A DNA stretch of 64,000 nucleotides from Pseudomonas flavescens (GTDB lineage: Bacteria > Pseudomonadota > Gammaproteobacteria > Pseudomonadales > Pseudomonadaceae). Both the position numbers and the translations under genes were made by a program. The DNA lies in the NCBI RefSeq assembly GCF_013408425.1, contig NZ_JACBYV010000001.1:2914001-2978000 (forward strand). Direction: 5' to 3'. Below, one piece after another: positions 1 to 64,000 of this stretch. The notes beneath the pieces are model-generated. The model was not told the origin of the DNA. It ran no database searches and saw only the letters and a program-made list of their open reading frames with translations. How positions within the stretch are numbered: the stretch's first letter is position 1; each line of letters starts with the position of its first letter.

Positions 1-40
1 GCCACGCTCGCATCGCCCGCAAGCGGGCTCCTACAGGTTG
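1..40. repeat. REP-type palindrome at window edge
   Basis: The segment CGCCCGCAAGCGGGCTCCTA belongs to the same short palindromic family that recurs in the arrays at 38.8-39.97 kb and 50.15-50.8 kb. It is truncated by the start of the window. Confidence 0.6.
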
Positions 41-167
41 CCGAAAACTCACGTGGAAGTCCGGGGCGCCTGGTTCTTGCTGGCGATTGGTGGCCGTATC
101 GCGGTTTCGCAGAACGCCCCTCACCCTGAAAGAGCCCCTCTCAAGCCTCGATAAAAAAGGAAAATCA

Positions 168-989
168 ATGCGCTCCCTGCTGTTGCTGCTCACCCTCTGC
201 CTCGCCCTGCCCGCTCACGCCGAAGGCTTCATCAGCCGCCTGCTGAACAAGCCGGTACCGGGTGGCGTCGCCGTGGTCGAACTCGGTGCCTCGGCCAGTG
301 CACCCAGCGCCACCTACCAGGGCAAGCCGGTCTTGGTGGTGCATGAAGATCAGCAGCGCTGGATCGCCATCGTCGGCATTCCGTTGAGCGTCAAACCCGG
401 CACCCAGCAGATCGAAACGGGCGGCCAGCGTCTGAGCTTTCAGGTGGGCAGCAAGACCTACGTCGAGCAGCGCATCACCATCAAGAACCAGCAGCAGGTC
501 AACCCCAACGCCAAGAACCTCGCGCGCATCGAGCGGGAACTGGCCGAGCAGACCCGTGCCTACCAGCAGTTCAGCCCACGGCAGCCGAGCAACCTGATGT
601 TCGACAAGCCGGTCAACGGCCCGCTGTCGAGCCCCTTCGGGCTGCGCCGGTTCTTCAATGGCGAGGAGCGCAACCCGCACTCCGGGCTGGACTTCGCCGC
701 CAATCGCGGCACACCGATCAAGGCACCCGCGGCCGGCAAGGTGATTCTGGTGGGCGACTACTTCTTCAACGGCAAGACCGTTTTCGTCGACCACGGCCAG
801 GGCCTGATCAGCATGTTCTGCCACCTGTCGGAGGTCGGCGTGAAGGTCGGCGACGAGCTACCCCGCGGCGGCGTGCTCGGCAAGGTCGGCGCCACCGGAC
901 GCGCCACCGGGCCGCACCTGCACTGGAACGTCAGCCTCAACGATGCACGGGTCGATCCGGCGATCTTCATTGGTGCGTTCAAGCCTTAG
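168..989 (+). CDS. M23 family metallopeptidase, exported
   Basis: A 273-residue predicted zinc endopeptidase acting on peptidoglycan cross-links in the periplasm or envelope. The start at 168 is chosen over an in-frame upstream codon at 87 because it follows an AAAGGA ribosome site and opens directly into a signal peptide (MRSLLLLLTLCLALPAHA). The C-terminal half carries the M23 (lysostaphin/LytM-like) signature: HSGLDFAA near residue 171 and HLHW near residue 250 supply zinc ligands and the catalytic histidine. A charged middle segment (residues 100-145) precedes the catalytic domain, as in other Pseudomonas M23 proteins. It appears to be a single-gene unit. The fold is secure; the exact bond cleaved is not shown by the sequence. 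Confidence 0.88.
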   Translation: MRSLLLLLTLCLALPAHAEGFISRLLNKPVPGGVAVVELGASASAPSATYQGKPVLVVHEDQQRWIAIVGIPLSVKPGTQQIETGGQRLSFQVGSKTYVEQRITIKNQQQVNPNAKNLARIERELAEQTRAYQQFSPRQPSNLMFDKPVNGPLSSPFGLRRFFNGEERNPHSGLDFAANRGTPIKAPAAGKVILVGDYFFNGKTVFVDHGQGLISMFCHLSEVGVKVGDELPRGGVLGKVGATGRATGPHLHWNVSLNDARVDPAIFIGAFKP

Positions 990-1090
990 CCAGCGCCGGG
1001 CATTGACGTGTAGAGTGGCGATCACTGGCTGATCGCCCTGAACGCAGCGCTTCATGGATGGCTATCGCCCCCTCACGACCAGGAGCCACG

Positions 1091-1759
1091 ATGATCACCG
1101 TCCATCACCTGAACAATTCGCGCTCGCAGCGCATCCTCTGGCTGCTCGAAGAACTGGGCGTGGAGTATCAGATCAAGCGCTACGAGCGCGACTCCAAGAC
1201 CATGCTGGCCCCGCCGGAGCTGCGCGCCGTGCACCCCTTGGGCAAGTCGCCGGTGGTTACCGACGGCGACCTGACCCTGGCCGAGTCCGGCGCCATCATC
1301 GACTACCTGGCCAACCGTCATGGCCCGGCCCTGTTACCGCCAGCAGACAGCCCCGAGCGTCTGCGCTGCAACTACTGGCTGCATTATGCGGAAGGCTCGG
1401 CGATGCCGCCTCTGCTGCTCAAGCTGGTATTCGACAAGGTGGAAAACAGCCCCATGCCCTTCTTCGTCAAACCCGTCGCCCGCGGCATTGCGCAGAAGGT
1501 CAAGAACCTGCTGATCAACCCACAATTGAAACTGCATCTGGACTATCTGGAAGGCGAGCTTGGCAAGAGCACCTGGTTCGCCGGTGAGCAATTCAGCGTG
1601 GCCGATATCCAGATGAGCTTTCCACTGGAGGCGGCCACTTCGCGAGGCGGGCTGGATGCCAGCCGCCCTCGGCTGAAGGCTTTCCTCGAACGTATCCATG
1701 CCCGCCCCGCCTACCAACGCGCCCTGCAACGAGGCGGAGAATACGCCTACGCCAACTGA
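1091..1759 (+). CDS. Glutathione S-transferase
   Basis: A 222-residue cytosolic GST. The N-terminal thioredoxin-like domain (residues 1-80) contains NNSRSQRIL, with the likely catalytic Ser10, and the glutathione-binding LAESGAIIDYL segment around residue 65. The all-helical C-terminal domain (90-215) has the conserved FSVADIQMS N-capping motif. The start at 1091 follows AGGAG; a longer frame from 1058 has no ribosome site. Likely a detoxification or thiol-conjugation enzyme; the substrate cannot be inferred. It lies 101 bp after the M23 gene and may be transcribed separately. Confidence 0.88.
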   Translation: MITVHHLNNSRSQRILWLLEELGVEYQIKRYERDSKTMLAPPELRAVHPLGKSPVVTDGDLTLAESGAIIDYLANRHGPALLPPADSPERLRCNYWLHYAEGSAMPPLLLKLVFDKVENSPMPFFVKPVARGIAQKVKNLLINPQLKLHLDYLEGELGKSTWFAGEQFSVADIQMSFPLEAATSRGGLDASRPRLKAFLERIHARPAYQRALQRGGEYAYAN

Positions 1760-1895
1760 GGCACGCCGGTCGGCGGCTCGGGGTAGTGCAGGCAGTCGGA
1801 ATCAGGGTCGAACCGAACCCGCCTGAACTGGGTGATTGATGGGTGCCGCTTATCATCTGGCAACCCGCGGCATTGCAAAGAACCGCCGCGGGAAT

Positions 1896-1914
1896 GACAA
1901 TGCGAGGAATTATC
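1896..1914 (+). promoter_or_regulatory. Candidate Fur box upstream of fecI
   Basis: The 19-mer GACAATGCGAGGAATTATC matches the Fur consensus GATAATGATAATCATTATC at 13 of 19 positions by my alignment, with both outer hexamers well preserved. It ends 20 bp before the start codon of the ECF sigma factor gene, where a repressor would block transcription under iron sufficiency. Confidence 0.5.
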
Positions 1915-1934
1915 AGACTCACTCCTGGCTCTTC

Positions 1935-2453
1935 ATGTCAGCCCTCGACTCACCTCAGCGCACCGTCATCCACACGCTCTACAGCGACCATCATGGTTGG
2001 CTGAAGACGTGGTTGCGCGGCCGCCTCGGCAATGCCAGCGATGCTGCGGATTTCGCCCACGATACCTTTGTGCGGGTCATCCAGCGCTGCGACCTGAGCG
2101 CCATCGATACGCCCCGCGCGTTTCTGCGTACCGTCGCCCGCGGCCTGGTGATCGACCACTGGCGCCGTGAAGAGCTGCAGCGCGCCTGGCTGGAGAGCAT
2201 CGCGCACCTTTCGGACGCGGAAGCGCCCTCGCCGGAATCCCGGGAGTTGGTGCTGGAGCTGCTCGAACGCATCGCGTTGATGCTCGACGGCCTCAAACCC
2301 CGGGTTCGCACCGCCTTTCTGCTTGCCCAGTGCGAAGGCCTGTCATACCGGGAAATCGCCGAGCGTCTGGGTGTATCGGTTCGCTCCGTAGAGCGCTATA
2401 TCGCCGACGCGCTGTATCACTGCTATCTGCTGCGCTATGGCGAAGATGCATGA
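1935..2453 (+). CDS. FecI-family ECF sigma factor
   Basis: A 172-residue extracytoplasmic-function sigma factor of the iron-starvation type. Sigma region 2 (about residues 10-80) includes DFAHDTFVRV; region 4 (about 115-165) has the helix-turn-helix GLSYREIAERLGVSVRSVER. The start at 1935 (MSALDSPQ) gives the usual FecI length; a frame open from 1836 would add 33 unusual residues. It is followed by fecR with an ATGA overlap and then by a TonB receptor, the standard cell-surface signalling order. The sigma factor should drive the receptor gene once the ligand-loaded receptor signals through FecR. A candidate Fur box precedes it. Confidence 0.92.
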   Translation: MSALDSPQRTVIHTLYSDHHGWLKTWLRGRLGNASDAADFAHDTFVRVIQRCDLSAIDTPRAFLRTVARGLVIDHWRREELQRAWLESIAHLSDAEAPSPESRELVLELLERIALMLDGLKPRVRTAFLLAQCEGLSYREIAERLGVSVRSVERYIADALYHCYLLRYGEDA

Positions 2454-3421
2454 GCGACCTGACCAACAAGGATGCCGAAGCACGCCGGGTCAAGCAGGCG
2501 ATCGGCTGGCTGATGCGCCTGCAGCAGGACGACGCCCCCGCGCTGCGTCGCCAGTGCGAGCAGTGGCGACGCGAGGATGCCGGCCACGAACGCGCCTGGC
2601 AGCGGGTCAGCGGCATGCATGCCGAGTTGAGCCAGGATCTGCGGACCCTGCCGGCAGGCACCGTCGATACGCTGGAAAACTCGGCCATGCGTCTGCGCCG
2701 TCGACAGGCACTCAAGCTGCTGTCGCTGACTGCCGTGGCAGGTGGCAGTGCCTGGCTGGCCAAGGATCTGTCCATCGTCCAGCCGCTACTGGCGGACCAG
2801 GCAACCGCCGTGGGCGAACATCGCCACCTGGCCCTCGGCCACGGTGACGAACTCGACCTCAACACCGACACCGCCGTGGATGTACGCCTCGACGACAGAC
2901 AGCGCCTGATCGTCCTGCGTCAGGGCGAACTGTTCGTCAGCTGCACAGCCAACAGCCGGCGTCCCTTGCGGGTCAGTACCCCGTACGGATCGTTCGAGGC
3001 TCAGGCGGGAGCCGAGCCGGCCACCCGCTTCGGCCTGCGCATACGTGATGGCGGTATCAACCTGCATGTCGAACAGGGTCAGGTCGCGGTGGCCGGGCTG
3101 CCCACCTTTCTGGCTACTTCCGGAAATCGTTACCGGGTCGCCGATGGCCGCGCTTCAGCGTTCGAGCGTGACGATATGGACCCCTCCGCCTGGCGCGAGG
3201 GGCTGATCGTCACCCGCGACATGCGTTTGCAGGATTTTCTCGACGAGGTCGGCCGTTACCGGAACGGTCATCTCGGCTACACCCGCAGCGTTGCCGATCT
3301 GCGCCTGTCCGGCGTGTTCCGTCTCGGCGATACGGATGAACTGTTGCGGGTCATGGCGCAGACCCTGCCGATTCGCGTGCAGTACATGACGCGCTGGTGG
3401 GTTCGGGTGGAAGCGGCCTGA
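2450..3421 (+). CDS. FecR-type anti-sigma/signal-transducing membrane protein
   Basis: A 323-residue inner-membrane regulator. The N-terminal cytoplasmic segment (1-85) holds the sigma-binding WLMRLQQDDAPALRRQ and conserved AW (about residue 50) features. One membrane helix spans about 87-104, followed by the periplasmic FecR domain (about 120-215) and a C-terminal DUF4974/STN-like domain that contacts the receptor. The start overlaps the fecI stop (ATGA), so the two are translationally coupled. It holds FecI in check and transmits the signal from the TonB receptor downstream. Confidence 0.92.
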   Translation: MSDLTNKDAEARRVKQAIGWLMRLQQDDAPALRRQCEQWRREDAGHERAWQRVSGMHAELSQDLRTLPAGTVDTLENSAMRLRRRQALKLLSLTAVAGGSAWLAKDLSIVQPLLADQATAVGEHRHLALGHGDELDLNTDTAVDVRLDDRQRLIVLRQGELFVSCTANSRRPLRVSTPYGSFEAQAGAEPATRFGLRIRDGGINLHVEQGQVAVAGLPTFLATSGNRYRVADGRASAFERDDMDPSAWREGLIVTRDMRLQDFLDEVGRYRNGHLGYTRSVADLRLSGVFRLGDTDELLRVMAQTLPIRVQYMTRWWVRVEAA

Positions 3422-3481
3422 CGCCAGCCACTTCGCATCTGCGCGCAGGCTGAAAAGAGCGTCGTTCTCGCGCTGAAAAAA

Positions 3482-3570
3482 GTTGGAAAAAACTGTCGGC
3501 TTTTCCGACACGGTTCGGCAAGGAATCAGAACCATTCCTATTCATAGCCGTTCCGTCGACAGTGAGCCCC
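3482..3570 (+). promoter_or_regulatory. Upstream region of TonB receptor, possible FecI-dependent promoter
   Basis: The 149-bp gap between fecR and the receptor gene contains GGAAAAA...TTTTCC (3484-3505), a short inverted repeat. GGAAAA resembles the -35 element of FecI-type promoters, but the -10 is not convincing. Proposed mainly from gene order. Confidence 0.3.
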
Positions 3571-6051
3571 ATGCAACCACGCTTAAACGCCGCCCGCCTC
3601 ACCCCGCTCAATCGCGCCCTGCGCCACGCCCTGTTCGGGGCAGCTCTGGGCTTCGCCGCTGCCCCAGCCACCCTGCTGGCGGACGAGCCCGGTAGCACTG
3701 CCAGCGTTAAGCGTTATTCGATTGCTGCCGGGCCGCTGGCCGATGCCCTCAATCAGTTCGCCCGTACCGCCGGGATCACCCTGGCCACGACCCCGCAGCA
3801 AACCGCCGGCAAGAACTCGCCGGGCCTGCAAGGCGAATACGAGGCTCATGAAGGGCTGAACCAGTTGCTGCAAGGCAGCGATATGGAAGCCCTGAACCAG
3901 GGCAATGGCAGCTTCATTCTCAGCCAACGCCTGGACGTCGGCAGCGCCATGGAGCTGGGCGCGACAGCAATCAGCAGCACCGGCCTGGGCGGCACGACCG
4001 AAGGCAGTGGCTCGTACACCACCGGGGCGGTCAGCATCGGCAAGACGCCGCAGTCGCTGCGCCGCACCCCACAGTCGGTGACGGTACTGACCGAACAGCG
4101 CATGAAGGATCAGAACCTGACCAACCTCAAGGAGATGCTCCAGCAGACACCTGGCGTGGTGGTCGACCAGACCGATAGCGAGCGGGTGAACTACTACTCC
4201 CGGGGCTACCAGATCGACGCCCTGCAGTTCGACGGTGCCACCCTGAACATCGATTCGCGCAATGGCAACTTCATCCAGCCGGATGTCGCCACGCTCGATC
4301 ACGTGGAGGTGCTGCGTGGCGCCAGCGGCATGCTACGTGGCTCCGGCAACCCGTCCGGCACCGTGAACATGGTGCGCAAACGCCCGACACGCGACTTCCA
4401 GGGGTCAGCGAGTTACACGGCTGGCTCCTGGGAAGCGAACCGCTACACCGCCGATATCTCCGGCCCATTGACCGAGGGCGGCGCCATCCGTGGACGAGTC
4501 ATTGCGGTGCACAGCGACAAGGACTTCTTTCAGGACGCACGCATGGAGCGCAAGAACGTGCTCTATACCGTGCTGGCAGCAGACCTCACTGACAGAACCA
4601 CGCTGACAGGTGGTTTCGAATACACGGAAATGGATGCAACGGGTGCCTGGGGTGGCCTGGTGCCTGACTTCGATGGTTCGCCATTGCCGTTCTCGCGCTC
4701 GACTTTTCTGGGCGCGAACTGGGCACGCTGGGACCGTACCAACGCACATACCTTCATCGAACTCGAGCATGCCTTCGACAGCGGCTGGAATCTCAAACTG
4801 AACGGTAATCGCAGCCGTCTCGCCTACAAGGATCACGGTTTCCAGCAGACCTCGCTGGCAAGATCGGTGGGCGCTACCAACCCTTACCTGTGGGACGTCA
4901 ACTACAACTTCAGCGATGGTGGTGGCAGAACCAACTACAGCAACCTCGGGGCCGTGCTGGATGGCCCATTCAACGTGCTCGGGCGTGAACATCGACTCAC
5001 CGCCGGCGCGGAATGGAACGAAGCGGACGCCATCGGCAACGAGTCCGTGTGGGGCTATAACGCCCGCGGGGTAGATGTACGCAATTGGAATCCGTCGACG
5101 GTCAACAAAGACCGTATCAACCCGACGGTGAATCCTCAGGCGCATACCATCACGACTCAGAAAGCCACCTACGCGAGCTTGAACCTGTCGCTGGCCGACC
5201 CGCTGAATGCCATCATCGGCGCACGGTTGAACTGGTACGACTTCGATAACCAGAACAGCACAACGGGCGACTACAAGGTCACCCAAGAGGTCGTCCCCTA
5301 CGCCGCGCTGATCTACGACCTGACCGCAAACATCAGTGCCTATACCAGCTATACCGAAATATTCGCGCCACAAACCAGCTACGACACCTCGGGTTCTCTG
5401 CTTGAGCCCATGACGGGTGAAGTCTACGAACTTGGGCTGAAGGGCGAATTCTATGAAGGACGCCTGAACAGCTCCATCGCGGTGTTTCGTACCAACCTCA
5501 TAGGCAAAGGCCTGCAGGACGCCGAAGCTCTCGCAAATGGCATTACCTGTCAGCCCACGTTTGCACAGGGTTCCTGCATGAGCGCATCGGGCAAAAGCCG
5601 TAGTGAAGGCGTCGAACTGGAAATTTCTGGCGAGGTGGCGCCGGGCTGGCAAGTCACAGGCGGATACACTTACACCACCAGCGAGTATCTCAAGGATAGC
5701 GCCGCCAATACCGGAAATGCCCTTCGCACCACCGACCCCAAACACCTCATGCGTCTGTTCACCTCGTACAAGTTGCCGGGCCAACTGTCCAACTGGACGG
5801 TAGGCGGCGGCGTTCAGACCCAAAGCGACACCTATGCAACCAATACAGCGAGAACCGCCCGTGCCGAACAGGGAGGCTATGCGGTGTATAACGCCATGCT
5901 CGCTTACCGCTTCAACGAGCACTACTCGGCACAACTCAACGCCAACAACGTTTTCGACAAGTATTACTACGAGAAGATTGGCGTAACCGGCGCCAACTAC
6001 TACTACGGCGAACCCCGCAACTTCGCCGTGACCCTGCGCGGCGAGTTCTGA
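3571..6051 (+). CDS. TonB-dependent siderophore receptor with signalling (STN) domain
   Basis: An 826-residue outer-membrane transducer. A signal peptide (1 to about 38) is followed by an STN domain (about 45-115; YSIAAGPLADALNQFA), which contacts FecR. The TonB box region lies near residue 130, the plug at about 145-260 (TPQSVTVLTEQRM, RGYQIDALQFDG, VEVLRGASGMLRGSGNPSG) and a 22-strand barrel fills the rest, ending in aromatic GEF. The start at 3571 (ATG) is preferred; an in-frame GTG at 3562 would add three residues. It resembles the FpvA/FoxA group of ferric-siderophore receptors; the ligand is not identifiable. It belongs with the fecI-fecR pair just upstream. Confidence 0.92.
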   Translation: MQPRLNAARLTPLNRALRHALFGAALGFAAAPATLLADEPGSTASVKRYSIAAGPLADALNQFARTAGITLATTPQQTAGKNSPGLQGEYEAHEGLNQLLQGSDMEALNQGNGSFILSQRLDVGSAMELGATAISSTGLGGTTEGSGSYTTGAVSIGKTPQSLRRTPQSVTVLTEQRMKDQNLTNLKEMLQQTPGVVVDQTDSERVNYYSRGYQIDALQFDGATLNIDSRNGNFIQPDVATLDHVEVLRGASGMLRGSGNPSGTVNMVRKRPTRDFQGSASYTAGSWEANRYTADISGPLTEGGAIRGRVIAVHSDKDFFQDARMERKNVLYTVLAADLTDRTTLTGGFEYTEMDATGAWGGLVPDFDGSPLPFSRSTFLGANWARWDRTNAHTFIELEHAFDSGWNLKLNGNRSRLAYKDHGFQQTSLARSVGATNPYLWDVNYNFSDGGGRTNYSNLGAVLDGPFNVLGREHRLTAGAEWNEADAIGNESVWGYNARGVDVRNWNPSTVNKDRINPTVNPQAHTITTQKATYASLNLSLADPLNAIIGARLNWYDFDNQNSTTGDYKVTQEVVPYAALIYDLTANISAYTSYTEIFAPQTSYDTSGSLLEPMTGEVYELGLKGEFYEGRLNSSIAVFRTNLIGKGLQDAEALANGITCQPTFAQGSCMSASGKSRSEGVELEISGEVAPGWQVTGGYTYTTSEYLKDSAANTGNALRTTDPKHLMRLFTSYKLPGQLSNWTVGGGVQTQSDTYATNTARTARAEQGGYAVYNAMLAYRFNEHYSAQLNANNVFDKYYYEKIGVTGANYYYGEPRNFAVTLRGEF

Positions 6052-6058
6052 TCGCCCT

Positions 6059-6086
6059 CCGCTCTCGTGCCCTGGTACGGGAGCGG
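6059..6086. terminator. Hairpin between convergent genes
   Basis: Ten-base arms CCGCTCTCGT/ACGGGAGCGG (one G-U pair) lie between the convergent receptor and lipoprotein genes. There is no T-run, so intrinsic termination is uncertain. Confidence 0.3.
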
Positions 6087-6112
6087 CTCACCTGGCAGCC
6101 GTACTTACGGAG

Positions 6113-6520
6113 TCACTTGCCCGGTTTGGGCACCTTTTCCAGACGATGCAGTTCGCCAATCAGGCAGTGTTCGGCAAAGCCGCTGCCGTCGCTCGATACG
6201 ATGCGGTCCAGGCGTGTCAGCAATCCCACGGTCGTGCTGAACCCCAGACCATTGCTGACGTTCAGGTTGCGGCACGGTCGCGAGAAGGTGACCAGATAGG
6301 ATCGTCCGGGCCCGTCACCGAGGATGATGTGGGTCTTGTCCAGGTACTGCCATCCGTCGATATCGAAGCGCTGCAGCGCATCCACCACTTCGCCCTGCCG
6401 GTAGCCGAGGCTGGCCAGGCGTTGCTCCAACGGCAGATTTTCATCTCGCGCCGGCGATTGCGCACAGGCACCGAGCAGGAGCGTCAGCAGCGTGATAGCG
6501 CCACAGCCGATTCGGGACAT
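6113..6520 (-). CDS. Small lipoprotein, resembles DUF6491 family
   Basis: A 135-residue exported lipoprotein. The start at 6520 gives a clean type II signal peptide (MSRIGCGAITLLTLLLGAC) with lipobox LGAC, preceded by AGGAA; a frame extending to 6577 would bury the signal peptide. The mature part contains a conserved-looking DGWQYLDKTHIILGDGPGRSYLV segment and two further cysteines (CRN, EHCLIGE) that could form a disulfide, features I associate with DUF6491 proteins. Function unknown. It is convergent with the TonB receptor and divergent from the MscS channel. Confidence 0.7.
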   Translation of the reverse strand: MSRIGCGAITLLTLLLGACAQSPARDENLPLEQRLASLGYRQGEVVDALQRFDIDGWQYLDKTHIILGDGPGRSYLVTFSRPCRNLNVSNGLGFSTTVGLLTRLDRIVSSDGSGFAEHCLIGELHRLEKVPKPGK

Positions 6521-6690
6521 ACGAGAGTTCCTGGAGAGGTGTCGACTCAGCGTCGAGCATAGCCGCAGCCACTTCAATATTGAACAAACCTGACAGAAAC
6601 GCCTGATCGTGATCCGCTTTTGCTAAGGTACGCCGCCGCTGCACAAGGGCACTCTCTCGCAGCGGGTTTGACTGAAAGCTGAGGAACGCG

Positions 6691-7941
6691 ATGAAAGAGC
6701 ATTACGACGCCACTCTCGAATGGCTGAAAAACTACCCCGAACTGCACACCCTGATCAGCCTGAGCCTGCTGATCCTCGGCGCCTGGATCGCCAACTGGAT
6801 CGTCAAGCGCATCCTCGTGCGCGGCCTCTATCGGGTACTGCGCTCGACCACGGTCGGTCAGGACAAGGCCCTGGCCGACTCCCATGTCGTGCGACGCCTG
6901 GCCAACATCGTGCCGGCGATGATCCTCGCCAGTGGCATCAAGGTGGTCCCGCATCTGCCCGCTGCCGCGGTCACGGTGGTGAACAACGTCTGCAGCGCCT
7001 TCATCATCCTGACCATCGCCCTGGCCATCGGCGGCGTGCTGAATCTGGTCAACACCCTCTACCAGCGCCGACCGAATGCGCACCTGAAGCCGGTCAAGGG
7101 CTACATCCAGGTCGTCACCATCGTCATCTACGCCATCGCCGCGATTCTGATGGTCGCGACGCTGATCGACCGCTCGCCGCTGATCCTGCTCTCCGGTCTC
7201 GGAGCCATGGCTGCGGTACTGATGCTGATTTTCCAGGACACACTGCTGTCGCTGGTGGCCAGCGTACAAATCTCCTCCAGCGATATCGTCCGTGTCGGCG
7301 ACTGGATCGAGATGCCTCAGCTCAATGCCGACGGCGACGTGATCGACATCGCCCTGCACACCGTCAAGGTGCAGAACTGGGACAAGACCATCACCACCAT
7401 CCCGACCAAGCGCTTCATCAGCGATCCGTTCAAGAACTGGCGCGGCATGCAGGAGTCCGGTGGCCGTCGCATCAAACGCAGCATCTATCTGGACCAGACC
7501 AGCGTACGTTTTCTCAGCCCAGACGAAATCGCTCACCTGCAGCGCTTCCTGCTGCTCGGCCAATACCTGAGCAGCAAGCAGAGCGAATTGCTGAGCTGGA
7601 ACACCGAGCTGGCCGAGGCCGCCCAGGAGCCGGCCAACACGCGCCGGGTCACCAACCTCGGTACCTTCCGTGCTTACGTCGAGCATTACCTGCGTCAGCA
7701 CCCGGGCATCAACCAGAACATGACGCAGATCGTCCGTCAGTTGCAGCCCACCGCCGACGGCCTGCCGCTGGAGCTTTACTGCTTCACCAACACCGTGGCC
7801 TGGGTGCCATACGAGGGCTATCAGTCGGATATCTTCGATCACCTGCTGGCGATCCTCCCGGAATTCGGTCTGCGCGTGTTCCAGCACCCGAGCGGTGCCG
7901 ACATGCGCGAGCTGCGTCCGGTACTCGATGCCGGAAACTGA
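6691..7941 (+). CDS. MscS-family mechanosensitive channel (YbdG-like)
   Basis: A 416-residue inner-membrane small-conductance mechanosensitive channel. Hydrophobic segments lie near residues 20-40, 75-95, 100-125 and 145-165. The last of these and the following pore-lining stretch (LLSGLGAMAAVLMLIFQDTL) precede the cytosolic beta domain (VRVGDWIEM, IPTKRFISDPFKNW). The length and sequence type fit the YbdG/MscM subgroup, which gates under moderate hypo-osmotic shock. The AGGAA site sits seven bases before the start. A strong hairpin terminator follows. Confidence 0.9.
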   Translation: MKEHYDATLEWLKNYPELHTLISLSLLILGAWIANWIVKRILVRGLYRVLRSTTVGQDKALADSHVVRRLANIVPAMILASGIKVVPHLPAAAVTVVNNVCSAFIILTIALAIGGVLNLVNTLYQRRPNAHLKPVKGYIQVVTIVIYAIAAILMVATLIDRSPLILLSGLGAMAAVLMLIFQDTLLSLVASVQISSSDIVRVGDWIEMPQLNADGDVIDIALHTVKVQNWDKTITTIPTKRFISDPFKNWRGMQESGGRRIKRSIYLDQTSVRFLSPDEIAHLQRFLLLGQYLSSKQSELLSWNTELAEAAQEPANTRRVTNLGTFRAYVEHYLRQHPGINQNMTQIVRQLQPTADGLPLELYCFTNTVAWVPYEGYQSDIFDHLLAILPEFGLRVFQHPSGADMRELRPVLDAGN

Positions 7942-8005
7942 GCAGCAAGACGCGCCTGCTCATGGCACGCAATGCAGCAGCTGAAAAAACACAGATAGCG
8001 CAATA

Positions 8006-8038
8006 AAAAACCACCAAGGGTCTCACCTTGGTGGTTTT
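8006..8038. terminator. Rho-independent terminator after the MscS gene
   Basis: The arms ACCACCAAGG/CCTTGGTGGT are flanked by A4 and T4, giving 14-base arms around a GTCTCA loop, so it can act in both orientations. It separates the channel gene from the leuA leader. Confidence 0.9.
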
Positions 8039-8094
8039 CACCAATTTCCCAGACAGGCTTGCCAGCTTTCCCCTCACTGGTTAGGGTTAGCCAC

Positions 8095-8169
8095 ATGAAT
8101 GTCTCGCAAACCCTCATCCTCCTCCGGCAACACGCCAATCTCTGCCTGGTCGCCCAGCGACTGCGCTAG
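8095..8169 (+). CDS. Candidate leuA leader peptide
   Basis: A 24-codon open frame (ATG at 8095, TAG at 8167) starts 182 bp before leuA. It encodes six leucines plus isoleucine and valines, including the cluster TLILLR (codons CTC ATC CTC CTC). An AGGG-containing site lies about 10 bases upstream. Short leucine-rich leaders upstream of leu genes are known to sense charged tRNA-Leu by attenuation. I could not draw a convincing terminator/antiterminator pair; the region after the stop (8196-8238) is C/T-rich and G-poor, as in Rho-loading sites. Too short for routine gene calling. Confidence 0.6.
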
Positions 8170-8276
8170 GGTCTGTTGGCGGCCAAGCACGTCGGCAAAC
8201 CCGCTCCCCGCTTATCCCTCTTCATCTTTTTGTTTTCAGTTCGGCCGTTGCCGGCCTTCGTCTTCAGGAATTTTCC
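8170..8276 (+). promoter_or_regulatory. leuA 5' untranslated leader
   Basis: The sequence between the leader-peptide stop and leuA contains GGGTCTG...CAAACCC (8169-8202, one mismatch), then a C-rich G-poor stretch, a T-run (CTTTTTGTTTTC, about 8226-8237) and a small GGCC/GGCC hairpin (8243-8256). The arrangement suggests attenuation by ribosome position; the exact mechanism is inferred. Confidence 0.4.
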
Positions 8277-9953
8277 ATGAGCATGCTCAAAGACCCCTCG
8301 AACAAGTATCGCGCCTTCACCCCGATCAACATTCCGGATCGCACCTGGCCGGACAAGATCATCGACCAGGCGCCGATCTGGCTGTCCACCGACCTGCGCG
8401 ATGGCAACCAGTCGCTGATCGAGCCGATGGATGCCGAGAAGAAGATGCGCTTCTTCAAGTGCCTGCTCGCCGTGGGTCTGAAGGAAATCGAAGTGGGCTT
8501 CCCGTCCGCCTCGCAGACCGATTTCGACTTCGTGCGCGAACTGATCGAAGGCGGCCACATCCCGGATGACGTCACCATCCAGGTACTGACCCAGGCTCGC
8601 GACGACCTTATCGAGCGCACCTTCGAATCGCTCAAGGGCGCCAAGAAGGCCATCGTTCACTACTACAACGCCTGCGCGCCAAGCTTCCGCAAGATCGTCT
8701 TCAACCAGGACAAGGCTGGCGTCAAGGCCATCGCCGTGGCGGCCGGTACCACCATCAAGCGCCTGGCCGAGGGCGCACCGGAAACAGCATGGGGTTTCGA
8801 GTACTCGCCTGAAGTATTCAGCTCCACCGAAATCGACTTCGCCGTCGAGGTGTGCAACGCGGTGATCGACGTGTTCCAGCCAACCCCGGCGAACAAGCTG
8901 ATCCTCAACCTGCCGGCCACCATCGAGAACGCCACGCCGAACAACTACGCCGACCAGATCGAGTGGTTCGGCCGGCACGTCGACAAGCGCGACAGCGTGC
9001 TGATCAGCCTGCACACCCACAACGACCGTGGCACGGGTGTGGCTGCTACCGAGCTGGGCCTGATGGCGGGCGCCGACCGTGTCGAAGGCTGCCTGTTCGG
9101 CAACGGCGAGCGCACCGGCAACGTCTGCCTGGTGACCGTGGCGCTGAACCTCTACACCCAGGGCATCGACCCGCAACTGGACTTTTCCGACATCGACGCC
9201 GTGCGCAAGGTGGTCGAAGACTGCAACCAGATTCCGGTGCACCCGCGTCACCCCTATGTCGGTGACCTGGTGCACACCGCCTTCTCCGGCTCTCACCAGG
9301 ACGCCATCCGCAAGGGCTTCGCCCAGCAGAAGGAAGGCCAGATCTGGGAAGTCCCGTACCTGCCAATCGACCCGGCCGACATCGGCCGCGATTACGAAGC
9401 GGTGATTCGCGTCAACAGCCAGTCAGGCAAAGGTGGCATCACCTTCCTGCTCGAGCAGGAATATGGCATCAACCTGCCGCGTCGCATGCAGATCGAGTTC
9501 AGCCAGGTGGTTCAGGGCGAGACCGATCGCCTGGGCCTGGAAATGACGGCCGGACAGATTCACGGCCTGCTCGAGCGCGAGTACCTGCAAGCCAAGGCGC
9601 CTTATGAGCTGAAAGGCCATCGCCTGCAGGAAGAGAACGGCGACAGCAACGTCGAGGTGCAAGTGCAGGTGGACGGCGCCGTGCAACGCTGGAGCGGTGC
9701 TGGCAAGGGTGCACTGGAAGCCCTGGTGTCGAGCGTACCGTTGGCGGTGGAAATCATGGACTACCACGAGCACGCCATCGGCGGTGGCGCCAACGCCAAG
9801 GCGGCCTGCTACATCGAGATCCGTCTCGACGGCCAACGTCCACTGCACGGCATCGGTATCGACGAGAACATCACCACCGCGAGCTTCCGCGCTCTGTTCA
9901 GCGCACTCAACCGCGCCATTCGCCAGGCCGACGGGAAAACCCAGGCAGCCTGA
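8277..9953 (+). CDS. leuA: 2-isopropylmalate synthase
   Basis: A 558-residue enzyme that condenses acetyl-CoA with 2-oxoisovalerate, the committed step of leucine synthesis. The catalytic TIM barrel (about residues 30-310) shows the DLRDGNQSL metal/substrate signature, [10 protein letters not shown] with the metal-binding histidines, and GNGERTGNV. The C-terminal LeuA allosteric dimer domain (about 430-550) should carry leucine feedback. The length matches the long alpha-IPMS class found in Pseudomonas. An AGGAA ribosome site precedes the start; a second in-frame ATG lies six bases downstream. Expression is probably controlled through the leucine-rich leader upstream. Confidence 0.97.
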
Positions 9954-9970
9954 CGCTCGGCCGCCAATGC

Positions 9971-9997
9971 ACAAAGGGACGCCTGGCGTCCCTTTGT
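9971..9997. terminator. Bidirectional hairpin terminator between leuA and the permease gene
   Basis: Perfect 13-base arms (ACAAAGGGACGCC and its complement) with a one-base apex lie 17 bp after leuA and 26 bp before the end of the convergent permease gene. Confidence 0.85.
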
Positions 9998-10023
9998 CGT
10001 TTCTGGAGCGATGGTTCTGTGGC

Positions 10024-11553
10024 CTATTGCGCTTTGGCCGGTTTCACCTGCCGCTGCAGGGTGTTGCCGAGGAAGAATGCCGGGGACTGCCAGCGGGCGA
10101 TGAACATCAGCACCAGGCCGAGCAGCAGAATCACCACGGCGATCACGAACACCAGGCCGAGGCCGGCGATGTGCGAGCCGCTGCCGAAGTCTGGTGACAT
10201 GCTGTCGAAGGTGGTCTGCCAGAAGATGATCGACAGCATCACCGCCCCCAGCAACGGGCACAGCCCACGCATGAAGAAGTGGCGCACGCTGTCGAACAGG
10301 CTGTGGCGGAAATACCACACGCAGGCGAAGGCGGTCAGCGCGTAGTAGAAGCAAATCATCATGCCCAGGGCGGTGATGGTGTCGGCCAGCACGTTCTCGC
10401 TCAGGGTGCGCATGGTCACGTAGAACACCGCCGTGGCGATGCCCGCAGCGATGGTCGCGTAACGTGGCGTCTGCGAAAGCGGATGCACGCTGGCGAAGCG
10501 CTTCGGCACCGCCCGGTAATACCCCATCGCCAGCAACGTACGCGCCGGTGAAATGAAGGTGGATTGCAGCGACGCCGCCGTGCTCGCCAGTACCGCGATG
10601 GACATCAGGATCGCCAACGGCCCCATGACCGGGCCAGCCAGGTGGGCGAAGACGTTTTCCTGGATCTGCGCATTGCCCAGGCCCAGACCGGTATCGCCGG
10701 TGCCGGCGAACTGCAGGGTAGCCGCCGCGGTGAACAGGTAGAGGGCGAGGATCAGCAGCACGGTGATGGTCGCCGCGCGCCCAGGCACCTTCTCGCTGCC
10801 CACCGACTCTTCGCTGACCGTCAGGCAGACATCCCAGCCCCAGAAGATGAAGATCGACAGCGACAGACCCGCTGCGAAGGCAGAGAACGAGTCGATGTTG
10901 AACGGGTTGAACCACTCGGGATGGAAGACCACTGGCGAGCTGTCCGGCGCAGCGGCGAAGGCGGCCAGCGCGAAACCGATCAGCACCACCAGTTGCAGGG
11001 CCACCAGCGTGTACTGCACACCCATGGTCATGCCGATGCCCCGGCAACAGACCCACACGGCCATGGCGATGAAGATGCAGCAGGTGACTATGTTCACCAG
11101 CAGGTTCTGGGTAAGGTCCGCCAGCCAATCCAGCCCGGTCAACTGGGCGAGAAACAGGTAGAAGAAGTCCACCGCGATGCCCGCCAGATTGGAAAGCACG
11201 ATGGTCGTGGCGGTAACCAGCCCCCAACCACCGATCCAGCCGATCATCGGCCCGAATGCCCGTGCCGACCAAGTGAACGAGGTGCCGCTGTCCGGTTCGG
11301 CAGCGTTGAGCTCCCGGTAACCCAGCGCCACCAGCAGCATCGGCAGGAAGCCGACGATGAATACCGCCGGCAGGTAAACACCGACTTCGCGGACGGTGGG
11401 GCCGAGGGCGCCGGTCAGCGTATAGACCGGCGCGATGGTGGAAATGCCCAACACCACGCAGGCCAGCAGCCCGACCTTGCCTTGCGCCAGCCCCTTGGAA
11501 GAGGCTCCGGTGGCCGCTAGCGGGCTTCCCTGAACGGTCGATGATTCACTCAT
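10024..11553 (-). CDS. APC-family amino acid/polyamine permease (PuuP-like)
   Basis: A 509-residue inner-membrane importer with about 12 membrane segments. The N-terminal APC signature GISTIAPVYTLTGALGP (about 35-52) and the EESVGSEKVPGRA loop near residue 270 are typical of the amino acid-polyamine-organocation superfamily. It is the last gene of a minus-strand run with gamma-glutamyl hydrolase, oxidase, aldehyde dehydrogenase and gamma-glutamylpolyamine synthetase, so putrescine or another amine is the likely substrate. The start at 11553 follows AGAGG; the gap to the upstream hydrolase is 66 bp. Confidence 0.85.
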   Translation of the reverse strand: MSESSTVQGSPLAATGASSKGLAQGKVGLLACVVLGISTIAPVYTLTGALGPTVREVGVYLPAVFIVGFLPMLLVALGYRELNAAEPDSGTSFTWSARAFGPMIGWIGGWGLVTATTIVLSNLAGIAVDFFYLFLAQLTGLDWLADLTQNLLVNIVTCCIFIAMAVWVCCRGIGMTMGVQYTLVALQLVVLIGFALAAFAAAPDSSPVVFHPEWFNPFNIDSFSAFAAGLSLSIFIFWGWDVCLTVSEESVGSEKVPGRAATITVLLILALYLFTAAATLQFAGTGDTGLGLGNAQIQENVFAHLAGPVMGPLAILMSIAVLASTAASLQSTFISPARTLLAMGYYRAVPKRFASVHPLSQTPRYATIAAGIATAVFYVTMRTLSENVLADTITALGMMICFYYALTAFACVWYFRHSLFDSVRHFFMRGLCPLLGAVMLSIIFWQTTFDSMSPDFGSGSHIAGLGLVFVIAVVILLLGLVLMFIARWQSPAFFLGNTLQRQVKPAKAQ

Positions 11554-11619
11554 AAGCCTCTGCCATCATTTTAGAATTGTTCGTCAGAGCGCCTCGAACC
11601 CGGCAGGGTTCAGGCGGAT

Positions 11620-12375
11620 TCAGCGTGTTTGGCGGGTCTTCGCATACACCTGGCAGGCATCGCGAAATGCCTGGAACAGCTTCAGCGACTCGGGGTTTTC
11701 GCTGAAGCGCCACTCGGGGTGCCACTGCACGCCGATCAGGAAGCCTGGTGAGCCCGGTATCGACACCGCCTCGACCAGGCCATCCGGCGCCTGGGCCTCG
11801 ATGCGCAGACTGTCGGCCAGACGATCGATGCCCTGGCTATGCAGGGAGTTGACCTGAAACTGCGACGGCAAGCCGATGCGCTCGAACGCTCCGCCCGGCT
11901 GCACGGTGACCGCATGCTGTGGCGCGTACTGCTCGGCGACCGATTCGCTCTGCGGCTCGCGATGGTCCAGATAACCCGGCAGGTCCTGGACCCGCTGGTG
12001 CAGGGTGCCGCCAAGGGTCACGTTGAGTTCCTGGAAGCCGCGGCAGATGCAGAACACCGGCACGCCCTTCTCGATCGCCAGGCGCAGCAGCGGCAAGGTA
12101 TTGGCATCGCGACGAGGATCGTGCTGAGTACCCTCGATGCTCGGCGTGCCCTGGTAATGACGGGGCTCGACGTTGGAAGGCGAACCGGTGAACAGGATGC
12201 CGTCCAGTTGCGCGAGCAGTTGATGCGGATCGCTCGGCGTGCTGCGCGCTGGCAGTACCAGCGGCAGGCCGGCGTAAGCCGCGGCCTCGACGTATTTGTC
12301 GCCGACGGTGTGCGAATCGTACTTGCCAAGTTGCTGCCGGCAGGCAGTAACGCCGATCAGGGGCATGCGGGTCAT
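11620..12375 (-). CDS. Gamma-glutamyl-gamma-aminobutyrate hydrolase family (PuuD/PauD-like)
   Basis: A 251-residue class I glutamine amidotransferase-like hydrolase predicted to release glutamate from gamma-glutamyl-GABA, the last step of the gamma-glutamylated putrescine pathway. The nucleophile is Cys111 in VFCICRGFQELNV, and the catalytic His and Glu are in GVQWHPEWRF near residue 220. The start at 12375 follows GGAGA. It sits 51 bp after the oxidase gene and 66 bp before the permease gene, fitting one operon. If the operon handles another amine, the same enzyme would cleave a different gamma-glutamyl amide. Confidence 0.87.
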   Translation of the reverse strand: MTRMPLIGVTACRQQLGKYDSHTVGDKYVEAAAYAGLPLVLPARSTPSDPHQLLAQLDGILFTGSPSNVEPRHYQGTPSIEGTQHDPRRDANTLPLLRLAIEKGVPVFCICRGFQELNVTLGGTLHQRVQDLPGYLDHREPQSESVAEQYAPQHAVTVQPGGAFERIGLPSQFQVNSLHSQGIDRLADSLRIEAQAPDGLVEAVSIPGSPGFLIGVQWHPEWRFSENPESLKLFQAFRDACQVYAKTRQTR

Positions 12376-12426
12376 GTTGTTCTCTCCGGAAAAGCCTGCC
12401 GACGGATCACGTCGGCAGGCGCAGCA

Positions 12427-13704
12427 TCAGATACCGAGGCGATCGCGCAACTGGTAATAAACGGCGCCCAGGGCCGTGAACGGCACCCGCAGCAGCTGCC
12501 CGCCTGGGAACGGGTAATGCGGCAGGCCGGCGAACGCGTCGAAACGCTCGGCTTGGCCGCGCAGTGCTTCGGCCAGCACCTTGCCGGCCAGGTGCGTGTA
12601 GGTCACGCCATGGCCACTGCACCCCTGGGAGTAGTAGATGTTGTCGCCGATGCGACCGACCTGCGGCAGGCGCGACAGGGTCAGCAGGAAGTTGCCGGTC
12701 CAGGTGTAATCGATCTTCACGTCCTTGAGCTGCGGGAAGGTCTTGAGCAGCTTGGGTCGGATGATCGCTTCGATGTCCGCCGGGTCGCGGGCGCCGTAGA
12801 CCACGCCGCCGCCGTAGATCAGGCGCTTGTCGGCGCTGAGGCGGTAGTAGTCGAGCAGGTAGTTGCAGTCTTCCACGCAGTAATCCTGCGGCAACAGACT
12901 ATGGGCCAGCTCGTCCGACAGCGGCTCGGTGGTCAGCACCTGAGTGCCGCAGGGCATGGATTTGGCTGCCAGTTCCGGCATCAGCCCGCCCAGGTAGGCG
13001 TTGCCCGCCACCACCACGAACCTGGCCTTCACCTGCCCGTTCGGTGTGTGCACCACCGGCTGCGGGCCACGGTCGATGCGGGTCGCCGGGCTCTGCTCGT
13101 AGATCGCACCGCCCAGGGATGCCACCGCAGCGGCCTCACCCAAAGCCAGGTTGAGCGGATGGATATGACCGCCGCTCATGTCCAGCATGCCGCCGACATA
13201 GCGCTCGGTGCCGACCACTTCGCGAATGCGGCGCTCGTCCATCAGCTCCAGCTGGGTATGGCCGTAGCGCTCCCACAGCTTCTTCTGCGACTCGAGATGG
13301 CCCATCTGCTTGTCGGTGATGGCGGCGAACACGCCACCATCCTTCAGGTCGCACTGGATGCCGTACTTGGCGACCCGCTCACGGATGATGCGCCCGCCTT
13401 CGAAGGCCATCTCGCCGAGCAGCTGTGCCTGGCGTGCGCCGACCTGGCGTTCGATGACGTCGATATCGCGGCTGTAGCTGTTGACGATCTGCCCACCGTT
13501 GCGCCCCGAGGCGCCGAAGCCGACCTTGGCGGCTTCCAGCACGATCACGCGAAAGCCATGCTCGAGCAGGAACAGCGCCGTGGACAGGCCGGTATAACCG
13601 GCGCCGATGACGCAGACATCCGTCTCGACGGATTCGCCGAGCGCGGGGTAATCGACTCGCGGATTGCGCGAGGCGGCGTAGTAACTGTCGACGTGTTGAG
13701 TCAT
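12427..13704 (-). CDS. FAD-dependent gamma-glutamylpolyamine oxidase (PuuB/PauB-like)
   Basis: A 425-residue DAO-family flavoenzyme. The Rossmann FAD motif VIGAGYTGLSTALFL is at about residues 31-45, followed by GRNGGQIVNSYSRD. The conserved C-terminal GCSGHGVTYTHLAGK near residue 380 is characteristic of PuuB/OrdL proteins. It is predicted to oxidise gamma-glutamylputrescine to the aldehyde, releasing ammonia and hydrogen peroxide. The start at 13704 (MTQHVDSYY) follows GGGAG; the longer frame from 13749 lacks a ribosome site. Both operon neighbours act on the adjacent steps. Confidence 0.88.
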   Translation of the reverse strand: MTQHVDSYYAASRNPRVDYPALGESVETDVCVIGAGYTGLSTALFLLEHGFRVIVLEAAKVGFGASGRNGGQIVNSYSRDIDVIERQVGARQAQLLGEMAFEGGRIIRERVAKYGIQCDLKDGGVFAAITDKQMGHLESQKKLWERYGHTQLELMDERRIREVVGTERYVGGMLDMSGGHIHPLNLALGEAAAVASLGGAIYEQSPATRIDRGPQPVVHTPNGQVKARFVVVAGNAYLGGLMPELAAKSMPCGTQVLTTEPLSDELAHSLLPQDYCVEDCNYLLDYYRLSADKRLIYGGGVVYGARDPADIEAIIRPKLLKTFPQLKDVKIDYTWTGNFLLTLSRLPQVGRIGDNIYYSQGCSGHGVTYTHLAGKVLAEALRGQAERFDAFAGLPHYPFPGGQLLRVPFTALGAVYYQLRDRLGI

Positions 13705-13816
13705 GTGAAACTCCCTAGGAACTCCAAAGTTTCCGCTCCGCATAGCCATCCCATCGGGCGCCGATACCAGCGCATCTGTTTGCAGAAACAGGCGCGAGGC
13801 AGGTCACCCGAGGTCG

Positions 13817-15310
<1,494 letters not shown>

Positions 15311-15323
15311 GCTCGCCGCTCCG

Positions 15324-16706
15324 TCAGACCGTGTGCAGGTACCAGTTGTATTCGAGGTCGGAGATGGTCGTCTCGAACTCGTGCATTTCCGCTTCCTTGC
15401 AGGCGACGAAGATGTCGATGTACTCCGGGCGGATGTACTTGTTCATCACTTCGCTGTCGTCGAGCTGGCGCAGGGCATCACGCAGGTTGTTCGGCAGGCT
15501 CTGCTCCAGTTGCTCGTAGGAGTTGCCCTCGATCGGCTCGCCCGGCTCCAGCTGGTTGGTCAGGCCGTGGTGAATGCCGGCGAGAATCGACGCCATCATC
15601 AGGTACGGGTTGGCATCGGCGCCGGCTACCCGGTGCTCGATGCGGATGGCGTCGCTGCTGCCGGTCGGCACGCGTACCGCCACGGTACGGTTGTCCAGGC
15701 CCCAGCTCGGCGCGTTCGGCACGTAGAACTGGGCGCCGAAGCGGCGGTACGAGTTGACGTTCGGGCACAGGAAGGCCATCGAAGCCGGCATGGTTTCCAG
15801 GATGCCGGCGATGGCATGGCGCAGCGGTGCGTGCTGTTCCGGGTCATCGGTGGCGAAGATGTTCTGGCCGGTCTTTTTGTCGAGCAGCGAGATGTGCACG
15901 TGCAGACCGTTGCCCGCCTGGCCCGGATAGGGCTTGGCCATGAAGGTCGAGTCCATCTCGTGGTCGTAGGCGATGTTCTTGATCAGGCGCTTGAGCAGCA
16001 CGGCGTAGTCGCAGGCCTTGATGGCATCTTCGACGTGGTGAAGGTTGACCTCGAACTGCGCCGGGGCACTTTCCTTGACGATGGCATCGGCCGGCAGATC
16101 CTGCTCCTTGGCGGCTTCGAGCATGTCCTGCAGGCAGTCGACGTACTCGTCGAGGTCGTCGATCAGGTAAACCTGCGTGGAGATCGGGCGCTTGCCGGAA
16201 ATCGGCGAACGCGGTGGCTGCGGACGGCCGTTCACGTTCTCCTGGTCGATCAGGTAGAACTCCAGTTCGAAGGCGGCGCAGATGGTCAGGCCCAGTTCGT
16301 CGAACTTCTCCACCACCTGACGCAATACCTCACGGGGGTCGGCGAAGAACGGCTTGCCGTCCAGTTCGTGCATGGTCATCAGCAGTTGCGCGGTCGGGCG
16401 CTTCTGCCAGGGTTCCTTGCACAGGGTGTCGGGGATCGGGTAGCAGATGCGGTCGGAGTCGCCGATATCCAGGCCAAGGCCGGTGCTTTCGACGGTCGAA
16501 CCATTGATGTCCAGCGCGAACAACGAGGCAGGCAGGTTGATGCCTTTCTCATACACCTTGTGCAGGCTGGCGCGTTCGACACGCTTGCCACGCACGATGC
16601 CGTTCATGTCGGTGATCAGCAGATCGACGTACTGGATCTCCGGATGATCCTTGAGGAAAGTGTTCGCCTCGTTGAGCTGGACGACACGTGGGGTTACCGA
16701 AGTCAT
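15324..16706 (-). CDS. Gamma-glutamylpolyamine synthetase (PuuA/PauA-like)
   Basis: A 460-residue glutamine-synthetase-fold ligase that attaches glutamate to an amine using ATP, protecting it for oxidation. Seen motifs include the metal-binding AAFELEFYLID (about 150), FMAKPYPGQAGNGLHVHISL (about 260-280), and RIEHRVAGADANPYL (about 355), where true GlnA proteins have their ATP and glutamate sites. It is the first gene after the divergent promoter region and is followed by the other four pathway genes. The cluster content points to putrescine or other polyamines, but related ligases act on isopropylamine or ethanolamine, so the substrate is inferred. Confidence 0.9.
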   Translation of the reverse strand: MTSVTPRVVQLNEANTFLKDHPEIQYVDLLITDMNGIVRGKRVERASLHKVYEKGINLPASLFALDINGSTVESTGLGLDIGDSDRICYPIPDTLCKEPWQKRPTAQLLMTMHELDGKPFFADPREVLRQVVEKFDELGLTICAAFELEFYLIDQENVNGRPQPPRSPISGKRPISTQVYLIDDLDEYVDCLQDMLEAAKEQDLPADAIVKESAPAQFEVNLHHVEDAIKACDYAVLLKRLIKNIAYDHEMDSTFMAKPYPGQAGNGLHVHISLLDKKTGQNIFATDDPEQHAPLRHAIAGILETMPASMAFLCPNVNSYRRFGAQFYVPNAPSWGLDNRTVAVRVPTGSSDAIRIEHRVAGADANPYLMMASILAGIHHGLTNQLEPGEPIEGNSYEQLEQSLPNNLRDALRQLDDSEVMNKYIRPEYIDIFVACKEAEMHEFETTISDLEYNWYLHTV

Positions 16707-16849
16707 GGAAAATCATTCCTTTTGGCTCGGCGCGCCCGCGGAAGACATCTCACGAGCCTGGCGCCTCATTATTCTGGGTAATTGATTCTAGGCAACGCCC
16801 TGAGTATAAGTGGGCGCATACGCAACCGATACTGGCATTCAGACAATTC
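16707..16849. promoter_or_regulatory. Divergent promoter region, polyamine operon/LysR gene
   Basis: A 143-bp AT-richer gap separates the divergently transcribed synthetase and LysR genes, the usual place for LysR-type binding and autoregulation. It contains GGTAATTGATTCTAGGC (about 16777-16793). No operator could be fixed by eye. Confidence 0.4.
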
Positions 16850-17740
16850 ATGATTGCATCGACGCAATACCAGATCAGCCATGCCGACCTCGCTCTCGTA
16901 CTCGCTCTAGTGCGCGGACGCTCCCTGGCGCGAGCCGCAGAGCAGTTGCATGTCGACGTATCAACGGTATTTCGCGCCATCCGCAAGCTGGAAGCCAGCC
17001 TGGGCGTGGCGCTGTTCGAGAAAAGCCGCCGCGGTTACATGCCGACTCAGAGCGCCCAGGCCCTGGCGGAACAGGCAGAACGTGCGGAACAGGCCCTGGA
17101 TGCGGCGCGCATCGCCCTGCAACATGGCGAGAAGGTGATCAGCGGTACCGTTCGCCTGACCTGCACCGACGCCGTGCTGCAGAACCTGCTACTGCCCAGC
17201 CTGGCCGAGCTGATGCCGCGTTATCCGGCGCTGGCGCTGGAGCTGGCGACCACCAACACCTTCGCCAACCTCAGCCGCCGCGACGCCGACATCGCCCTGC
17301 GCCTGTCCAACGCACCGCCCGAGCATCTGGTTGGCCGGCAACTGGGGCACACCGCCTATTACATCTGCGGCCGTCCCGAGCACCGCGAAGCATTCGTGCA
17401 GGCACCCACCTCGGTGCCGTGGATCGCCCCCGACGACTCAATGCCCGACCACATCACCGTGGCCTGGCGGCATCAGGTGCACCCCAGTCTGGTGCCGCGC
17501 TACCGCTGCAGCAGCATGTCGGCGGTGGCCACGCTGGTACAGGCAGGCCTGGGTGTCGCCGCCCTGCCCGACTTCATGGCCCGCAGCCTGGAAGGCGTGC
17601 AGCGCCTGAGTGACGCCTTGGCCGACTGCGACACCGACCTATGGCTGCTGACCCGCCCCGACTGCCTGGCCCTGCGCTCGGTACAGACCCTGTTCGACCA
17701 ACTCACCCCACTGCTGCGCGCACGGCTCAATACGCGATAA
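16850..17740 (+). CDS. LysR-family transcriptional regulator (polyamine cluster)
   Basis: A 296-residue LysR regulator. The N-terminal winged helix-turn-helix (about 8-65) includes RSLARAAEQLHVDVSTVFRAIRKLE; the rest is the periplasmic-binding-like effector domain (about 95-290). The start at 16850 (MIASTQYQ) removes 54 residues of low plausibility from the open frame and gives the normal family length. Divergent orientation from the gamma-glutamylpolyamine synthetase suggests it controls that operon. Polyamine catabolism in P. aeruginosa is controlled by PauR, which is not of LysR type, so this pairing is a point of difference (inference). Confidence 0.85.
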   Translation: MIASTQYQISHADLALVLALVRGRSLARAAEQLHVDVSTVFRAIRKLEASLGVALFEKSRRGYMPTQSAQALAEQAERAEQALDAARIALQHGEKVISGTVRLTCTDAVLQNLLLPSLAELMPRYPALALELATTNTFANLSRRDADIALRLSNAPPEHLVGRQLGHTAYYICGRPEHREAFVQAPTSVPWIAPDDSMPDHITVAWRHQVHPSLVPRYRCSSMSAVATLVQAGLGVAALPDFMARSLEGVQRLSDALADCDTDLWLLTRPDCLALRSVQTLFDQLTPLLRARLNTR

Positions 17741-17758
17741 ACCCAAAGACCTAGCCCG

Positions 17759-18240
17759 TGTTGAAACCCTGCACTCGGCAACGTAAACCACCCCGTGGGA
17801 GCGGGCCATGCCCGCGATTCGCGCGCACTGCGCGCTCCCACACGGCTTTATCGCTCTCCACCCCCTCCGCTTGCCACGGGATATCGCTTACCGGACGCGG
17901 CATTCCCATCCAGAGCGGGAGGAACGAACCAAAGCAAAAGACGCAGCCTGGATTGAATATCGCGCACTCTGCAACGCAAACCATCCCGTGGGAGCGGGCC
18001 ATGCCCGCGATTCGCGCGCACTGCGCGCGCCCACACGGTTTTATCGATCTCCCCCCTCCTCGCCCTTGCCACGGGATATCGCTTACCGGACGCGGCATTC
18101 CCATCCAGAGCGGAAGGAACGCGCCGATTTCAAAGACGCGGCCTGGATTGAATATCGCGCACTCAACAACTCAAACCACTCTGTGGGAGCGGGCCATGCC
18201 CGCGATTCGCGCGCGCGGCGCGCCAACGAGAACGGGGCAA
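17759..18240. repeat. Three-copy ~194-bp direct repeat with REP palindromes
   Basis: The 652-bp gap before the alcohol dehydrogenase gene contains three copies of a unit holding GTGGGAGCGGGCCATGCCCG at 17795, 17988 and 18183 (spacings 193 and 195). Each is followed by CGCGATTCGCGCGC and, in the first two, by GCCACGGGATATCGCTTACC and CATCCAGAGCGG. Units begin near 17759, 17952 and 18147. The third is truncated. Open frames across it are repeat artefacts. The remaining 150 bp (18241-18392) should hold the dehydrogenase promoter. Confidence 0.85.
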
Positions 18241-18392
18241 CCATACTCACGTGAGGAACGATCCGAACGGCATTCGATGGAGGATCAGGACAGAGCGCAG
18301 CAGGATTGTGCAATCGACATTCGAGCGTCCAGCGCTACGCTTGTCACCCCCCGCGGCATACGCAGCCGCATTGCAAACGATAGGAATTGCCC

Positions 18393-19457
18393 ATGACCAC
18401 CATTCTCGGCTACGCCGCCCAGGACTCCAGCAAACCTCTCGCGCCCCATCGCTTTCAGCGCCGCGCCGTCGGTACCCACGACGTGCAGATCGACATCCTC
18501 TACTGCGGCGTCTGCCACTCCGACCTGCACACCGCGCGCAACGAGTGGAAGAACACCCTCTACCCATCGGTACCGGGCCACGAGATCGTCGGCAAGGTCA
18601 CCGCAGTGGGCAGCGCGGTAACGACCTTCAAGGTCGGTGATCTGGCTGGCGTCGGCTGCATGGTCGACAGCTGCCAGAGCTGCTCGTCCTGCTCCGAAGG
18701 CCTCGAGCAGTACTGCGAGAACGGCTTCACCGGCACCTACAACGGCCCGGTATTCGGTGGCGAAAACACCTTTGGTGGCTACTCCGACAACATCGTCGTC
18801 GACCAGAAATTCGTCCTGCGCATCAGCCACAGCGACAACCTGGCTGCGGTCGCACCGCTGCTGTGCGCGGGCATCACCACTTACTCGCCGCTGCGCCAGT
18901 GGAACGTCCAGCCCGGCGACAAGGTCGGTGTGGTCGGCCTTGGTGGTCTTGGCCACATGGGCGTGAGGATCGCTGCCGCCATGGGCGCTCATGTGGTGCT
19001 GTTCACCACCTCGCCGAACAAGCGTGAAGATGCCCTGCGCCTTGGCGCGGCCGAAGTGGTGGTGTCGAAGAACGCCGACGAGATGGCCGCCCACGCCAAC
19101 AGCTTCGACTTCATCCTCAACACCGTCGCCGCGCCGCACAACCTTGACGCCTTCCTCGGGCTGCTCAAGCGCGACGCCACCATGACCCTGGTCGGCGCCC
19201 CCGACTCACCGCACCCGTCGCCGGAAGTGTTCGGGCTGATCTTCAAGCGCCGCCGCCTGGCCGGCTCGTTGATCGGCGGCATCGCCGAGACCCAGGAGAT
19301 GCTGGATTTCTGCGCCGAACACGGCATCGTTTCGGAAATCGAGATGATCGATATCCAGAACATCAACGAAGCCTACGAGCGCATGCTCAAGAGTGACGTG
19401 AAGTACCGCTTCGTGATCGACATGGCCTCCCTGGCCAAGGACGAGCACGCCGCGTAA
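18393..19457 (+). CDS. Zinc-dependent NAD(P) alcohol dehydrogenase (YahK/CAD-like)
   Basis: A 354-residue medium-chain dehydrogenase/reductase. Catalytic zinc ligands are Cys41 (CGVCHSDLH), His63 (PGHEIVG) and a later cysteine. The structural zinc site is the four-cysteine lobe near 93-110 (CQSCSSCSEGLEQYC). The cofactor motif GLGGLGHMGVRIAAAMGA is near 185. It belongs to the cinnamyl alcohol dehydrogenase/YahK group of broad NADPH aldehyde reductases. The ATG at 18393 with an upstream AGGA is preferred over a TTG six bases earlier. An aldo/keto reductase gene follows 163 bp downstream. Confidence 0.9.
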   Translation: MTTILGYAAQDSSKPLAPHRFQRRAVGTHDVQIDILYCGVCHSDLHTARNEWKNTLYPSVPGHEIVGKVTAVGSAVTTFKVGDLAGVGCMVDSCQSCSSCSEGLEQYCENGFTGTYNGPVFGGENTFGGYSDNIVVDQKFVLRISHSDNLAAVAPLLCAGITTYSPLRQWNVQPGDKVGVVGLGGLGHMGVRIAAAMGAHVVLFTTSPNKREDALRLGAAEVVVSKNADEMAAHANSFDFILNTVAAPHNLDAFLGLLKRDATMTLVGAPDSPHPSPEVFGLIFKRRRLAGSLIGGIAETQEMLDFCAEHGIVSEIEMIDIQNINEAYERMLKSDVKYRFVIDMASLAKDEHAA

Positions 19458-19620
19458 CGCAGGCCAATCGCCACCCGCCACCGGCCCGGTCTCGCCCTCG
19501 CGAACCGGGCCGGTCGCGTTTCTGCGGTATGCCTGCGTGCGGCCAGGGCGTTTACCAGGCGAACCTCGCAGACGGTCGGGCGGTCACACGCTGACGCCCC
19601 ATCAACTCGAGGAGCATTAG

Positions 19621-20568
19621 ATGTCCAAACGCACTCTCGGTCAGTCCGGCCTGCAGGTTTCGCCCATCGCCTTCGGTGGCAACGTATTCGGCTGGACGCT
19701 GGACGAAGCGCAGTCCTTCGCCATGCTCGATGCCATCGTCGACAACGGCCTGGACTTCATCGACACCGCGGACATGTACTCGGCCTGGGCCCCCGGCCAT
19801 CAGGGTGGCGAGTCGGAAAGCATCATCGGCAAATGGCTGAAACGCAGCGGCAAGCGCGAACGTATCGTGCTGGCGACCAAGGTCGGGATGGAAATGGGCC
19901 ACGGCGGCGAAGGCCTCAAGGCGGACTACATCCAGAAAGCCGTGGAGGACTCGCTCAAACGCCTGCAGACCGACTACATCGACCTGTATCAGGCCCATCA
20001 GGACGATGCCGACACCCCTCTGGAAGAAACCCTGGGCGCCTTCTCCCGCCTGATCGAACAAGGCAAGGTGCGGGTGATCGGCGCTTCCAACTACAGCGGC
20101 GAGCGCTTGCGCGAAGCGCATCAGGTGGCGCAGCGCCTGGGCGTGCCGAGCTACCAGAGCCTGCAGCCGCACTACAACCTGCACGAACGCAAGACCTATG
20201 AAGAGGAACTGGAGCCGGTGGTGCAGGAACTCGGCATCGGGGTGATCAGCTACTTTTCCCTGGCCAGCGGCTTTCTCACCGGCAAGTACCGCACCCGCGA
20301 CGATATCGCTGGCGCCCGCGCCGAGATGGTCAAGAGCTACATGGATGAACGCGGCGTCACCATCCTCTCCGCGCTCGATGAGGTCGCCGCAGCCCGTGAC
20401 GCGACGCCAGCCCAGGTTGCCCTCGCCTGGCTGATCGCCCGCCCGAGCATTACCTCGCCCATCGCCAGTGCCACATCGAGCAGGCAACTGGCCGATCTGG
20501 TTGCCGCCACCCGCCTGCACTTGAGCGCCGACGAAGTGACCATGCTCAACCAGGCCAGCGCGTACTGA
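19621..20568 (+). CDS. Aldo/keto reductase
   Basis: A 315-residue NADPH-dependent oxidoreductase of the AKR superfamily. The TIM barrel carries the tetrad: Asp in DFIDTADMYSAW (about 48), Tyr in MYS (about 53), Lys in LATKVGMEM (about 86) and His in YQAHQDD (about 126). The C-terminal ATSSRQLADL segment near 290 binds the adenosine phosphate. A strong GAGGAG site precedes the start. Substrates are unknown; it may reduce aldehydes or ketones alongside the upstream alcohol dehydrogenase. Confidence 0.88.
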   Translation: MSKRTLGQSGLQVSPIAFGGNVFGWTLDEAQSFAMLDAIVDNGLDFIDTADMYSAWAPGHQGGESESIIGKWLKRSGKRERIVLATKVGMEMGHGGEGLKADYIQKAVEDSLKRLQTDYIDLYQAHQDDADTPLEETLGAFSRLIEQGKVRVIGASNYSGERLREAHQVAQRLGVPSYQSLQPHYNLHERKTYEEELEPVVQELGIGVISYFSLASGFLTGKYRTRDDIAGARAEMVKSYMDERGVTILSALDEVAAARDATPAQVALAWLIARPSITSPIASATSSRQLADLVAATRLHLSADEVTMLNQASAY

Positions 20569-20606
20569 GGCAATGAAGTAAAAGCGCCGTTGCCGTAGGA
20601 CGGCGT

Positions 20607-20673
20607 CGAGTGAAGCGATACCCGTCAAGGGCTACTTGCAAGGCCTGATGGGTATCGTCGCTTCGCTCCTCGA
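20607..20673. repeat. Long imperfect inverted repeat between convergent genes
   Basis: Arms CGAGTGAAGCGATACCCGTC and TGATGGGTATCGTCGCTTCG(CTCCTCG) face each other across about 20 bp, forming a long hairpin with internal mismatches. It resembles the repeat at 24.73-24.85 kb and could terminate or insulate the convergent genes. Confidence 0.6.
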
Positions 20674-20783
20674 TCTACGCGGCCCGACCCATCCTGCGGA
20701 TGGTCGATTCGATGCGCTTTTGACGATCGTTCCCACGCTCTGCGCAGGAGCCATTTCCGGGCGTTGCGTGCAACCTTCCTGAT

Positions 20784-21566
20784 TCAGCGAAACTCGAACG
20801 GATCGGCATCCTGATGAGCTGGAAAACGCTCGCGATAGGCAGCCAATGCGGCGCCATCCAGGCGCTGATGGAACACGCCGGCCTTGTCGTGAGCATCGAG
20901 CAGGCTGTCGCCCTGGAAGTCCAGCACCTGGGAGTCGCCGCTGTAGGGGTGATTCTTGCCATCCACACCGATGCGGTTCACCGCGGCCACGTAGCACAGG
21001 TTCTCGATGGCTCGGGCCGGCAGTAGCCGGTTCCAGTGCAGGCGCCGCGCCGCGGGCCAGTTGGCGGTATAGAGCAGCAGGTCGGTGCCCTGGGGATCAC
21101 GGCTCCAGACCGGGAAACGCAGGTCGTAGCAGATCAGTGGCCGCACTCGCCAGCCCTTGACCTCGAACACCACCTGGCGGTCACCCGCCGCATAGTGCTC
21201 GTGTTCACCGGCCATGCGAAACAGGTGGCGCTTGTCGTAATGCGCCAGCGAACCATCGGGTCGCGCCCACAGCAGGCGGTTGCGATAGCTGCCATCGGCG
21301 GCCTGGATGATCAGGCTGCCGGTGATCACCGCGCCGATCCGCCTTGCCTGCTCGCTGAGCCAGCGGCTGGTGGGGCCATCTTCCGGCTCGGCCAGCTCGG
21401 CCGACTGCATGGAAAACCCGGTGCTGAACATCTCCGGCAGTATCACCAGTTCGGCGCCAGCAGCCTGTTGCAACTGCGCTTCGAAATGCCTGCGATTGGC
21501 CTCGGGATCGTGCCAGGCGAGGTCGCTCTGGATCAGCGCCAGTTGCAGATTGGTTGCTTCGCTCAT
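20784..21566 (-). CDS. Omega-amidase, nitrilase superfamily (YafV/Nit2-like)
   Basis: A 260-residue carbon-nitrogen hydrolase. The Glu-Lys-Cys triad is visible: Glu in LVILPEMFSTGFSM (about 45), Lys in LAHYDKRHLF (about 112) and Cys in PLICYDLRFPVWSR (about 146). This pattern fits YafV/Nit2 omega-amidases, which deamidate alpha-ketoglutaramate or alpha-ketosuccinamate. The neighbour 171 bp upstream is an aminotransferase of the type that generates those keto-amides. The ATG at 21566 follows GAGAGG; a TTG three bases earlier is less likely. Confidence 0.85.
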   Translation of the reverse strand: MSEATNLQLALIQSDLAWHDPEANRRHFEAQLQQAAGAELVILPEMFSTGFSMQSAELAEPEDGPTSRWLSEQARRIGAVITGSLIIQAADGSYRNRLLWARPDGSLAHYDKRHLFRMAGEHEHYAAGDRQVVFEVKGWRVRPLICYDLRFPVWSRDPQGTDLLLYTANWPAARRLHWNRLLPARAIENLCYVAAVNRIGVDGKNHPYSGDSQVLDFQGDSLLDAHDKAGVFHQRLDGAALAAYRERFPAHQDADPFEFR

Positions 21567-21629
21567 CAATGCCTCTCTTGCTGGATGCGGATCCGTGCGA
21601 TGTGAATAAAGCTGCGTTGCCCAGCTGTA

Positions 21630-21717
21630 GGAGCTGCGACCCCGCAGCGATTATCGTCACGCCCACGATTCTGCGTGATGGCCACCACCATCGCGCCGGG
21701 GGCGACGCTCCTACCGT
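21630..21717. repeat. REP pair between aminotransferase and omega-amidase genes
   Basis: GTAGGAGCTGCGACCCCGCA (from 21630) and GCCGGGGGCGACGCTCCTAC (ending about 21714) form an outward-facing pair of the family seen in the 38.8-39.97 kb array. Confidence 0.6.
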
Positions 21718-21737
21718 TCGTCTTCCCCGCGGCGCAA

Positions 21738-22886
21738 CTATATCTGCCGTAGTTTTTCCGCTGCCTGGCGCAAGGTCTCTTCACGCTTGGCGAAACAGAA
21801 ACGCACCAGACGCTGCGCCGGATCCGGCGTCTGGCAGAACACCGACACGGGAATCGCCGCCACGCCATGCTCACGGGTCAGCCATTGGGCCATGGCCACG
21901 TCGTCCAGATCAGGGCGGATCGCCGAATAGTCGGCCAGTTGGAAATAGGTGCCCGGCGTGCGGCTGAAGGTGAAGCGCGAGCCCCCCAGCAGGTCGCAGA
22001 ACAGATCGCGCTTGGCCTGGTAGAAGCCGGGGAGCTCGTCCACATGCTCGGGGCAGGCGGCCATGAAGTCGGCCAGCGCCCACTGCAGCGGGGTCACGCC
22101 GCAGAAACTGACGTATTGATGAACCTTGCGCAGCTCGGCGCTCAGCGCGGCTGGCGCCACCACGTAACCGGTCTTCCAGCCGGTGACGTGATAGGTCTTG
22201 CCGAACGAGCTGACCACGAAGGCGCGGGCATAGAGTTCGTCATGGCTCAGCACACTGGCGTGCTGGCGACCATCGAACACCAGGTGCTCGTAGACTTCGT
22301 CGCTGATCAGATAGATGTCGCGGTCGCGGATCAACGCGGCCAAACGATCCAGCTCTTCACGGCTGATCAGCGCACCGCTGGGGTTGTGCGGTGTATTGAG
22401 GATGATCAGCCGGGTACGCGGGCTCAGCGCCGCTTCCAGCCGTTGCCAGTCGATGGCGAAATCGCCGCTGGCCAGCGGGACGTGCACGCAGCGGCCGCCG
22501 GCCAGGGTGACGCCCGGGTCGTAACTGTCGTAGCTCGGGTCGAAGACGATCACTTCGTCGCCGGGATGAATCAGCGCCTGGATCGCGCAGAAGATCGCCT
22601 GGGTCGCGCCGGGCGTGACGGTCACCTCACTGTCCACACCGACCTGGCGGCCATACAGGCGCGCGATCTTCAGGGCGATCTGCTCGCGCAGCGCCGGCAG
22701 GCCGGTCATCGGCGCGTACTGATTGTGCCCGGCAGCGATGTGCCGGTTGACGGCCTCGCGCAGCGCCTCGGGGCCATCGTAATCGGGAAAGCCCTGGGAC
22801 AGGTTGATGGCGCCGGTCTGGGCGGCGAGCTGGGACATGGTGGTGAAGATGGTGGTGCCGATCGACGGCAACTTGCTGGTGAACAT
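21738..22886 (-). CDS. PLP-dependent methionine/glutamine aminotransferase (YbdL-like)
   Basis: A 382-residue class I/II aminotransferase. Seen features are NLSQGFPDYDGP at the N-terminus, NTPHNPSGALIS (about 165-175), ISDEVYEHLVFD (about 200) and the PLP lysine in SSFGKTYHVTGWKTGY (about 233). The set matches YbdL/kynurenine aminotransferase-like enzymes that use methionine and glutamine. The start at 22886 (MFTSKLPS) removes about 100 spurious residues from a longer frame. With the omega-amidase downstream it can form a glutaminase II route that returns keto-methylthiobutyrate to methionine (inference from pairing). Confidence 0.88.
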   Translation of the reverse strand: MFTSKLPSIGTTIFTTMSQLAAQTGAINLSQGFPDYDGPEALREAVNRHIAAGHNQYAPMTGLPALREQIALKIARLYGRQVGVDSEVTVTPGATQAIFCAIQALIHPGDEVIVFDPSYDSYDPGVTLAGGRCVHVPLASGDFAIDWQRLEAALSPRTRLIILNTPHNPSGALISREELDRLAALIRDRDIYLISDEVYEHLVFDGRQHASVLSHDELYARAFVVSSFGKTYHVTGWKTGYVVAPAALSAELRKVHQYVSFCGVTPLQWALADFMAACPEHVDELPGFYQAKRDLFCDLLGGSRFTFSRTPGTYFQLADYSAIRPDLDDVAMAQWLTREHGVAAIPVSVFCQTPDPAQRLVRFCFAKREETLRQAAEKLRQI

Positions 22887-22983
22887 CGCAGCGTCCTGGG
22901 CAATTGAGGCAGACGCCGAGGATAGCCGATGGCGTGAAGCCCACGCACCCGGTAATAATCGCAGGCCAACCGATGAGAAGCCC

Positions 22984-23871
22984 ATGAACGTCGAAGACCT
23001 GCGCCTGTTCGTCACCACCCTCGACACCGGCAGTTTCACCGCAGCCGCCGATGCCCTCGGCGTCACCAAGCAGTACGTCAGTCGGCGTGTCGCCGCGCTC
23101 GAGGCGCTGCTCGGCGTGCGCCTGCTCAACCGCACCACGCGGCGCCTGCAGGCCACCGAACTGGGCGTGCTGCTGCATGACAAGGCCACCACCATCCTGG
23201 CCGACCTGCGCGACGCTCAGGAACTGGTGTCGGCCCAAGGGGCTTCACTGCGCGGCACTCTGCGGGTCAGTGCGCCGATGACCTTCGCGACCCTGCACCT
23301 GAGCCACCTGTTGCCGCAGTTCATGCAGCAGCATCCGCACATCAATCTGGAAATAGACCTCAATGACCGCGCCGTCGACCTGCTCGCCGACGGCTACGAC
23401 ATGTCGATCCGCATCGGCACCCTGGAAGACTCCAGCCTGATCGCCAAGCGCCTGACCGACATGCAGACCATTCTCTGCGCCAGCCCGGCCTATCTCGACG
23501 AACGCGGCACGCCGGAGAACCTCGATGATCTGCAGCCGCATGCCTGCCTGCTCTACGGCCATAGCCGGCATGTCGAATGGCGCCTGCGCGATCAGGGCAA
23601 GGCCCGCAACCTGACCATGCGTGGTCAGCTGCGCGCCAACAACGGCGAACTGATCCGTGATGCAGCCATCGCCGGCATGGGCATCGCCTACCTGCCCACC
23701 TTCATCATCGGGCAGGCGCTGGAAAGTGGCGCACTGGTTCCCATACTCGAGACGCATTGGCCGGCGCCGGCGGCGGTCTACGCGGTGTACCCGCAACACC
23801 GGCAGACTGCCAGAGCGGTGCAGGTGTTCTCGGATTTCATCAAGGAACAGATTCAGCACATGGGCGGCTGA
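22984..23871 (+). CDS. LysR-family transcriptional regulator
   Basis: A 295-residue LysR regulator of the group that carries FVTTLDTGSFTAAADALGVT and QYVSRRVAALEALLGVRLL in its N-terminal helix-turn-helix (about 5-62) and an effector domain from about 90. The start at 22984 lies behind GAGAAG; the open frame from 22804 runs through the divergent aminotransferase gene. It is divergent from the aminotransferase (97 bp) and upstream of the pirin gene (129 bp), so either may be its target. Members near pirin genes often respond to aromatic or quinone stress, but that is not shown here. Confidence 0.87.
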   Translation: MNVEDLRLFVTTLDTGSFTAAADALGVTKQYVSRRVAALEALLGVRLLNRTTRRLQATELGVLLHDKATTILADLRDAQELVSAQGASLRGTLRVSAPMTFATLHLSHLLPQFMQQHPHINLEIDLNDRAVDLLADGYDMSIRIGTLEDSSLIAKRLTDMQTILCASPAYLDERGTPENLDDLQPHACLLYGHSRHVEWRLRDQGKARNLTMRGQLRANNGELIRDAAIAGMGIAYLPTFIIGQALESGALVPILETHWPAPAAVYAVYPQHRQTARAVQVFSDFIKEQIQHMGG

Positions 23872-24000
23872 CCCTGACGCAATAGTCAACCCAAAGAAGA
23901 CAATAAGTCCATTTACAGCAAGTTAATCAATCCACAGATAGTCAGTAGACTTCCCCCATGCAGCCGAATCAGGCAGCGATCATCAACAGGAGGATTCATC

Positions 24001-24723
24001 ATGCTGGCTATCCGTAAATCGACCGATCGTGGCCACGCCAACCATGGCTGGCTCAACTCCTTTCACACCTTCTCTTTCGCCAGTTACAACAACCCGAAAG
24101 AAAGAGGTTTCTCGGACCTGCTGGTCATCAACGATGACACCGTGGCTGCCGGTCAGGGCTTCGGCGAGCATCCGCACCGCAACATGGAGATCTTCTCCTA
24201 TGTGCTGCAAGGTGCTCTCGAGCACAAGGACAGCCTGGGTACCGGCTCGGTGATCCGCCCTGGCGACGTGCAACTGATGAGCGCAGGAACCGGTGTTTCG
24301 CACAGCGAGTTCAACCACTCGCGCAGCGACTCGGTGCACTTTCTGCAGATCTGGATAGTGCCGAGCGAGCGCCAGGCCGAGCCACGCTACCAGCAGGAGC
24401 ACTTCAGCGAGGCGCAGAAACGCGGCCGCCTGCAGTTGATCATCTCGCCGGACGGCGCCGATGGCTCGCTGACCGTGCGGCAGAGTGCGCGGGTGTATGC
24501 CGGGTTGTTCGACGGCGCCGAGCAGGCTCAGTTGCAGCTCGACGAGAACCGCTATGCCTACGTTCACGTCGCTCGCGGCAGCGTCGAACTGAACGGACAG
24601 CCGCTGCAGGCAGGCGATGGCGTACGGCTGCGCGATGTGCGTGATCTGCACCTGAGCAACGGCGAACAGGCCGAAGTGCTGGTGTTCGATCTGCGCCCCA
24701 ACGAACTGCCGTCGCTGTACTGA
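24001..24723 (+). CDS. Pirin family protein
   Basis: A 240-residue double-cupin pirin. The N-terminal cupin includes HANHGWLNSFHTFSFASY and the iron-binding GFGEHPHRNMEIFSYVLQG (about residues 55-75), with further ligands in LEHKDSLGTG and GTGVSHSE. Related YhhW proteins have quercetin dioxygenase activity, others act as redox-sensing cofactors, so the role is open. A near-consensus AGGAGG site precedes the start. Co-transcription with the LysR gene is possible. Confidence 0.9.
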   Translation: MLAIRKSTDRGHANHGWLNSFHTFSFASYNNPKERGFSDLLVINDDTVAAGQGFGEHPHRNMEIFSYVLQGALEHKDSLGTGSVIRPGDVQLMSAGTGVSHSEFNHSRSDSVHFLQIWIVPSERQAEPRYQQEHFSEAQKRGRLQLIISPDGADGSLTVRQSARVYAGLFDGAEQAQLQLDENRYAYVHVARGSVELNGQPLQAGDGVRLRDVRDLHLSNGEQAEVLVFDLRPNELPSLY

Positions 24724-24728
24724 CAGGC

Positions 24729-24849
24729 AGTAGCCCGGCGTCGAGCGGCGATACCTGGGGGATTCCCCTGGGTGTCGCTGCCCGCTTCGGTAGCCTTGGG
24801 CAGACCAGATACCGCCTCCCGGGTTTCGCTTCGCTCTACGCCAGGCTAC
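24729..24849. repeat. BOX-like inverted repeat after the pirin gene
   Basis: AGTAGCCCGGCGTCGAGCGG at the left and TTCGCTCTACGCCAGGCTAC at the right are imperfect inverted copies about 90 bp apart. The type is common between Pseudomonas genes. It fills half of the 229-bp gap before the transpeptidase gene. Confidence 0.55.
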
Positions 24850-24952
24850 CGATACCAATGGCGGCTCTTGTCGCGATCCCCTAGGCGCTCCTATACGCCT
24901 GCCTTAGAATGAGCCTCCGCCGCCCGCCGGCCATCCGCTCAGTCGAAATCCC

Positions 24953-25456
24953 ATGCGTTGGTTGCTCGCCTTCACCCTGCTCTCTCTGACCTTCGCTGGT
25001 CAGGCTGCCACCGCGCCTGCCTCCCCCGCCGCGACCGTCGACAAGATCCTGGTGGAAAAGTCCCAGCGTCGGCTGTACCTGATCGGCCAGGGTGAAACGC
25101 TCAAGTCCTATCGCATTTCCCTGGGCAAGCAGCCGCTCGGTGCCAAGCAGCGCGAAGGCGACCTGCGCACGCCGGAAGGCTTCTACTGGATCGACTGGCG
25201 CCGCAAGAGCGAGAACTACCAGCTATCCATGCACATCTCCTACCCCAACGCCCGCGATCAGGCCCAGGCCAAAGCCGCCGGGGTGAAGCCGGGCAGCATG
25301 ATCATGATCCACGGTACGCCAGTGGACGACGAATACCCTGAGTGGTTCTTCCACACGCTGGACTGGACCGAAGGCTGCATCGCCATGAAGAACGCCGACA
25401 TGCGCGAGGTCTGGGGCCTGGTGAAAGACGGCACGCTGATCGAGATTCGTCCCTGA
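24953..25456 (+). CDS. L,D-transpeptidase (YafK-like), exported
   Basis: A 167-residue protein with a signal peptide (1 to about 19) and a YkuD catalytic domain (about 30-165). The active-site region reads MIHGTP (about 118-123), then DWTEGCIAMKNADM with the nucleophilic Cys near residue 142. TEGC replaces the more common SHGC, as in the YafK/DpaA subgroup. YafK/DpaA cleaves the lipoprotein-peptidoglycan link rather than forming 3-3 cross-links, so this one may be a hydrolase. It is convergent with gspN, with only 10 bp between stops. Confidence 0.85.
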   Translation: MRWLLAFTLLSLTFAGQAATAPASPAATVDKILVEKSQRRLYLIGQGETLKSYRISLGKQPLGAKQREGDLRTPEGFYWIDWRRKSENYQLSMHISYPNARDQAQAKAAGVKPGSMIMIHGTPVDDEYPEWFFHTLDWTEGCIAMKNADMREVWGLVKDGTLIEIRP

Positions 25457-25466
25457 AAGGGCGTGA

Positions 25467-26126
25467 TTACCAACGGATACTGCGCGCCACCTCACTGCCG
25501 CCAGGCGCCAGCCACTGCGCACTGACCAGCACCGGTTGCAGTGCCGCGCCAGGCTCGACTCGCCCCGTCAACCTGGCTTGCCTGGCGAGCAGATCGGCCG
25601 CCAGGTCGGCATGATGCTGCCCAGCCAGGCTCAACTGCCCTGCCAATTTCCAGCCAGCGCTGCAATCGAGCGCCACACGCGCACGTCCCAGGTCCAGCTG
25701 CCAGGGTGCGAGCAGCGCCAGATCATCACCCTGTAAATTCCCGTTGGCTGACAGGCAGCGTGTTCCACGGCCTTTCAACTCGATGCTGCCCTGCCATTGC
25801 CCTGCCAAGCGGTAACCGGTCACGAACGTATGTGGATCGCTGGCGGGTTGCAACGAGGCATGCCAGGCCCAGGGCCAGCCGGACACCTGCAGTTGCCAGC
25901 GCTGCCCCTGATAGCCAGCGCTCGCCTGTGCGCTGAGCCGCCAGGGTTGCCAATTCCAGCGCAACGGGCCGAGATCGCCCAGGCGCTCGGCCTGCCCCTG
26001 CCAGATACTGCCGCTGATGCCTGCCAGCGGGACGGGCAGCGGCGCCAACAGCCAGCGGGCGGGCAGCTCGACCAGCAGCGTCATGACAAAGACCAGCAAT
26101 GCCCACAGCCAACGACGCCGCGTCAT
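25467..26126 (-). CDS. gspN: Type II secretion protein N
   Basis: A 219-residue inner-membrane bitopic protein: an N-terminal anchor (about 6-26) and a periplasmic domain of beta type. Weakly conserved family, but ISGSIWQGQAERL (about 37-50) and the position at the end of a gspH-I-J-L-M run identify it. It is accessory to the T2SS inner-membrane platform. The start overlaps the gspM stop (ATGA). Ten bases separate its stop from the convergent transpeptidase gene. Confidence 0.8.
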   Translation of the reverse strand: MTRRRWLWALLVFVMTLLVELPARWLLAPLPVPLAGISGSIWQGQAERLGDLGPLRWNWQPWRLSAQASAGYQGQRWQLQVSGWPWAWHASLQPASDPHTFVTGYRLAGQWQGSIELKGRGTRCLSANGNLQGDDLALLAPWQLDLGRARVALDCSAGWKLAGQLSLAGQHHADLAADLLARQARLTGRVEPGAALQPVLVSAQWLAPGGSEVARSIRW

Positions 26127-26509
26127 CGTTGCAACGCCAATTCGAAGTGCAGCGCCGAGTCGTCACGCCGCAGCCCCCAGCGCAACGGTCGTGCACCCTC
26201 TCCCTCCAACTGCTGGAGCCAGTCCTGTAGCACGCGCTCATCCTTCAACCGCCCGCGCACCAGCCACTCTTCACTGCCAGGCTCCAGCGTTTCGATGCTG
26301 ATTGCACGGGCCTTGGCGACCTGCTGCAGGTCATCGACGGTCAGTGTCCTGGCGGCCCGCAGGGCTTGGGCCGACTGGGCCAGCGCCTGCCATTGGCCAA
26401 ACGTCTGCCAGCGCTGCTGGCCTTCACGCCAGGCCAGCAGCCCCAGCAACACGGCGATGATCGCCACCGCCAGTATTCGTACGCCGCGTCCTTCGAGATT
26501 CAGCCTCAT
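26123..26509 (-). CDS. gspM: Type II secretion protein M
   Basis: A short (128-residue) GspM: one N-terminal membrane helix (about 11-25) and a ferredoxin-like periplasmic domain. Shorter than the usual ~160 residues. It pairs with GspL in the assembly platform. Identity rests on topology, the SIETLEPGSEEWLVRG-type fold region and its place between gspL and gspN, overlapping both neighbours by ATGA. Confidence 0.78.
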   Translation of the reverse strand: MRLNLEGRGVRILAVAIIAVLLGLLAWREGQQRWQTFGQWQALAQSAQALRAARTLTVDDLQQVAKARAISIETLEPGSEEWLVRGRLKDERVLQDWLQQLEGEGARPLRWGLRRDDSALHFELALQR

Positions 26510-27612
26510 GATGCGGCTCCCAGGTCGAAGGTCAGATTGAGAGCGTCGCCTGCTTGAGTCACCTGCACCGCCACGCCTATGGCGCTGGCCATCGCTTGCC
26601 AGGGTGCATCGTCGATGACCTCATGCCCCTGCAGACGCAGTGCCCAGCGCTGACCATCGAACCGCGCAGCGCTCAATTGCCAGCTCCCGTTGGCCCGCAA
26701 CCAGCCATCGAGTTCGGTCTGCAGATGTTCCAGTTGCCGCAAGCGAAGCTGTCGCTCATCCGCGCCCAGACGCTGCTGCCTCACCCGCTGCGCGGCTTCG
26801 CGCAATGATGCGACCGGCCCGACCAGCGCTTCCACCTGCGCCTGATAGACGCCCTGCTGCCGCCACTGCTGGCTGGACCACAGGCCAGCCCAGAGCACGG
26901 CCACGGCCAGACAGGCAGCAGGCAGGCGCCAGAGGCCAGGGCTCATCTGGCGGACCTGACGTTTGCCCCGGCGCCGCTCGAACAGGCTGGGCATGCCATC
27001 CAGCGCGGCGAGAGGCTCGGGCCAATCGCCCTCGACCGTGTGCATCTCGAGCTCGCGCCAAACACCGGCAGGCGTTGCCGCCTGAAGCGCGACTGGCCAG
27101 GCCAGCCAGTGCAGGCGCGCCTCGGCACTGCGACCGACGAACAGGCTCGCGCCGGCGTCCTGTCGCCAGCACCATGCCGAGCCTGGGGCCGGCACCGGTA
27201 ATAGCTGGAACTGCGCCCAGCAACGCTGCACATCGAGTTGCCACTCGGCGCACCGGGCCAGCCAGCCATCCAGCAGCGTTTGTTCGACGCAGACCAGTTG
27301 CATGGAGCCGGGCTCGCGGGCCAGGCAGCCACAGGCCAGATCCTGAGCGCTCTGCAGCAGGCGATCCTCGAGCAACAACGGCCACTCGTGACGCTTCAGC
27401 CCAGGCGGCGCGGGCACCTGAAAGTGGCTGCACAGCTCACCCGGCAGCACCAATGCCACCCGTGCGCCCGTGATCGGCGGCGGCGCACCACAACCTGACG
27501 CCTGCACGCGCCCCTGCTCTACCCGCGCCCATTGCCAGGCCTGGGCATCCGCGCCCGGGCGCAATAACAGCCAGGGCCGTGCCGCGCGGCGGCGCCAGCG
27601 CTCACGCTTCAT
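26506..27612 (-). CDS. gspL: Type II secretion protein L
   Basis: A 368-residue platform protein: an N-terminal cytoplasmic actin-like domain (1 to about 225) that binds the GspE ATPase, a single membrane helix (about 234-254, RLPAACLAVAVLWAGLW) and a periplasmic ferredoxin-like domain. LVLPGELCSHFQVPAP near residue 55 is typical. The ATG at 27612 overlaps the gspJ stop as ATGA, so I choose it over an upstream GTG at 27624. Confidence 0.85.
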   Translation of the reverse strand: MKRERWRRRAARPWLLLRPGADAQAWQWARVEQGRVQASGCGAPPPITGARVALVLPGELCSHFQVPAPPGLKRHEWPLLLEDRLLQSAQDLACGCLAREPGSMQLVCVEQTLLDGWLARCAEWQLDVQRCWAQFQLLPVPAPGSAWCWRQDAGASLFVGRSAEARLHWLAWPVALQAATPAGVWRELEMHTVEGDWPEPLAALDGMPSLFERRRGKRQVRQMSPGLWRLPAACLAVAVLWAGLWSSQQWRQQGVYQAQVEALVGPVASLREAAQRVRQQRLGADERQLRLRQLEHLQTELDGWLRANGSWQLSAARFDGQRWALRLQGHEVIDDAPWQAMASAIGVAVQVTQAGDALNLTFDLGAAS

Positions 27613-28199
27613 GAACGGCCCCACGGCAGGGCGAACGTACAGACATAGGGTGCTCCATCCCGCTGAAAAGTCAGGCGCACGCCCCTGTCGGGTCGCAACC
27701 TGTCCGTCGATGGCCAGGCCAGCCAGCGGCTGTCCTGACGAAAGGTAAAACTCACCGCTTCCACCCGATCCAGCTGCTCGCGCAGTGCCCAGACAGGTGC
27801 GGCTGCGGCGTACAGATCGCTGGAGGTGTGCAGCAGCAGACGCTGGCTGCGGCGGTCGTAATCAAGACGCTGACGCTGCAGACGGGCACCGCCCTCGGCA
27901 CTCGGCCAGGCACCCAGCGCGACCCACTGCAGTTGCAGCTCGTCCGGCCGCCAGTCCAGCCAGTTGAAGGCCAGCGGTAACCGCCGCTCATGGAGCTGAC
28001 GCAGCACGGTGGTATCGAAACGACGCTCCAGTGCCAGACAGAAATCCAGAACCGGCATCCCTGCAGAACCTTGCGCCAAGCGCTCACGAACGTTGATCCA
28101 GCCATTGACCAGGGCCGCCAGAAGCACACCCAGCAACGCCGTCAACGCCAGGGCGACCAGCAGTTCCACCAGGGTCAAACCGCGCTGCCTGCCCCTCAT
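27609..28199 (-). CDS. gspJ: Type II secretion minor pseudopilin J
   Basis: A 196-residue minor pseudopilin. The prepilin motif RQRG/LTLVELLVALALTALLG gives cleavage after Gly7 with Glu+5 present. A C-terminal domain follows. It forms the pseudopilus tip with GspI and GspK. ATGA overlaps exist with gspI upstream and gspL downstream. Confidence 0.88.
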   Translation of the reverse strand: MRGRQRGLTLVELLVALALTALLGVLLAALVNGWINVRERLAQGSAGMPVLDFCLALERRFDTTVLRQLHERRLPLAFNWLDWRPDELQLQWVALGAWPSAEGGARLQRQRLDYDRRSQRLLLHTSSDLYAAAAPVWALREQLDRVEAVSFTFRQDSRWLAWPSTDRLRPDRGVRLTFQRDGAPYVCTFALPWGRS

Positions 28200-28561
28200 G
28201 GGCGCACCAGAAACAGTTGATACAGCCCCAGCGACTCGCGGCGATCGCCATCAGCGAACAGGCTCAACTCGGCACGCCGCAGATCCCGCACACCGGTGCC
28301 CTGCATCTGCAGTTGCCAGTGACAGTTCTCGTGGCCCTGGGCAAGAACGCCAGCGAGGCTGTTCTGCGCAGGCCAGAGCTGCTCGACCGCGAAGCGTGCC
28401 TCCAGCTCACGAGCACACAACGCCCCCAGTTGATGCTGCTGGACGCTCTGCTGTACGGCCAGGCGCTGGCGCAGCACCTGGCTGGTCATGACCGCCAGCG
28501 TGGCGGCGATACCCAGGGCGACCGTCACTTCAAGCAGGGTGAAACCCCGTTGGCGCTTCAT
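28196..28561 (-). CDS. gspI: Type II secretion minor pseudopilin I
   Basis: A 121-residue minor pseudopilin with the prepilin signal KRQRG/FTLLEVTVALGIAATLA, cleavage after Gly6 and Glu+5. The ATG at 28561 overlaps the gspH stop (ATGA), which rules out the longer frame starting at 28627. It works with GspJ and GspK at the pseudopilus tip. Confidence 0.87.
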   Translation of the reverse strand: MKRQRGFTLLEVTVALGIAATLAVMTSQVLRQRLAVQQSVQQHQLGALCARELEARFAVEQLWPAQNSLAGVLAQGHENCHWQLQMQGTGVRDLRRAELSLFADGDRRESLGLYQLFLVRP

Positions 28562-29007
28562 GGCAGCGACGTCCGCTGCAAGCGACCGGCGCTGTCCCAC
28601 TGCCACCGTTCGCCTCCATCGGGCCAATGCCAGCGCAGTGCCTGCGGACGACCGACCCCGTTTGGCGTGAAGACCAGACGCGGCTCACCGGCAGCCGGCC
28701 AGTCAGGTCGCAACATTGCCGGCCACTCCCCCAATGCGACCGCCTCGACCTGCCAGTGCAGTTGATCGTTGTCGCGTACCTGGCGCACGAACTCCGGGCG
28801 CTGGCCATTCCAGCGCAGGCCATGAATCTGTCCGGCATGCAGCGCCACTGCGGCCTGAGCGCGGCTGGCCGCGGCAAGGCGCTCCAGCGCCTGCTGTGCC
28901 GGCGCCTGACCGCTGTCGAGCCAGGCCACACTGAGGCTGGTCAGCAAGCCGGCGATGAACAGCACGACCAGCAGCTCCAGCAGGCTGAAACCGCGCTGCC
29001 TGGACAC
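28558..29007 (-). CDS. gspH: Type II secretion minor pseudopilin H
   Basis: A 149-residue minor pseudopilin with SRQRG/FSLLELLVVLFIAGLLT (cleavage after Gly6, Glu+5). The start codon is GTG at 29007: the preceding in-frame codon is TAG, so no earlier start is possible, and GGGAGC lies upstream. It follows gspG across a 246-bp gap filled with two palindromic repeats, so gspHIJLMN may depend on read-through or a secondary promoter. Confidence 0.85.
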   Translation of the reverse strand: MSRQRGFSLLELLVVLFIAGLLTSLSVAWLDSGQAPAQQALERLAAASRAQAAVALHAGQIHGLRWNGQRPEFVRQVRDNDQLHWQVEAVALGEWPAMLRPDWPAAGEPRLVFTPNGVGRPQALRWHWPDGGERWQWDSAGRLQRTSLP

Positions 29008-29028
29008 CTACCAGAGCTCCCGGCCATG

Positions 29029-29210
29029 TAGGGTGGACGACGCTTTGCCCGCCCACCGCTCACGATCGCAATGGTGGACAAAAAGAGCGTTGTCCACCCA
29101 ACGTACCGGTTCATCCACAATGGCATCAGCCACGCAGGATGGACGACGCTTCACCCGCCCACCGCTCACGATCGCAACGGTGGAAAAAAACGGCGTTGTC
29201 CATCCTACGT
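29029..29210. repeat. Two palindromic repeats inside the T2SS operon
   Basis: Two copies (about 29029-29105 and 29135-29210) of an imperfect palindrome lie between gspG and gspH. Each has outer arms of the type GGGTGGACGACGCTT...AGCGTTGTCCACCC and an identical core CCCACCGCTCACGATCGCAA. They are large enough to fold into stable RNA hairpins in the polycistronic message. Confidence 0.8.
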
Positions 29211-29253
29211 AAGGGCCTTCCACCCCGCTGTCATTCCGGTTCATGGCAACGTC

Positions 29254-29688
29254 TCAAAGCTCCCAGTTGCCCAGGTCGGCATCGATGCCCTCGCCGCCCG
29301 CGATGCCATCGGCGCCCAACGAATAGACATCGACCCGACCATGCTCGCCCGGGCTGCGGTACTGGTAGGAATTGCCCCACGGGTCCTGCGGCAAGCGGCG
29401 GATGTAACCGTCAGCGCGCCAGGAGCGCGGCAGCGGTTCGACGGTGGGTTTGATCACCAGGGCCGACAGCCCCTGCTCGTTACTGGGGAAGCGCAGGTTG
29501 TCGAGGCGGTACATGTCCAGGGCCTGTTCGAAGGTCGACAGATCGGCCATCACCTTCTGCTTCATGGCCTTGTCCTGGCTACCCAGCACGCTGGGCGCAA
29601 CCACGGCGATCAACAGCCCCATGATGAAGATCACCACCATGATTTCCATCAGGGTGAAGCCCCGTTGAGTGAAACGATTGCTGCACAT
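29254..29688 (-). CDS. gspG: Type II secretion major pseudopilin G
   Basis: A 144-residue major pseudopilin. The prepilin signal is FTQRG/FTLMEIMVVIFIMGLL (Glu+5 present). The C-terminal calcium-loop region includes RLPQDPWGNSYQY and DVYSLGADG, both diagnostic of GspG. The ATG at 29688 follows AGAGGAAAG; a TTG at 29706 that overlaps the gspF stop is less likely. It builds the pseudopilus piston of the secretion system. Confidence 0.93.
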   Translation of the reverse strand: MCSNRFTQRGFTLMEIMVVIFIMGLLIAVVAPSVLGSQDKAMKQKVMADLSTFEQALDMYRLDNLRFPSNEQGLSALVIKPTVEPLPRSWRADGYIRRLPQDPWGNSYQYRSPGEHGRVDVYSLGADGIAGGEGIDADLGNWEL

Positions 29689-29702
29689 GATGGCTTTCCT
29701 CT

Positions 29703-30905
29703 TCAAAGTGTCAGGCCCTGATTGAGCTGCATGATCGGCAGCAGCACGGCCATTACGATGAACAGCACCACGCCGCCCATCACCAGAATCATCAGGGGTT
29801 CGAATAGCGCCATGGCGGTGTCCACCTGGCGGGCGAAGCCACGCTCCTGGTTGTCCGCCACGCGTTCGAGCATGTCCGGCAGGGTGCCGCTGGCTTCGCC
29901 ACTGGCGACCATGTTCAGCAGCAACGGTGGAAAATGGCCGCTGGCCTCCAGAGCGCGGTGCAAGCTGACGCCGCCCTTCACCTCGCTGCCGACCCGCTCC
30001 AGGGCCAGGCGGATGCGCCGGTTGTTGACCGTGGCGGTCGCCACTTGCAGGGCTTCGAGCAATGGCACGCCACTGCCGGCGAGGATCGCCAGGCTGCGCG
30101 ACAGCCGGGCACTCTCCAGGACCTGCAGGAGCACGCCGACCTGGGGCAGGCGCAGCAGCAGGTCATCGCGGCGCAGGCACCAGTGCGGCTTGCGCAGCAG
30201 CAGCTTGCCGACCAATGCCGCCAGCAGTGCCGCTCCCAGCAGCCAGGGGCCGAGCAGCACCAGCGTATTGCTGATGCCGATCAGCAGCGTGGTGATCCAC
30301 GGCAGGCTCTGCCCGGCATGGGTGAACTGTTCGGTGAGTTTGGGCACCACGAAGGTCATCAGGCCGATCACCACGGCCAGGGAAACGCCCATCAGCACGG
30401 CCGGATATATCAGCGCGGTGCGGGCCTTGTGCTGTTGCCGCTGGACCTGTTCCAGGTGCTCGGCCAGGCGCTCGAGCACCTGGGCCAGGCGACCGGAGCG
30501 CTCGCCCGCCTCGACCAGCGCGCAATACAGCGTCGAGAACACGCCGCCCTGACGCGCCAGGCTGCGGGCCAGGCCAACGCCCTCGGCGAGGGAGCCGCGC
30601 ACCGCCACCAGCAGGCTGCGCAGCGCTGGCTGGACCAGCTGCCGCTCCAGAGTACCCAGTGCGTCGACCAGCGGAATGCCTGCGCCGGTGAGGGTCGCCA
30701 GTTGCCGGGTCAGCTCGCACAGTTGCGCACGGCTGACCCGCTGGCGGCGCGGCTGCCGGCTTTGCGGGTCGTGACGATGCAACTCGCGGGCGAACAAGCC
30801 GCTCTCGCGCAGCAGCTGCCGGGCGTGGCGCTCGCTGTCCGCCTGCAGACTGGCCTTGTGCGGCTTGCCAGCCAGGTCGACGGCCTGATAGCGATAGGTC
30901 GGCAT
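29703..30905 (-). CDS. gspF: Type II secretion inner-membrane platform protein F
   Basis: A 400-residue polytopic protein with two GspF domains (about 70-190 and 270-395) and three membrane segments, at about 170-190, 210-240 and 370-390. The N-terminal segment YRYQAVDLAGKPHKASLQA is typical. Family motifs GIPLVDALGTLERQ and GVPLLEALQVA are present. It couples the GspE motor to pseudopilus assembly. Two bases separate it from gspE. Confidence 0.92.
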   Translation of the reverse strand: MPTYRYQAVDLAGKPHKASLQADSERHARQLLRESGLFARELHRHDPQSRQPRRQRVSRAQLCELTRQLATLTGAGIPLVDALGTLERQLVQPALRSLLVAVRGSLAEGVGLARSLARQGGVFSTLYCALVEAGERSGRLAQVLERLAEHLEQVQRQQHKARTALIYPAVLMGVSLAVVIGLMTFVVPKLTEQFTHAGQSLPWITTLLIGISNTLVLLGPWLLGAALLAALVGKLLLRKPHWCLRRDDLLLRLPQVGVLLQVLESARLSRSLAILAGSGVPLLEALQVATATVNNRRIRLALERVGSEVKGGVSLHRALEASGHFPPLLLNMVASGEASGTLPDMLERVADNQERGFARQVDTAMALFEPLMILVMGGVVLFIVMAVLLPIMQLNQGLTL

Positions 30906-30907
30906 AC

Positions 30908-32362
30908 TCAGCCCTGCACCGCACGCAGCACTTCAGCGAGGCTGGTGTCGCCGCGTGCCAGGCAGTCGCAGGCCATGGCCGACAGGCTCTGCCGACGATC
31001 CTCGAGGTAGGCCTGCATGCTCACCTCGCTGGCGCCGCTGTACAGCAGCGCGATCAGCCCGGCATCCAGCTCGATGAATTCGTAGAGCCCCAGGCGGCCC
31101 TGATAACCGCAACCCTGGCACTCTTCGCAGCCGACCGGATGAAAGCTGTACTCGAGGCCGGCCAGCTCCGGCATCAACTGCCGTTCGGCGGCCTGCAAGG
31201 GTCTACGCTCGGCGCAACTGCACAGGCGGCGCACCAGGCGCTGGGCGAGCACGCCACGCAGGCAGGAGGCGATCAGGAAGGGCTCGATACCCATGTCGCG
31301 CAGCCGCGTCACGGCGCCCACTGCGCTGTTGGTATGCAGCGTCGACAACACCAGATGCCCGGTGAGACTGGCCTGCACGGCAATCTGCGCGGTTTCCCGA
31401 TCACGGATTTCGCCAAGCATGATCACGTCCGGGTCCTGACGCAGGATCGCCCGCAGGCCACTGGCGAATGTCAGCCCGGCACGCGGGTTGATGGCGGTCT
31501 GGCCGATACCGGTGATGGCGTATTCCACCGGGTCTTCGACGGTGAGGATGTTGCGGCTGCCGTCATTCAGGCTGTTGAGGCTGGCGTAGAGGGTGGTGGT
31601 CTTGCCCGAGCCGGTCGGGCCGGTGCTCAGCACGATGCCGTTGGGGCGGCCCAGACAGGCACGCAAGCCCTGCTCCACGGCAGGCGGCATTCCCAGGTTG
31701 GGCAGCGCCAGCAGGCTGGCCTGCTTGTCCAACACACGCATCACCACCCGCTCGCCATGAATGCCCGGCAGCGTGGAAACCCGCACGTCGACCTCGCGGC
31801 CGGCGGCCCGCAGGGTGATGCGGCCATCCTGGGGCTGGCGTTTTTCGGCGATGTCCAGCCGTGCCATGACCTTGATCCGCGACACCAGCATGGCTGACAA
31901 CGCCCGTGGCGGGCGCAGAACCTCGCGCAGGTGGCCGTCGATGCGCAGGCGCACCACCAGGCTCTGCTCGAAGGTCTCGATATGGATATCCGAGGCCTGC
32001 AACTGCAGCGCCTGGGCGAACAGGCCATTGATCAGGCGGATCACCGGCGCCTCGTCGTCGCTCTCGAGCAGGTCCTCGATGCGTGGCATGTCATTCATCA
32101 GGCTGTCGAGATCGACCTGTTCGCCAATGCCCTCGATCAGCGCCGCATTCGCCCCCTCGCCGGCCTGGTACAGCTGGCCCAGGCGCCGTTCGAACTCGGC
32201 CCGCGGCAAGTGACACACCGCGCCGGGCGCACCTTCGACACGCAACAGTTCCTGCAACTGGTCGCTGTCGGCGTCATCGCACAGCCACAGGCTCCAGCTA
32301 CCCTCGCTGGGCACCCAGGCCAGGCCGGCCTGACGGGCCAGACGGTAGGGCAACAGGCTCAT
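30908..32362 (-). CDS. gspE: Type II secretion ATPase E
   Basis: A 484-residue hexameric traffic ATPase. Features are Walker A GPTGSGKTTTLYASL (about 250), the Asp box, Walker B-like VIMLGEIRDRETA (about 315), the His box TGHLVLSTLHTNSAVG and a cysteine-rich zinc module ending in CEECQGCGYQGRLG (about 410-425). The N1E domain binds GspL. The ATG at 32362 shares one base with the gspD stop. Confidence 0.94.
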   Translation of the reverse strand: MSLLPYRLARQAGLAWVPSEGSWSLWLCDDADSDQLQELLRVEGAPGAVCHLPRAEFERRLGQLYQAGEGANAALIEGIGEQVDLDSLMNDMPRIEDLLESDDEAPVIRLINGLFAQALQLQASDIHIETFEQSLVVRLRIDGHLREVLRPPRALSAMLVSRIKVMARLDIAEKRQPQDGRITLRAAGREVDVRVSTLPGIHGERVVMRVLDKQASLLALPNLGMPPAVEQGLRACLGRPNGIVLSTGPTGSGKTTTLYASLNSLNDGSRNILTVEDPVEYAITGIGQTAINPRAGLTFASGLRAILRQDPDVIMLGEIRDRETAQIAVQASLTGHLVLSTLHTNSAVGAVTRLRDMGIEPFLIASCLRGVLAQRLVRRLCSCAERRPLQAAERQLMPELAGLEYSFHPVGCEECQGCGYQGRLGLYEFIELDAGLIALLYSGASEVSMQAYLEDRRQSLSAMACDCLARGDTSLAEVLRAVQG

Positions 32363-34314
32363 TACCAGGCGCCTCCATCGAGGCGTGCGCGGCTTGCCGG
32401 GAAGAGCTGCTGCAGCCGGGCATCGCCATCCAGCGCGGGTAATTTGAGCGCCGTCTCGCGCTGCAGATTCTGGTATTTGTCGGCGCTGAAACTGGCGATG
32501 CTTGGCCCGTCACGCAGGATGCGCGGACGAATGAACACCATCAGGTTCTGTTTGACGCCGCTCTTGCCGGAGGAACGAAACAGCCGGCCGAGCCCGGGAA
32601 TGTCACCGAGCAGCGGTACTTTCTGATCCGTATTGCTGACTTCATCGCTGATCAGCCCGCCGAGAATGATCAGGCCATTGTCCTCGACCATCACCTTGGT
32701 CTTGATCTCGCGCTTGTTGGTGATCACATCGCTGGCCGAGGCGTAGTCGGCGATCGAAGACACTTCCTGAACGATATCCAGACGCACGCTGTTGTCGATA
32801 TTGATCTGCGGCTTGATGCGCAACTTCACACCGACCTCGCGGCGCTCGATGGTCTGGTACGGGTTGCTGTTGTTCTGGGTCACCGAACCGGTGACGAAAG
32901 GCACTTCCTGGCCAACCAGAATCGACGCCTCGGCGTTGTCCAGGGTCAGCAGCGTCGGCGTGGACAGCAGGTTGAAGCCGCTCTTGCTCTTCAACGCGTT
33001 GAGCAGCACGGCGAAATTGAACCCGCCACCGAAATGGCCGATGCCGGCGGTCGCGCCGTTGACCCCCGAAAGCAGCTCACCAAGGGCGGCATTGTCACCA
33101 CTGGCCGCCGCACCGGCGATACCCGCGATGTTCGCGCCGCCCGCGCTGAAGTTGACCACCCCGGCGCCAAGTTTCTCGTCGGCGAACAGCCACTGCACGC
33201 CCAGCTCTTCGGCACGGGAATCGGAGACCTCGGCGATGATCGCCTCGACCACCACTTGAGCACGGCGGATGTCCAGTTGTTCGACGATGGAGCGGTAGGC
33301 TGCCAGCTCGCTGTCCGGGCCGACCATCACCACTGCGTTGGTGCCCTCCTCGTACTCCAGGCGTACCCCCGAATCACTGATCGGCAGGCGCGCAGCCTGG
33401 ACGCCCTCCGTGCCCTCGCCGGGGGCCTGGGGGGCCTCCTGACTGAGACCGCGCAACACCTTCACCACCTCACTGGCGTTGGCATGGCGCAGGTAGATCA
33501 CCTGGGTATTGGAGCTGCGCAGTTCGCCACCCGGCCGATCCAGTTGTGTCAGCAGGGCGCGCACCCTTTCGCGGCTATCGGCACTGCCTCGTACCAGCAA
33601 GGCGTTGCTGCGCGGATCGGCGATCACCTGGGCGCTGTCGCCGCCCTTCTCGCTGGCCAGCAGGCGAGTGATCAGCACGCTGGTGTCGGCAGCGCTGGCA
33701 TGCTGCAGGGGCATCACCTGCAACGGCTCGTCACTGACCTGATCGAGCTCGGCCAATAGACGATCGATACGTTCCAGATTGCTGCGCCAGTCGGTGACCA
33801 CCAGCAGGTTGGCGGCGGGATACGGTGTGATGACACCCACCCGAGGGTCGATCAGCGGCTTGAGGATGCCGAGCAGCTGTTCGCTGGCAGCGTTGCGTAC
33901 GCTGAATACCCGGGTGGCGATACCATCGCCGCCCGCCTGCTGCCCGCCGCTGGGGTCCACGGGCACCGGCTCCAGGCGCGCCGCCTGATCGGGGAGAATC
34001 TTCACGCTGCCGTTAGGCAGATTGACCGCGGCGAAACCCTGGGCACGCAGTTGCGCGAGGAAGATGTCGTAGATCGCTTCGCTGTCATGGCGCTCGACCG
34101 TGCGCACGGTGACCTTGCCCTTGACCCGCGGGTCGACGATAAAGGTCGTCCCGGTGATCTGCGACACGCTGTCGATGAACTCGCTGAGCTCGGTGTCGAC
34201 GAAATTCACCTCGTACAGCGGCGACTCGGCGACCGGCAGATCCAGCACGTCATCGGCCAGAGACTGGGTCGAGCCCAAGGCCAGCAGAGCGGCCAGGCAG
34301 TAGCGAACGATCAT
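32362..34314 (-). CDS. gspD: Type II secretion secretin D
   Basis: A 650-residue outer-membrane channel subunit: signal peptide (1-20), N0 (about 32-105, YEVNFVDTELSEFIDSVSQI), N1-N3 repeats (about 125-330) and the secretin core (about 340-600), including VPFVTGSVTQ, KLRIKPQIN and GLIILGGLISDE. The C-terminal tail has no obvious pilotin-binding S domain and no gspS gene is nearby. Closely spaced with gspC upstream (3 bp) and gspE downstream (overlap). Confidence 0.94.
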   Translation of the reverse strand: MIVRYCLAALLALGSTQSLADDVLDLPVAESPLYEVNFVDTELSEFIDSVSQITGTTFIVDPRVKGKVTVRTVERHDSEAIYDIFLAQLRAQGFAAVNLPNGSVKILPDQAARLEPVPVDPSGGQQAGGDGIATRVFSVRNAASEQLLGILKPLIDPRVGVITPYPAANLLVVTDWRSNLERIDRLLAELDQVSDEPLQVMPLQHASAADTSVLITRLLASEKGGDSAQVIADPRSNALLVRGSADSRERVRALLTQLDRPGGELRSSNTQVIYLRHANASEVVKVLRGLSQEAPQAPGEGTEGVQAARLPISDSGVRLEYEEGTNAVVMVGPDSELAAYRSIVEQLDIRRAQVVVEAIIAEVSDSRAEELGVQWLFADEKLGAGVVNFSAGGANIAGIAGAAASGDNAALGELLSGVNGATAGIGHFGGGFNFAVLLNALKSKSGFNLLSTPTLLTLDNAEASILVGQEVPFVTGSVTQNNSNPYQTIERREVGVKLRIKPQINIDNSVRLDIVQEVSSIADYASASDVITNKREIKTKVMVEDNGLIILGGLISDEVSNTDQKVPLLGDIPGLGRLFRSSGKSGVKQNLMVFIRPRILRDGPSIASFSADKYQNLQRETALKLPALDGDARLQQLFPASRARLDGGAW

Positions 34315-34317
34315 CTC

Positions 34318-34743
34318 TTATCCTTGCCGCTTGAAGCCGGTCACGGCAGGCCGTGGCGGCCAGGGCAGGCGCTCGCGCCGCCCCTGGTTATCGAAAATAA
34401 GCCCTGTTTCGTCGATGTCCTGCAGCACGATGCCGGGCCCCAGGCGTTGCCCACGGCTGAAGCTGCGGACCTGCTCGCCGTAGCGCAACACCACCACGGT
34501 GGCGCTCAGCGGCACCGCGCGCAGCCCGCCCAGGTACTGGATCGGCAGGCGCGTGAGCGGCAGTGCGTCGCCATCGGCATTCAGTTGCCAGTGGCCCACC
34601 AGCAGGCCAGGGGGCGCTGCCACATCGACGGCAGCGGCACGGGCCGGTTGCGGTTCACGGCTGAGCTGCAATACGCACTGCGCCGCCAGCCAGGCACCGA
34701 GGGTCAGCCAAAAGCCGCTCCACAGTCGCTGCGCGCTGATCAA
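34318..34743 (-). CDS. gspC: Type II secretion protein C, short form
   Basis: A 141-residue bitopic protein: a membrane anchor (about 6-24) and a homology region (about 60-125; IQYLGGLRAVPLSATVVVLR, FSRGQRLGPGIVLQDID) that contacts the secretin N0 domain. It lacks the C-terminal PDZ or coiled-coil domain of typical 270-residue GspC proteins. The start is TTG at 34743, overlapping the phosphatase stop as TTGA with AGAGG six bases upstream; no internal methionine is available. Confidence 0.82.
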   Translation of the reverse strand: MISAQRLWSGFWLTLGAWLAAQCVLQLSREPQPARAAAVDVAAPPGLLVGHWQLNADGDALPLTRLPIQYLGGLRAVPLSATVVVLRYGEQVRSFSRGQRLGPGIVLQDIDETGLIFDNQGRRERLPWPPRPAVTGFKRQG

Positions 34744-36371
34744 CTGACGCCTCTGGGATGCCAGCCGGGATGGCCCTGTACGTAACGCACGCTGGGCAGA
34801 TGCAGAGCAGGTAGCTGCCAGTCGCTTGGCTGCCTGGTCAGCCAGGCTTCCACACGCTGCCAGAGGGGTTCGCCTGGGCTGGCGTCATCGGTCAGTGACA
34901 CGCTGCGGCACAGGCCGTCGAGTGGAGCCAGACCGGAAACCCGCTTGCCGGTCGGGCTGTAGTTGACCTGCCAGGCCTGCCCCTGCCAGCGCGGCAGATC
35001 CTGGCTGTTGTCGAGCAACAGGGGATCGCCGAACAGTTGATCGGCTGCGTTTTCCAGCACGCTTTCGAGCGGCTTTACCGGCGCCTCCACGACGGGGGCC
35101 GGATAGCCGCCAGTCAGGCTGATCAGTTGTTCTCGGGTAATCGCCTGGCCAGCGGCTACCGGGCTGTCGTAACGCAGGCCAGGCAGCAACACCTGCATCT
35201 GGCCGTCATCGGAGAGCGCCTGATGCAGCAGGCGGTCCCAGCTGCCACCCCGGGTGTCGCGACGCCACAGCGCCTGCGGCGCCTTGGCCAGGGGCTGATC
35301 GAGCCAGGCGGCGTGAGGCGCTCGCTGGCCCTGCAACTGCGTCCGCAGGCGCGCCGCATGCGCCTGACCTGCCGGGGACAGCAGATGTTCGAACGCTGGG
35401 TGAAAGCGCGCGACGAAGGTCCATTGCCCCGCCTGCCGCTGGCAAGCGATATGAAAGGCACCGCTGGCCCGGCAGCCGCCCAGCACCACCGGCACCCGTC
35501 TGCCGCTGCTCTGCAGCACCTCGATCGGCGCCGGCCAGAAGTCCTGACCACGGGCACACAACAGCAGATCGGCATCGCTCAGTCGTTCGGCCAGCCACAG
35601 GCCGGGACCGGTCCCCACATCGGCCAGGGCGATGACCAGATCGGCCTGGGCACGTGCTTCCCTGAAGGCCGGTAGCAGCGATTGGTACCACTGTTTCAGT
35701 GAGGCATTCTGATCCCCGGCATAAGGGTCGGTAATCCCCACTACCGCGATCCGCACCCCGGCGCGCCGGATGATGGTGAAAGGCTCGCTACCCAGCGCCT
35801 CGGCGTCTGCAAGGCCGGCACCGACGACGGGCCGAGCGAAATGCCGATAAAGGCCGGCACAGCGTTGTGGCCACAGCACGCGTTCATCGCTGCTGACCCG
35901 CACCTCGCTGCCCAGCAACTGGCTACCCTGCGCGCCACTCTCTCCCTGGGTCAGATAGGCCAGCCCACTGCCGTTCCAGCCCTGGCCGTTCTCCAGGGTC
36001 AGGCAGCGCTCGGCGCCGTGGCGCTGACGCAGCTCTTCCAGCAAGGCACCCAGTACGGCGTAACCACCGGTACTGACGCCTTCGGCCAGGCGCGCATCGA
36101 GCAGCGGATTGAGTTCGCTGCGGGCCTGGTGGGCATTGCTGCCACTGAGCCAGGGCGCTCGCCCAAGGTGGGAAACCGGCCCCAGTCGAGTGGCCGGCAC
36201 CACCGGTTGACCCGGCTGGCGGGCATCCAGGGTATCGGCGAAATACAGCAATTCCAGTTCGGATTGGCCATTCTGCCGCGGGGTTGCGAAGCCCGAGCAG
36301 GCGCTGAGCATCGGGGCCATTGCACCGATGCCCATCCAGCTCATCACTTCACGTCTGCCGATGTTCGTCAT
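34740..36371 (-). CDS. Tat-exported 5'-nucleotidase/SoxB-like phosphatase, likely T2SS substrate
   Basis: A 543-residue exported metallophosphoesterase-type protein. The start at 36371 gives MTNIGRREVMSWMGIGAMAP with a twin arginine (6-7) and a lipobox LSAC (Cys25); an in-frame ATG at 36398 would add nine residues. The body resembles UshA/SoxB-type 5'-nucleotidases: LLYFADTLDARQPG replaces the usual metal-binding TND.H start, VVGITDPYAGDQN, and a C-terminal substrate domain with SLTGGYPAPVV and VNYSPTGKRVSGL. Several classical metal ligands are not evident, so activity is uncertain. It is the first gene of the gsp operon (TTGA overlap with gspC) and lies behind a Pho-box array. P. putida UxpA is a plausible counterpart (recollection, unverified). 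Confidence 0.75.
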   Translation of the reverse strand: MTNIGRREVMSWMGIGAMAPMLSACSGFATPRQNGQSELELLYFADTLDARQPGQPVVPATRLGPVSHLGRAPWLSGSNAHQARSELNPLLDARLAEGVSTGGYAVLGALLEELRQRHGAERCLTLENGQGWNGSGLAYLTQGESGAQGSQLLGSEVRVSSDERVLWPQRCAGLYRHFARPVVGAGLADAEALGSEPFTIIRRAGVRIAVVGITDPYAGDQNASLKQWYQSLLPAFREARAQADLVIALADVGTGPGLWLAERLSDADLLLCARGQDFWPAPIEVLQSSGRRVPVVLGGCRASGAFHIACQRQAGQWTFVARFHPAFEHLLSPAGQAHAARLRTQLQGQRAPHAAWLDQPLAKAPQALWRRDTRGGSWDRLLHQALSDDGQMQVLLPGLRYDSPVAAGQAITREQLISLTGGYPAPVVEAPVKPLESVLENAADQLFGDPLLLDNSQDLPRWQGQAWQVNYSPTGKRVSGLAPLDGLCRSVSLTDDASPGEPLWQRVEAWLTRQPSDWQLPALHLPSVRYVQGHPGWHPRGVS

Positions 36372-36415
36372 CGCCCCGCTCGCCTCATCTTTATGCATTG
36401 TCGGGGCGGGATACT

Positions 36416-36455
36416 GGGCAGCTTATGTGACAGTTTAATGGCGGTTATTCGACAG
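36416..36455 (-). promoter_or_regulatory. Candidate Pho box for the phosphatase-gsp operon
   Basis: Read on the minus strand, 7-mers CTGTCGA, CCGCCAT, CTGTCAC and GCTGCCC follow one another at an exact 11-bp period, separated by ATAA, TAAA and ATAA. Two match the PhoB half-site CTGTCAT at five or six positions. They lie 45-85 bp upstream of the operon's first start codon. Confidence 0.68.
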
Positions 36456-36502
36456 CCATACCTCGGTCATCAATCGAAAAAATCAGATAAATCAGAAAGG
36501 TA

Positions 36503-36553
36503 GCGTCACAAAGCTTTCAATAGCCGTTAACAGAACTGCCAGAAAATCATCAC
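36503..36553 (+). promoter_or_regulatory. Candidate Pho box for the PhoX-type phosphatase gene
   Basis: On the plus strand, 7-mers GCGTCAC, CTTTCAA, CGTTAAC, CTGCCAG and TCATCAC recur at an 11-bp period with A-rich 4-bp linkers, as in PhoB operators. A possible -10 (TCTAAA, 36562-36567) follows about 10-20 bp downstream, where PhoB-dependent promoters lack a -35. Confidence 0.62.
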
Positions 36554-36613
36554 ATTCGGTCTCTAAAGTCCCGGTTTCCTCAAGCCGCTTCAACAGAAAA
36601 AGGACATGACCTG

Positions 36614-38656
36614 ATGAGTCGAGATACCGGCGATAACCTGGACCGCAACCCCAGTGGCAACCTGCCGATGGCATCGGTTCTGGATTCGTACCTGAGCCGC
36701 CGCAGCGTGATGCGCGGTGGCCTGGGCGCCGCGATCGCCATGATCGCGGGCACCGGCCTCACCGGCTGTTTCGACAGCGGCGGTTCCAGCAATGACAGCC
36801 CTTCCACCGAGCCACCCGCCGAGCCGAAACTGGCTCTCGGCTTCCAGTCGATTGCCGGCTCGCGCACCGATGCCTGCGTGGTAGCTGCCGGTTACAGCGC
36901 CTATGTGCTGGCCCCTTGGGGAACGCCGTTCAACAGCGCCGGTGGCACCTGGAAAGCGGATGGCAGCAACACCTCCACCGAGCAGGAAAACTCGGCAGGC
37001 ATGCACCACGACGGCATGCACTTCTTCCCCATCAACGGCAGCTCCGATGATGGCCTGATGGCGATCAACTACGAATACATCGACGAAGACGCCCTGCACC
37101 CGAACGGCCAGACCACGGTCAACGGCCGGCGCCCAGCCGAAGAAGTGCGCAAGGAGATCAACGCCCATGGCGCGGGTGTGATCCGCATCAGCAAGGTCAG
37201 CGGCCGCTGGCAGGTCGTCGATAACGATCCGCTGAACCGTCGCTTCACCACCGCCACCGTGATGGATATTTCCGGCCCGCTGCGCGGCACCGACCACGTC
37301 AAGACCAAGTTCTCGATCAACGGCACCGAAACCCGCGGCACCAACAACAACTGCGGCAACGGCTACACCCCGTGGGGCACGTATCTGACCTGCGAAGAGA
37401 ACTGGCCGTCGATCTTCATCAACACCTCCCCCCGTCCTGCCGATCAGTCACGTATCGGTGTCGGTACCAGCACTGGCCGCTATGGCTGGGAAACCGCTGC
37501 CGGGGATGCCTCGGAACAGAACGACGAATTCACCCGTTTCAACATCACCCCGAGCGGTGCGTCGGCGACCGACGACTACCGCAACGAAGCCAGCACCTAT
37601 GGCTACATCGTCGAGATCGATCCGTACGATTCCAGCACCCGTGCCGTGAAGCGTACCGCCCTGGGCCGTATTCGCCACGAAGGCTGCTGGCCGGCGCTGC
37701 CGGTAGTCGGCAAGCCGGTGGTGTTCTACACCGGTGATGACTCGAACAATGAGTACCTGTACAAGTTCGTCTCCGACGCGGTGTGGGACGCTGCCGATGC
37801 CAACCCGAGCGACCGCCTGGCCACCGGTGCCAAGTACATGGACAGCGGCACCCTGTACGTCGCCCGCTTCGATGCCGACGGCACCGGTGCCTGGATCCCT
37901 CTGGTAGCGGCCACCCAGACCACCGACGGCAGCACCCTGGGCACCAAGTTCACCGACCTGCCGGGGATCATCCTCAACACCCGCGGCGCGGCCGATGCCG
38001 TCGGCGCGACGCCGATGGACCGCCCGGAGTGGACCGCCGTCAACCCGCTCAATGGCGACGTTTACCTGACCCTGACCAACAACAGCGCGCGCACTGCGGC
38101 CGCGGTCGACGCTGCCAACCCACGCGGCCCGAACCGTCACGGTCACGTGATCCGCTGGCATGACAGCGACGATCAGCTCAGCTTTGCCTGGGATATCTTC
38201 GTGTTCGGCGCCAACGCCTCGGGCACCCCCGACATCAACCGCTCCGGCCTGACCGAACTCAACCAGTTCGCCAGCCCGGATGGCATGAGCTTCGACAGCC
38301 GCGGGATTCTCTGGATCCAGACCGACAACGGCGAATCGAGCGTGACCAGCTACACCAACGACCAGATGCTGGCGGTAATCCCCACCAACCTGGTCGATGC
38401 CAGCGGCAAGCAAGTCCCGGTCAATGCTCAGAATCAGGTGGATCTGCGCCGTTTCTTCGTTGGCCCGAACGGCAGCGAAGTGACCGGCATCGCCTTCACG
38501 CCGGACAACAAGACCATCTTCGTCAACATCCAGCACCCGGGTAACTGGCCATCCACCGACGTCGCCACGGACGAAACGCCAGCCGGCACCAGCGTCCGCC
38601 CACGCGCCTCCACGGTGGTGATCCAGCGCAACGACGGTGGCGAAATCGGCGTCTGA
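36614..38656 (+). CDS. PhoX-type alkaline phosphatase (DUF839), Tat-exported
   Basis: A 680-residue PhoX-family enzyme, known in other bacteria as a calcium/iron phosphomonoesterase. The signal has SRRSVMRGG (Arg29-Arg30) for Tat export and a lipobox LTGC (Cys52), followed by a Ser/Asp/Pro-rich linker to about residue 75. The propeller carries family segments: ENSAGMHHDGMHFFP, NYEYIDEDALHPNG, TPWGTYLTCEENW, GRIRHEGCWPAL, FYTGDDSNNEYLYKF and ASPDGMSFDSRGILWIQTDNGE. It is divergent from the gsp operon over shared Pho-box DNA. The likely route is Tat to the periplasm, then the T2SS outward, as described for UxpB in P. putida. A repeat array follows. Confidence 0.88.
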   Translation: MSRDTGDNLDRNPSGNLPMASVLDSYLSRRSVMRGGLGAAIAMIAGTGLTGCFDSGGSSNDSPSTEPPAEPKLALGFQSIAGSRTDACVVAAGYSAYVLAPWGTPFNSAGGTWKADGSNTSTEQENSAGMHHDGMHFFPINGSSDDGLMAINYEYIDEDALHPNGQTTVNGRRPAEEVRKEINAHGAGVIRISKVSGRWQVVDNDPLNRRFTTATVMDISGPLRGTDHVKTKFSINGTETRGTNNNCGNGYTPWGTYLTCEENWPSIFINTSPRPADQSRIGVGTSTGRYGWETAAGDASEQNDEFTRFNITPSGASATDDYRNEASTYGYIVEIDPYDSSTRAVKRTALGRIRHEGCWPALPVVGKPVVFYTGDDSNNEYLYKFVSDAVWDAADANPSDRLATGAKYMDSGTLYVARFDADGTGAWIPLVAATQTTDGSTLGTKFTDLPGIILNTRGAADAVGATPMDRPEWTAVNPLNGDVYLTLTNNSARTAAAVDAANPRGPNRHGHVIRWHDSDDQLSFAWDIFVFGANASGTPDINRSGLTELNQFASPDGMSFDSRGILWIQTDNGESSVTSYTNDQMLAVIPTNLVDASGKQVPVNAQNQVDLRRFFVGPNGSEVTGIAFTPDNKTIFVNIQHPGNWPSTDVATDETPAGTSVRPRASTVVIQRNDGGEIGV

Positions 38657-39971
38657 CCGGCCCACGCGGCACGGGGTCATCTCGTGCCGTATCTCTTAGC
38701 CTGGATCGAGCACCGCGACATCCAGGCCCTTCTTTCCGTGTATCGCCACGCTCGACACCGGCTACCAAAGCACCCGGTGCGTAGCCTGCGATTGCTGGCA
38801 ACGGCATGCCATCCGCTGGGTGAGCACGACCGCATCGCCCGCAAGCGGGCTCCTACGGATTGGATCACCACGTATCCTCAGAGCTGGCCACCAGCGCATT
38901 CGCGCCGGGGGCGACGCTCCTACGAATGCAGTGCCGGACGACCATCTTGCAGGCACACCGATCCTGTAGGAGCCGGCTTGCCGGCGATCCGCGGACGTAC
39001 CGTCAATTCATCTGAATACCCGGTGCGCAGGCCGCGATCAATGACAACGGCATGCCATCCGCTGGATGAACACGACCGCATCGCCCGCAAGCGGGCTCCT
39101 ACGAATGCAGTGCCGGAAGACCAGCTTGCAGGCACACCGATCCTGTAGGAGCCGGCTTGCCGGCGATCCGCGGACGTACCGTCAATTCATCTGAATACCC
39201 GGTGCGCAGGCCGCGATCAATGACAACGGCATGCCATCCGCTGGATGAGCAAGACCGCATCGCCCGCAAGCGGGCTCCTACGGATTAGATCACCACGTAT
39301 CGTCAGAGCTGGCTACCAGCGCATTCGCGCCGGGGGCGACGCTCCTACGGATGCAGTGCCGGACGACCAGCTTGCAGGCACACCGATCCTGTAGGAGCCG
39401 GCTTGCCGGCGATCCGCGGACGTACCGTCAATTCATCTGAATACCCGGTGCGCAGGCCGCGATCAATGGCAACGGCATGCCATCCGCTGGATGAGCAAGA
39501 TCGCATCGCCCGCAAGCGGGCTCCTACGGGTTAGATCACCACGTATCGTCAGAGCTGGCTAACAGCGCATTCGCGCCGGGGGCGACGCTCCTACGGATGC
39601 AGTGCCGGACGCCCAGCTTGCAGGCACACCGATCCTGTAGGAGCCAGCTTGCCGGCGATCCGCGGACGTACCGTCAATTCATCTGAATACCCGGTGCGCA
39701 GGCCGCGATCAATGGCAACGGCATGCCATCCGCTGGATGAACACGACCGCATCGCCCGCAAGCGGGCTCCTACGAATGCAGTGCCGGGCGCCCAGCTTGC
39801 AGGCACACCGATCTTGTAGGAGCCGGCTTGCCGGCGATCCGCGGACGTGCCGTCAATTCATCTGAATACCCGGTGCGCAGGCCGCGATCGATGGCAACGG
39901 CATCCCCATCCGCAGGATGAGCAAGATCGCATCGCCCGCAAGCGGGCTCCTGCACGGCTAGGCGACTTGCG
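38657..39971. repeat. 1.3-kb array of REP-containing composite units
   Basis: There is no gene between the PhoX gene and gspK. The conserved element GTAGGAGCCGGCTTGCCGGC starts at 38966, 39145, 39391, 39637 (one base change) and 39816, spacings 179, 246, 246, 179. The shorter unit has a second REP (CGCCCGCAAGCGGGCTCCTA); the longer unit adds a third (CGCCGGGGGCGACGCTCCTA) at about 38908, 39330 and 39573. Units are joined by near-identical linkers containing TCAATTCATCTGAATACCCG. Open frames across it are repeats, not genes. Confidence 0.9.
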
Positions 39972-40943
39972 CTACAAGGCAAATGGCAAGGGTTCGCGGC
40001 TGATCACCTGCACCCGCTGCACCGGCACCTGCGCATGCCAGCGCACCACACCCTGAGCCTGCACCTGAAACTGGCTGCTGATCAGCCGGTCATCCTGCTC
40101 GAACTCTAGCTGCAGCATGAAATCACCGCTGTTGAGCAGCAAGCCCTCACTGAGGCGCTCGAACGCCAGGTCGTCCACGGCTCCCAATGCCTCGCGCAAA
40201 GCGGCCACATCGGGGTAACCGTTGGCTGGTCGGCCGGTGATGATGCGGGTCAGCAGCGAGCGTGCGAACTCACCCTCGTAGAGCGCATCGAGCAGGGGCA
40301 AATGCTCCAGGCTCAGGGCATTGGCATTCAAGCGCCAGCCCGATGTCTGCGGCAGCGCACAGAGTTGCGGATAACGCAGCTGTCGGCCAGGTTGCGGTGT
40401 GAGCAGCAGGTTCAGTTCGCTCATGTCCACCATGGGCTGATTGGCAGCGAGCCGCGGCGGCGTCTGGCGCAGGTACTGATCGCTTTCGGCACCGTGCAGG
40501 CGGCTCTGGCCGTCGCTGTCGATCCAGTCAGCCAGGGCATGCACCAGTTGTTCGGCGGCCAGGTCGTCACCGAGCAGGTATTGCAGCTGACGCTCGGCCC
40601 GTTCGGCCTCCTGCCCGGCCAGCGCATTGACGTTGAAGCAGCTGTGCAGATCACGAATGCGCAAGGTCGCCGCACCGCCGGCGAAGTCGTAACGCAACGG
40701 CTGCCCACGCAGGGCTTGCCAGAACAACGGGCTCTGCCGCCAGGCAGGATCCCTGAGTGCCTGTTCGGCGAACGCCAGGCCGGCGACCTCCATGGCTCGC
40801 GCCTGGATTCGCTGCTGTTGCAGGCGCACCGCATCGACCTGTTGCCGCCCTTGCTGCACCATCCACGCCAGCCCACCGGCGAGCATGGCCAAGGCCACCA
40901 GCACCATCAATAACGCTGCGCCGTGCTGCCGCCTGCCACCCAT
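39972..40943 (-). CDS. gspK: Type II secretion minor pseudopilin K
   Basis: A 323-residue tip pseudopilin. The prepilin-like N-terminus is RRQHG/AALLMVLVALAMLAG, lacking Glu+5 as is normal for GspK. The large periplasmic domain has the family segments DWIDSDGQSRLHGAESDQY (about 140-158) and CFNVNAL. It lies outside the main operon, beyond the PhoX gene and the repeat array, on the same strand as gspC-N. It is divergent from tatABC over 149 bp, so it has its own promoter. Confidence 0.9.
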   Translation of the reverse strand: MGGRRQHGAALLMVLVALAMLAGGLAWMVQQGRQQVDAVRLQQQRIQARAMEVAGLAFAEQALRDPAWRQSPLFWQALRGQPLRYDFAGGAATLRIRDLHSCFNVNALAGQEAERAERQLQYLLGDDLAAEQLVHALADWIDSDGQSRLHGAESDQYLRQTPPRLAANQPMVDMSELNLLLTPQPGRQLRYPQLCALPQTSGWRLNANALSLEHLPLLDALYEGEFARSLLTRIITGRPANGYPDVAALREALGAVDDLAFERLSEGLLLNSGDFMLQLEFEQDDRLISSQFQVQAQGVVRWHAQVPVQRVQVISREPLPFAL

Positions 40944-41014
40944 CGCTCACCCCTCGAACCAAGAGCCGACAGTCAACAGGCTGAATGTTGCAGAGAGGTG
41001 GCAGCCACCTTTTT

Positions 41015-41054
41015 TCGTCATCGACGCGTCACCGTAGCGTCACAAAGCCCAGGC
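41015..41054 (+). promoter_or_regulatory. Candidate Pho box upstream of tatABC
   Basis: 7-mers TCGTCAT, GCGTCAC, GCGTCAC and CCCAGGC occur at an 11-bp period (linkers CGAC, CGTA, AAAG), 39-78 bp before tatA. The last full unit plus linker, GCGTCACAAAG, is identical to the first unit of the PhoX-gene box at 36503. Confidence 0.65.
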
Positions 41055-41092
41055 AGATTAGCCCTTCAATTTCATAGCGTTGGAGAGTTTTC

Positions 41093-41326
41093 ATGGGCGG
41101 CATCGGTATCTGGCAACTGGTCATCGTGCTGTTGATCGTGTTTCTGTTGTTCGGCAGCAAACGCCTCAAGACGCTGGGTGGCGATCTCGGTGAAACCATC
41201 CAGGGTTTCCGCAAATCCATGGCCAGCAACAGCGAAGCGGACGAGTCGCCGGCACAGGTCCAGCAGCAGGCACCGCTGTCGGGAACCGCTCAACAGTCCC
41301 ACACCCACACGGATCGCCAGGCCTGA
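41093..41326 (+). CDS. tatA: Twin-arginine translocase subunit TatA
   Basis: A 77-residue Tat pore-forming subunit: a short N-terminus, one membrane helix (about 6-21), the [20 protein letters not shown] hinge and amphipathic helix, then a hydrophilic tail ending in a His/Thr-rich stretch. Preceded by GGAGAG. The stop overlaps the tatB start by one base. Being next to gspK and behind a Pho-like box, it probably belongs to a dedicated translocase serving the two phosphatases. Confidence 0.93.
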
Positions 41327-41613
41327 TGTTCGAAATAGGCTTCACCGAACTGCTGCTGGTTAGCGTGGTGGCACTGCTGGTGCTCGGCCCGGAACGCCTG
41401 CCGGTCGCAGCCCGCACCCTGGGGCGCGGCCTTGGCCAGGCAAAACGGGCGATGGGCATGCTGCGTGATCAGGTAGAACGTGAACTCGATGCCCAGGCCG
41501 TGAGCAAGGAGCTGGACGCCGCGCCGTTGCGGCAACTGGAGCAGGAACTGCGTCGCGGCATCAACCTGCAGGAGCCGCAACCAGCCGTAGGCAAATCGGA
41601 GGGCAGCGCATGA
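41326..41613 (+). CDS. tatB: Twin-arginine translocase subunit TatB
   Basis: A 95-residue Tat[27 protein letters not shown] is the canonical membrane helix and Gly-Pro hinge, followed by an amphipathic helix (RTLGRGLGQAKRAM). Shorter than housekeeping TatB proteins (about 140-170 residues). With TatC it forms the signal-peptide receptor. It overlaps tatA by one base and tatC by four (ATGA). Confidence 0.92.
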   Translation: MFEIGFTELLLVSVVALLVLGPERLPVAARTLGRGLGQAKRAMGMLRDQVERELDAQAVSKELDAAPLRQLEQELRRGINLQEPQPAVGKSEGSA

Positions 41614-42359
41614 GCAGCATGCCATTGACCGCTCACCTAGGCGAACTGCGCAAGCGGCTGGTGCGCTGCCTGCTGGTGATTCTGCTGGCCTTCCTCGGCC
41701 TGTTCCCCTTCGCGCAGACCCTTTACACACTGATATCCGAACCGCTGCGCCGCTACCTGCCCGAAGGCGCGAGCATGATCGCAACCAGCGTGACGTCGCC
41801 TTTCCTGGCGCCATTCAAGCTGACCATGATGGTCGCCGTGTTCCTCTCCATGCCGGTACTGCTGCATCAGGCGTGGGGGTTCGTGGCACCGGGGCTGTAT
41901 CGCCGCGAGCGGCGCATCGCAGTGCCCCTGCTGGTCTCGAGCATTCTGTTGTTCTATGCAGGCATGGCCTTCGCGTTCTTCGCGGTGTTCCCGATGATGT
42001 TCGGCTTCTTCGCCAGCGTCACGCCGGATGGCGTGGAGATGATGACCGACATCGCCCTGTATCTGGATTTCATCCTCGCCCTGTTTCTGGCATTCGGGCT
42101 GGCCTTCGAAATTCCCGTGGCAACCTTCATCATCGTCTGGGCCGGGCTGACGGATGTCGACACGCTGCGCCGTAGCCGACCCTACGTGATCGTCGGCTGC
42201 TTCGTGGTCGGCATGCTGCTGACCCCGCCAGACGTATTCTCGCAAACCATGCTGGCGGTGCCGATGTGGCTACTGTTCGAAGTCGGCCTGATCGCCTGCG
42301 GCAGCATCCAGCGTCGGCCGGAGCGGGAACCTGCGCAGGAATTGGTCGCGACGGAGTAG
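41610..42359 (+). CDS. tatC: Twin-arginine translocase subunit TatC
   Basis: A 249-residue six-helix receptor. Conserved features: LTAHLGELRKRL at the N-terminus, the first periplasmic loop and SPFLAPFKLTMMVAVFLSMPVLLHQAWGFVAPGL, the Glu in LAFGLAFEIPV (about 170) and the late LTPPDVFSQTMLA signature. The ATGA overlap with tatB shows a single tatABC operon. It would bind the twin-arginine signals of the neighbouring phosphatases. Confidence 0.95.
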   Translation: MSSMPLTAHLGELRKRLVRCLLVILLAFLGLFPFAQTLYTLISEPLRRYLPEGASMIATSVTSPFLAPFKLTMMVAVFLSMPVLLHQAWGFVAPGLYRRERRIAVPLLVSSILLFYAGMAFAFFAVFPMMFGFFASVTPDGVEMMTDIALYLDFILALFLAFGLAFEIPVATFIIVWAGLTDVDTLRRSRPYVIVGCFVVGMLLTPPDVFSQTMLAVPMWLLFEVGLIACGSIQRRPEREPAQELVATE

Positions 42360-42774
42360 CGTTGCAGCCAGCCCTGGAGCGCGGTGAAGTGACCAGCGCG
42401 CTCTACAGGGCCTTCTGACTCATCGAAACCGCTTGCCAACCCCTGGCATGTGCGGCGAGCGAACTCGCCGCTTCACCCTCGTCCATCCTCGCTACTGCGC
42501 CCTGCAAGAAGGGCTGCTCCTGCCATGAGCACTTCGCCACTCGCACCTGTCTAGCGGCCTCCCACGTCGGCTATGACGCTCGGCGACACGACCATCAAAA
42601 TTTATATTGCGCACAAAATTAAATAGCAATAAATTCACTGCCAGCAAATTACTTTGCGCGCAAAGTATTTTACCAAGACAGCATCACAGCCATGCAGCCC
42701 AAAGCTTCACCCGTCGTCACATCGCCGTGCGCTTGACCCTCACCTGAACTCACTCGCCTCAAAGGAACGCGCTC
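42360..42774. other. 415-bp intergenic region with AT-rich operator zone
   Basis: The first 230 bp after tatC show nothing recognisable. From about 42595 the sequence becomes AT-rich and contains TATATTGCGCACAAAATT (42604-42620) and a perfect 18-bp palindrome, both near the promoter of the downstream esterase gene. Confidence 0.6.
42650..42667. promoter_or_regulatory. Perfect 18-bp palindrome, candidate MarR/OhrR-type operator
   Basis: TACTTTGCGCGCAAAGTA is fully palindromic and sits 107 bp before the esterase start in AT-rich DNA. A second GCGC-centred imperfect palindrome is 46 bp upstream. TTGCGCGCAA-centred sites are typical of MarR-family regulators. Confidence 0.55.
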
Positions 42775-43785
42775 ATGACACTCACCAAAGTCTTCGCCAG
42801 TGCCGCACTCGCTCTGTCCATCGGCCATGCATTCGCTGCAGAAAGCCCCGCCGTCGAGCAGCAAACGCAGGGGTTCCTCAACGCTCTCGCCGCAGGCGGC
42901 GGACAACCACTTGAAACCCTTGCGCCCAAGGATGCTCGCGCCGTGCTCAGCGGCGCGCAGGCTGGCGCCAAGCTGCCGGCAGCGGACGTCAGCCACAAGG
43001 CGATCACTGTCGACGGCCAGACCATCAACCTCACGGTGGTTCGTCCGGCGGGTGCCAAAGGCACGTTGCCCGGCTTCATGTTCTTCCATGGTGGCGGCTG
43101 GGTGCTGGGCGATTACCCAACCCATGAGCGGTTGATCCGCGACCTGGTCAACCACTCCGGCGCCGCTGCGATCTACGTTGACTACACGCCGTCTCCCGAA
43201 GCGCATTACCCGACAGCGATCAATCAGGCGTATGCCGCGACACGCTGGGTAGCCGAGCATGGTCAGCAGATCGAGGTGGATGGCAAGCGGCTGGCCGTGG
43301 CCGGCAATAGCGTGGGCGGCAACATGGCAGCCGTGGTTGCGCTGATGGCCAAGGACAAGGGCACACCGAAGCTGAAATTCCAGGCTCTGCTGTGGCCGGT
43401 CACCGATGCGAATTTCGATACGCCGTCCTATCGGCAATTCGCCGAGGGGCACTTCCTGACCCGCAACATGATGAAGTGGTTCTGGGACAACTACACAACC
43501 GATGCCAAGCAGCGCGCGGAAATCTACGCCTCGCCTCTGCGCGCGACCAGGCAGCAACTGCAAGGCCTGCCGCCAGCTCTGGTGCAGACAGCCGAGCTCG
43601 ATGTGCTGCGTGACGAGGGTGAAGCCTACGCTCGCAACCTCAACGCTGCCGGCGTCACCGTCACCGCCGTTCGCTACAACGGCATGATCCATGACTATGG
43701 CCTGCTCAATGCACTGAGCCAGGTGCCGACCGTGCGCCTGGCAGTACAGCAGGCCGGCGAAGCGCTCAAGCAGAACCTGAAGTAA
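42775..43785 (+). CDS. Exported alpha/beta hydrolase, HSL-family esterase
   Basis: A 336-residue exported esterase/lipase. A signal peptide (1 to about 21, cut after HAFAA) precedes the fold. The HSL oxyanion motif is FFHGGGWVLGDYPTH (about 101-115), the nucleophile Ser lies in VAGNSVGGNMAA (about 181), Asp in AELDVLRDEG (about 278) and His in GMIHDYG (about 305). GNSVGG replaces the more usual GDSAGG. Likely hydrolyses short-chain esters in the periplasm. It has its own promoter region with a palindromic operator, and a strong terminator follows. Confidence 0.9.
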   Translation: MTLTKVFASAALALSIGHAFAAESPAVEQQTQGFLNALAAGGGQPLETLAPKDARAVLSGAQAGAKLPAADVSHKAITVDGQTINLTVVRPAGAKGTLPGFMFFHGGGWVLGDYPTHERLIRDLVNHSGAAAIYVDYTPSPEAHYPTAINQAYAATRWVAEHGQQIEVDGKRLAVAGNSVGGNMAAVVALMAKDKGTPKLKFQALLWPVTDANFDTPSYRQFAEGHFLTRNMMKWFWDNYTTDAKQRAEIYASPLRATRQQLQGLPPALVQTAELDVLRDEGEAYARNLNAAGVTVTAVRYNGMIHDYGLLNALSQVPTVRLAVQQAGEALKQNLK

Positions 43786-43795
43786 GCGAAAACGG

Positions 43796-43832
43796 AAAAG
43801 GCCCCGCAACATCTGGTGTTGCGGGGCCTTTT
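43796..43832 (+). terminator. Rho-independent terminator after the esterase gene
   Basis: Arms AAAAGGCCCCGCAACA and its complement (16 bp, perfect) flank a TCTGG loop and end in T6. It lies 10 bp after the stop and also precedes the end of the convergent small gene. Confidence 0.95.
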
Positions 43833-43841
43833 TTATGGAAT

Positions 43842-44159
43842 CTAGAACGTCAAATCAGAGAGACGCCACACTTCGAAGGCGGGCATTTCGTAGGGATGGC
43901 TTTTCTTCATGGCCTTGACTGCGTTGTGGATCAGCTCATCGGCCACCACCAGCTCGACCTTCCATTCGGCGAGGGTTGCCAGCTCACCGCTTTGGCCAAT
44001 GAACGGCGCGCTGCCTTCCAGCGGACGAAACTGCCCGCGGCCCAGGGTTTGCCAACAGCACTGTTCATAGTCGCCGACACGCCCACCGCCAGCCGAGAAT
44101 ACGGCGGACTTGACGCTTTCCAGATGACTTTCCGGAACGTAGAAACAAAATTTGTACAT
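43842..44159 (-). CDS. NIF3-like small protein (YqfO C-terminal-type domain)
   Basis: A 105-residue cytosolic protein matching the CutA-like/PII-like insert domain of NIF3 (YqfO) proteins: YKFCFYVPESHLESVKSAVFSAGGGRVGDYEQCC, FRPLEGSAPFIGQSGELAT and the C-terminal HPYEMPAFEVW. Stand-alone versions are common in Pseudomonas; function unproven. The ATG at 44159 with GGAG upstream is preferred over an adjacent TTG. Confidence 0.85.
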   Translation of the reverse strand: MYKFCFYVPESHLESVKSAVFSAGGGRVGDYEQCCWQTLGRGQFRPLEGSAPFIGQSGELATLAEWKVELVVADELIHNAVKAMKKSHPYEMPAFEVWRLSDLTF

Positions 44160-44324
44160 CAACTACTCCGCTGCAAGTCGCTGAAAACAATGAGCTAATC
44201 ATGCCACAGAATGATGGCACATTGCCGTACCGGGTTCGTGACGTAGCCGACACTGCTGATATATTCAGACTCGCCCCACAAGGCGCCGTTCCCGACCGGA
44301 AAGACGTTGTAATGGGATTGGGCG

Positions 44325-44399
44325 ATGCGTCGCACACTTCACCTGACGACATTGTGCGTTGCAGCGATGATGGGTTACGGCGCGACGAAAATCTTGTGA
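44325..44399 (+). CDS. Possible small hydrophobic peptide
   Basis: A 24-codon frame (MRRTLHLTTLCVAAMMGYGA plus four residues) with a positively charged start and hydrophobic core, like a signal peptide or single-pass peptide. No convincing ribosome site beyond ATGGGATTGGG. Low support; could be chance. Confidence 0.2.
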   Translation: MRRTLHLTTLCVAAMMGYGATKIL

Positions 44400-44461
44400 T
44401 TACCCAAGCCGGAACGGCCTCCCCACCCTGCGGGTGCAGCCTTAGCCGTAACGCTGAAACG

Positions 44462-44490
44462 AAAAACGCCAGGCAATGCCTGGCGTTTTT
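44462..44490 (-). terminator. Rho-independent terminator of purL
   Basis: Perfect 14-base arms AAAAACGCCAGGCA/TGCCTGGCGTTTTT with a one-base centre lie 18 bp beyond the purL stop. T-runs exist in both orientations. Confidence 0.92.
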
Positions 44491-44508
44491 CTTGTCACCG
44501 ACTGCGGA

Positions 44509-47500
44509 TCAGTCGACCCACACCCGCGCATTGCGGAACATGCGCAGCCAGCCGCCATCTTCCTGCCACTCGTCCGGGCGCCAGGAGTTCTGCACGGCGC
44601 GGAACACGCGCTCCGGGTGCGGCATCATGATGGTCACGCGGCCATCGCGGCTGGTCAGGCCGGTGATCCCGCGCGGCGAACCGTTGGGGTTGGCCGGGTA
44701 GCTCTCGGTGACCTTGCCGTGGTTGTCGACGAAACGCAGTGCGATGGTGCCGGACAGGTCGGCCTCCAGCAGTGCCTCTTCGCTTTCGAACTCGGCATGG
44801 CCTTCACCGTGGGCGATGGCGATCGGCATGCGCGAACCGGCCATACCACGCAGGAAGATCGACGCCGACTCCTGCACCTGAACCATGGCCACGCGGGCTT
44901 CGAACTGCTCGGAGCGGTTACGCACGAAGTGCGGCCAGAACTCGCTACCCGGGATCAGCTCGTGCAGGTTGGAGAGCATCTGGCAACCGTTGCACACACC
45001 TAGGGTGAAGCTGTCCTTGCGCTCGAAGAAGCCCTGGAAGGCATCGCGGGCACGGGCGTTGAACAGTGCCGACTTGGCCCAGCCTTCACCGGCGCCGAGT
45101 ACGTCGCCGTAGGAGAAACCACCACAGGCGACCAGGCCCTTGAAGTCGTTCAGGTCGACACGACCGGCGAGGATGTCGCTCATGTGCACGTCCAGCGCGG
45201 CGAAACCGGCGCGGTCGAAGGCCGCAGCCATTTCCACCTGACCGTTGACACCCTGCTCACGCAGCACGGCAACTTGCGGACGTACGCCCTTCTTGATGTA
45301 AGGCGCAGCGATGTTGTCGTTGACGTCGAAGCCGAGCTTGACGCTCAGACCAGGGTTGTCTTCTTCCAGCAGCGCATCGAACTCCTGGTCCGCGCAGTCG
45401 ACGTTGTCACGCAGACGCTGAATGCGATGGCTGGTCTCGGCCCACTGACGCTGCAGCAGGCGACGCTGGCCGGTGAACACCGGCTGGTCGTTGAAACTGA
45501 TGGCCACATCGCCGTTGTTGACCGGCTGGCCGATCACCGCGACGCAGTCGCCAAGGCCGGCAGCGCTGAACTGCGCCAGCACGTCCGGGGTAGCGTCCTG
45601 GCGAACCTGGATCAGCGCACCGAGTTCTTCGTTGAACAGAATGGCCGCCAGTTCCTCGCTGCCCTCGGCAAGGCCGTCGAGCTGCAGGTTCAGGCCGCAG
45701 TGACCGGCGAAGGCCATTTCCAGCGCACTGACCAGCAGGCCGCCGTCGGAACGGTCATGGTAGGCCAGCAGGTGACCGTCGGCGTTGAGGCCCTGGATCA
45801 CCGCGAAGAACGCTTTGAGGTCTTCGGCGTCGTCGACGTCCGGCGCCTGACGGCCCAGCTTGCTGTACACCTGGGCGAGGATCGAAGCGCCCATGCGGTT
45901 CTGACCACGGCCAAGGTCGATCAGGATCAGATCGGTCTCGCCCTTGTCCATGCGCAGCTCGGGAGTCAGGGTCTTGCGCACATCGGCGACCGGCGCGAAA
46001 CCGGTAACGATCAGCGACAGTGGTGAGGTCACGCTCTTCTCCGCGCCCTCCTCGCTCCACTTGGTCTTCATCGACATCGAGTCCTTGCCCACCGGAATGG
46101 TCAGGCCCAGTTCCGGGCACAGCTCCATACCGACGGCTTTCACCGTGTCGTACAGACGTGCGTCTTCGCCCGGGTGACCCGCGGCGGACATCCAGTTGGC
46201 CGACAGTTTGATGTCGGAGAGTTTCTCGATGCGCGAAGCGGCGATATTGGTCAGGGTCTCACCGATCGCCATGCGCCCGGACGCCGGGGCGTCGAGCAGT
46301 GCCAGCGGGGTGCGCTCGCCCATGGCCATGGCTTCACCGGTATAGACGTCGAAGCTGGTAGCGGTGACGGCGACGTCGGCCACCGGAACCTGCCACGGGC
46401 CGACCATCTGATCTCGGGCGACCAGGCCAGTGATGGTGCGGTCGCCGATGGTGATCAGGAAGCTCTTGCTGGCCACGGCCGGGTGGCGCAATACACGCTC
46501 GGCGGCTTCGGTGATGTCCAGGGTGCTCGGATCGAAGTCATCGCCCAGCTCGGCCTCACGGGTTACCGAACGGTGCATGCGCGGCGGCTTGCCGAGCAGC
46601 ACTTCCAGCGGCATGTCCACCGGCGTGTTGCCGAAATGGCTGTCGGTTACGGTCAGTTGCGGCTCTTCGGTCGCTTCACCGACTACCGCGAACGGGCAGC
46701 GCTCGCGCTCGCAGATGGCCTGGAAACGCTCGAAATCGACGGCGCTGACGGCCAATACATAACGTTCCTGGGACTCGTTGCTCCAGATCTCGTGCGGGGC
46801 CATGCCCGGCTCGTCGTTGGGCACGTTGCGCAGTTCGAAGCGGCCACCGCGGCCACCATCGTTGACCAGCTCCGGGAAGGCGTTGGAGATACCACCGGCG
46901 CCAACGTCATGGATGAAGGCGATGGGGTTCTGGTCGCCCAGTTGCCAGCAGCGGTCGATGACCTCCTGGCAGCGGCGTTCCATTTCCGGGTTCTCGCGCT
47001 GTACCGAGGCGAAATCCAGATCGGCCGAGCTGGCGCCGGTGGCGACCGACGAAGCGGCGCCGCCGCCCAGACCGATCAGCATGGCCGGGCCGCCGAGCAC
47101 GATCAGCTTGGCGCCAACGGTGATCTCGGCTTTCTGCACGTGATCTTCACGGATGTTGCCCATGCCACCGGCAAGCATGATCGGCTTGTGATAACCGCGT
47201 ACTTCGTCGCCATGGGGAGTGCTGATCGACTGTTCGAAGGTACGGAAATAGCCAGTCAGCGCCGGACGACCGAATTCGTTGTTGAACGCGGCGCCACCCA
47301 GTGGGCCTTCGATCATGATGTCCAGCGGCGTGACGATGCGCTCGGGCTTGCCGTAGGCCTGCTCCCACGGCTGCTCGAAGCCGGGGATATTCAGGTTGGA
47401 GACGGTGAAACCGGTCAGACCGGCTTTCGGCTTGGCGCCGCGGCCGGTGGCGCCCTCGTCGCGAATCTCGCCGCCGGAACCGGTGGAAGCCCCCGAGAAC

Positions 47501-48405
47501 GGCGAGATGGCCGTCGGGTGGTTGTGGGTTTCCACCTTCATCAGGATATGCACCGGCTCCTGCACCGCGCCGTACTGGCGCGTTTCAGGATTGGGGAAGA
47601 AACGCCCGGCGGTGTGGCCGACGATGACCGATGCGTTGTCCTTGTAAGCGGACAGCACGTTTTCGCTGTGCATCTGGTAGGTGTTCTTGATCATGCCGAA
47701 CAGGGATTTCTCCTGGCTTTCGCCGTCGATGTCCCAACTGGCATTGAAGATCTTGTGGCGGCAGTGCTCGGAGTTGGCCTGGGCGAACATCATCAGTTCG
47801 ATGTCGTGCGGGTTGCGCTTCAGGCCCTGGAAGGCGCTGACCAGATAATCGATCTCGTCTTCGGCCAGGGCCAGGCCCAGGTCGGTGTTGGCCTTTTCCA
47901 GTGCGGCGCGGCCGCCACCGAGGATATCCACGGCGGTCAGCGGCTTGGGCTCAGCATGGCTGAACAGCTTGGCGGCGTCCTGCAGGTTGCTCAGCACCAG
48001 TTGGGTCATGCGGTCATGCAGGAGGGCGGCCGCCTGCTGCACATCGGCGTCGCTCAACTCACCCGACACGTAATAGGCGATGCCCCGCTCCAGGCGGCGA
48101 ATCTTGCCAAGGCCGCAGTTGCGGGCGATGTCGCTGGCCTTGCTCGACCAGGGCGAAATGGTGCCGAAACGCGGGATGGTCAGCAGCAGACGACCACTGG
48201 GCTCCTGCACCGGCACACTCGGGCCGTACTTCAGCAAACGGGCCAGCACTTGCTCTTCATCGGCACTCAACGCACCGTCGACATCGGCAAAGTGTGCGAA
48301 CTCGGCGTAAAGGCCGGTCACAGCAGGAACCTTGCCGGTCAGTTGCTCGAGCAATTTACCGTGACGAAAAGCAGAAAGGGCGGGAGCGCCGCGCAGGATC
48401 AACAT
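44509..48405 (-). CDS. purL: Phosphoribosylformylglycinamidine synthase
   Basis: A 1298-residue single-chain FGAM synthase, the fourth step of purine synthesis (FGAR + glutamine + ATP). Order: an N-terminal PurS-like domain (1 to about 150), two AIR-synthase-type units with the ATP/FGAR sites (for example [45 protein letters not shown]) and a C-terminal class I glutaminase with the nucleophile in [10 protein letters not shown] (about 1138), AHGEGHAEF and MPHPERVFR. The start at 48405 ([10 protein letters not shown]) matches the family; the open frame to 48447 is non-coding. Divergent from mltF. Confidence 0.97.
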
Positions 48406-48454
48406 CGGGGACAGCCTCTGGGAAGGGGGTGTACTTTGAGGCCGCATATTCTAG

Positions 48455-50068
<1,614 letters not shown>

Positions 50069-50151
50069 CGCGCTGTCGTGAAGGGTTCCTCCTCCAGACC
50101 ACTGCAGTCGTCAGATCGGTTCGCCGGCCGGAGCAAGGTGATCCCCAGTCC

Positions 50152-50815
50152 GTAGGAGCCCGCTTGCGGGCGATAGCGTCTGCCGAATCGCATCGCTGGC
50201 AAGCCAGCTCCTACAATGGGAACCACTGGATCAGCTCCAGTCCGTAGGAGCCCGCTCGCGGGCGATATCGCCTGCCAGATCGCATCGCTGGCAAGCCAGC
50301 TCCTACGATTGGGATCACCGGATCAGCCACGGTCCGTAGGAGCCCGCTTGCGGGCGATATCGCCTGCAAGATCGCATCGCTGGCAAGCCAGCTCCTACGA
50401 TTGGGATCACTGGATTAGCCACGGTCCGTAGGAGCCCGCTCGCGGGCGATAGCGTTTGCCGGATCGCATCGCTGGCAAGCCAGCTCCTACGATTGGGATC
50501 ACCGGATCAGCCCCAGTCCGTAGGAGCCCGCTTGCGGGCGATAGCGTCTGCCGAATCGCATCGCTGGCAAGCCAGCTCCTACGATTGGGATCACTGGATC
50601 ACCACCAGTCCGTAGGAGCCCGCTTGCGGACAATATCGCCTGCCGGATCGCATCGCTGGCAAGCCAGCTCCTACAATTGGCATCACTGGATTAGCCACGG
50701 TCCGTAGGAGCCCGCTCGCGGGCGATAGCGCCTGCCGGATCGCATCGCTGGCAAGCCAGCTCCTACGATTGGGATCACTGGATTAGCCCCGCCCGCTTGC
50801 GGGCGATATCGCTGT
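50152..50815. repeat. Seven-copy 92-bp tandem REP-doublet array
   Basis: GTAGGAGCCCGCT starts at 50152, 50244, 50336, 50428, 50520, 50612 and 50704: an exact 92-bp period. Each unit also holds the opposite-facing element TCGCATCGCTGGCAAGCCAG followed by CTCCTAC. An eighth unit at 50790 lacks its first 10 bases and runs into the stop of the next gene. The 746-bp gap between mltF and the binding-protein gene holds nothing else. Substitutions occur mainly at the unit ends (AATGGG/GATTGGGATCACTGGAT). Confidence 0.93.
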
Positions 50816-51798
50816 CAGCGTGCGGCCTGCGACTGATCCTCCGCAATCGCCTTGCGCACGTCTCCTGCCAGGCTGAAATCGAACGCCTGCTGTACGTCGA
50901 GCTTTTTCGGTAACACGCCGTGGCGATGGAAGAAGTCAGCGGCTTTCTGCAGGCTGGTGGCGACTTCTTCGTCCAATGAGGCGGGCTGGATGCGCGCCTC
51001 TTCCACCCAGCGGCGGGCGACGTTCTGGGGAATGTTGAGGTCTTCGGAGAGGGCGTCGGCCATCTGCTGTGGATGGGCGAGCGCCCACTGCTGGGCCTTG
51101 GCCAGGCGAACCAGCAGATCGCCGATGGCGGCTTTCTTGTCGGCATCGGCCAGGGCCTTGTCGCTGGCCAGGGCATAGGAATAACCACTCATGATGCCGC
51201 GCCCGTCAGCGATCACTCGCGCGCCATCGATCAGAATGGCATTGGAGGTGTAGGGTTCCCACGGCACCCAGGCGTCAACCGAACCACGCACCAGGGCGGC
51301 ACGACCATCGACCGGGCCGAGGAAGGAGAAGGTCACGTCCTTGTCTGTCAGGCCGTTCTTCTCCAGCAGGCCGAGCGCCAGAAAATGCCCCCAGCCGCCG
51401 CGATTGACGGCAATGCGCTTGCCCTTGAGATCCGCCACGCCTTGCGCGCCCGAGTCCTTCGGCACAACCAGCGCCACGGTCTCGGTGTTGTAACGCCAGG
51501 CGCCAACGGCCTTCAACTGGGCGCCGGCAGCATGCACGAAGAGAAACGGAATATCGCCGGTGAAACCGACATCCAGGGCATTGGCATTCAGCGCTTCGAG
51601 CACCGGGGCACCCGCAGCAAAGGGCGTCAGCTCGACCTTGTAATCGAGGTTTTCCAGCTCACCCGAGGCGCGCAGCGAGGCGTAGCGATCGCCCTTCACG
51701 TCGCCGAGGCGAATGGTGACCGGCTCGGCGGCCTGCAACAGGCTGCTGAACGACAGTGCGGCCAGCAGAGAAACGGTGGTAAAGCGAAAAGGGAACAT
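50815..51798 (-). CDS. ABC-type aliphatic sulfonate binding protein (SsuA-like) 1
   Basis: A 327-residue periplasmic binding protein with a signal peptide (1 to about 24, cut after LLQAA). NMT1/SsuA-type features: VTIRLGDVKGDRY, ALDVGFTGDIPFLFVHAAG, DLKGKRIAVNRGGWGHFLA and VDAWVPWEPYTSN. Predicted to capture sulfonates, sulfonate-like or related organosulfur ligands. The start at 51798 follows GGAGC. It is a paralogue of the next gene upstream. No permease or ATPase gene is adjacent, so it must share transport parts encoded elsewhere. Confidence 0.85.
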   Translation of the reverse strand: MFPFRFTTVSLLAALSFSSLLQAAEPVTIRLGDVKGDRYASLRASGELENLDYKVELTPFAAGAPVLEALNANALDVGFTGDIPFLFVHAAGAQLKAVGAWRYNTETVALVVPKDSGAQGVADLKGKRIAVNRGGWGHFLALGLLEKNGLTDKDVTFSFLGPVDGRAALVRGSVDAWVPWEPYTSNAILIDGARVIADGRGIMSGYSYALASDKALADADKKAAIGDLLVRLAKAQQWALAHPQQMADALSEDLNIPQNVARRWVEEARIQPASLDEEVATSLQKAADFFHRHGVLPKKLDVQQAFDFSLAGDVRKAIAEDQSQAAR

Positions 51799-51896
51799 GC
51801 AGAAAGCTCCAGTGGCGGTGATGCGCGGGAGCTGCTGCGTTGGAACGCTCACAGGCTCGAAAGACAGTCGTTGCGTGGTACGGGGACAGACCCGTC

Positions 51897-52841
51897 TTAC
51901 TTGAAGGCGTTGCCGAACGAGGTGTCGATGACCGTCCTGGTGTCGAATGCCTCTGGCAGTGCGCCGGTTTCGACGAGGAAGTCGGCAGTGTCCTGATAGT
52001 CACGGGCAGCCTGTTCATCCACCGGCCCGACGCTCATGTTGGCCTGGCCGATCCAGTGGCGCGATACCGCCTGATCGAGATTGGCTTTCTTCGCCCACAG
52101 GTCGGCGTAGGTTTCCTTGTTCGCATCGACCCAGGCGCGGGCCTTCTGCAGACGTCCGAGGAAGTCGCTGATGGCCGCGCGTTTCTCGTCCAGGGTAGCG
52201 GCATTGGCTGCGATGCTCGACAGCCCCGGCATCAGGTCGCGGGCGGTGATGATCGGTTTGGCGCCGGAAAACACGATCTGCTGGGAAATGTAGGGCTCCC
52301 ACACCGGGAAGGCGTCGATGCTGCCCTGTGGCAATGCCGCGGCGGCGTCGATGGGCATCAGTTTGACGAACTGCACGTAGTCGCGGGGCAGCCCGGCCTT
52401 CTCCAGCGCACGCAACGTCAGTTGCTGGCTCCAGGCTCCCGGCCAGTAGGCGACCTTCTTGCCTTTCAGGTCAGCGATGGTCTTGGCCGGCGAATCCTTG
52501 GGTACCAGCAGGGCGATGGTATCCGGGTTCTGCCGCGATACGCCGATGAGCTTTACCGGCGCGCCCTTGGCGGCCAGGAAGATAAACCCCGAATCGCCAA
52601 GAAACCCCAGGTCCAGGGCACCGGCATCCAGGCCTTCGGCGACCGGCGCGGCGGACTGGAAGTGTTTCCAGTCGACCTTGTAGGGAGCGCCTTCGAGCAC
52701 CCCGGACGCCTCCACCGAAGCGCGGACGTTGTAGTAGTTCTGGTCTCCCACGCGCAGGGTGATCTGCTCGGCAGCCTGGACCACCGGCGCGGCCAGGAGC
52801 GCGCCAGCCAACGCGGTACGCAACAATGCGGACAGTTTCAT
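51897..52841 (-). CDS. ABC-type aliphatic sulfonate binding protein (SsuA-like) 2
   Basis: A 314-residue periplasmic binding protein with a signal peptide (1 to about 23). Paralogue of the downstream protein: ITLRVGDQNYYNVRASVEASG, ALDLGFLGDSGFIFLAAKGA, DLKGKKVAYWPGAWSQQLT and IDAFPVWEPYISQQ align with it. Ligand unknown, probably an organosulfur compound. Four bases overlap the monooxygenase gene (ATGA), a typical sulfonatase operon arrangement. A 98-bp gap separates it from the second binding protein gene. Confidence 0.85.
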   Translation of the reverse strand: MKLSALLRTALAGALLAAPVVQAAEQITLRVGDQNYYNVRASVEASGVLEGAPYKVDWKHFQSAAPVAEGLDAGALDLGFLGDSGFIFLAAKGAPVKLIGVSRQNPDTIALLVPKDSPAKTIADLKGKKVAYWPGAWSQQLTLRALEKAGLPRDYVQFVKLMPIDAAAALPQGSIDAFPVWEPYISQQIVFSGAKPIITARDLMPGLSSIAANAATLDEKRAAISDFLGRLQKARAWVDANKETYADLWAKKANLDQAVSRHWIGQANMSVGPVDEQAARDYQDTADFLVETGALPEAFDTRTVIDTSFGNAFK

Positions 52842-53932
52842 TGCAAGGTTTCCTCTGCTGGGTTGCCCAGACGGGCGATATGTTCATGGATGGCGGGAAT
52901 CAGCCCCTGCCCGTAGGTGATGGCATCGCCCAGCGGGTCGAAACCGCGAATCAGAAACGTGGACACGCCAAGCTTGTAGTACTCGCCCAGCGCCGCGGCG
53001 ACCTGCTCCGGCGTGCCGACCAGCGACGTGGAGTTCCAGCGCGCGCCGGTCAGCCGCGCGACGCCCATCCACAAGCGACTGTCCAGCACCTCCCCCTGCC
53101 CCGCCGCCGCCAGCAGACGCTGGGAGCCGACGTTCTCGGGAGCGTGTTCGGTAAGCGGCAAACCCAGACGAACGCGGTTCTCGCGAACCTGCTCGAGTAT
53201 CTCGGCGGCACGCTTCCAGGCAGCCTCCTCGGTGTCCGCGACGATCGGCCGGAACGACACCGAGAATCGCGGCGTGCGGCCATATGCAGTAGCTGCCGTC
53301 CTGACGCAAGCGACCTGCTCGGCCACCGAAGCCAGAGGTTCGCCCCACAACATGTAGGTATCCGCATGCTGCGCCGCGACCTGCACTGCCGTAGCCGACG
53401 CACCGCTGAAATAGATCGGGATGTGCGGCCGCTGCGTACAGCGCACCGCAGGCGAGGCGCCCTGGAAGCGGTAGAAGTCGCCGCTGAAATCCACCGGCTG
53501 ATCGGCCGTCCAGACGGCCTTCAGCGCGCGCAGGTATTCGTTGGTGCGGGCATAACGCTGGGCATGATCGAGGTAGTCGCCGTCTCGCTGCAGGTCCTCG
53601 TCATTACCGCCGCTGACCACATTGAGTGCCAGCCGACCAGCGCTGAACTGGTCCAGCGTGGCGAGCTGCCGCGCGGCCAGGGGCGGTGCGATCATCCCGG
53701 GCCGGTATGCCAGCAGGATGCCCAGCTTGTGCGTCGCGGCAGCCACGAAGGAACTGACCACCGCCCCCTCCGGGCCGTTGGAAAAGTAACCAACCAGCAC
53801 CCGGTCGAAGCCCGCCGCTTCATGAGCCTGGGCGAACCTGGCGACGAACGCCGGATCCACCGCATTGCCCAGAGGCTGATCCACTTCCGACGCTGGCGCC
53901 GCGGTGATCATGCCGATGATTTCAATGCTCAT
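52838..53932 (-). CDS. FMNH2-dependent monooxygenase, SsuD/alkanesulfonate type
   Basis: A 364-residue bacterial-luciferase-like (LLM class) flavin-dependent enzyme. Seen: GFDRVLVGYFSNGPEGAV, LAYRPGMIAPPLAARQLATLDQFSAGRLALNVVSGG (about 70-108), IYFSGASATAVQVAAQHADTYMLWGEP (about 170-200) and LVGTPEQVAAAL near 310. It resembles SsuD/MsuD, which release sulfite from sulfonates. The specific substrate is unknown; no flavin reductase is adjacent. First gene of the operon with the two binding proteins. Confidence 0.88.
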   Translation of the reverse strand: MSIEIIGMITAAPASEVDQPLGNAVDPAFVARFAQAHEAAGFDRVLVGYFSNGPEGAVVSSFVAAATHKLGILLAYRPGMIAPPLAARQLATLDQFSAGRLALNVVSGGNDEDLQRDGDYLDHAQRYARTNEYLRALKAVWTADQPVDFSGDFYRFQGASPAVRCTQRPHIPIYFSGASATAVQVAAQHADTYMLWGEPLASVAEQVACVRTAATAYGRTPRFSVSFRPIVADTEEAAWKRAAEILEQVRENRVRLGLPLTEHAPENVGSQRLLAAAGQGEVLDSRLWMGVARLTGARWNSTSLVGTPEQVAAALGEYYKLGVSTFLIRGFDPLGDAITYGQGLIPAIHEHIARLGNPAEETLQ

Positions 53933-54307
53933 GTCGCGATTCCTGTCACGTAGTCATGTCCGGGAGCCAAGGTGCTGCAAACGCCCACTTATAATGAAAA
54001 CGTCTTTACTGGCTATTTCTTATAAAATTTATAGACAGCAGAACAGGAAATGAAATTCATTTTAGGAATAACCTAATATGCAAAACAATCAAAACCAAGG
54101 AAACAGGCTCAAGCGTGGGCTTTGGCCAGGCCATGAGCATGGAAATGGCCCCGGCATGCCCGAAGAGTGAAGCGAGCAGCGGAGCGAAGCGAGCCGAACG
54201 ACGCGCCTGAAATTACTCAATACGCATATTAGCTTATGAATAAATTGAATTTTTATAATCAATAGCGGATTGCTACCTTAGGCTTCAAACCGCTACGGAT
54301 TCCCGCC
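53933..54307. promoter_or_regulatory. 375-bp divergent promoter region of the sulfur genes
   Basis: AT-rich. Toward the minus strand, TATAAG (53990s) and TTATAAG (about 54012-54030) could be -10 elements. Toward the plus strand, TATAAT at 54254-54259 precedes the dioxygenase by 48 bp without a good -35, as expected for an activator such as CysB. It also holds a small frame at 54078 and an imperfect GAGCGAAGCGAGC repeat (54168-54195). Confidence 0.5.
54078..54170 (+). CDS. Possible 30-residue Asn/Gly/His-rich peptide
   Basis: ATG at 54078 to TGA at 54168, with AGGA about 11 bases upstream. It begins MQNNQNQGNRLKRGLWPGHE and continues with a His/Gly/Pro-rich tail; no cysteine. It lies in the sulfur-starvation-type promoter region, in the same direction as the dioxygenase gene. 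Function unknown; may be chance. Confidence 0.3.
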   Translation: MQNNQNQGNRLKRGLWPGHEHGNGPGMPEE

Positions 54308-54910
54308 ATGAGTCATCCCGCAACGCCACAACGCCTGAATGTCTTCGTTGCCAGCCTCTCGGACCTGCTGAACCGCGAGCCCGACGAGGGCACCCTGATC
54401 GAACGCGGTGGCGAGCTGCTGCAGCAATTGGTCAGTCATGACGACTGGCTGCCCAACGAACTGGCCCAGCCAAGCAGCGAGCGCTACCAGCAGTACCTGC
54501 TGCACCTCGACCCGGCGCGACGCTTCTCGGTGGTCAGCTTCGTCTGGGGCCCGGGACAAAGCACGCCCGTGCACGACCATCGTGTATGGGGGCTGATCGG
54601 CATGCTGCGCGGCGCCGAGGCTTCCCAGGGCTTCAGCCGTCAGGCCGACGGCAGCCTGCATGCCGATGGTGATGCCGTGCGCCTGGAGCCTGGCCAGGTG
54701 GAAGCGGTATCGCCGCGCATTGGCGACATCCATCAGGTCAGCAATGCGTTCGACGATCGCGTGTCGATCAGCATCCACGTCTACGGTGCCGACATCGGTG
54801 CGGTGCATCGCGCCGTGTACCGCGAGGACGGCAGCGAAAAACTGTTCATCTCCGGCTACTCCACGCCGCCTTCCATTGCCCAACGGCAGCCCGCCCAACA
54901 CGAGTCCTGA
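54308..54910 (+). CDS. Cysteine dioxygenase-type thiol dioxygenase
   Basis: A 200-residue cupin that oxidises a thiol (cysteine or 3-mercaptopropionate) to the sulfinate with non-heme iron. The 3-His site is His89, His91 (TPVHDHRVWG) and His142 (GDIHQVSN). The Ser155-His157-Tyr159 outer-sphere triad (SISIHVYG) is present. A Pseudomonas homologue is known as a 3-mercaptopropionate dioxygenase; this is the likelier activity. Three bases separate it from the rhodanese gene, so they form an operon. Confidence 0.9.
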   Translation: MSHPATPQRLNVFVASLSDLLNREPDEGTLIERGGELLQQLVSHDDWLPNELAQPSSERYQQYLLHLDPARRFSVVSFVWGPGQSTPVHDHRVWGLIGMLRGAEASQGFSRQADGSLHADGDAVRLEPGQVEAVSPRIGDIHQVSNAFDDRVSISIHVYGADIGAVHRAVYREDGSEKLFISGYSTPPSIAQRQPAQHES

Positions 54911-54913
54911 ACC

Positions 54914-56497
54914 ATGAGCCAAGTCGTAACCCGCTCTTTCGCCGATATCCGCACCGCCCTGCTGCAACAGCAGGAAGTCGCCCTCATCGATGTGCGTGAA
55001 GAAGCACCCTTCGCCGAAGACCACCCACTGTTCGCCGCCAACATTCCGCTTTCCAAACTCGAACTGGAGATCTACGCCCGGGTGCCGCGCCGCGACACCA
55101 CGATCACCGTCTACGACGACGGCGAAGGCCTGGCCCGGGTCGCCGCCGAGCGCCTGCTGCAACTCGGTTACAGCGACGTGGCCCTGCTGGAAGGCCAGCT
55201 GGCCGGCTGGCGCAACGCCGGTGGCGAGCTGTTCCGTGACGTCAACGTACCGAGCAAGGCCTTCGGCGAACTGGTGGAAAGCCAGCGCCACACGCCCTCG
55301 CTGGCGGCCGAAGAAGTACAGGCCCTGCTCGATGCCAAGGCCGACGTGGTGGTGCTCGACGCCCGCCGTTTCGACGAATACCAGACCATGAGCATCCCTA
55401 CCGGGATCAGCGTCCCGGGCGCCGAACTGGTGCTGCGCGCCCGCGAGCTGGCGCCTGATCCGGCCACGCAAATCATCGTCAACTGCGCGGGGCGCACCCG
55501 CAGCATCATCGGCACCCAGTCGCTGGTGAATGCCGGCGTGCCCAACCCGGTCGCCGCGCTACGCAACGGCACCATCGGCTGGACCCTGGCCGGCCAGCAA
55601 CTGGAGCATGGCCAGAGCCGGCGCTTCGGCGGGGTCAGCACCAACAACCATGAACAGGCCGCACGATCGGCCCGCGTCGTGGCCGACAAGGCCGGCGTCG
55701 GCCGCGCCACACTCGAGCACCTGAGCGCCTGGCAGGCGCAACCGGCGCGTACCACCTATCTGTTCGACGTGCGCACGCCGGAAGAGTACGAAGCCGGTCA
55801 CCTGCCCGGCGCGCGCTCCACGCCGGGCGGCCAACTGGTTCAGGAAACCGATCATTTCGCCAGCGTACGTGGCGCGCGCATCGTGCTCGCTGACGACGAT
55901 GGCGTGCGCGCCAACATGAGCGCCTCCTGGCTGGCTCAGTTGGGCTGGGACGTGCACGTGCTGGACAACCTGCCACAGAGCGCCTTCAGCGAAACCGGCG
56001 CCTGGATCGCCCCCCTGCCCGCTCTGCCGCAGCCGGAGGAAATAAGCCCGCACACCTTGCAAAGCTGGCTGGCAGCAGGCGATACGGTGGTGATCGACTT
56101 CACCACCAGCGCCAACCACGTCAAACGCCACATCGCCGGGGCTCACTGGGCCATCCGCGCACAACTGCCACAGGCCCTGGAGAACCTGCCGGTGGCCGAA
56201 CGCTACGTAGTCACCTGTGGCAGCAGCCTGCTGGCGCGCTTCGTGGTGGATGAACTGCAGGCCCTGACCGGCAAACCGGTGTTCCTGCTGGCTGGCGGCA
56301 ATGCTGCCTGGTTCGCCGCCGGCCTGCCGGACGAATCCGGCGAACAGCACCTGGCCGTGCCGCGCAGCGACCGCTATCGCCGCCCGTACGAGGGCACGGA
56401 CAATCCGCGCGAGGCGATGCAGGGCTATCTGGACTGGGAGTTCGGCCTGGTCGAACAACTCGGCCGGGATGGCACCCATGGGTTCAGGGTGATCTGA
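54914..56497 (+). CDS. Four-domain rhodanese-like sulfurtransferase
   Basis: A 527-residue tandem rhodanese protein. Domain 1 (about 5-110) and domain 3 (about 265-365) have Asp where the active Cys should be (VYDDGEG about 67-71; LADDDGVRAN about 326-334). Domain 2 (about 130-235) and domain 4 (about 375-480) keep it: Cys191 in VNCAGRTRS and Cys435 in VTCGSSLLA. The alternating active/inactive arrangement suggests two functional pairs. Located with a thiol dioxygenase, it may pass sulfane sulfur from the product of thiol breakdown (inference). The start at 54914 is three bases after the dioxygenase stop. Confidence 0.9.
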   Translation: MSQVVTRSFADIRTALLQQQEVALIDVREEAPFAEDHPLFAANIPLSKLELEIYARVPRRDTTITVYDDGEGLARVAAERLLQLGYSDVALLEGQLAGWRNAGGELFRDVNVPSKAFGELVESQRHTPSLAAEEVQALLDAKADVVVLDARRFDEYQTMSIPTGISVPGAELVLRARELAPDPATQIIVNCAGRTRSIIGTQSLVNAGVPNPVAALRNGTIGWTLAGQQLEHGQSRRFGGVSTNNHEQAARSARVVADKAGVGRATLEHLSAWQAQPARTTYLFDVRTPEEYEAGHLPGARSTPGGQLVQETDHFASVRGARIVLADDDGVRANMSASWLAQLGWDVHVLDNLPQSAFSETGAWIAPLPALPQPEEISPHTLQSWLAAGDTVVIDFTTSANHVKRHIAGAHWAIRAQLPQALENLPVAERYVVTCGSSLLARFVVDELQALTGKPVFLLAGGNAAWFAAGLPDESGEQHLAVPRSDRYRRPYEGTDNPREAMQGYLDWEFGLVEQLGRDGTHGFRVI

Positions 56498-56628
56498 CGT
56501 TCATGCGCGGTGGAAAACCGTAAGACGTTTTCCGCTGCCCCATGACCAGCAGAGCCTGAAAGCGATACGACTAAAACTCAGTGCAGGGCTGGGGGGAGAT
56601 CCCCCTGGTAGTCGAGGCGACATCAATC

Positions 56629-57414
56629 ATGCTGGATGCCGTTCTACTCGATATAGACGGAACACTTACGTTTCAAGGAACAGCGATTGAAGGCGCCAAC
56701 GAAGCCCTGCTGGCCATAGAAAGACTTGGCCTCAAATTCAAGCTACTGAGTAACATTAGCGAACGTTCTCCCGGGGTAATCGCACAGGAACTACAGAGTC
56801 TTGGCTTCACCAACATCACAGCAAGCCATATCTACACATCCTCTCTAGCGGCGGCACAGTGGGTATCTACATCCGCAGCAAGCTACACAGACCTGCTGAT
56901 ACCGGACGCTGTCAGGCCGCTTTTCCCCTCCTCGCAGTTGAACAGAGAAAACCCCGACTACATCATTGTTGGCGGGGTATCCGACGGCTTTGACATCACC
57001 ACCATTAACCGAGCATTCCAGCTCATAAGGTCAGGCGCAAAGCTTATTGCAATGCACAAGAATGCATACAGTCTTACCCCGCATGGGCCCGAACTGGACA
57101 GCGGCGCTTATATTGCAGCACTTGAATATGCGACGGGCACGAAAGCGACTATTTGCGGCAAGCCTTCGGCTTCATTTTTTGCCTCCGTTCTTTCCGATCT
57201 CGGGTCTTCAGCGGCAAGCACAATTATCGTCGGGGACGATCGTTTGACCGACATTGCTGGTGGCCAGGCCGCTGGTATCAGTACCGTACAGGTAGAAACC
57301 GGAAAAGGCCGGGATGCCGTCGAACACAAGCTTCAGCCAGACCACAAAATCCCTAGCGTGGCCGCTCTTCCGGCACTTGTTAACTCAATCATTCGCGGCC
57401 AACCCGAGGCCTGA
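56629..57414 (+). CDS. HAD-superfamily hydrolase (HDHD2/LHPP-like)
   Basis: A 261-residue HAD phosphatase of the NagD-like C2-cap group. Motif I is LLDIDGTLTF (Asp8, Asp10), motif II lies in LLSNISERS (about 40-48), the cap covers about 80-175 with ICGKPSASFF as motif III, and motif IV is VGDDRLTDIAGG (about 204-215). The closest group is TIGR01458-type (lysine-histidine-pyrophosphate phosphatase-like) proteins. The start at 56629 (MLDAVLLD) follows GAGG; a GTG at 56581 adds 16 unlikely residues. GC content is visibly lower than in the neighbours, hinting at transfer. Confidence 0.85.
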   Translation: MLDAVLLDIDGTLTFQGTAIEGANEALLAIERLGLKFKLLSNISERSPGVIAQELQSLGFTNITASHIYTSSLAAAQWVSTSAASYTDLLIPDAVRPLFPSSQLNRENPDYIIVGGVSDGFDITTINRAFQLIRSGAKLIAMHKNAYSLTPHGPELDSGAYIAALEYATGTKATICGKPSASFFASVLSDLGSSAASTIIVGDDRLTDIAGGQAAGISTVQVETGKGRDAVEHKLQPDHKIPSVAALPALVNSIIRGQPEA

Positions 57415-57477
57415 CGGCATTGCCATAGCCCGAACACTTGGAGCCCGACCCACCTTGAGTTACGGGTACGCCACACA

Positions 57478-57960
57478 CTAACGCGAGGTAACGCTCTGGT
57501 TACCCATCGCACAGAAACTCTGCGCCTGCTTCTTCGCCGGTAGTGCCCGCAATTGCGTAGAGCATTGCGCCTGACTCGGTGCACGGGTCACGCCAAGCAC
57601 GGAATCATCATCGACGGTGATCAGGTAGGGCTGGTTGTAGCGCGGCCCGTCGTACCAGCCGCTGATCTGCAGATCGCTATAGGCGCAGCGATAACGCATA
57701 TGCCCGGTGAAACCCTTGAACGCATCACGCCGGAAGATATGGTGATACTGCTGCCAGTCACGCTCGCGCTGGCCCTTGCGCACGGCATCGAGGCAGCCCT
57801 GTAACTCGGTAATTTTCGGCTCGTGCAGAAAGATGCTCTGGGCCTGGTTGGACCCGTCCAGATGCACCGTCGCAACCAGATAAACCTGCCGCTCGGCCGC
57901 CTGGGCAGCTGCGCCCAGCAGTGCCGCCAGAACCAACATCCCTGCTTTGATCAATTGCAT
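57478..57960 (-). CDS. Small exported protein of unknown function
   Basis: A 160-residue protein with a signal peptide (1 to about 22, cut after AAAQA). The mature part has paired cysteines (GCLDAV, RYRCAYSD, AQCSTQLRAL, QSFCAMGN) likely to form two disulfides and a GWYDGPRYNQPYLITVDDDSVLG segment. I do not recognise the family. The start at 57960 follows TAGGAG. It looks intact. Confidence 0.65.
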   Translation of the reverse strand: MQLIKAGMLVLAALLGAAAQAAERQVYLVATVHLDGSNQAQSIFLHEPKITELQGCLDAVRKGQRERDWQQYHHIFRRDAFKGFTGHMRYRCAYSDLQISGWYDGPRYNQPYLITVDDDSVLGVTRAPSQAQCSTQLRALPAKKQAQSFCAMGNQSVTSR

Positions 57961-58203
57961 TACTCCTAAAAACCTAGGATAGGCAGTCTGTACAAAACTT
58001 AGCCTCCGAGATCCAGCCATTCAAATCGTTAGATGTCTAACTGCCTTAGAGAACTGACGTGCTCGTCAACGCTCTTTTATCTCATCCTGACACGCAAATT
58101 TCTATCATCTTAAATTAAAAGGTAGCACCTTGGAGACAAACACAGCTGTCATTAGGTGATGCAGCACACAAATTAGTGCGAGTTCATAACCGGCACACAT
58201 CAA

Positions 58204-58851
58204 TCATGGATAGGGCGTGGTCTTTATAGTCGATTCCTTTATCACAAAGGATGAGAGCTGAGGATGCACATTATACAGCCATGATTCCGTAGCCGCGTAC
58301 TCATTGAGAATTGAATATGACCAGCTCCATTGCTTTCGTTCGTCCGGGGTACCCTCATTCAAAACCGGAAGATCATTAACATTATGAACAATGGTCCCAA
58401 CATAATTAATCTTTCCGGCAGAAGCCTGGAAACTACTCATCACCGGCTTTGCCACGACACTATTTGGAGTTGGCATATAGCTTCTCATCCCAACAAAGCC
58501 ATCTACCATATTGGGGTAAGTAAACTCAGAGATATAGTAATTCCCAGGGGGAAGACTTACTGCAAAATACCCCCCATTTAGTGGAGTAGCTCTTATAGCA
58601 TACTGCCCTGCAGCATATAAGTCTTTCACGACCGACTCCGCCCCCGCAAAACGCCTAACATGAATCATGGTGGCCGGAGCGAGAATGCCCGATTCGTTAG
58701 AAACGACCTCATGCTCATTATGAAAAACAACTGATCGCCCAATAACGATTGCTACCTCTTCGCTTGGAACAGATCCTGTTTCCAGCTCAGATTTAACCGT
58801 CGCACAAGAACACAGCAAGATGACGAAAAAAAATAAATATTTAACTTTCAT
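58204..58851 (-). CDS. Putative lipoprotein of unknown function, low GC
   Basis: A 215-residue exported lipoprotein: type II signal MKVKYLFFFVILLCSC with lipobox LCSC (Cys16). The mature region has ILAPATMIHVRRF, a Tyr/Gly-rich GGYFAVSLPPGNYYISEFTYP segment like a carboxypeptidase-regulatory (DUF2846-type) beta sandwich, and a VGTIVHN strand. Function not known. Base composition is clearly lower in GC than in the neighbours and codons such as ATA and AAT are common, suggesting recent acquisition. It has a 243-bp AT-rich upstream gap on its 3' side and a 278-bp gap on its 5' side. Confidence 0.6.
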   Translation of the reverse strand: MKVKYLFFFVILLCSCATVKSELETGSVPSEEVAIVIGRSVVFHNEHEVVSNESGILAPATMIHVRRFAGAESVVKDLYAAGQYAIRATPLNGGYFAVSLPPGNYYISEFTYPNMVDGFVGMRSYMPTPNSVVAKPVMSSFQASAGKINYVGTIVHNVNDLPVLNEGTPDERKQWSWSYSILNEYAATESWLYNVHPQLSSFVIKESTIKTTPYP

Positions 58852-59129
58852 AAATCACCCATTACCACTAAAAACGACTACAGCCCGACCCACTCCCAAA
58901 CACTCTCACCACACAGACAACGCATGCTAATCCCGAAGATAAAAATACACGCTACAAGAAGGCGAATGAGGAGAGACGGACGGACAATAAAAATTGATCA
59001 CTGAAAATCCTTTACGAGTAAAAGCAGCGTGGGTTAAATCCTATCTAGCCTGGATAGCTTGAACAATGAACTGGCAGCCGATTGCGGTAGACCACTGATA
59101 TTCAAAAAACAGCAGGCGCACTCGCCTAT
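58852..59129. other. Intergenic region, low GC
   Basis: This 278-bp stretch between the tadA stop and the lipoprotein start shows no gene, repeat or hairpin I can support; the lipoprotein promoter should lie near 58870-58980. Confidence 0.4.
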
Positions 59130-59606
59130 CTATCCCCGCCGCGCCTTGAAAAACGCCTTCAGCACCGCCCCACACTCCTCCGCCAGCACCCCGCCCTCGA
59201 CCAGCACGCGGTGGTTGAGGAAGCCCTGGTCGAAGAACTGCCCGCGACTCACGGCCATGCCGGCGCGGGGTTCGCTGGCCCCGAACACCACGCGCTGTAC
59301 CCGCGAGTGGACGATCAGGCCGGCGCACATGGCGCAGGGCTCCAGGGTCACGTACAGGGTGCTGCCAGGCAGACGGTAGTTGCTGACGGCCTGGGAGGCG
59401 GCGCGGATGGCGACCATTTCGGCGTGGGCGCTGGGGTCGTTGGTGGAGATCGGACAATTGAAGCCGCGGCCGATCACCTCGCCATCCTGCACCAGCACAG
59501 CGCCGACCGGCACCTCGCCGAGCTCGGCGCCTTTTCCTGCCAGCTCCAGCGCTTCACGCATGAAGCGCTCGTCGTGGCTGCGGTCGATGATCAGCGGGGC
59601 TCTCAA
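59130..59606 (-). CDS. tadA: tRNA-specific adenosine-34 deaminase
   Basis: A 158-residue zinc deaminase converting A34 of tRNA-Arg(ACG) to inosine. The catalytic motif is HAEM (His61, Glu63) and the other zinc ligands are Cys91 and Cys94 in LEPCAMCAG; the RNA-binding RVVFGASEPRAG follows. The start codon is TTG at 59606 (no ATG available before Met16), which gives the normal length. It lies 15 bp after the multicopper oxidase gene. Confidence 0.93.
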   Translation of the reverse strand: MRAPLIIDRSHDERFMREALELAGKGAELGEVPVGAVLVQDGEVIGRGFNCPISTNDPSAHAEMVAIRAASQAVSNYRLPGSTLYVTLEPCAMCAGLIVHSRVQRVVFGASEPRAGMAVSRGQFFDQGFLNHRVLVEGGVLAEECGAVLKAFFKARRG

Positions 59607-59621
59607 GTCAGGGCACTCACG

Positions 59622-60998
59622 TCAGGCGATCTCGATGGCGGCCATCAGGCCGGTTTCCATATGGTCGATGACGTGGCAATGGAACATCCATACACCAGGA
59701 TTATCGGCCACGAAGGCGATGCGCGCGGTCTCGTTCTTGCCGAGCAGGAAGGTGTCGGTGTAGTACGGCTCGATCTTGCGGCGATTGGAGTCCAGCACCT
59801 TGAAGATCAGCCCGTGCAGGTGGATCGGGTGCTGGTACTGGGCCATGTTGCGCAGCACGAAAATGTAGTGACCGTCCTTCTTCAGGCTGGCGATGGGGCG
59901 ATCGGCGCAGGTCTTGTCGTTGATGTCCCAGGCCTGGCCGTTGATCTGCCAGTACTTGTAGCGGCCTGCGGCTTCATCGGCCGGGGATGCCAGTGACGCT
60001 GCCCACTCGAAGTTGAAGCGCAGGGTTTCGGCGCGCTGCAGATCCGGTTCGGCCACCGGATTTGGCGGCAGCGCGGGCGGCCACTCGGCGGCGGGCTCAC
60101 TGCTGGCGACGGACTTGATGGTGGCCAGGCGCAGCGGCCCATTGCGCAACGACAGTTCTTCGCTGCCGACTTCGGGCACCTTGAGCGCCAGGTCGATGCG
60201 CATGCCCGGCCCCAGCCAGTATTCCTTGCCCAATGGGCGCGGCTGGATCGGGTTACCGTCCAGCGCGTAGATGCGGGCATTGCCCTTTGGCAGGTTGAGG
60301 CGGTAAGTGACGGTGCTGTCGACGTTGATCAGCCGCAGGCGTACCACCTGTCCAGCCGGCAGCTCCAGGGTGGGCAGCGAGATGCCATTGATGGTCGACA
60401 GGCGCCCACGGGTGCCCTCGCGGGCAGCCTCCCGGGGTACGCTGAACTCGGTGAATGCTCCCTGCTCGTCCACGTGCCAGCTCTTCAGGCACAACGTGCG
60501 TTCGTGCTGGAAACCGGTGGGCTCACGCTCCTCGATGATCAGCGGGCCAACCAGGCCGCGCCCCAGCTGTTTGGCGCTCGACTCGTGAGGGTGATACCAG
60601 TAGCTGCCGGCATCCGGGGTAACGAAACGGTAATCGAAGTATTCGCCCGGCAGCACAGGCAATTGAGAGACATAGGGCACACCGTCCATCTCCAGCGGCA
60701 GGCGTATGCCGTGCCAGTGAATGGTGGTGGCCTCGGGCAGGTGATTGATGAAGCGCACACGCAGCTCATCACCCTGACGGCAGCGCAACTCGACGCCGGG
60801 TGCCTGGCCGCCGAACGTCCAGGCAGGCGTGACATGACCGGGCACCAGCTCGATATCGTGGGGCGCGGCGATCAGCTCGTAGTCGTGGGTCTTGCGGTCG
60901 AACGGGCGCCCCAACCAATAACGTGCGCCGCCAGCGCCCAGGCCAACGACGCCAAGACCGACCAAACCGCCCAACACCTGTCTACGGGTGAAACTCAT
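59622..60998 (-). CDS. Multicopper oxidase, Tat-exported
   Basis: A 458-residue laccase-like cuproxidase. The Tat signal is FTRRQVLGGLVG. Copper motifs are IHWHGIRLPLEMDG (about 85-98), YWYHPHESSAKQ (about 130), HPIHLHGLIFKVL (about 395) and the T1 motif MFHCHVIDHMETGLM (about 440-454). Predicted to oxidise metal ions or phenols in the periplasm; similar Pseudomonas proteins sit next to tadA (family knowledge). It is shorter than CueO/CopA (500 or more). Operon-like with tadA. Confidence 0.88.
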   Translation of the reverse strand: MSFTRRQVLGGLVGLGVVGLGAGGARYWLGRPFDRKTHDYELIAAPHDIELVPGHVTPAWTFGGQAPGVELRCRQGDELRVRFINHLPEATTIHWHGIRLPLEMDGVPYVSQLPVLPGEYFDYRFVTPDAGSYWYHPHESSAKQLGRGLVGPLIIEEREPTGFQHERTLCLKSWHVDEQGAFTEFSVPREAAREGTRGRLSTINGISLPTLELPAGQVVRLRLINVDSTVTYRLNLPKGNARIYALDGNPIQPRPLGKEYWLGPGMRIDLALKVPEVGSEELSLRNGPLRLATIKSVASSEPAAEWPPALPPNPVAEPDLQRAETLRFNFEWAASLASPADEAAGRYKYWQINGQAWDINDKTCADRPIASLKKDGHYIFVLRNMAQYQHPIHLHGLIFKVLDSNRRKIEPYYTDTFLLGKNETARIAFVADNPGVWMFHCHVIDHMETGLMAAIEIA

Positions 60999-61158
60999 GA
61001 AGCCTGCTCCTGAAGCGGGACTGCGATAACGCTAATCAGGTCTGATCGGATACGTCTCTGCGGACGCTGGAGAGCTGCGCACGATACACCTTGCAAGCGA
61101 GGGCGTTAAGGGTCGCTGCGGTGGACGGGTTAGGCGCCCAGCCCCCTACACGCCATAT

Positions 61159-62733
61159 CTACGTACGCCGATAGGCCCGCGTGGTCAGCAGATACACCGG
61201 CAACCCCGACACCAGCACGATCAGCGCCGCATAAGGCGCGGCGCCGGCGTACTCCAGGTTGCCGGTGTGCGACCAGACCTTGGTCGCCAGGGTCTCCAGA
61301 CCGGTCGGGCCGAGGATCAGGGTGGCGGTCAGCTCTTTCATGCAGTCGAGAAATACCAGTACGAACCCGGCGCCGATAGCGGGCGAGATGATTGGCAAGG
61401 TGACCCTCAGAAAGGTGGCGATCGGCGTATGCCCCAGGGTGCGCGCGGCTTCTTCCAGCTGCGGTGAAGCCTTTTCCAATGCCACGCGGATCGGCCCCTG
61501 AGCCATGGGCATGAACAACAACGCATAGGCCACCAGCAGCAGGATGCTGGTCTGATAAAGCGCAGGCACGTAGCCAAGGGCGAAGAACACCAGCGACAAG
61601 GCGATCACCAGGCCCGGCAAGGCGTGCAGCAGGTACGGCAAACGATCCGCCAGCGTCGCCATGCGACCGTAGTAGCGCACGACCACCAGGCATACCGGCA
61701 GTGCCAGCAGGCAACTGAGCAAGGCACCACCAAAGGAATAGGTCAGCGACGACCACAGCGTCTCGGCGATTTCCAGCACCGGGAAGCTGGCCGAGCTGCC
61801 CTCGACGATCCAGAACCCCAGCATCACCAGCGGCACACCGCAGCCGATGGCTACCAGCGCCAGCAGCAGCGTCTGAGCCAGCACACTCCAGCGACCCAGG
61901 CGCAGCCGTGCGGCGCTGCGTGCCACGCCCTGGCCGGTGCGCGCATAGCCGCGCCCGCGCAGGCGGAACTCGCCCCACAGCAGCAGCATGCACAGCGCCA
62001 GCAGCAGCGCGGACAGCATGGCCGCATTGCTGCCGCTGAACTCCAGTTCGAACTGCTGATAGATGGCGGTGGTGAAGGTCTGGTAACGCATGATCGACGG
62101 CGCGCCGAACTCGACCAGCATATGCACGGCGACCAGCAGGCTGGTGGCCATCAGCACGGGGCGCAGCAGCGGCAGCGTGACCCGCCAGAACACCTGGCGG
62201 CGACTGCAACCGAGCATCCGCGCCGATTCTTCGAGGGCCGGGTCGAGATTGCGCAGCACCGCGACCACCGGCAAGTAGATCAGCGGGTACTTCGACAGCA
62301 CCATGACCAGCACCGTGCCGCCCAGCCCCTCGAACATGGGGCTGATAGACACCCAGGTGAAGCCGCTGACGAACGAGGGAATGGCGAATGGCAGGCATAG
62401 CAGCACGTTCCAGTGCTGACGCCAGCGCAGATCGCTGCGCTCCACCAGCCAGGCCAGCGCCAGGCCAAGCAGCGCACAGCCCAGGGTCACCAGTACCATC
62501 AGCTTCAGGGTATTGGCCAGCAGGCCGAATACGAACGGCCGCCAGAGCAGCGCGAAGGCTTCGTGCGGCCCGACCTGCGTGGCGCGGGCGACCACGAAGA
62601 ACAGCGGCAATGCGGCGAGCAACAGCAAGGCCAGGATCGGAAGCTGCAGCCAGATCGGTGGTGCCTTGCGGCGCCGCGTGGTGACGTTTACCGGGGGCAG
62701 CGGCAATTCGGGGGTTACCGCCTGGGGCTGCAT
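61159..62733 (-). CDS. Ferric iron ABC transporter permease (FbpB/SfuB-like)
   Basis: A 524-residue fused double permease with about 12 membrane segments. Two EAA loops are visible: EESARMLGCSRRQVFWRVTL (about 205) and EEAARTLGHTPIATFLRVTL (about 400). This is the layout of iron(III)-uptake FbpB/SfuB. It lies two bases after the binding-protein gene. No ATPase gene follows; the next gene on this strand is a multicopper oxidase, so the FbpC partner is elsewhere. Confidence 0.88.
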   Translation of the reverse strand: MQPQAVTPELPLPPVNVTTRRRKAPPIWLQLPILALLLLAALPLFFVVARATQVGPHEAFALLWRPFVFGLLANTLKLMVLVTLGCALLGLALAWLVERSDLRWRQHWNVLLCLPFAIPSFVSGFTWVSISPMFEGLGGTVLVMVLSKYPLIYLPVVAVLRNLDPALEESARMLGCSRRQVFWRVTLPLLRPVLMATSLLVAVHMLVEFGAPSIMRYQTFTTAIYQQFELEFSGSNAAMLSALLLALCMLLLWGEFRLRGRGYARTGQGVARSAARLRLGRWSVLAQTLLLALVAIGCGVPLVMLGFWIVEGSSASFPVLEIAETLWSSLTYSFGGALLSCLLALPVCLVVVRYYGRMATLADRLPYLLHALPGLVIALSLVFFALGYVPALYQTSILLLVAYALLFMPMAQGPIRVALEKASPQLEEAARTLGHTPIATFLRVTLPIISPAIGAGFVLVFLDCMKELTATLILGPTGLETLATKVWSHTGNLEYAGAAPYAALIVLVSGLPVYLLTTRAYRRT

Positions 62734-62735
62734 GG

Positions 62736-63752
62736 TCAGTTCATTCCCACTTCGCGTTGCAGCTCCAGCGCGTCCTCGGCCAGGCCGATCTGCGCGGCGG
62801 TGATGGCCGGCGGCTTGAGCTGGTCATAGGGCTTGAGCAGCGGATCGGCCTGCACCTTGGGGTTGACCGGATACTCGGCAGACTGGGTGAGCACGGCCTG
62901 CTGGCCTTCCTCACTGATCATGAAGGCGAGAAACTGCTGGGCCTCTTTCGGGTGCTTGCTGGCCTTGACCACGGCCGCGCCGGACACGCTCGACAGGCCG
63001 CCGGCATCGCCATCGGCGAAGTAGTGCAGCCTGGATTTCAGCTCGCCCTTCTCTTTCTTCAATGCGGTCCAGTAGTAGCTGTTGACCAGTGCAGCACCGA
63101 CCTCACCGTTTTCCACCGCCTTCATGGCGATGACGTTGTTGGTGTAGGTGCTGCCGAAGGCCTTGAGGCCGGTCAGCCACTCTTCGGCGGCCTCGCGACC
63201 ATCGAGGCGGATGACCGCTGCCGTCTGGCCAAGGAACTCACCGCTGCTCGGCACGAAAGCGATCTTGCCGGCCCACTCGGGGTCGGCCACTTCCAGCACG
63301 CTTTTCGGCAGTTCGGCCTCGGTGACCAGATCCGGGTTGTAGGCCAGCACGCGCACGCGCGAAGTGATGCCGATCCAGTTGCCGTTGTCATCGGAGAACT
63401 TGGAGTCGATCTGCGACAGGGTGCTGTCATCCACCTTGGCCAGCAGGCCCTGGCTGCCGAGCTTGATCAGCGGCGGTGCTTCTTCGGTGTAGATGATATC
63501 TGCCGGCGAACGCTCGCCCTCTTCGGCGATCTGGTTGGCCAACTGGCCGCCACCGCCCTTGCGGATCAGCACCTTGATGCCGGTCTTTTTCTCGAAGGCA
63601 GCCGCCACCGCTTTGCCGGTGGCCTCGTGCTGGCCGTTGTACAGCGTCAGGGTCACGGCATCGTCAGCATGCGCAGCACCGGCGAACAGCAGGGAAGACA
63701 GAACACCCGCGGCAATCGCACGCGCCAGACCGGTTACTCGATGAGATGACAT
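62736..63752 (-). CDS. Ferric iron ABC transporter binding protein (FbpA-like)
   Basis: A 338-residue periplasmic binding protein with a signal peptide (1 to about 29, cut after AHADD region). Iron-binding-type segments include LTLYNGQHEATGKAVAAAFEKKTG, IVYTEEAPPLIKLG-like DIIYTEEAPP (about 95), NSYYWTALKKEKGE (about 215, paired tyrosines) and SSVSGAAVVKASKHPKEAQQFL. The start at 63752 follows AGAGGA. Its promoter has a perfect TATAAT (63787-63792, minus strand) with TTGAGA 19 bp upstream. Confidence 0.88.
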   Translation of the reverse strand: MSSHRVTGLARAIAAGVLSSLLFAGAAHADDAVTLTLYNGQHEATGKAVAAAFEKKTGIKVLIRKGGGGQLANQIAEEGERSPADIIYTEEAPPLIKLGSQGLLAKVDDSTLSQIDSKFSDDNGNWIGITSRVRVLAYNPDLVTEAELPKSVLEVADPEWAGKIAFVPSSGEFLGQTAAVIRLDGREAAEEWLTGLKAFGSTYTNNVIAMKAVENGEVGAALVNSYYWTALKKEKGELKSRLHYFADGDAGGLSSVSGAAVVKASKHPKEAQQFLAFMISEEGQQAVLTQSAEYPVNPKVQADPLLKPYDQLKPPAITAAQIGLAEDALELQREVGMN

Positions 63753-63786
63753 TGACCACGTCCTCTGAAACAAAAAGTTACTGGCG

Positions 63787-63817
63787 ATTATACGGGCCAA
63801 CTGCAGCTGATTCTCAA
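63787..63817 (-). promoter_or_regulatory. Promoter of the iron transporter operon
   Basis: On the minus strand TATAAT (63787-63792) lies 35 bp before the start, with TTGAGA (63812-63817) at a 19-bp spacing. The -35 overlaps TGAGAATCA, a partial Fur-like half-site; a complete Fur box is not visible. Confidence 0.45.
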
Positions 63818-63868
63818 GCAATGCGTGCATCGGCGCTAACCACGTAAAGAGTCATCGCCTCTCGACAT

Positions 63869-63897
63869 CCTACTAAAAGTAAGTTACCAATAGTAGG
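63869..63897. promoter_or_regulatory. Inverted repeat before the quinone reductase gene
   Basis: CCTACTA and TAGTAGG form a 7-bp inverted repeat separated by 15 bp that contains GTAAGTTAC. It is 23 bp before the start codon and fits an HxlR/MarR-type operator (inference). Confidence 0.4.
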
Positions 63898-63919
63898 AAG
63901 TCATTATTGGAGCTAACCC

Positions 63920-64000
63920 ATGCATGCCCTTATCGTCGTTGCACACCCGGACAAACACTCCCTGACCCACGCGATCGCTAACGGTATCGCCGATGGACTT
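63920..64000 (+). CDS. NAD(P)H quinone oxidoreductase family, partial
   Basis: The first 27 codons, starting MHALIVVAHPDKHSLTHAIA, are visible before the window edge. HALIVVAHPDKHSLTHAI is the N-terminus typical of flavodoxin-fold (NQO/MdaB/YwrO-like) quinone reductases, including the FMN/FAD-phosphate loop. GGAGC precedes the ATG. Confidence 0.7.
   Translation, partial: MHALIVVAHPDKHSLTHAIANGIADGL

What the first reader, a model, noticed from the sequence alone, without database searches (positions are those of the whole stretch)
25467..42359. Integrated phosphate-starvation secretion module: T2SS, two phosphatases and a private Tat translocase
A complete gspC-N set, gspK, a 5'-nucleotidase-like and a PhoX-type phosphatase and tatABC occupy one 17-kb block. 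The first gene of the gsp operon is itself a phosphatase with a twin-arginine signal, translationally overlapped with gspC. Pseudomonas Xcp/Uxp and Hxc systems secreting phosphatases are known, so this is a relative rather than an unknown class, but the private Tat and the physical coupling of Tat, T2SS and substrates are unusual. Inference: the Tat here folds and exports precisely the proteins this T2SS secretes.
Basis: partly seen in the sequence, partly recalled or inferred. Interest (0 to 1): 0.72.

Follow-up and report, generated by a model that had tools for sequence, protein, structure and literature searches.

The report
Phosphate-starvation phosphatase secretion locus
This stretch of a Pseudomonas genome is an already described kind of phosphate-starvation kit that carries a lipid-tagged phosphatase out of the cell, but one of its two supposed phosphatases has lost the metal-binding site of its relatives and is probably something else.

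Summary
The genes are there: gspC-N, a displaced gspK, uxpA, phoX and tatABC. The locus matches the Xcp/Uxp/Tat module known from P. putida, so coupling of Tat, T2SS and PhoX is not new. The layout is seen in 50 of 54 Pseudomonas-side loci; the other four are cut by contig ends.

Two corrections. UxpA is kin to SoxB, but 136 aligned rows all carry the same replacements in five of five metal-ligand motifs, so it is probably not a 5'-nucleotidase-type phosphatase. The Tat is a paralogue of single origin, but exclusive use is not supported: related modules occur where only one TatC was found.

Leads. PhoX has a lipobox and a G/S/D-rich stretch like GspN-dependent lipoproteins of Acinetobacter; in Halomonadaceae gspN and PhoX's lipobox go together (17 both, 4 neither, 0 mixed), but as one event. 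The Tat paralogue's twin-arginine-contact Glu, fixed in 86 of 86 other TatC rows, is D, K or Q in 32 of 51; the window's copy keeps Glu.

The parts
25467..26126 (-). gspN, 219 aa; candidate lipoprotein-handling subunit
   Evidence: no direct Pfam/NCBIfam hit; homologues 89% identical pass PF01203; only copy found in genome
26123..26509 (-). gspM (XcpZ type)
   Evidence: TIGR04412 107.7 bits, cut-off 60
26506..27624 (-). gspL
   Evidence: TIGR01709 54 bits, below cut-off 65
27609..28199 (-). gspJ
   Evidence: TIGR01711 26 bits, below cut-off; position in operon
28196..28627 (-). gspI (start probably internal, about 28561, by eye)
   Evidence: TIGR01707 27 bits, below cut-off
28558..29007 (-). 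gspH
   Evidence: TIGR01708 91 bits, cut-off 80
29254..29706 (-). gspG, major pseudopilin
   Evidence: TIGR01710 206 bits
29703..30905 (-). gspF
   Evidence: TIGR02120 503 bits
30908..32362 (-). gspE ATPase
   Evidence: TIGR02533 616 bits (cut-off 630); PF00437 456 bits
32362..34314 (-). gspD secretin
   Evidence: TIGR02517 604 bits; PF00263
34318..34743 (-). gspC, short form (141 aa); 4-nt overlap with uxpA
   Evidence: PF11356 20.2 bits, below cut-off; overlap and lengths
34740..36398 (-). uxpA: Tat-type (GRREVM) lipoprotein (LSAC), SoxB-related, metal-ligand motifs replaced; first gene of the gsp operon
   Evidence: many relatives are named 'lipoprotein UxpA' by NCBI
36427..36455 (-). Pho-box-like triple 11-bp repeat upstream of uxpA
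   Evidence: best site beats all 40 shuffles in 62 of 68 uxpA-phoX intergenic regions
36614..38656 (+). phoX (uxpB): Tat-type (SRRSVM) lipoprotein (LTGC) with G/S/D-rich stretch after Cys
   Evidence: PF05787 455 bits; PDB PhoX 3zwu/4amf 370 bits; lipobox
38836..39953 (.). REP-like repeat array between phoX and gspK
   Evidence: 11 matches of a 21-mer with up to 2 mismatches here; 0.00 expected in the whole window; TRF units of 179 and 246 bp
39972..40943 (-). gspK, displaced from the operon
   Evidence: NF037980 175 bits, cut-off 130
41016..41043 (+). Pho-box-like repeat upstream of tatA; weak evidence
   Evidence: only 5 of 52 gspK-tatA regions beat all 40 shuffles
41093..41326 (+). tatA paralogue
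   Evidence: TIGR01411, PF02416
41326..41613 (+). tatB paralogue
   Evidence: TIGR01410 73 bits, cut-off 56.5
41610..42359 (+). tatC paralogue (TatC2)
   Evidence: PF00902 231 bits; own clade 100/99

Best explanation
The locus is an orthologue of the P. putida Xcp/Uxp/Tat module. Under low phosphate PhoB turns on the operons (reported in P. putida; inferred here). PhoX folds in the cytoplasm, crosses the inner membrane by Tat (the linked paralogue as Pi-inducible extra capacity, the housekeeping Tat as an alternative), is lipidated at its lipobox cysteine, avoids the Lol route through its G/S/D-rich N-terminus, is taken up by GspN and leaves through GspD to the cell surface or medium. UxpA takes the same Tat and lipidation steps but is probably not a metallophosphatase and more likely a cell-associated lipoprotein working with the T2SS. 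Shown by sequence: gene content, RR and lipobox, conserved gene coupling, UxpA's replaced motifs, single origin of TatC2. Inferred: GspN dependence, UxpA's role, export routes and regulation in this species.
For: Layout shared with P. putida-group loci including WCS358. RR plus lipobox (by regular expression) in 70 of 71 UxpA and 66 of 70 PhoX rows. Residues P2'-P8' after Cys, G/S/N/D pooled: PhoX mean 6.05 of 7 (77 of 78 rows have 5 or more), UxpA 2.38 (3 of 87); GspN-dependent lipoproteins of A. baumannii are G/S- or N/D-rich there (PMC12802150: abstract, passages, part 1 of section 10, discussion). GspN and PhoX lipobox: 17 with both, 4 with neither, 0 mixed among scorable Halomonadaceae loci; all four gspN-less loci have gspM followed by a convergent gene, and no GspN hit in their genomes. 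A GspN profile made from Pseudomonas alone found gspN in 4 of 7 halomonad and 6 of 6 other stretches. UxpA motifs replaced in 136 rows. gspC hit beside uxpA in 63 of 64, 7 of 7 and 25 of 25 loci (the one miss is cut); UxpA persists in 5 halomonad loci with no PhoX in the fetched stretch. Pho box: 62 of 68. In BIRD-1 PhoX was in the exoproteome and UxpA was called intracellular (PMC5082522, passages).
Against: The four gspN-less loci form one clade (100/100), so the co-loss is one event. The six control genomes had given sequences to the profile, so their hits prove little. UxpA has a lipobox too and might be surface cargo. TatC2's recognition site varies in relatives, which hints at specificity beyond extra capacity. 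The module is patchy: 1 of 15 sampled genomes of the window's own genus group has a UxpA hit. No structure could be predicted. Regulation in this species is untested; the tatA Pho box is weak.
Confidence: 0.7

Rival explanations
1. One reading: this Tat is private and exports exactly the two phosphatases that this T2SS secretes.
For: In 119 sampled Pseudomonadaceae genomes (116 with a TatC hit) the only one with two is the window's own; 20 of 20 isolate genomes chosen because they carry the module have at least two TatC, one chosen MAG has one; TatC2 is one clade, linked to the module.
Against: Related modules with RR-lipobox UxpA (7 of 7) and PhoX (6 of 6 in the fetched stretch) occur with a single detected TatC in 7 Pseudomonadaceae, and 9 of 9 halomonads searched have one TatC. 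UxpA's metal-ligand motifs are replaced. Recalled: Putker 2013 found both Tat systems export UxpB.
Confidence: 0.1
2. UxpA is an active enzyme with a rebuilt site: the former metal pocket now binds another metal or ligand and does new chemistry on phosphate compounds.
For: The replaced positions are invariant rather than drifting (L57, Q139, S170, D260, R283, Q285), beside invariant D55, E136, N137, E172, D286. Strong conservation of a pocket suggests a function there.
Against: No His is left at the aligned ligand positions (ligand identities recalled); no row with an intermediate site among the 136 aligned. The one relevant paper found for UxpA reports no activity in the passages seen.
Confidence: 0.3
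3. UxpA is itself a surface-displayed T2SS cargo, like PhoX.
For: Lipobox and RR in 70 of 71 rows; same operon as the T2SS.
Against: Mostly lacks the G/S/N/D-rich stretch; keeps its lipobox in the 3 gspN-less loci where it could be read, while PhoX lost its own; called intracellular in BIRD-1 (PMC5082522). The sorting rule comes from Acinetobacter.
Confidence: 0.3

Closest known systems
P. putida Xcp / UxpA-UxpB / tat module (Putker et al. 2013, not held here; cited through PMC12700990, PMC4509608, PMC5082522)
   Same: Same gene set and layout (L026 is WCS358; L027, L044, L049 and L073 are named P. putida); PhoX-type UxpB, Tat signal, Pi and PhoBR control reported for P. putida.
   Different: UxpA about 70% and PhoX about 80% identical. 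TatC2 has Asp at the twin-arginine contact in L027, L044, L049 and L073, Glu in the window and in WCS358. Other differences not tested.
Acinetobacter baumannii GspN-dependent lipoprotein secretion, with Klebsiella PulA/PulN (PMC12802150)
   Same: gspN in the operon; lipobox cargo with a G/S or N/D-rich stretch after Cys.
   Different: Cargo here has a Tat-type signal; the words UxpB and PhoX do not occur in that paper's main text; GspN dependence not tested here.
Caulobacter ElpS with T2SS (PMC2996285, abstract and passages)
   Same: Phosphate-starvation lipoprotein encoded beside a T2SS.
   Different: ElpS reaches the surface without the T2SS, which is needed for its release; no functional domain beyond the signal was reported; not compared by sequence.
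SoxB / 5'-nucleotidase metallophosphoesterases (for UxpA)
   Same: Aligns over residues 48-488 to SoxB 2wdc/4uwq, 86-87 bits.
   Different: Ligand motifs replaced: DLH to DTL, GGD to NGQ, SHWE to SSDE, SHNG to ADVG, GHTH to ARGQ.

Membership tests
P. putida-type Xcp/Uxp/Tat module | uxpA-gspC-N operon with divergent phoX, gspK and tatABC beside it | tested here: met
   window and 50 of 54 Pseudomonas-side loci; 4 cut by contig ends
P. putida-type Xcp/Uxp/Tat module | PhoX with Tat motif and lipobox | tested here: met
   SRRSVM and LTGC
P. putida-type Xcp/Uxp/Tat module | second tat cluster in the genome | tested here: met
   2 TatC
P. putida-type Xcp/Uxp/Tat module | phosphate/PhoB control | tested here: inconclusive
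   Conserved Pho-box-like site before uxpA; counted over the window alone such sites are no more than chance
P. putida-type Xcp/Uxp/Tat module | Xcp-dependent secretion of PhoX | not testable with these tools
   needs mutants
PhoX phosphatases | PhoX profile | tested here: met
   PF05787 455 bits; PDB PhoX 370 bits; active-site ligands not mapped one by one
SoxB/5'-nucleotidase metallophosphoesterases (UxpA) | conserved Asp/His/Asn dimetal ligands | tested here: not met
   5 of 5 motifs changed (the first Asp, D55, is kept), the same in every one of 136 rows with a letter there; which residues are ligands is recalled
GspN-dependent lipoprotein T2SS | gspN present | tested here: met
GspN-dependent lipoprotein T2SS | cargo with G/S- or N/D-rich P2'-P8' | tested here: met
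   PhoX FDSGGSS
GspN-dependent lipoprotein T2SS | cargo export lost without gspN | not testable with these tools
   only an evolutionary co-loss, one event

The most novel reading that the evidence does not exclude
The module has built two dedicated parts out of housekeeping ones. UxpA is a former SoxB-type enzyme turned into a T2SS-resident lipoprotein that hands Tat-exported, lipidated PhoX to GspN/GspC. The linked Tat is a re-tuned translocase whose binding site for the first signal-peptide arginine has shifted from Glu to Asp, Lys or Gln in many lineages, so that it reads its few clients in a non-standard way.
Probability: 0.2. Interest if true: 0.75.

Novelty: new member of a known kind. 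Interest (0 to 1): 0.45.

Why it matters
The locus joins three open questions in one unit: how a T2SS handles lipoproteins (GspN), what second Tat systems are for, and what UxpA does. Each can be tested by single gene removals in P. putida KT2440. A natural TatC with Lys or Gln at the E15 position would be a direct probe of twin-arginine recognition.

Tried and rejected
Rejected: halomonad origin of the Tat paralogue. But TatC2 nests among Pseudomonadaceae TatC. Rejected: second TatC as universal to the module. Not tested: UxpA against ElpS by sequence. Led nowhere: Rfam, 0 hits; Pho-box scan of the window alone, 8 sites against 11.5 expected; paper search for two Tat systems with Xcp, 0 papers at 5 of 6 terms.

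Limits. The 54 Pseudomonas-side loci include two records labelled Pantoea (L050, L052). The 30 genomes were chosen by me out of 64 loci. Searches cover 119 and 151 sampled genomes; of 28 UxpA hits I fetched 25 and left out three weak or split ones (G219, G321, G334). Left out of the GspN count: L201 and L205 (cut), L204, L206, L207, L208 (no PhoX in the fetched stretch). The 136 UxpA rows hold duplicates of some species. The 86 other TatC rows come from best-scoring, capped locus lists; only identical rows were dropped, and changes at the E15 position were not counted as events on a tree. One low PhoX row of 78 is probably L068, which has no real lipobox; not checked. The UxpA N-terminus of L074 could not be read.
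Full report
What is there. The window lies in a complete 5.95-Mb genome. Its UxpA is 97% identical to that of Pseudomonas flavescens LMG 18387 and 91-95% to P. dryadis, argentinensis and seleniipraecipitans. On the minus strand run uxpA, gspC, D, E, F, G, H, I, J, L, M, N; on the plus strand phoX and, further on, tatABC, with gspK (minus) between phoX and tatA. Family searches agree with these names, several small subunits only below cut-off. One gspN is found in the genome, two TatC, two PhoX and six secretin hits.

How widespread. A scan of named genomes gave 64 uxpA loci. Of 54 on the Pseudomonas side (two labelled Pantoea), 50 show tatC, gspK, phoX, uxpA and gspC in the window's layout; L031, L033, L061 and L071 are cut by contig ends, and L018 is cut on the gsp side. 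They include P. capeferrum WCS358 and several P. putida. In the ten halomonad loci gspK lies in the usual place inside the operon. The module is patchy: in 119 sampled Pseudomonadaceae genomes UxpA is found in 8, and in 1 of 15 of the window's own genus group.

What is already known. Putker et al. 2013 could not be read here. From recall, it reported Pi-induced xcp genes, UxpB with Tat motif and lipobox, a tat cluster next to uxpB and xcp, and export of UxpB by either Tat system. Passages of held papers support the core: UxpB (PP_1043) as a characterised extracellular phosphatase secreted via Tat (PMC12700990); the WCS358 T2SS as like an Xcp system secreting UxpB at low phosphate (PMC4509608); PhoBR-dependent PhoX, UxpA and Gsp proteins in BIRD-1 (PMC5082522); two or three tatC loci in P. 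putida genomes (PMC3827258). The finding as framed is therefore a known kind of system in a further species.

Is the Tat private? TatC2 forms one clade (100/99) among Pseudomonadaceae TatC, on a long stem (66 of 147 extracted rows; several outgroup rows have long branches). In the 119 genomes 116 have a TatC hit and only the window's has two; the other 7 UxpA carriers show one. Of 30 genomes chosen from the named loci, 20 of 20 isolates have two or more TatC, the one MAG has one, and 9 of 9 halomonads have one, which lies beside the module in 7. So a dedicated copy exists, but the module can be kept without one. Exclusive use is not supported.

A hint of specialisation. Of 92 TatC columns fixed in at least 95% of 86 other TatC rows, four differ in 30% or more of 51 TatC2 rows. 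Three are conservative (Y to F, L to I, L to M). The fourth is the glutamate that in E. coli TatC (E15) contacts the first arginine of the signal peptide through a water (PMC13323110, passages): E 19, D 26, K 5, Q 1 in TatC2, E in 86 of 86 others. E103, the partner of the second arginine, is invariant in all 137. The K rows are P. syringae GAW0119, two P. viridiflava, ICMP 561 and P. folii; Q is a MAG. Against a strong reading: related rows share changes and events were not counted; in E. coli an E15G change only slowed growth in SDS (PMC3712464, passages); neither the motif nor its site on TatC is strictly needed there (PMC5539426, passages). The window's TatC2 keeps E.

UxpA is not an ordinary phosphatase. 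It has no Pfam hit and aligns to SoxB. Mapping through that alignment, the metal-ligand motifs (which residues are ligands is recalled) read DTL for DLH, NGQ for GGD, SSDE for SHWE, ADVG for SHNG and ARGQ for GHTH; the first Asp is kept. In 136 aligned rows, some of them duplicates, these replacements are invariant apart from a gap in one row; position 171 inside SSDE is D in 130, N in 4, E in 2. The pocket is thus conserved but not as a dimetal site. A search for UxpA found one relevant paper, which calls it a putative phosphatase. UxpA overlaps gspC's start in 67 of 70 loci and stays next to gspC where phoX was not found nearby (5 halomonad loci). I take it as more likely a T2SS-associated lipoprotein than a cargo enzyme, without proof; all loci were found through UxpA, so the converse (this T2SS without UxpA) was not tested.

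PhoX, GspN and lipids. RR and lipobox occur in 66 of 70 PhoX and 70 of 71 UxpA rows (the window's own copy and the genome's unlinked PhoX, which has no lipobox, were left out). PhoX carries a G/S/N/D-rich P2'-P8' like the GspN-dependent lipoproteins of A. baumannii; UxpA mostly does not (PMC12802150). The four PhoX without lipobox are halomonad. In each, gspM is followed by a convergent gene, the same by eye, and no GspN hit exists in the genome. Seventeen halomonad loci with lipobox PhoX all have gspN. The profile made from Pseudomonas GspN alone already found gspN in the four lipobox halomonads tried and not in the three without. The six positive genomes are no independent control, since they fed the profile. 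The four gspN-less loci form one clade, so this is one event that fits the GspN model, not a statistic.

Regulation. The uxpA-phoX intergenic region holds a triple 11-bp repeat of Pho-box type; the best site beats all 40 shuffles in 62 of 68 loci. Before tatA the signal is weak, 5 of 52. Shuffles kept base composition only.

Verdict. Observation confirmed; interpretation partly supported; kind already described. The extra leads (UxpA's replaced site, TatC2's recognition residue, GspN and the lipobox) lift the interest to about 0.45.

Noticed in passing
window 38836-39953 and 50152-50724: Dense REP-like arrays (a 21-mer and a partly inverted variant): 11 hits between phoX and gspK, 7 at regular 92-bp spacing at 50.2-50.7 kb.
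   Followed up: partly
L055, L056, L058, L059, L060 (TatC of the module): Natural TatC with Lys instead of the otherwise conserved Glu at the twin-arginine contact; L062 has Gln.
   Followed up: partly
G154 and G011: Three TatC genes in one genome; contexts not examined.
   Followed up: no
L207 802-2031: Halomonadaceae relative without PhoX nearby has, upstream of uxpA, a lipoprotein-like ORF with FDSGSSGSSGSS after its lipobox Cys: possible alternative cargo of this T2SS.
   Followed up: no
G023 contig C16: A second phoX about 5 kb from the only tatC found, while the T2SS module lies on another contig.
   Followed up: no
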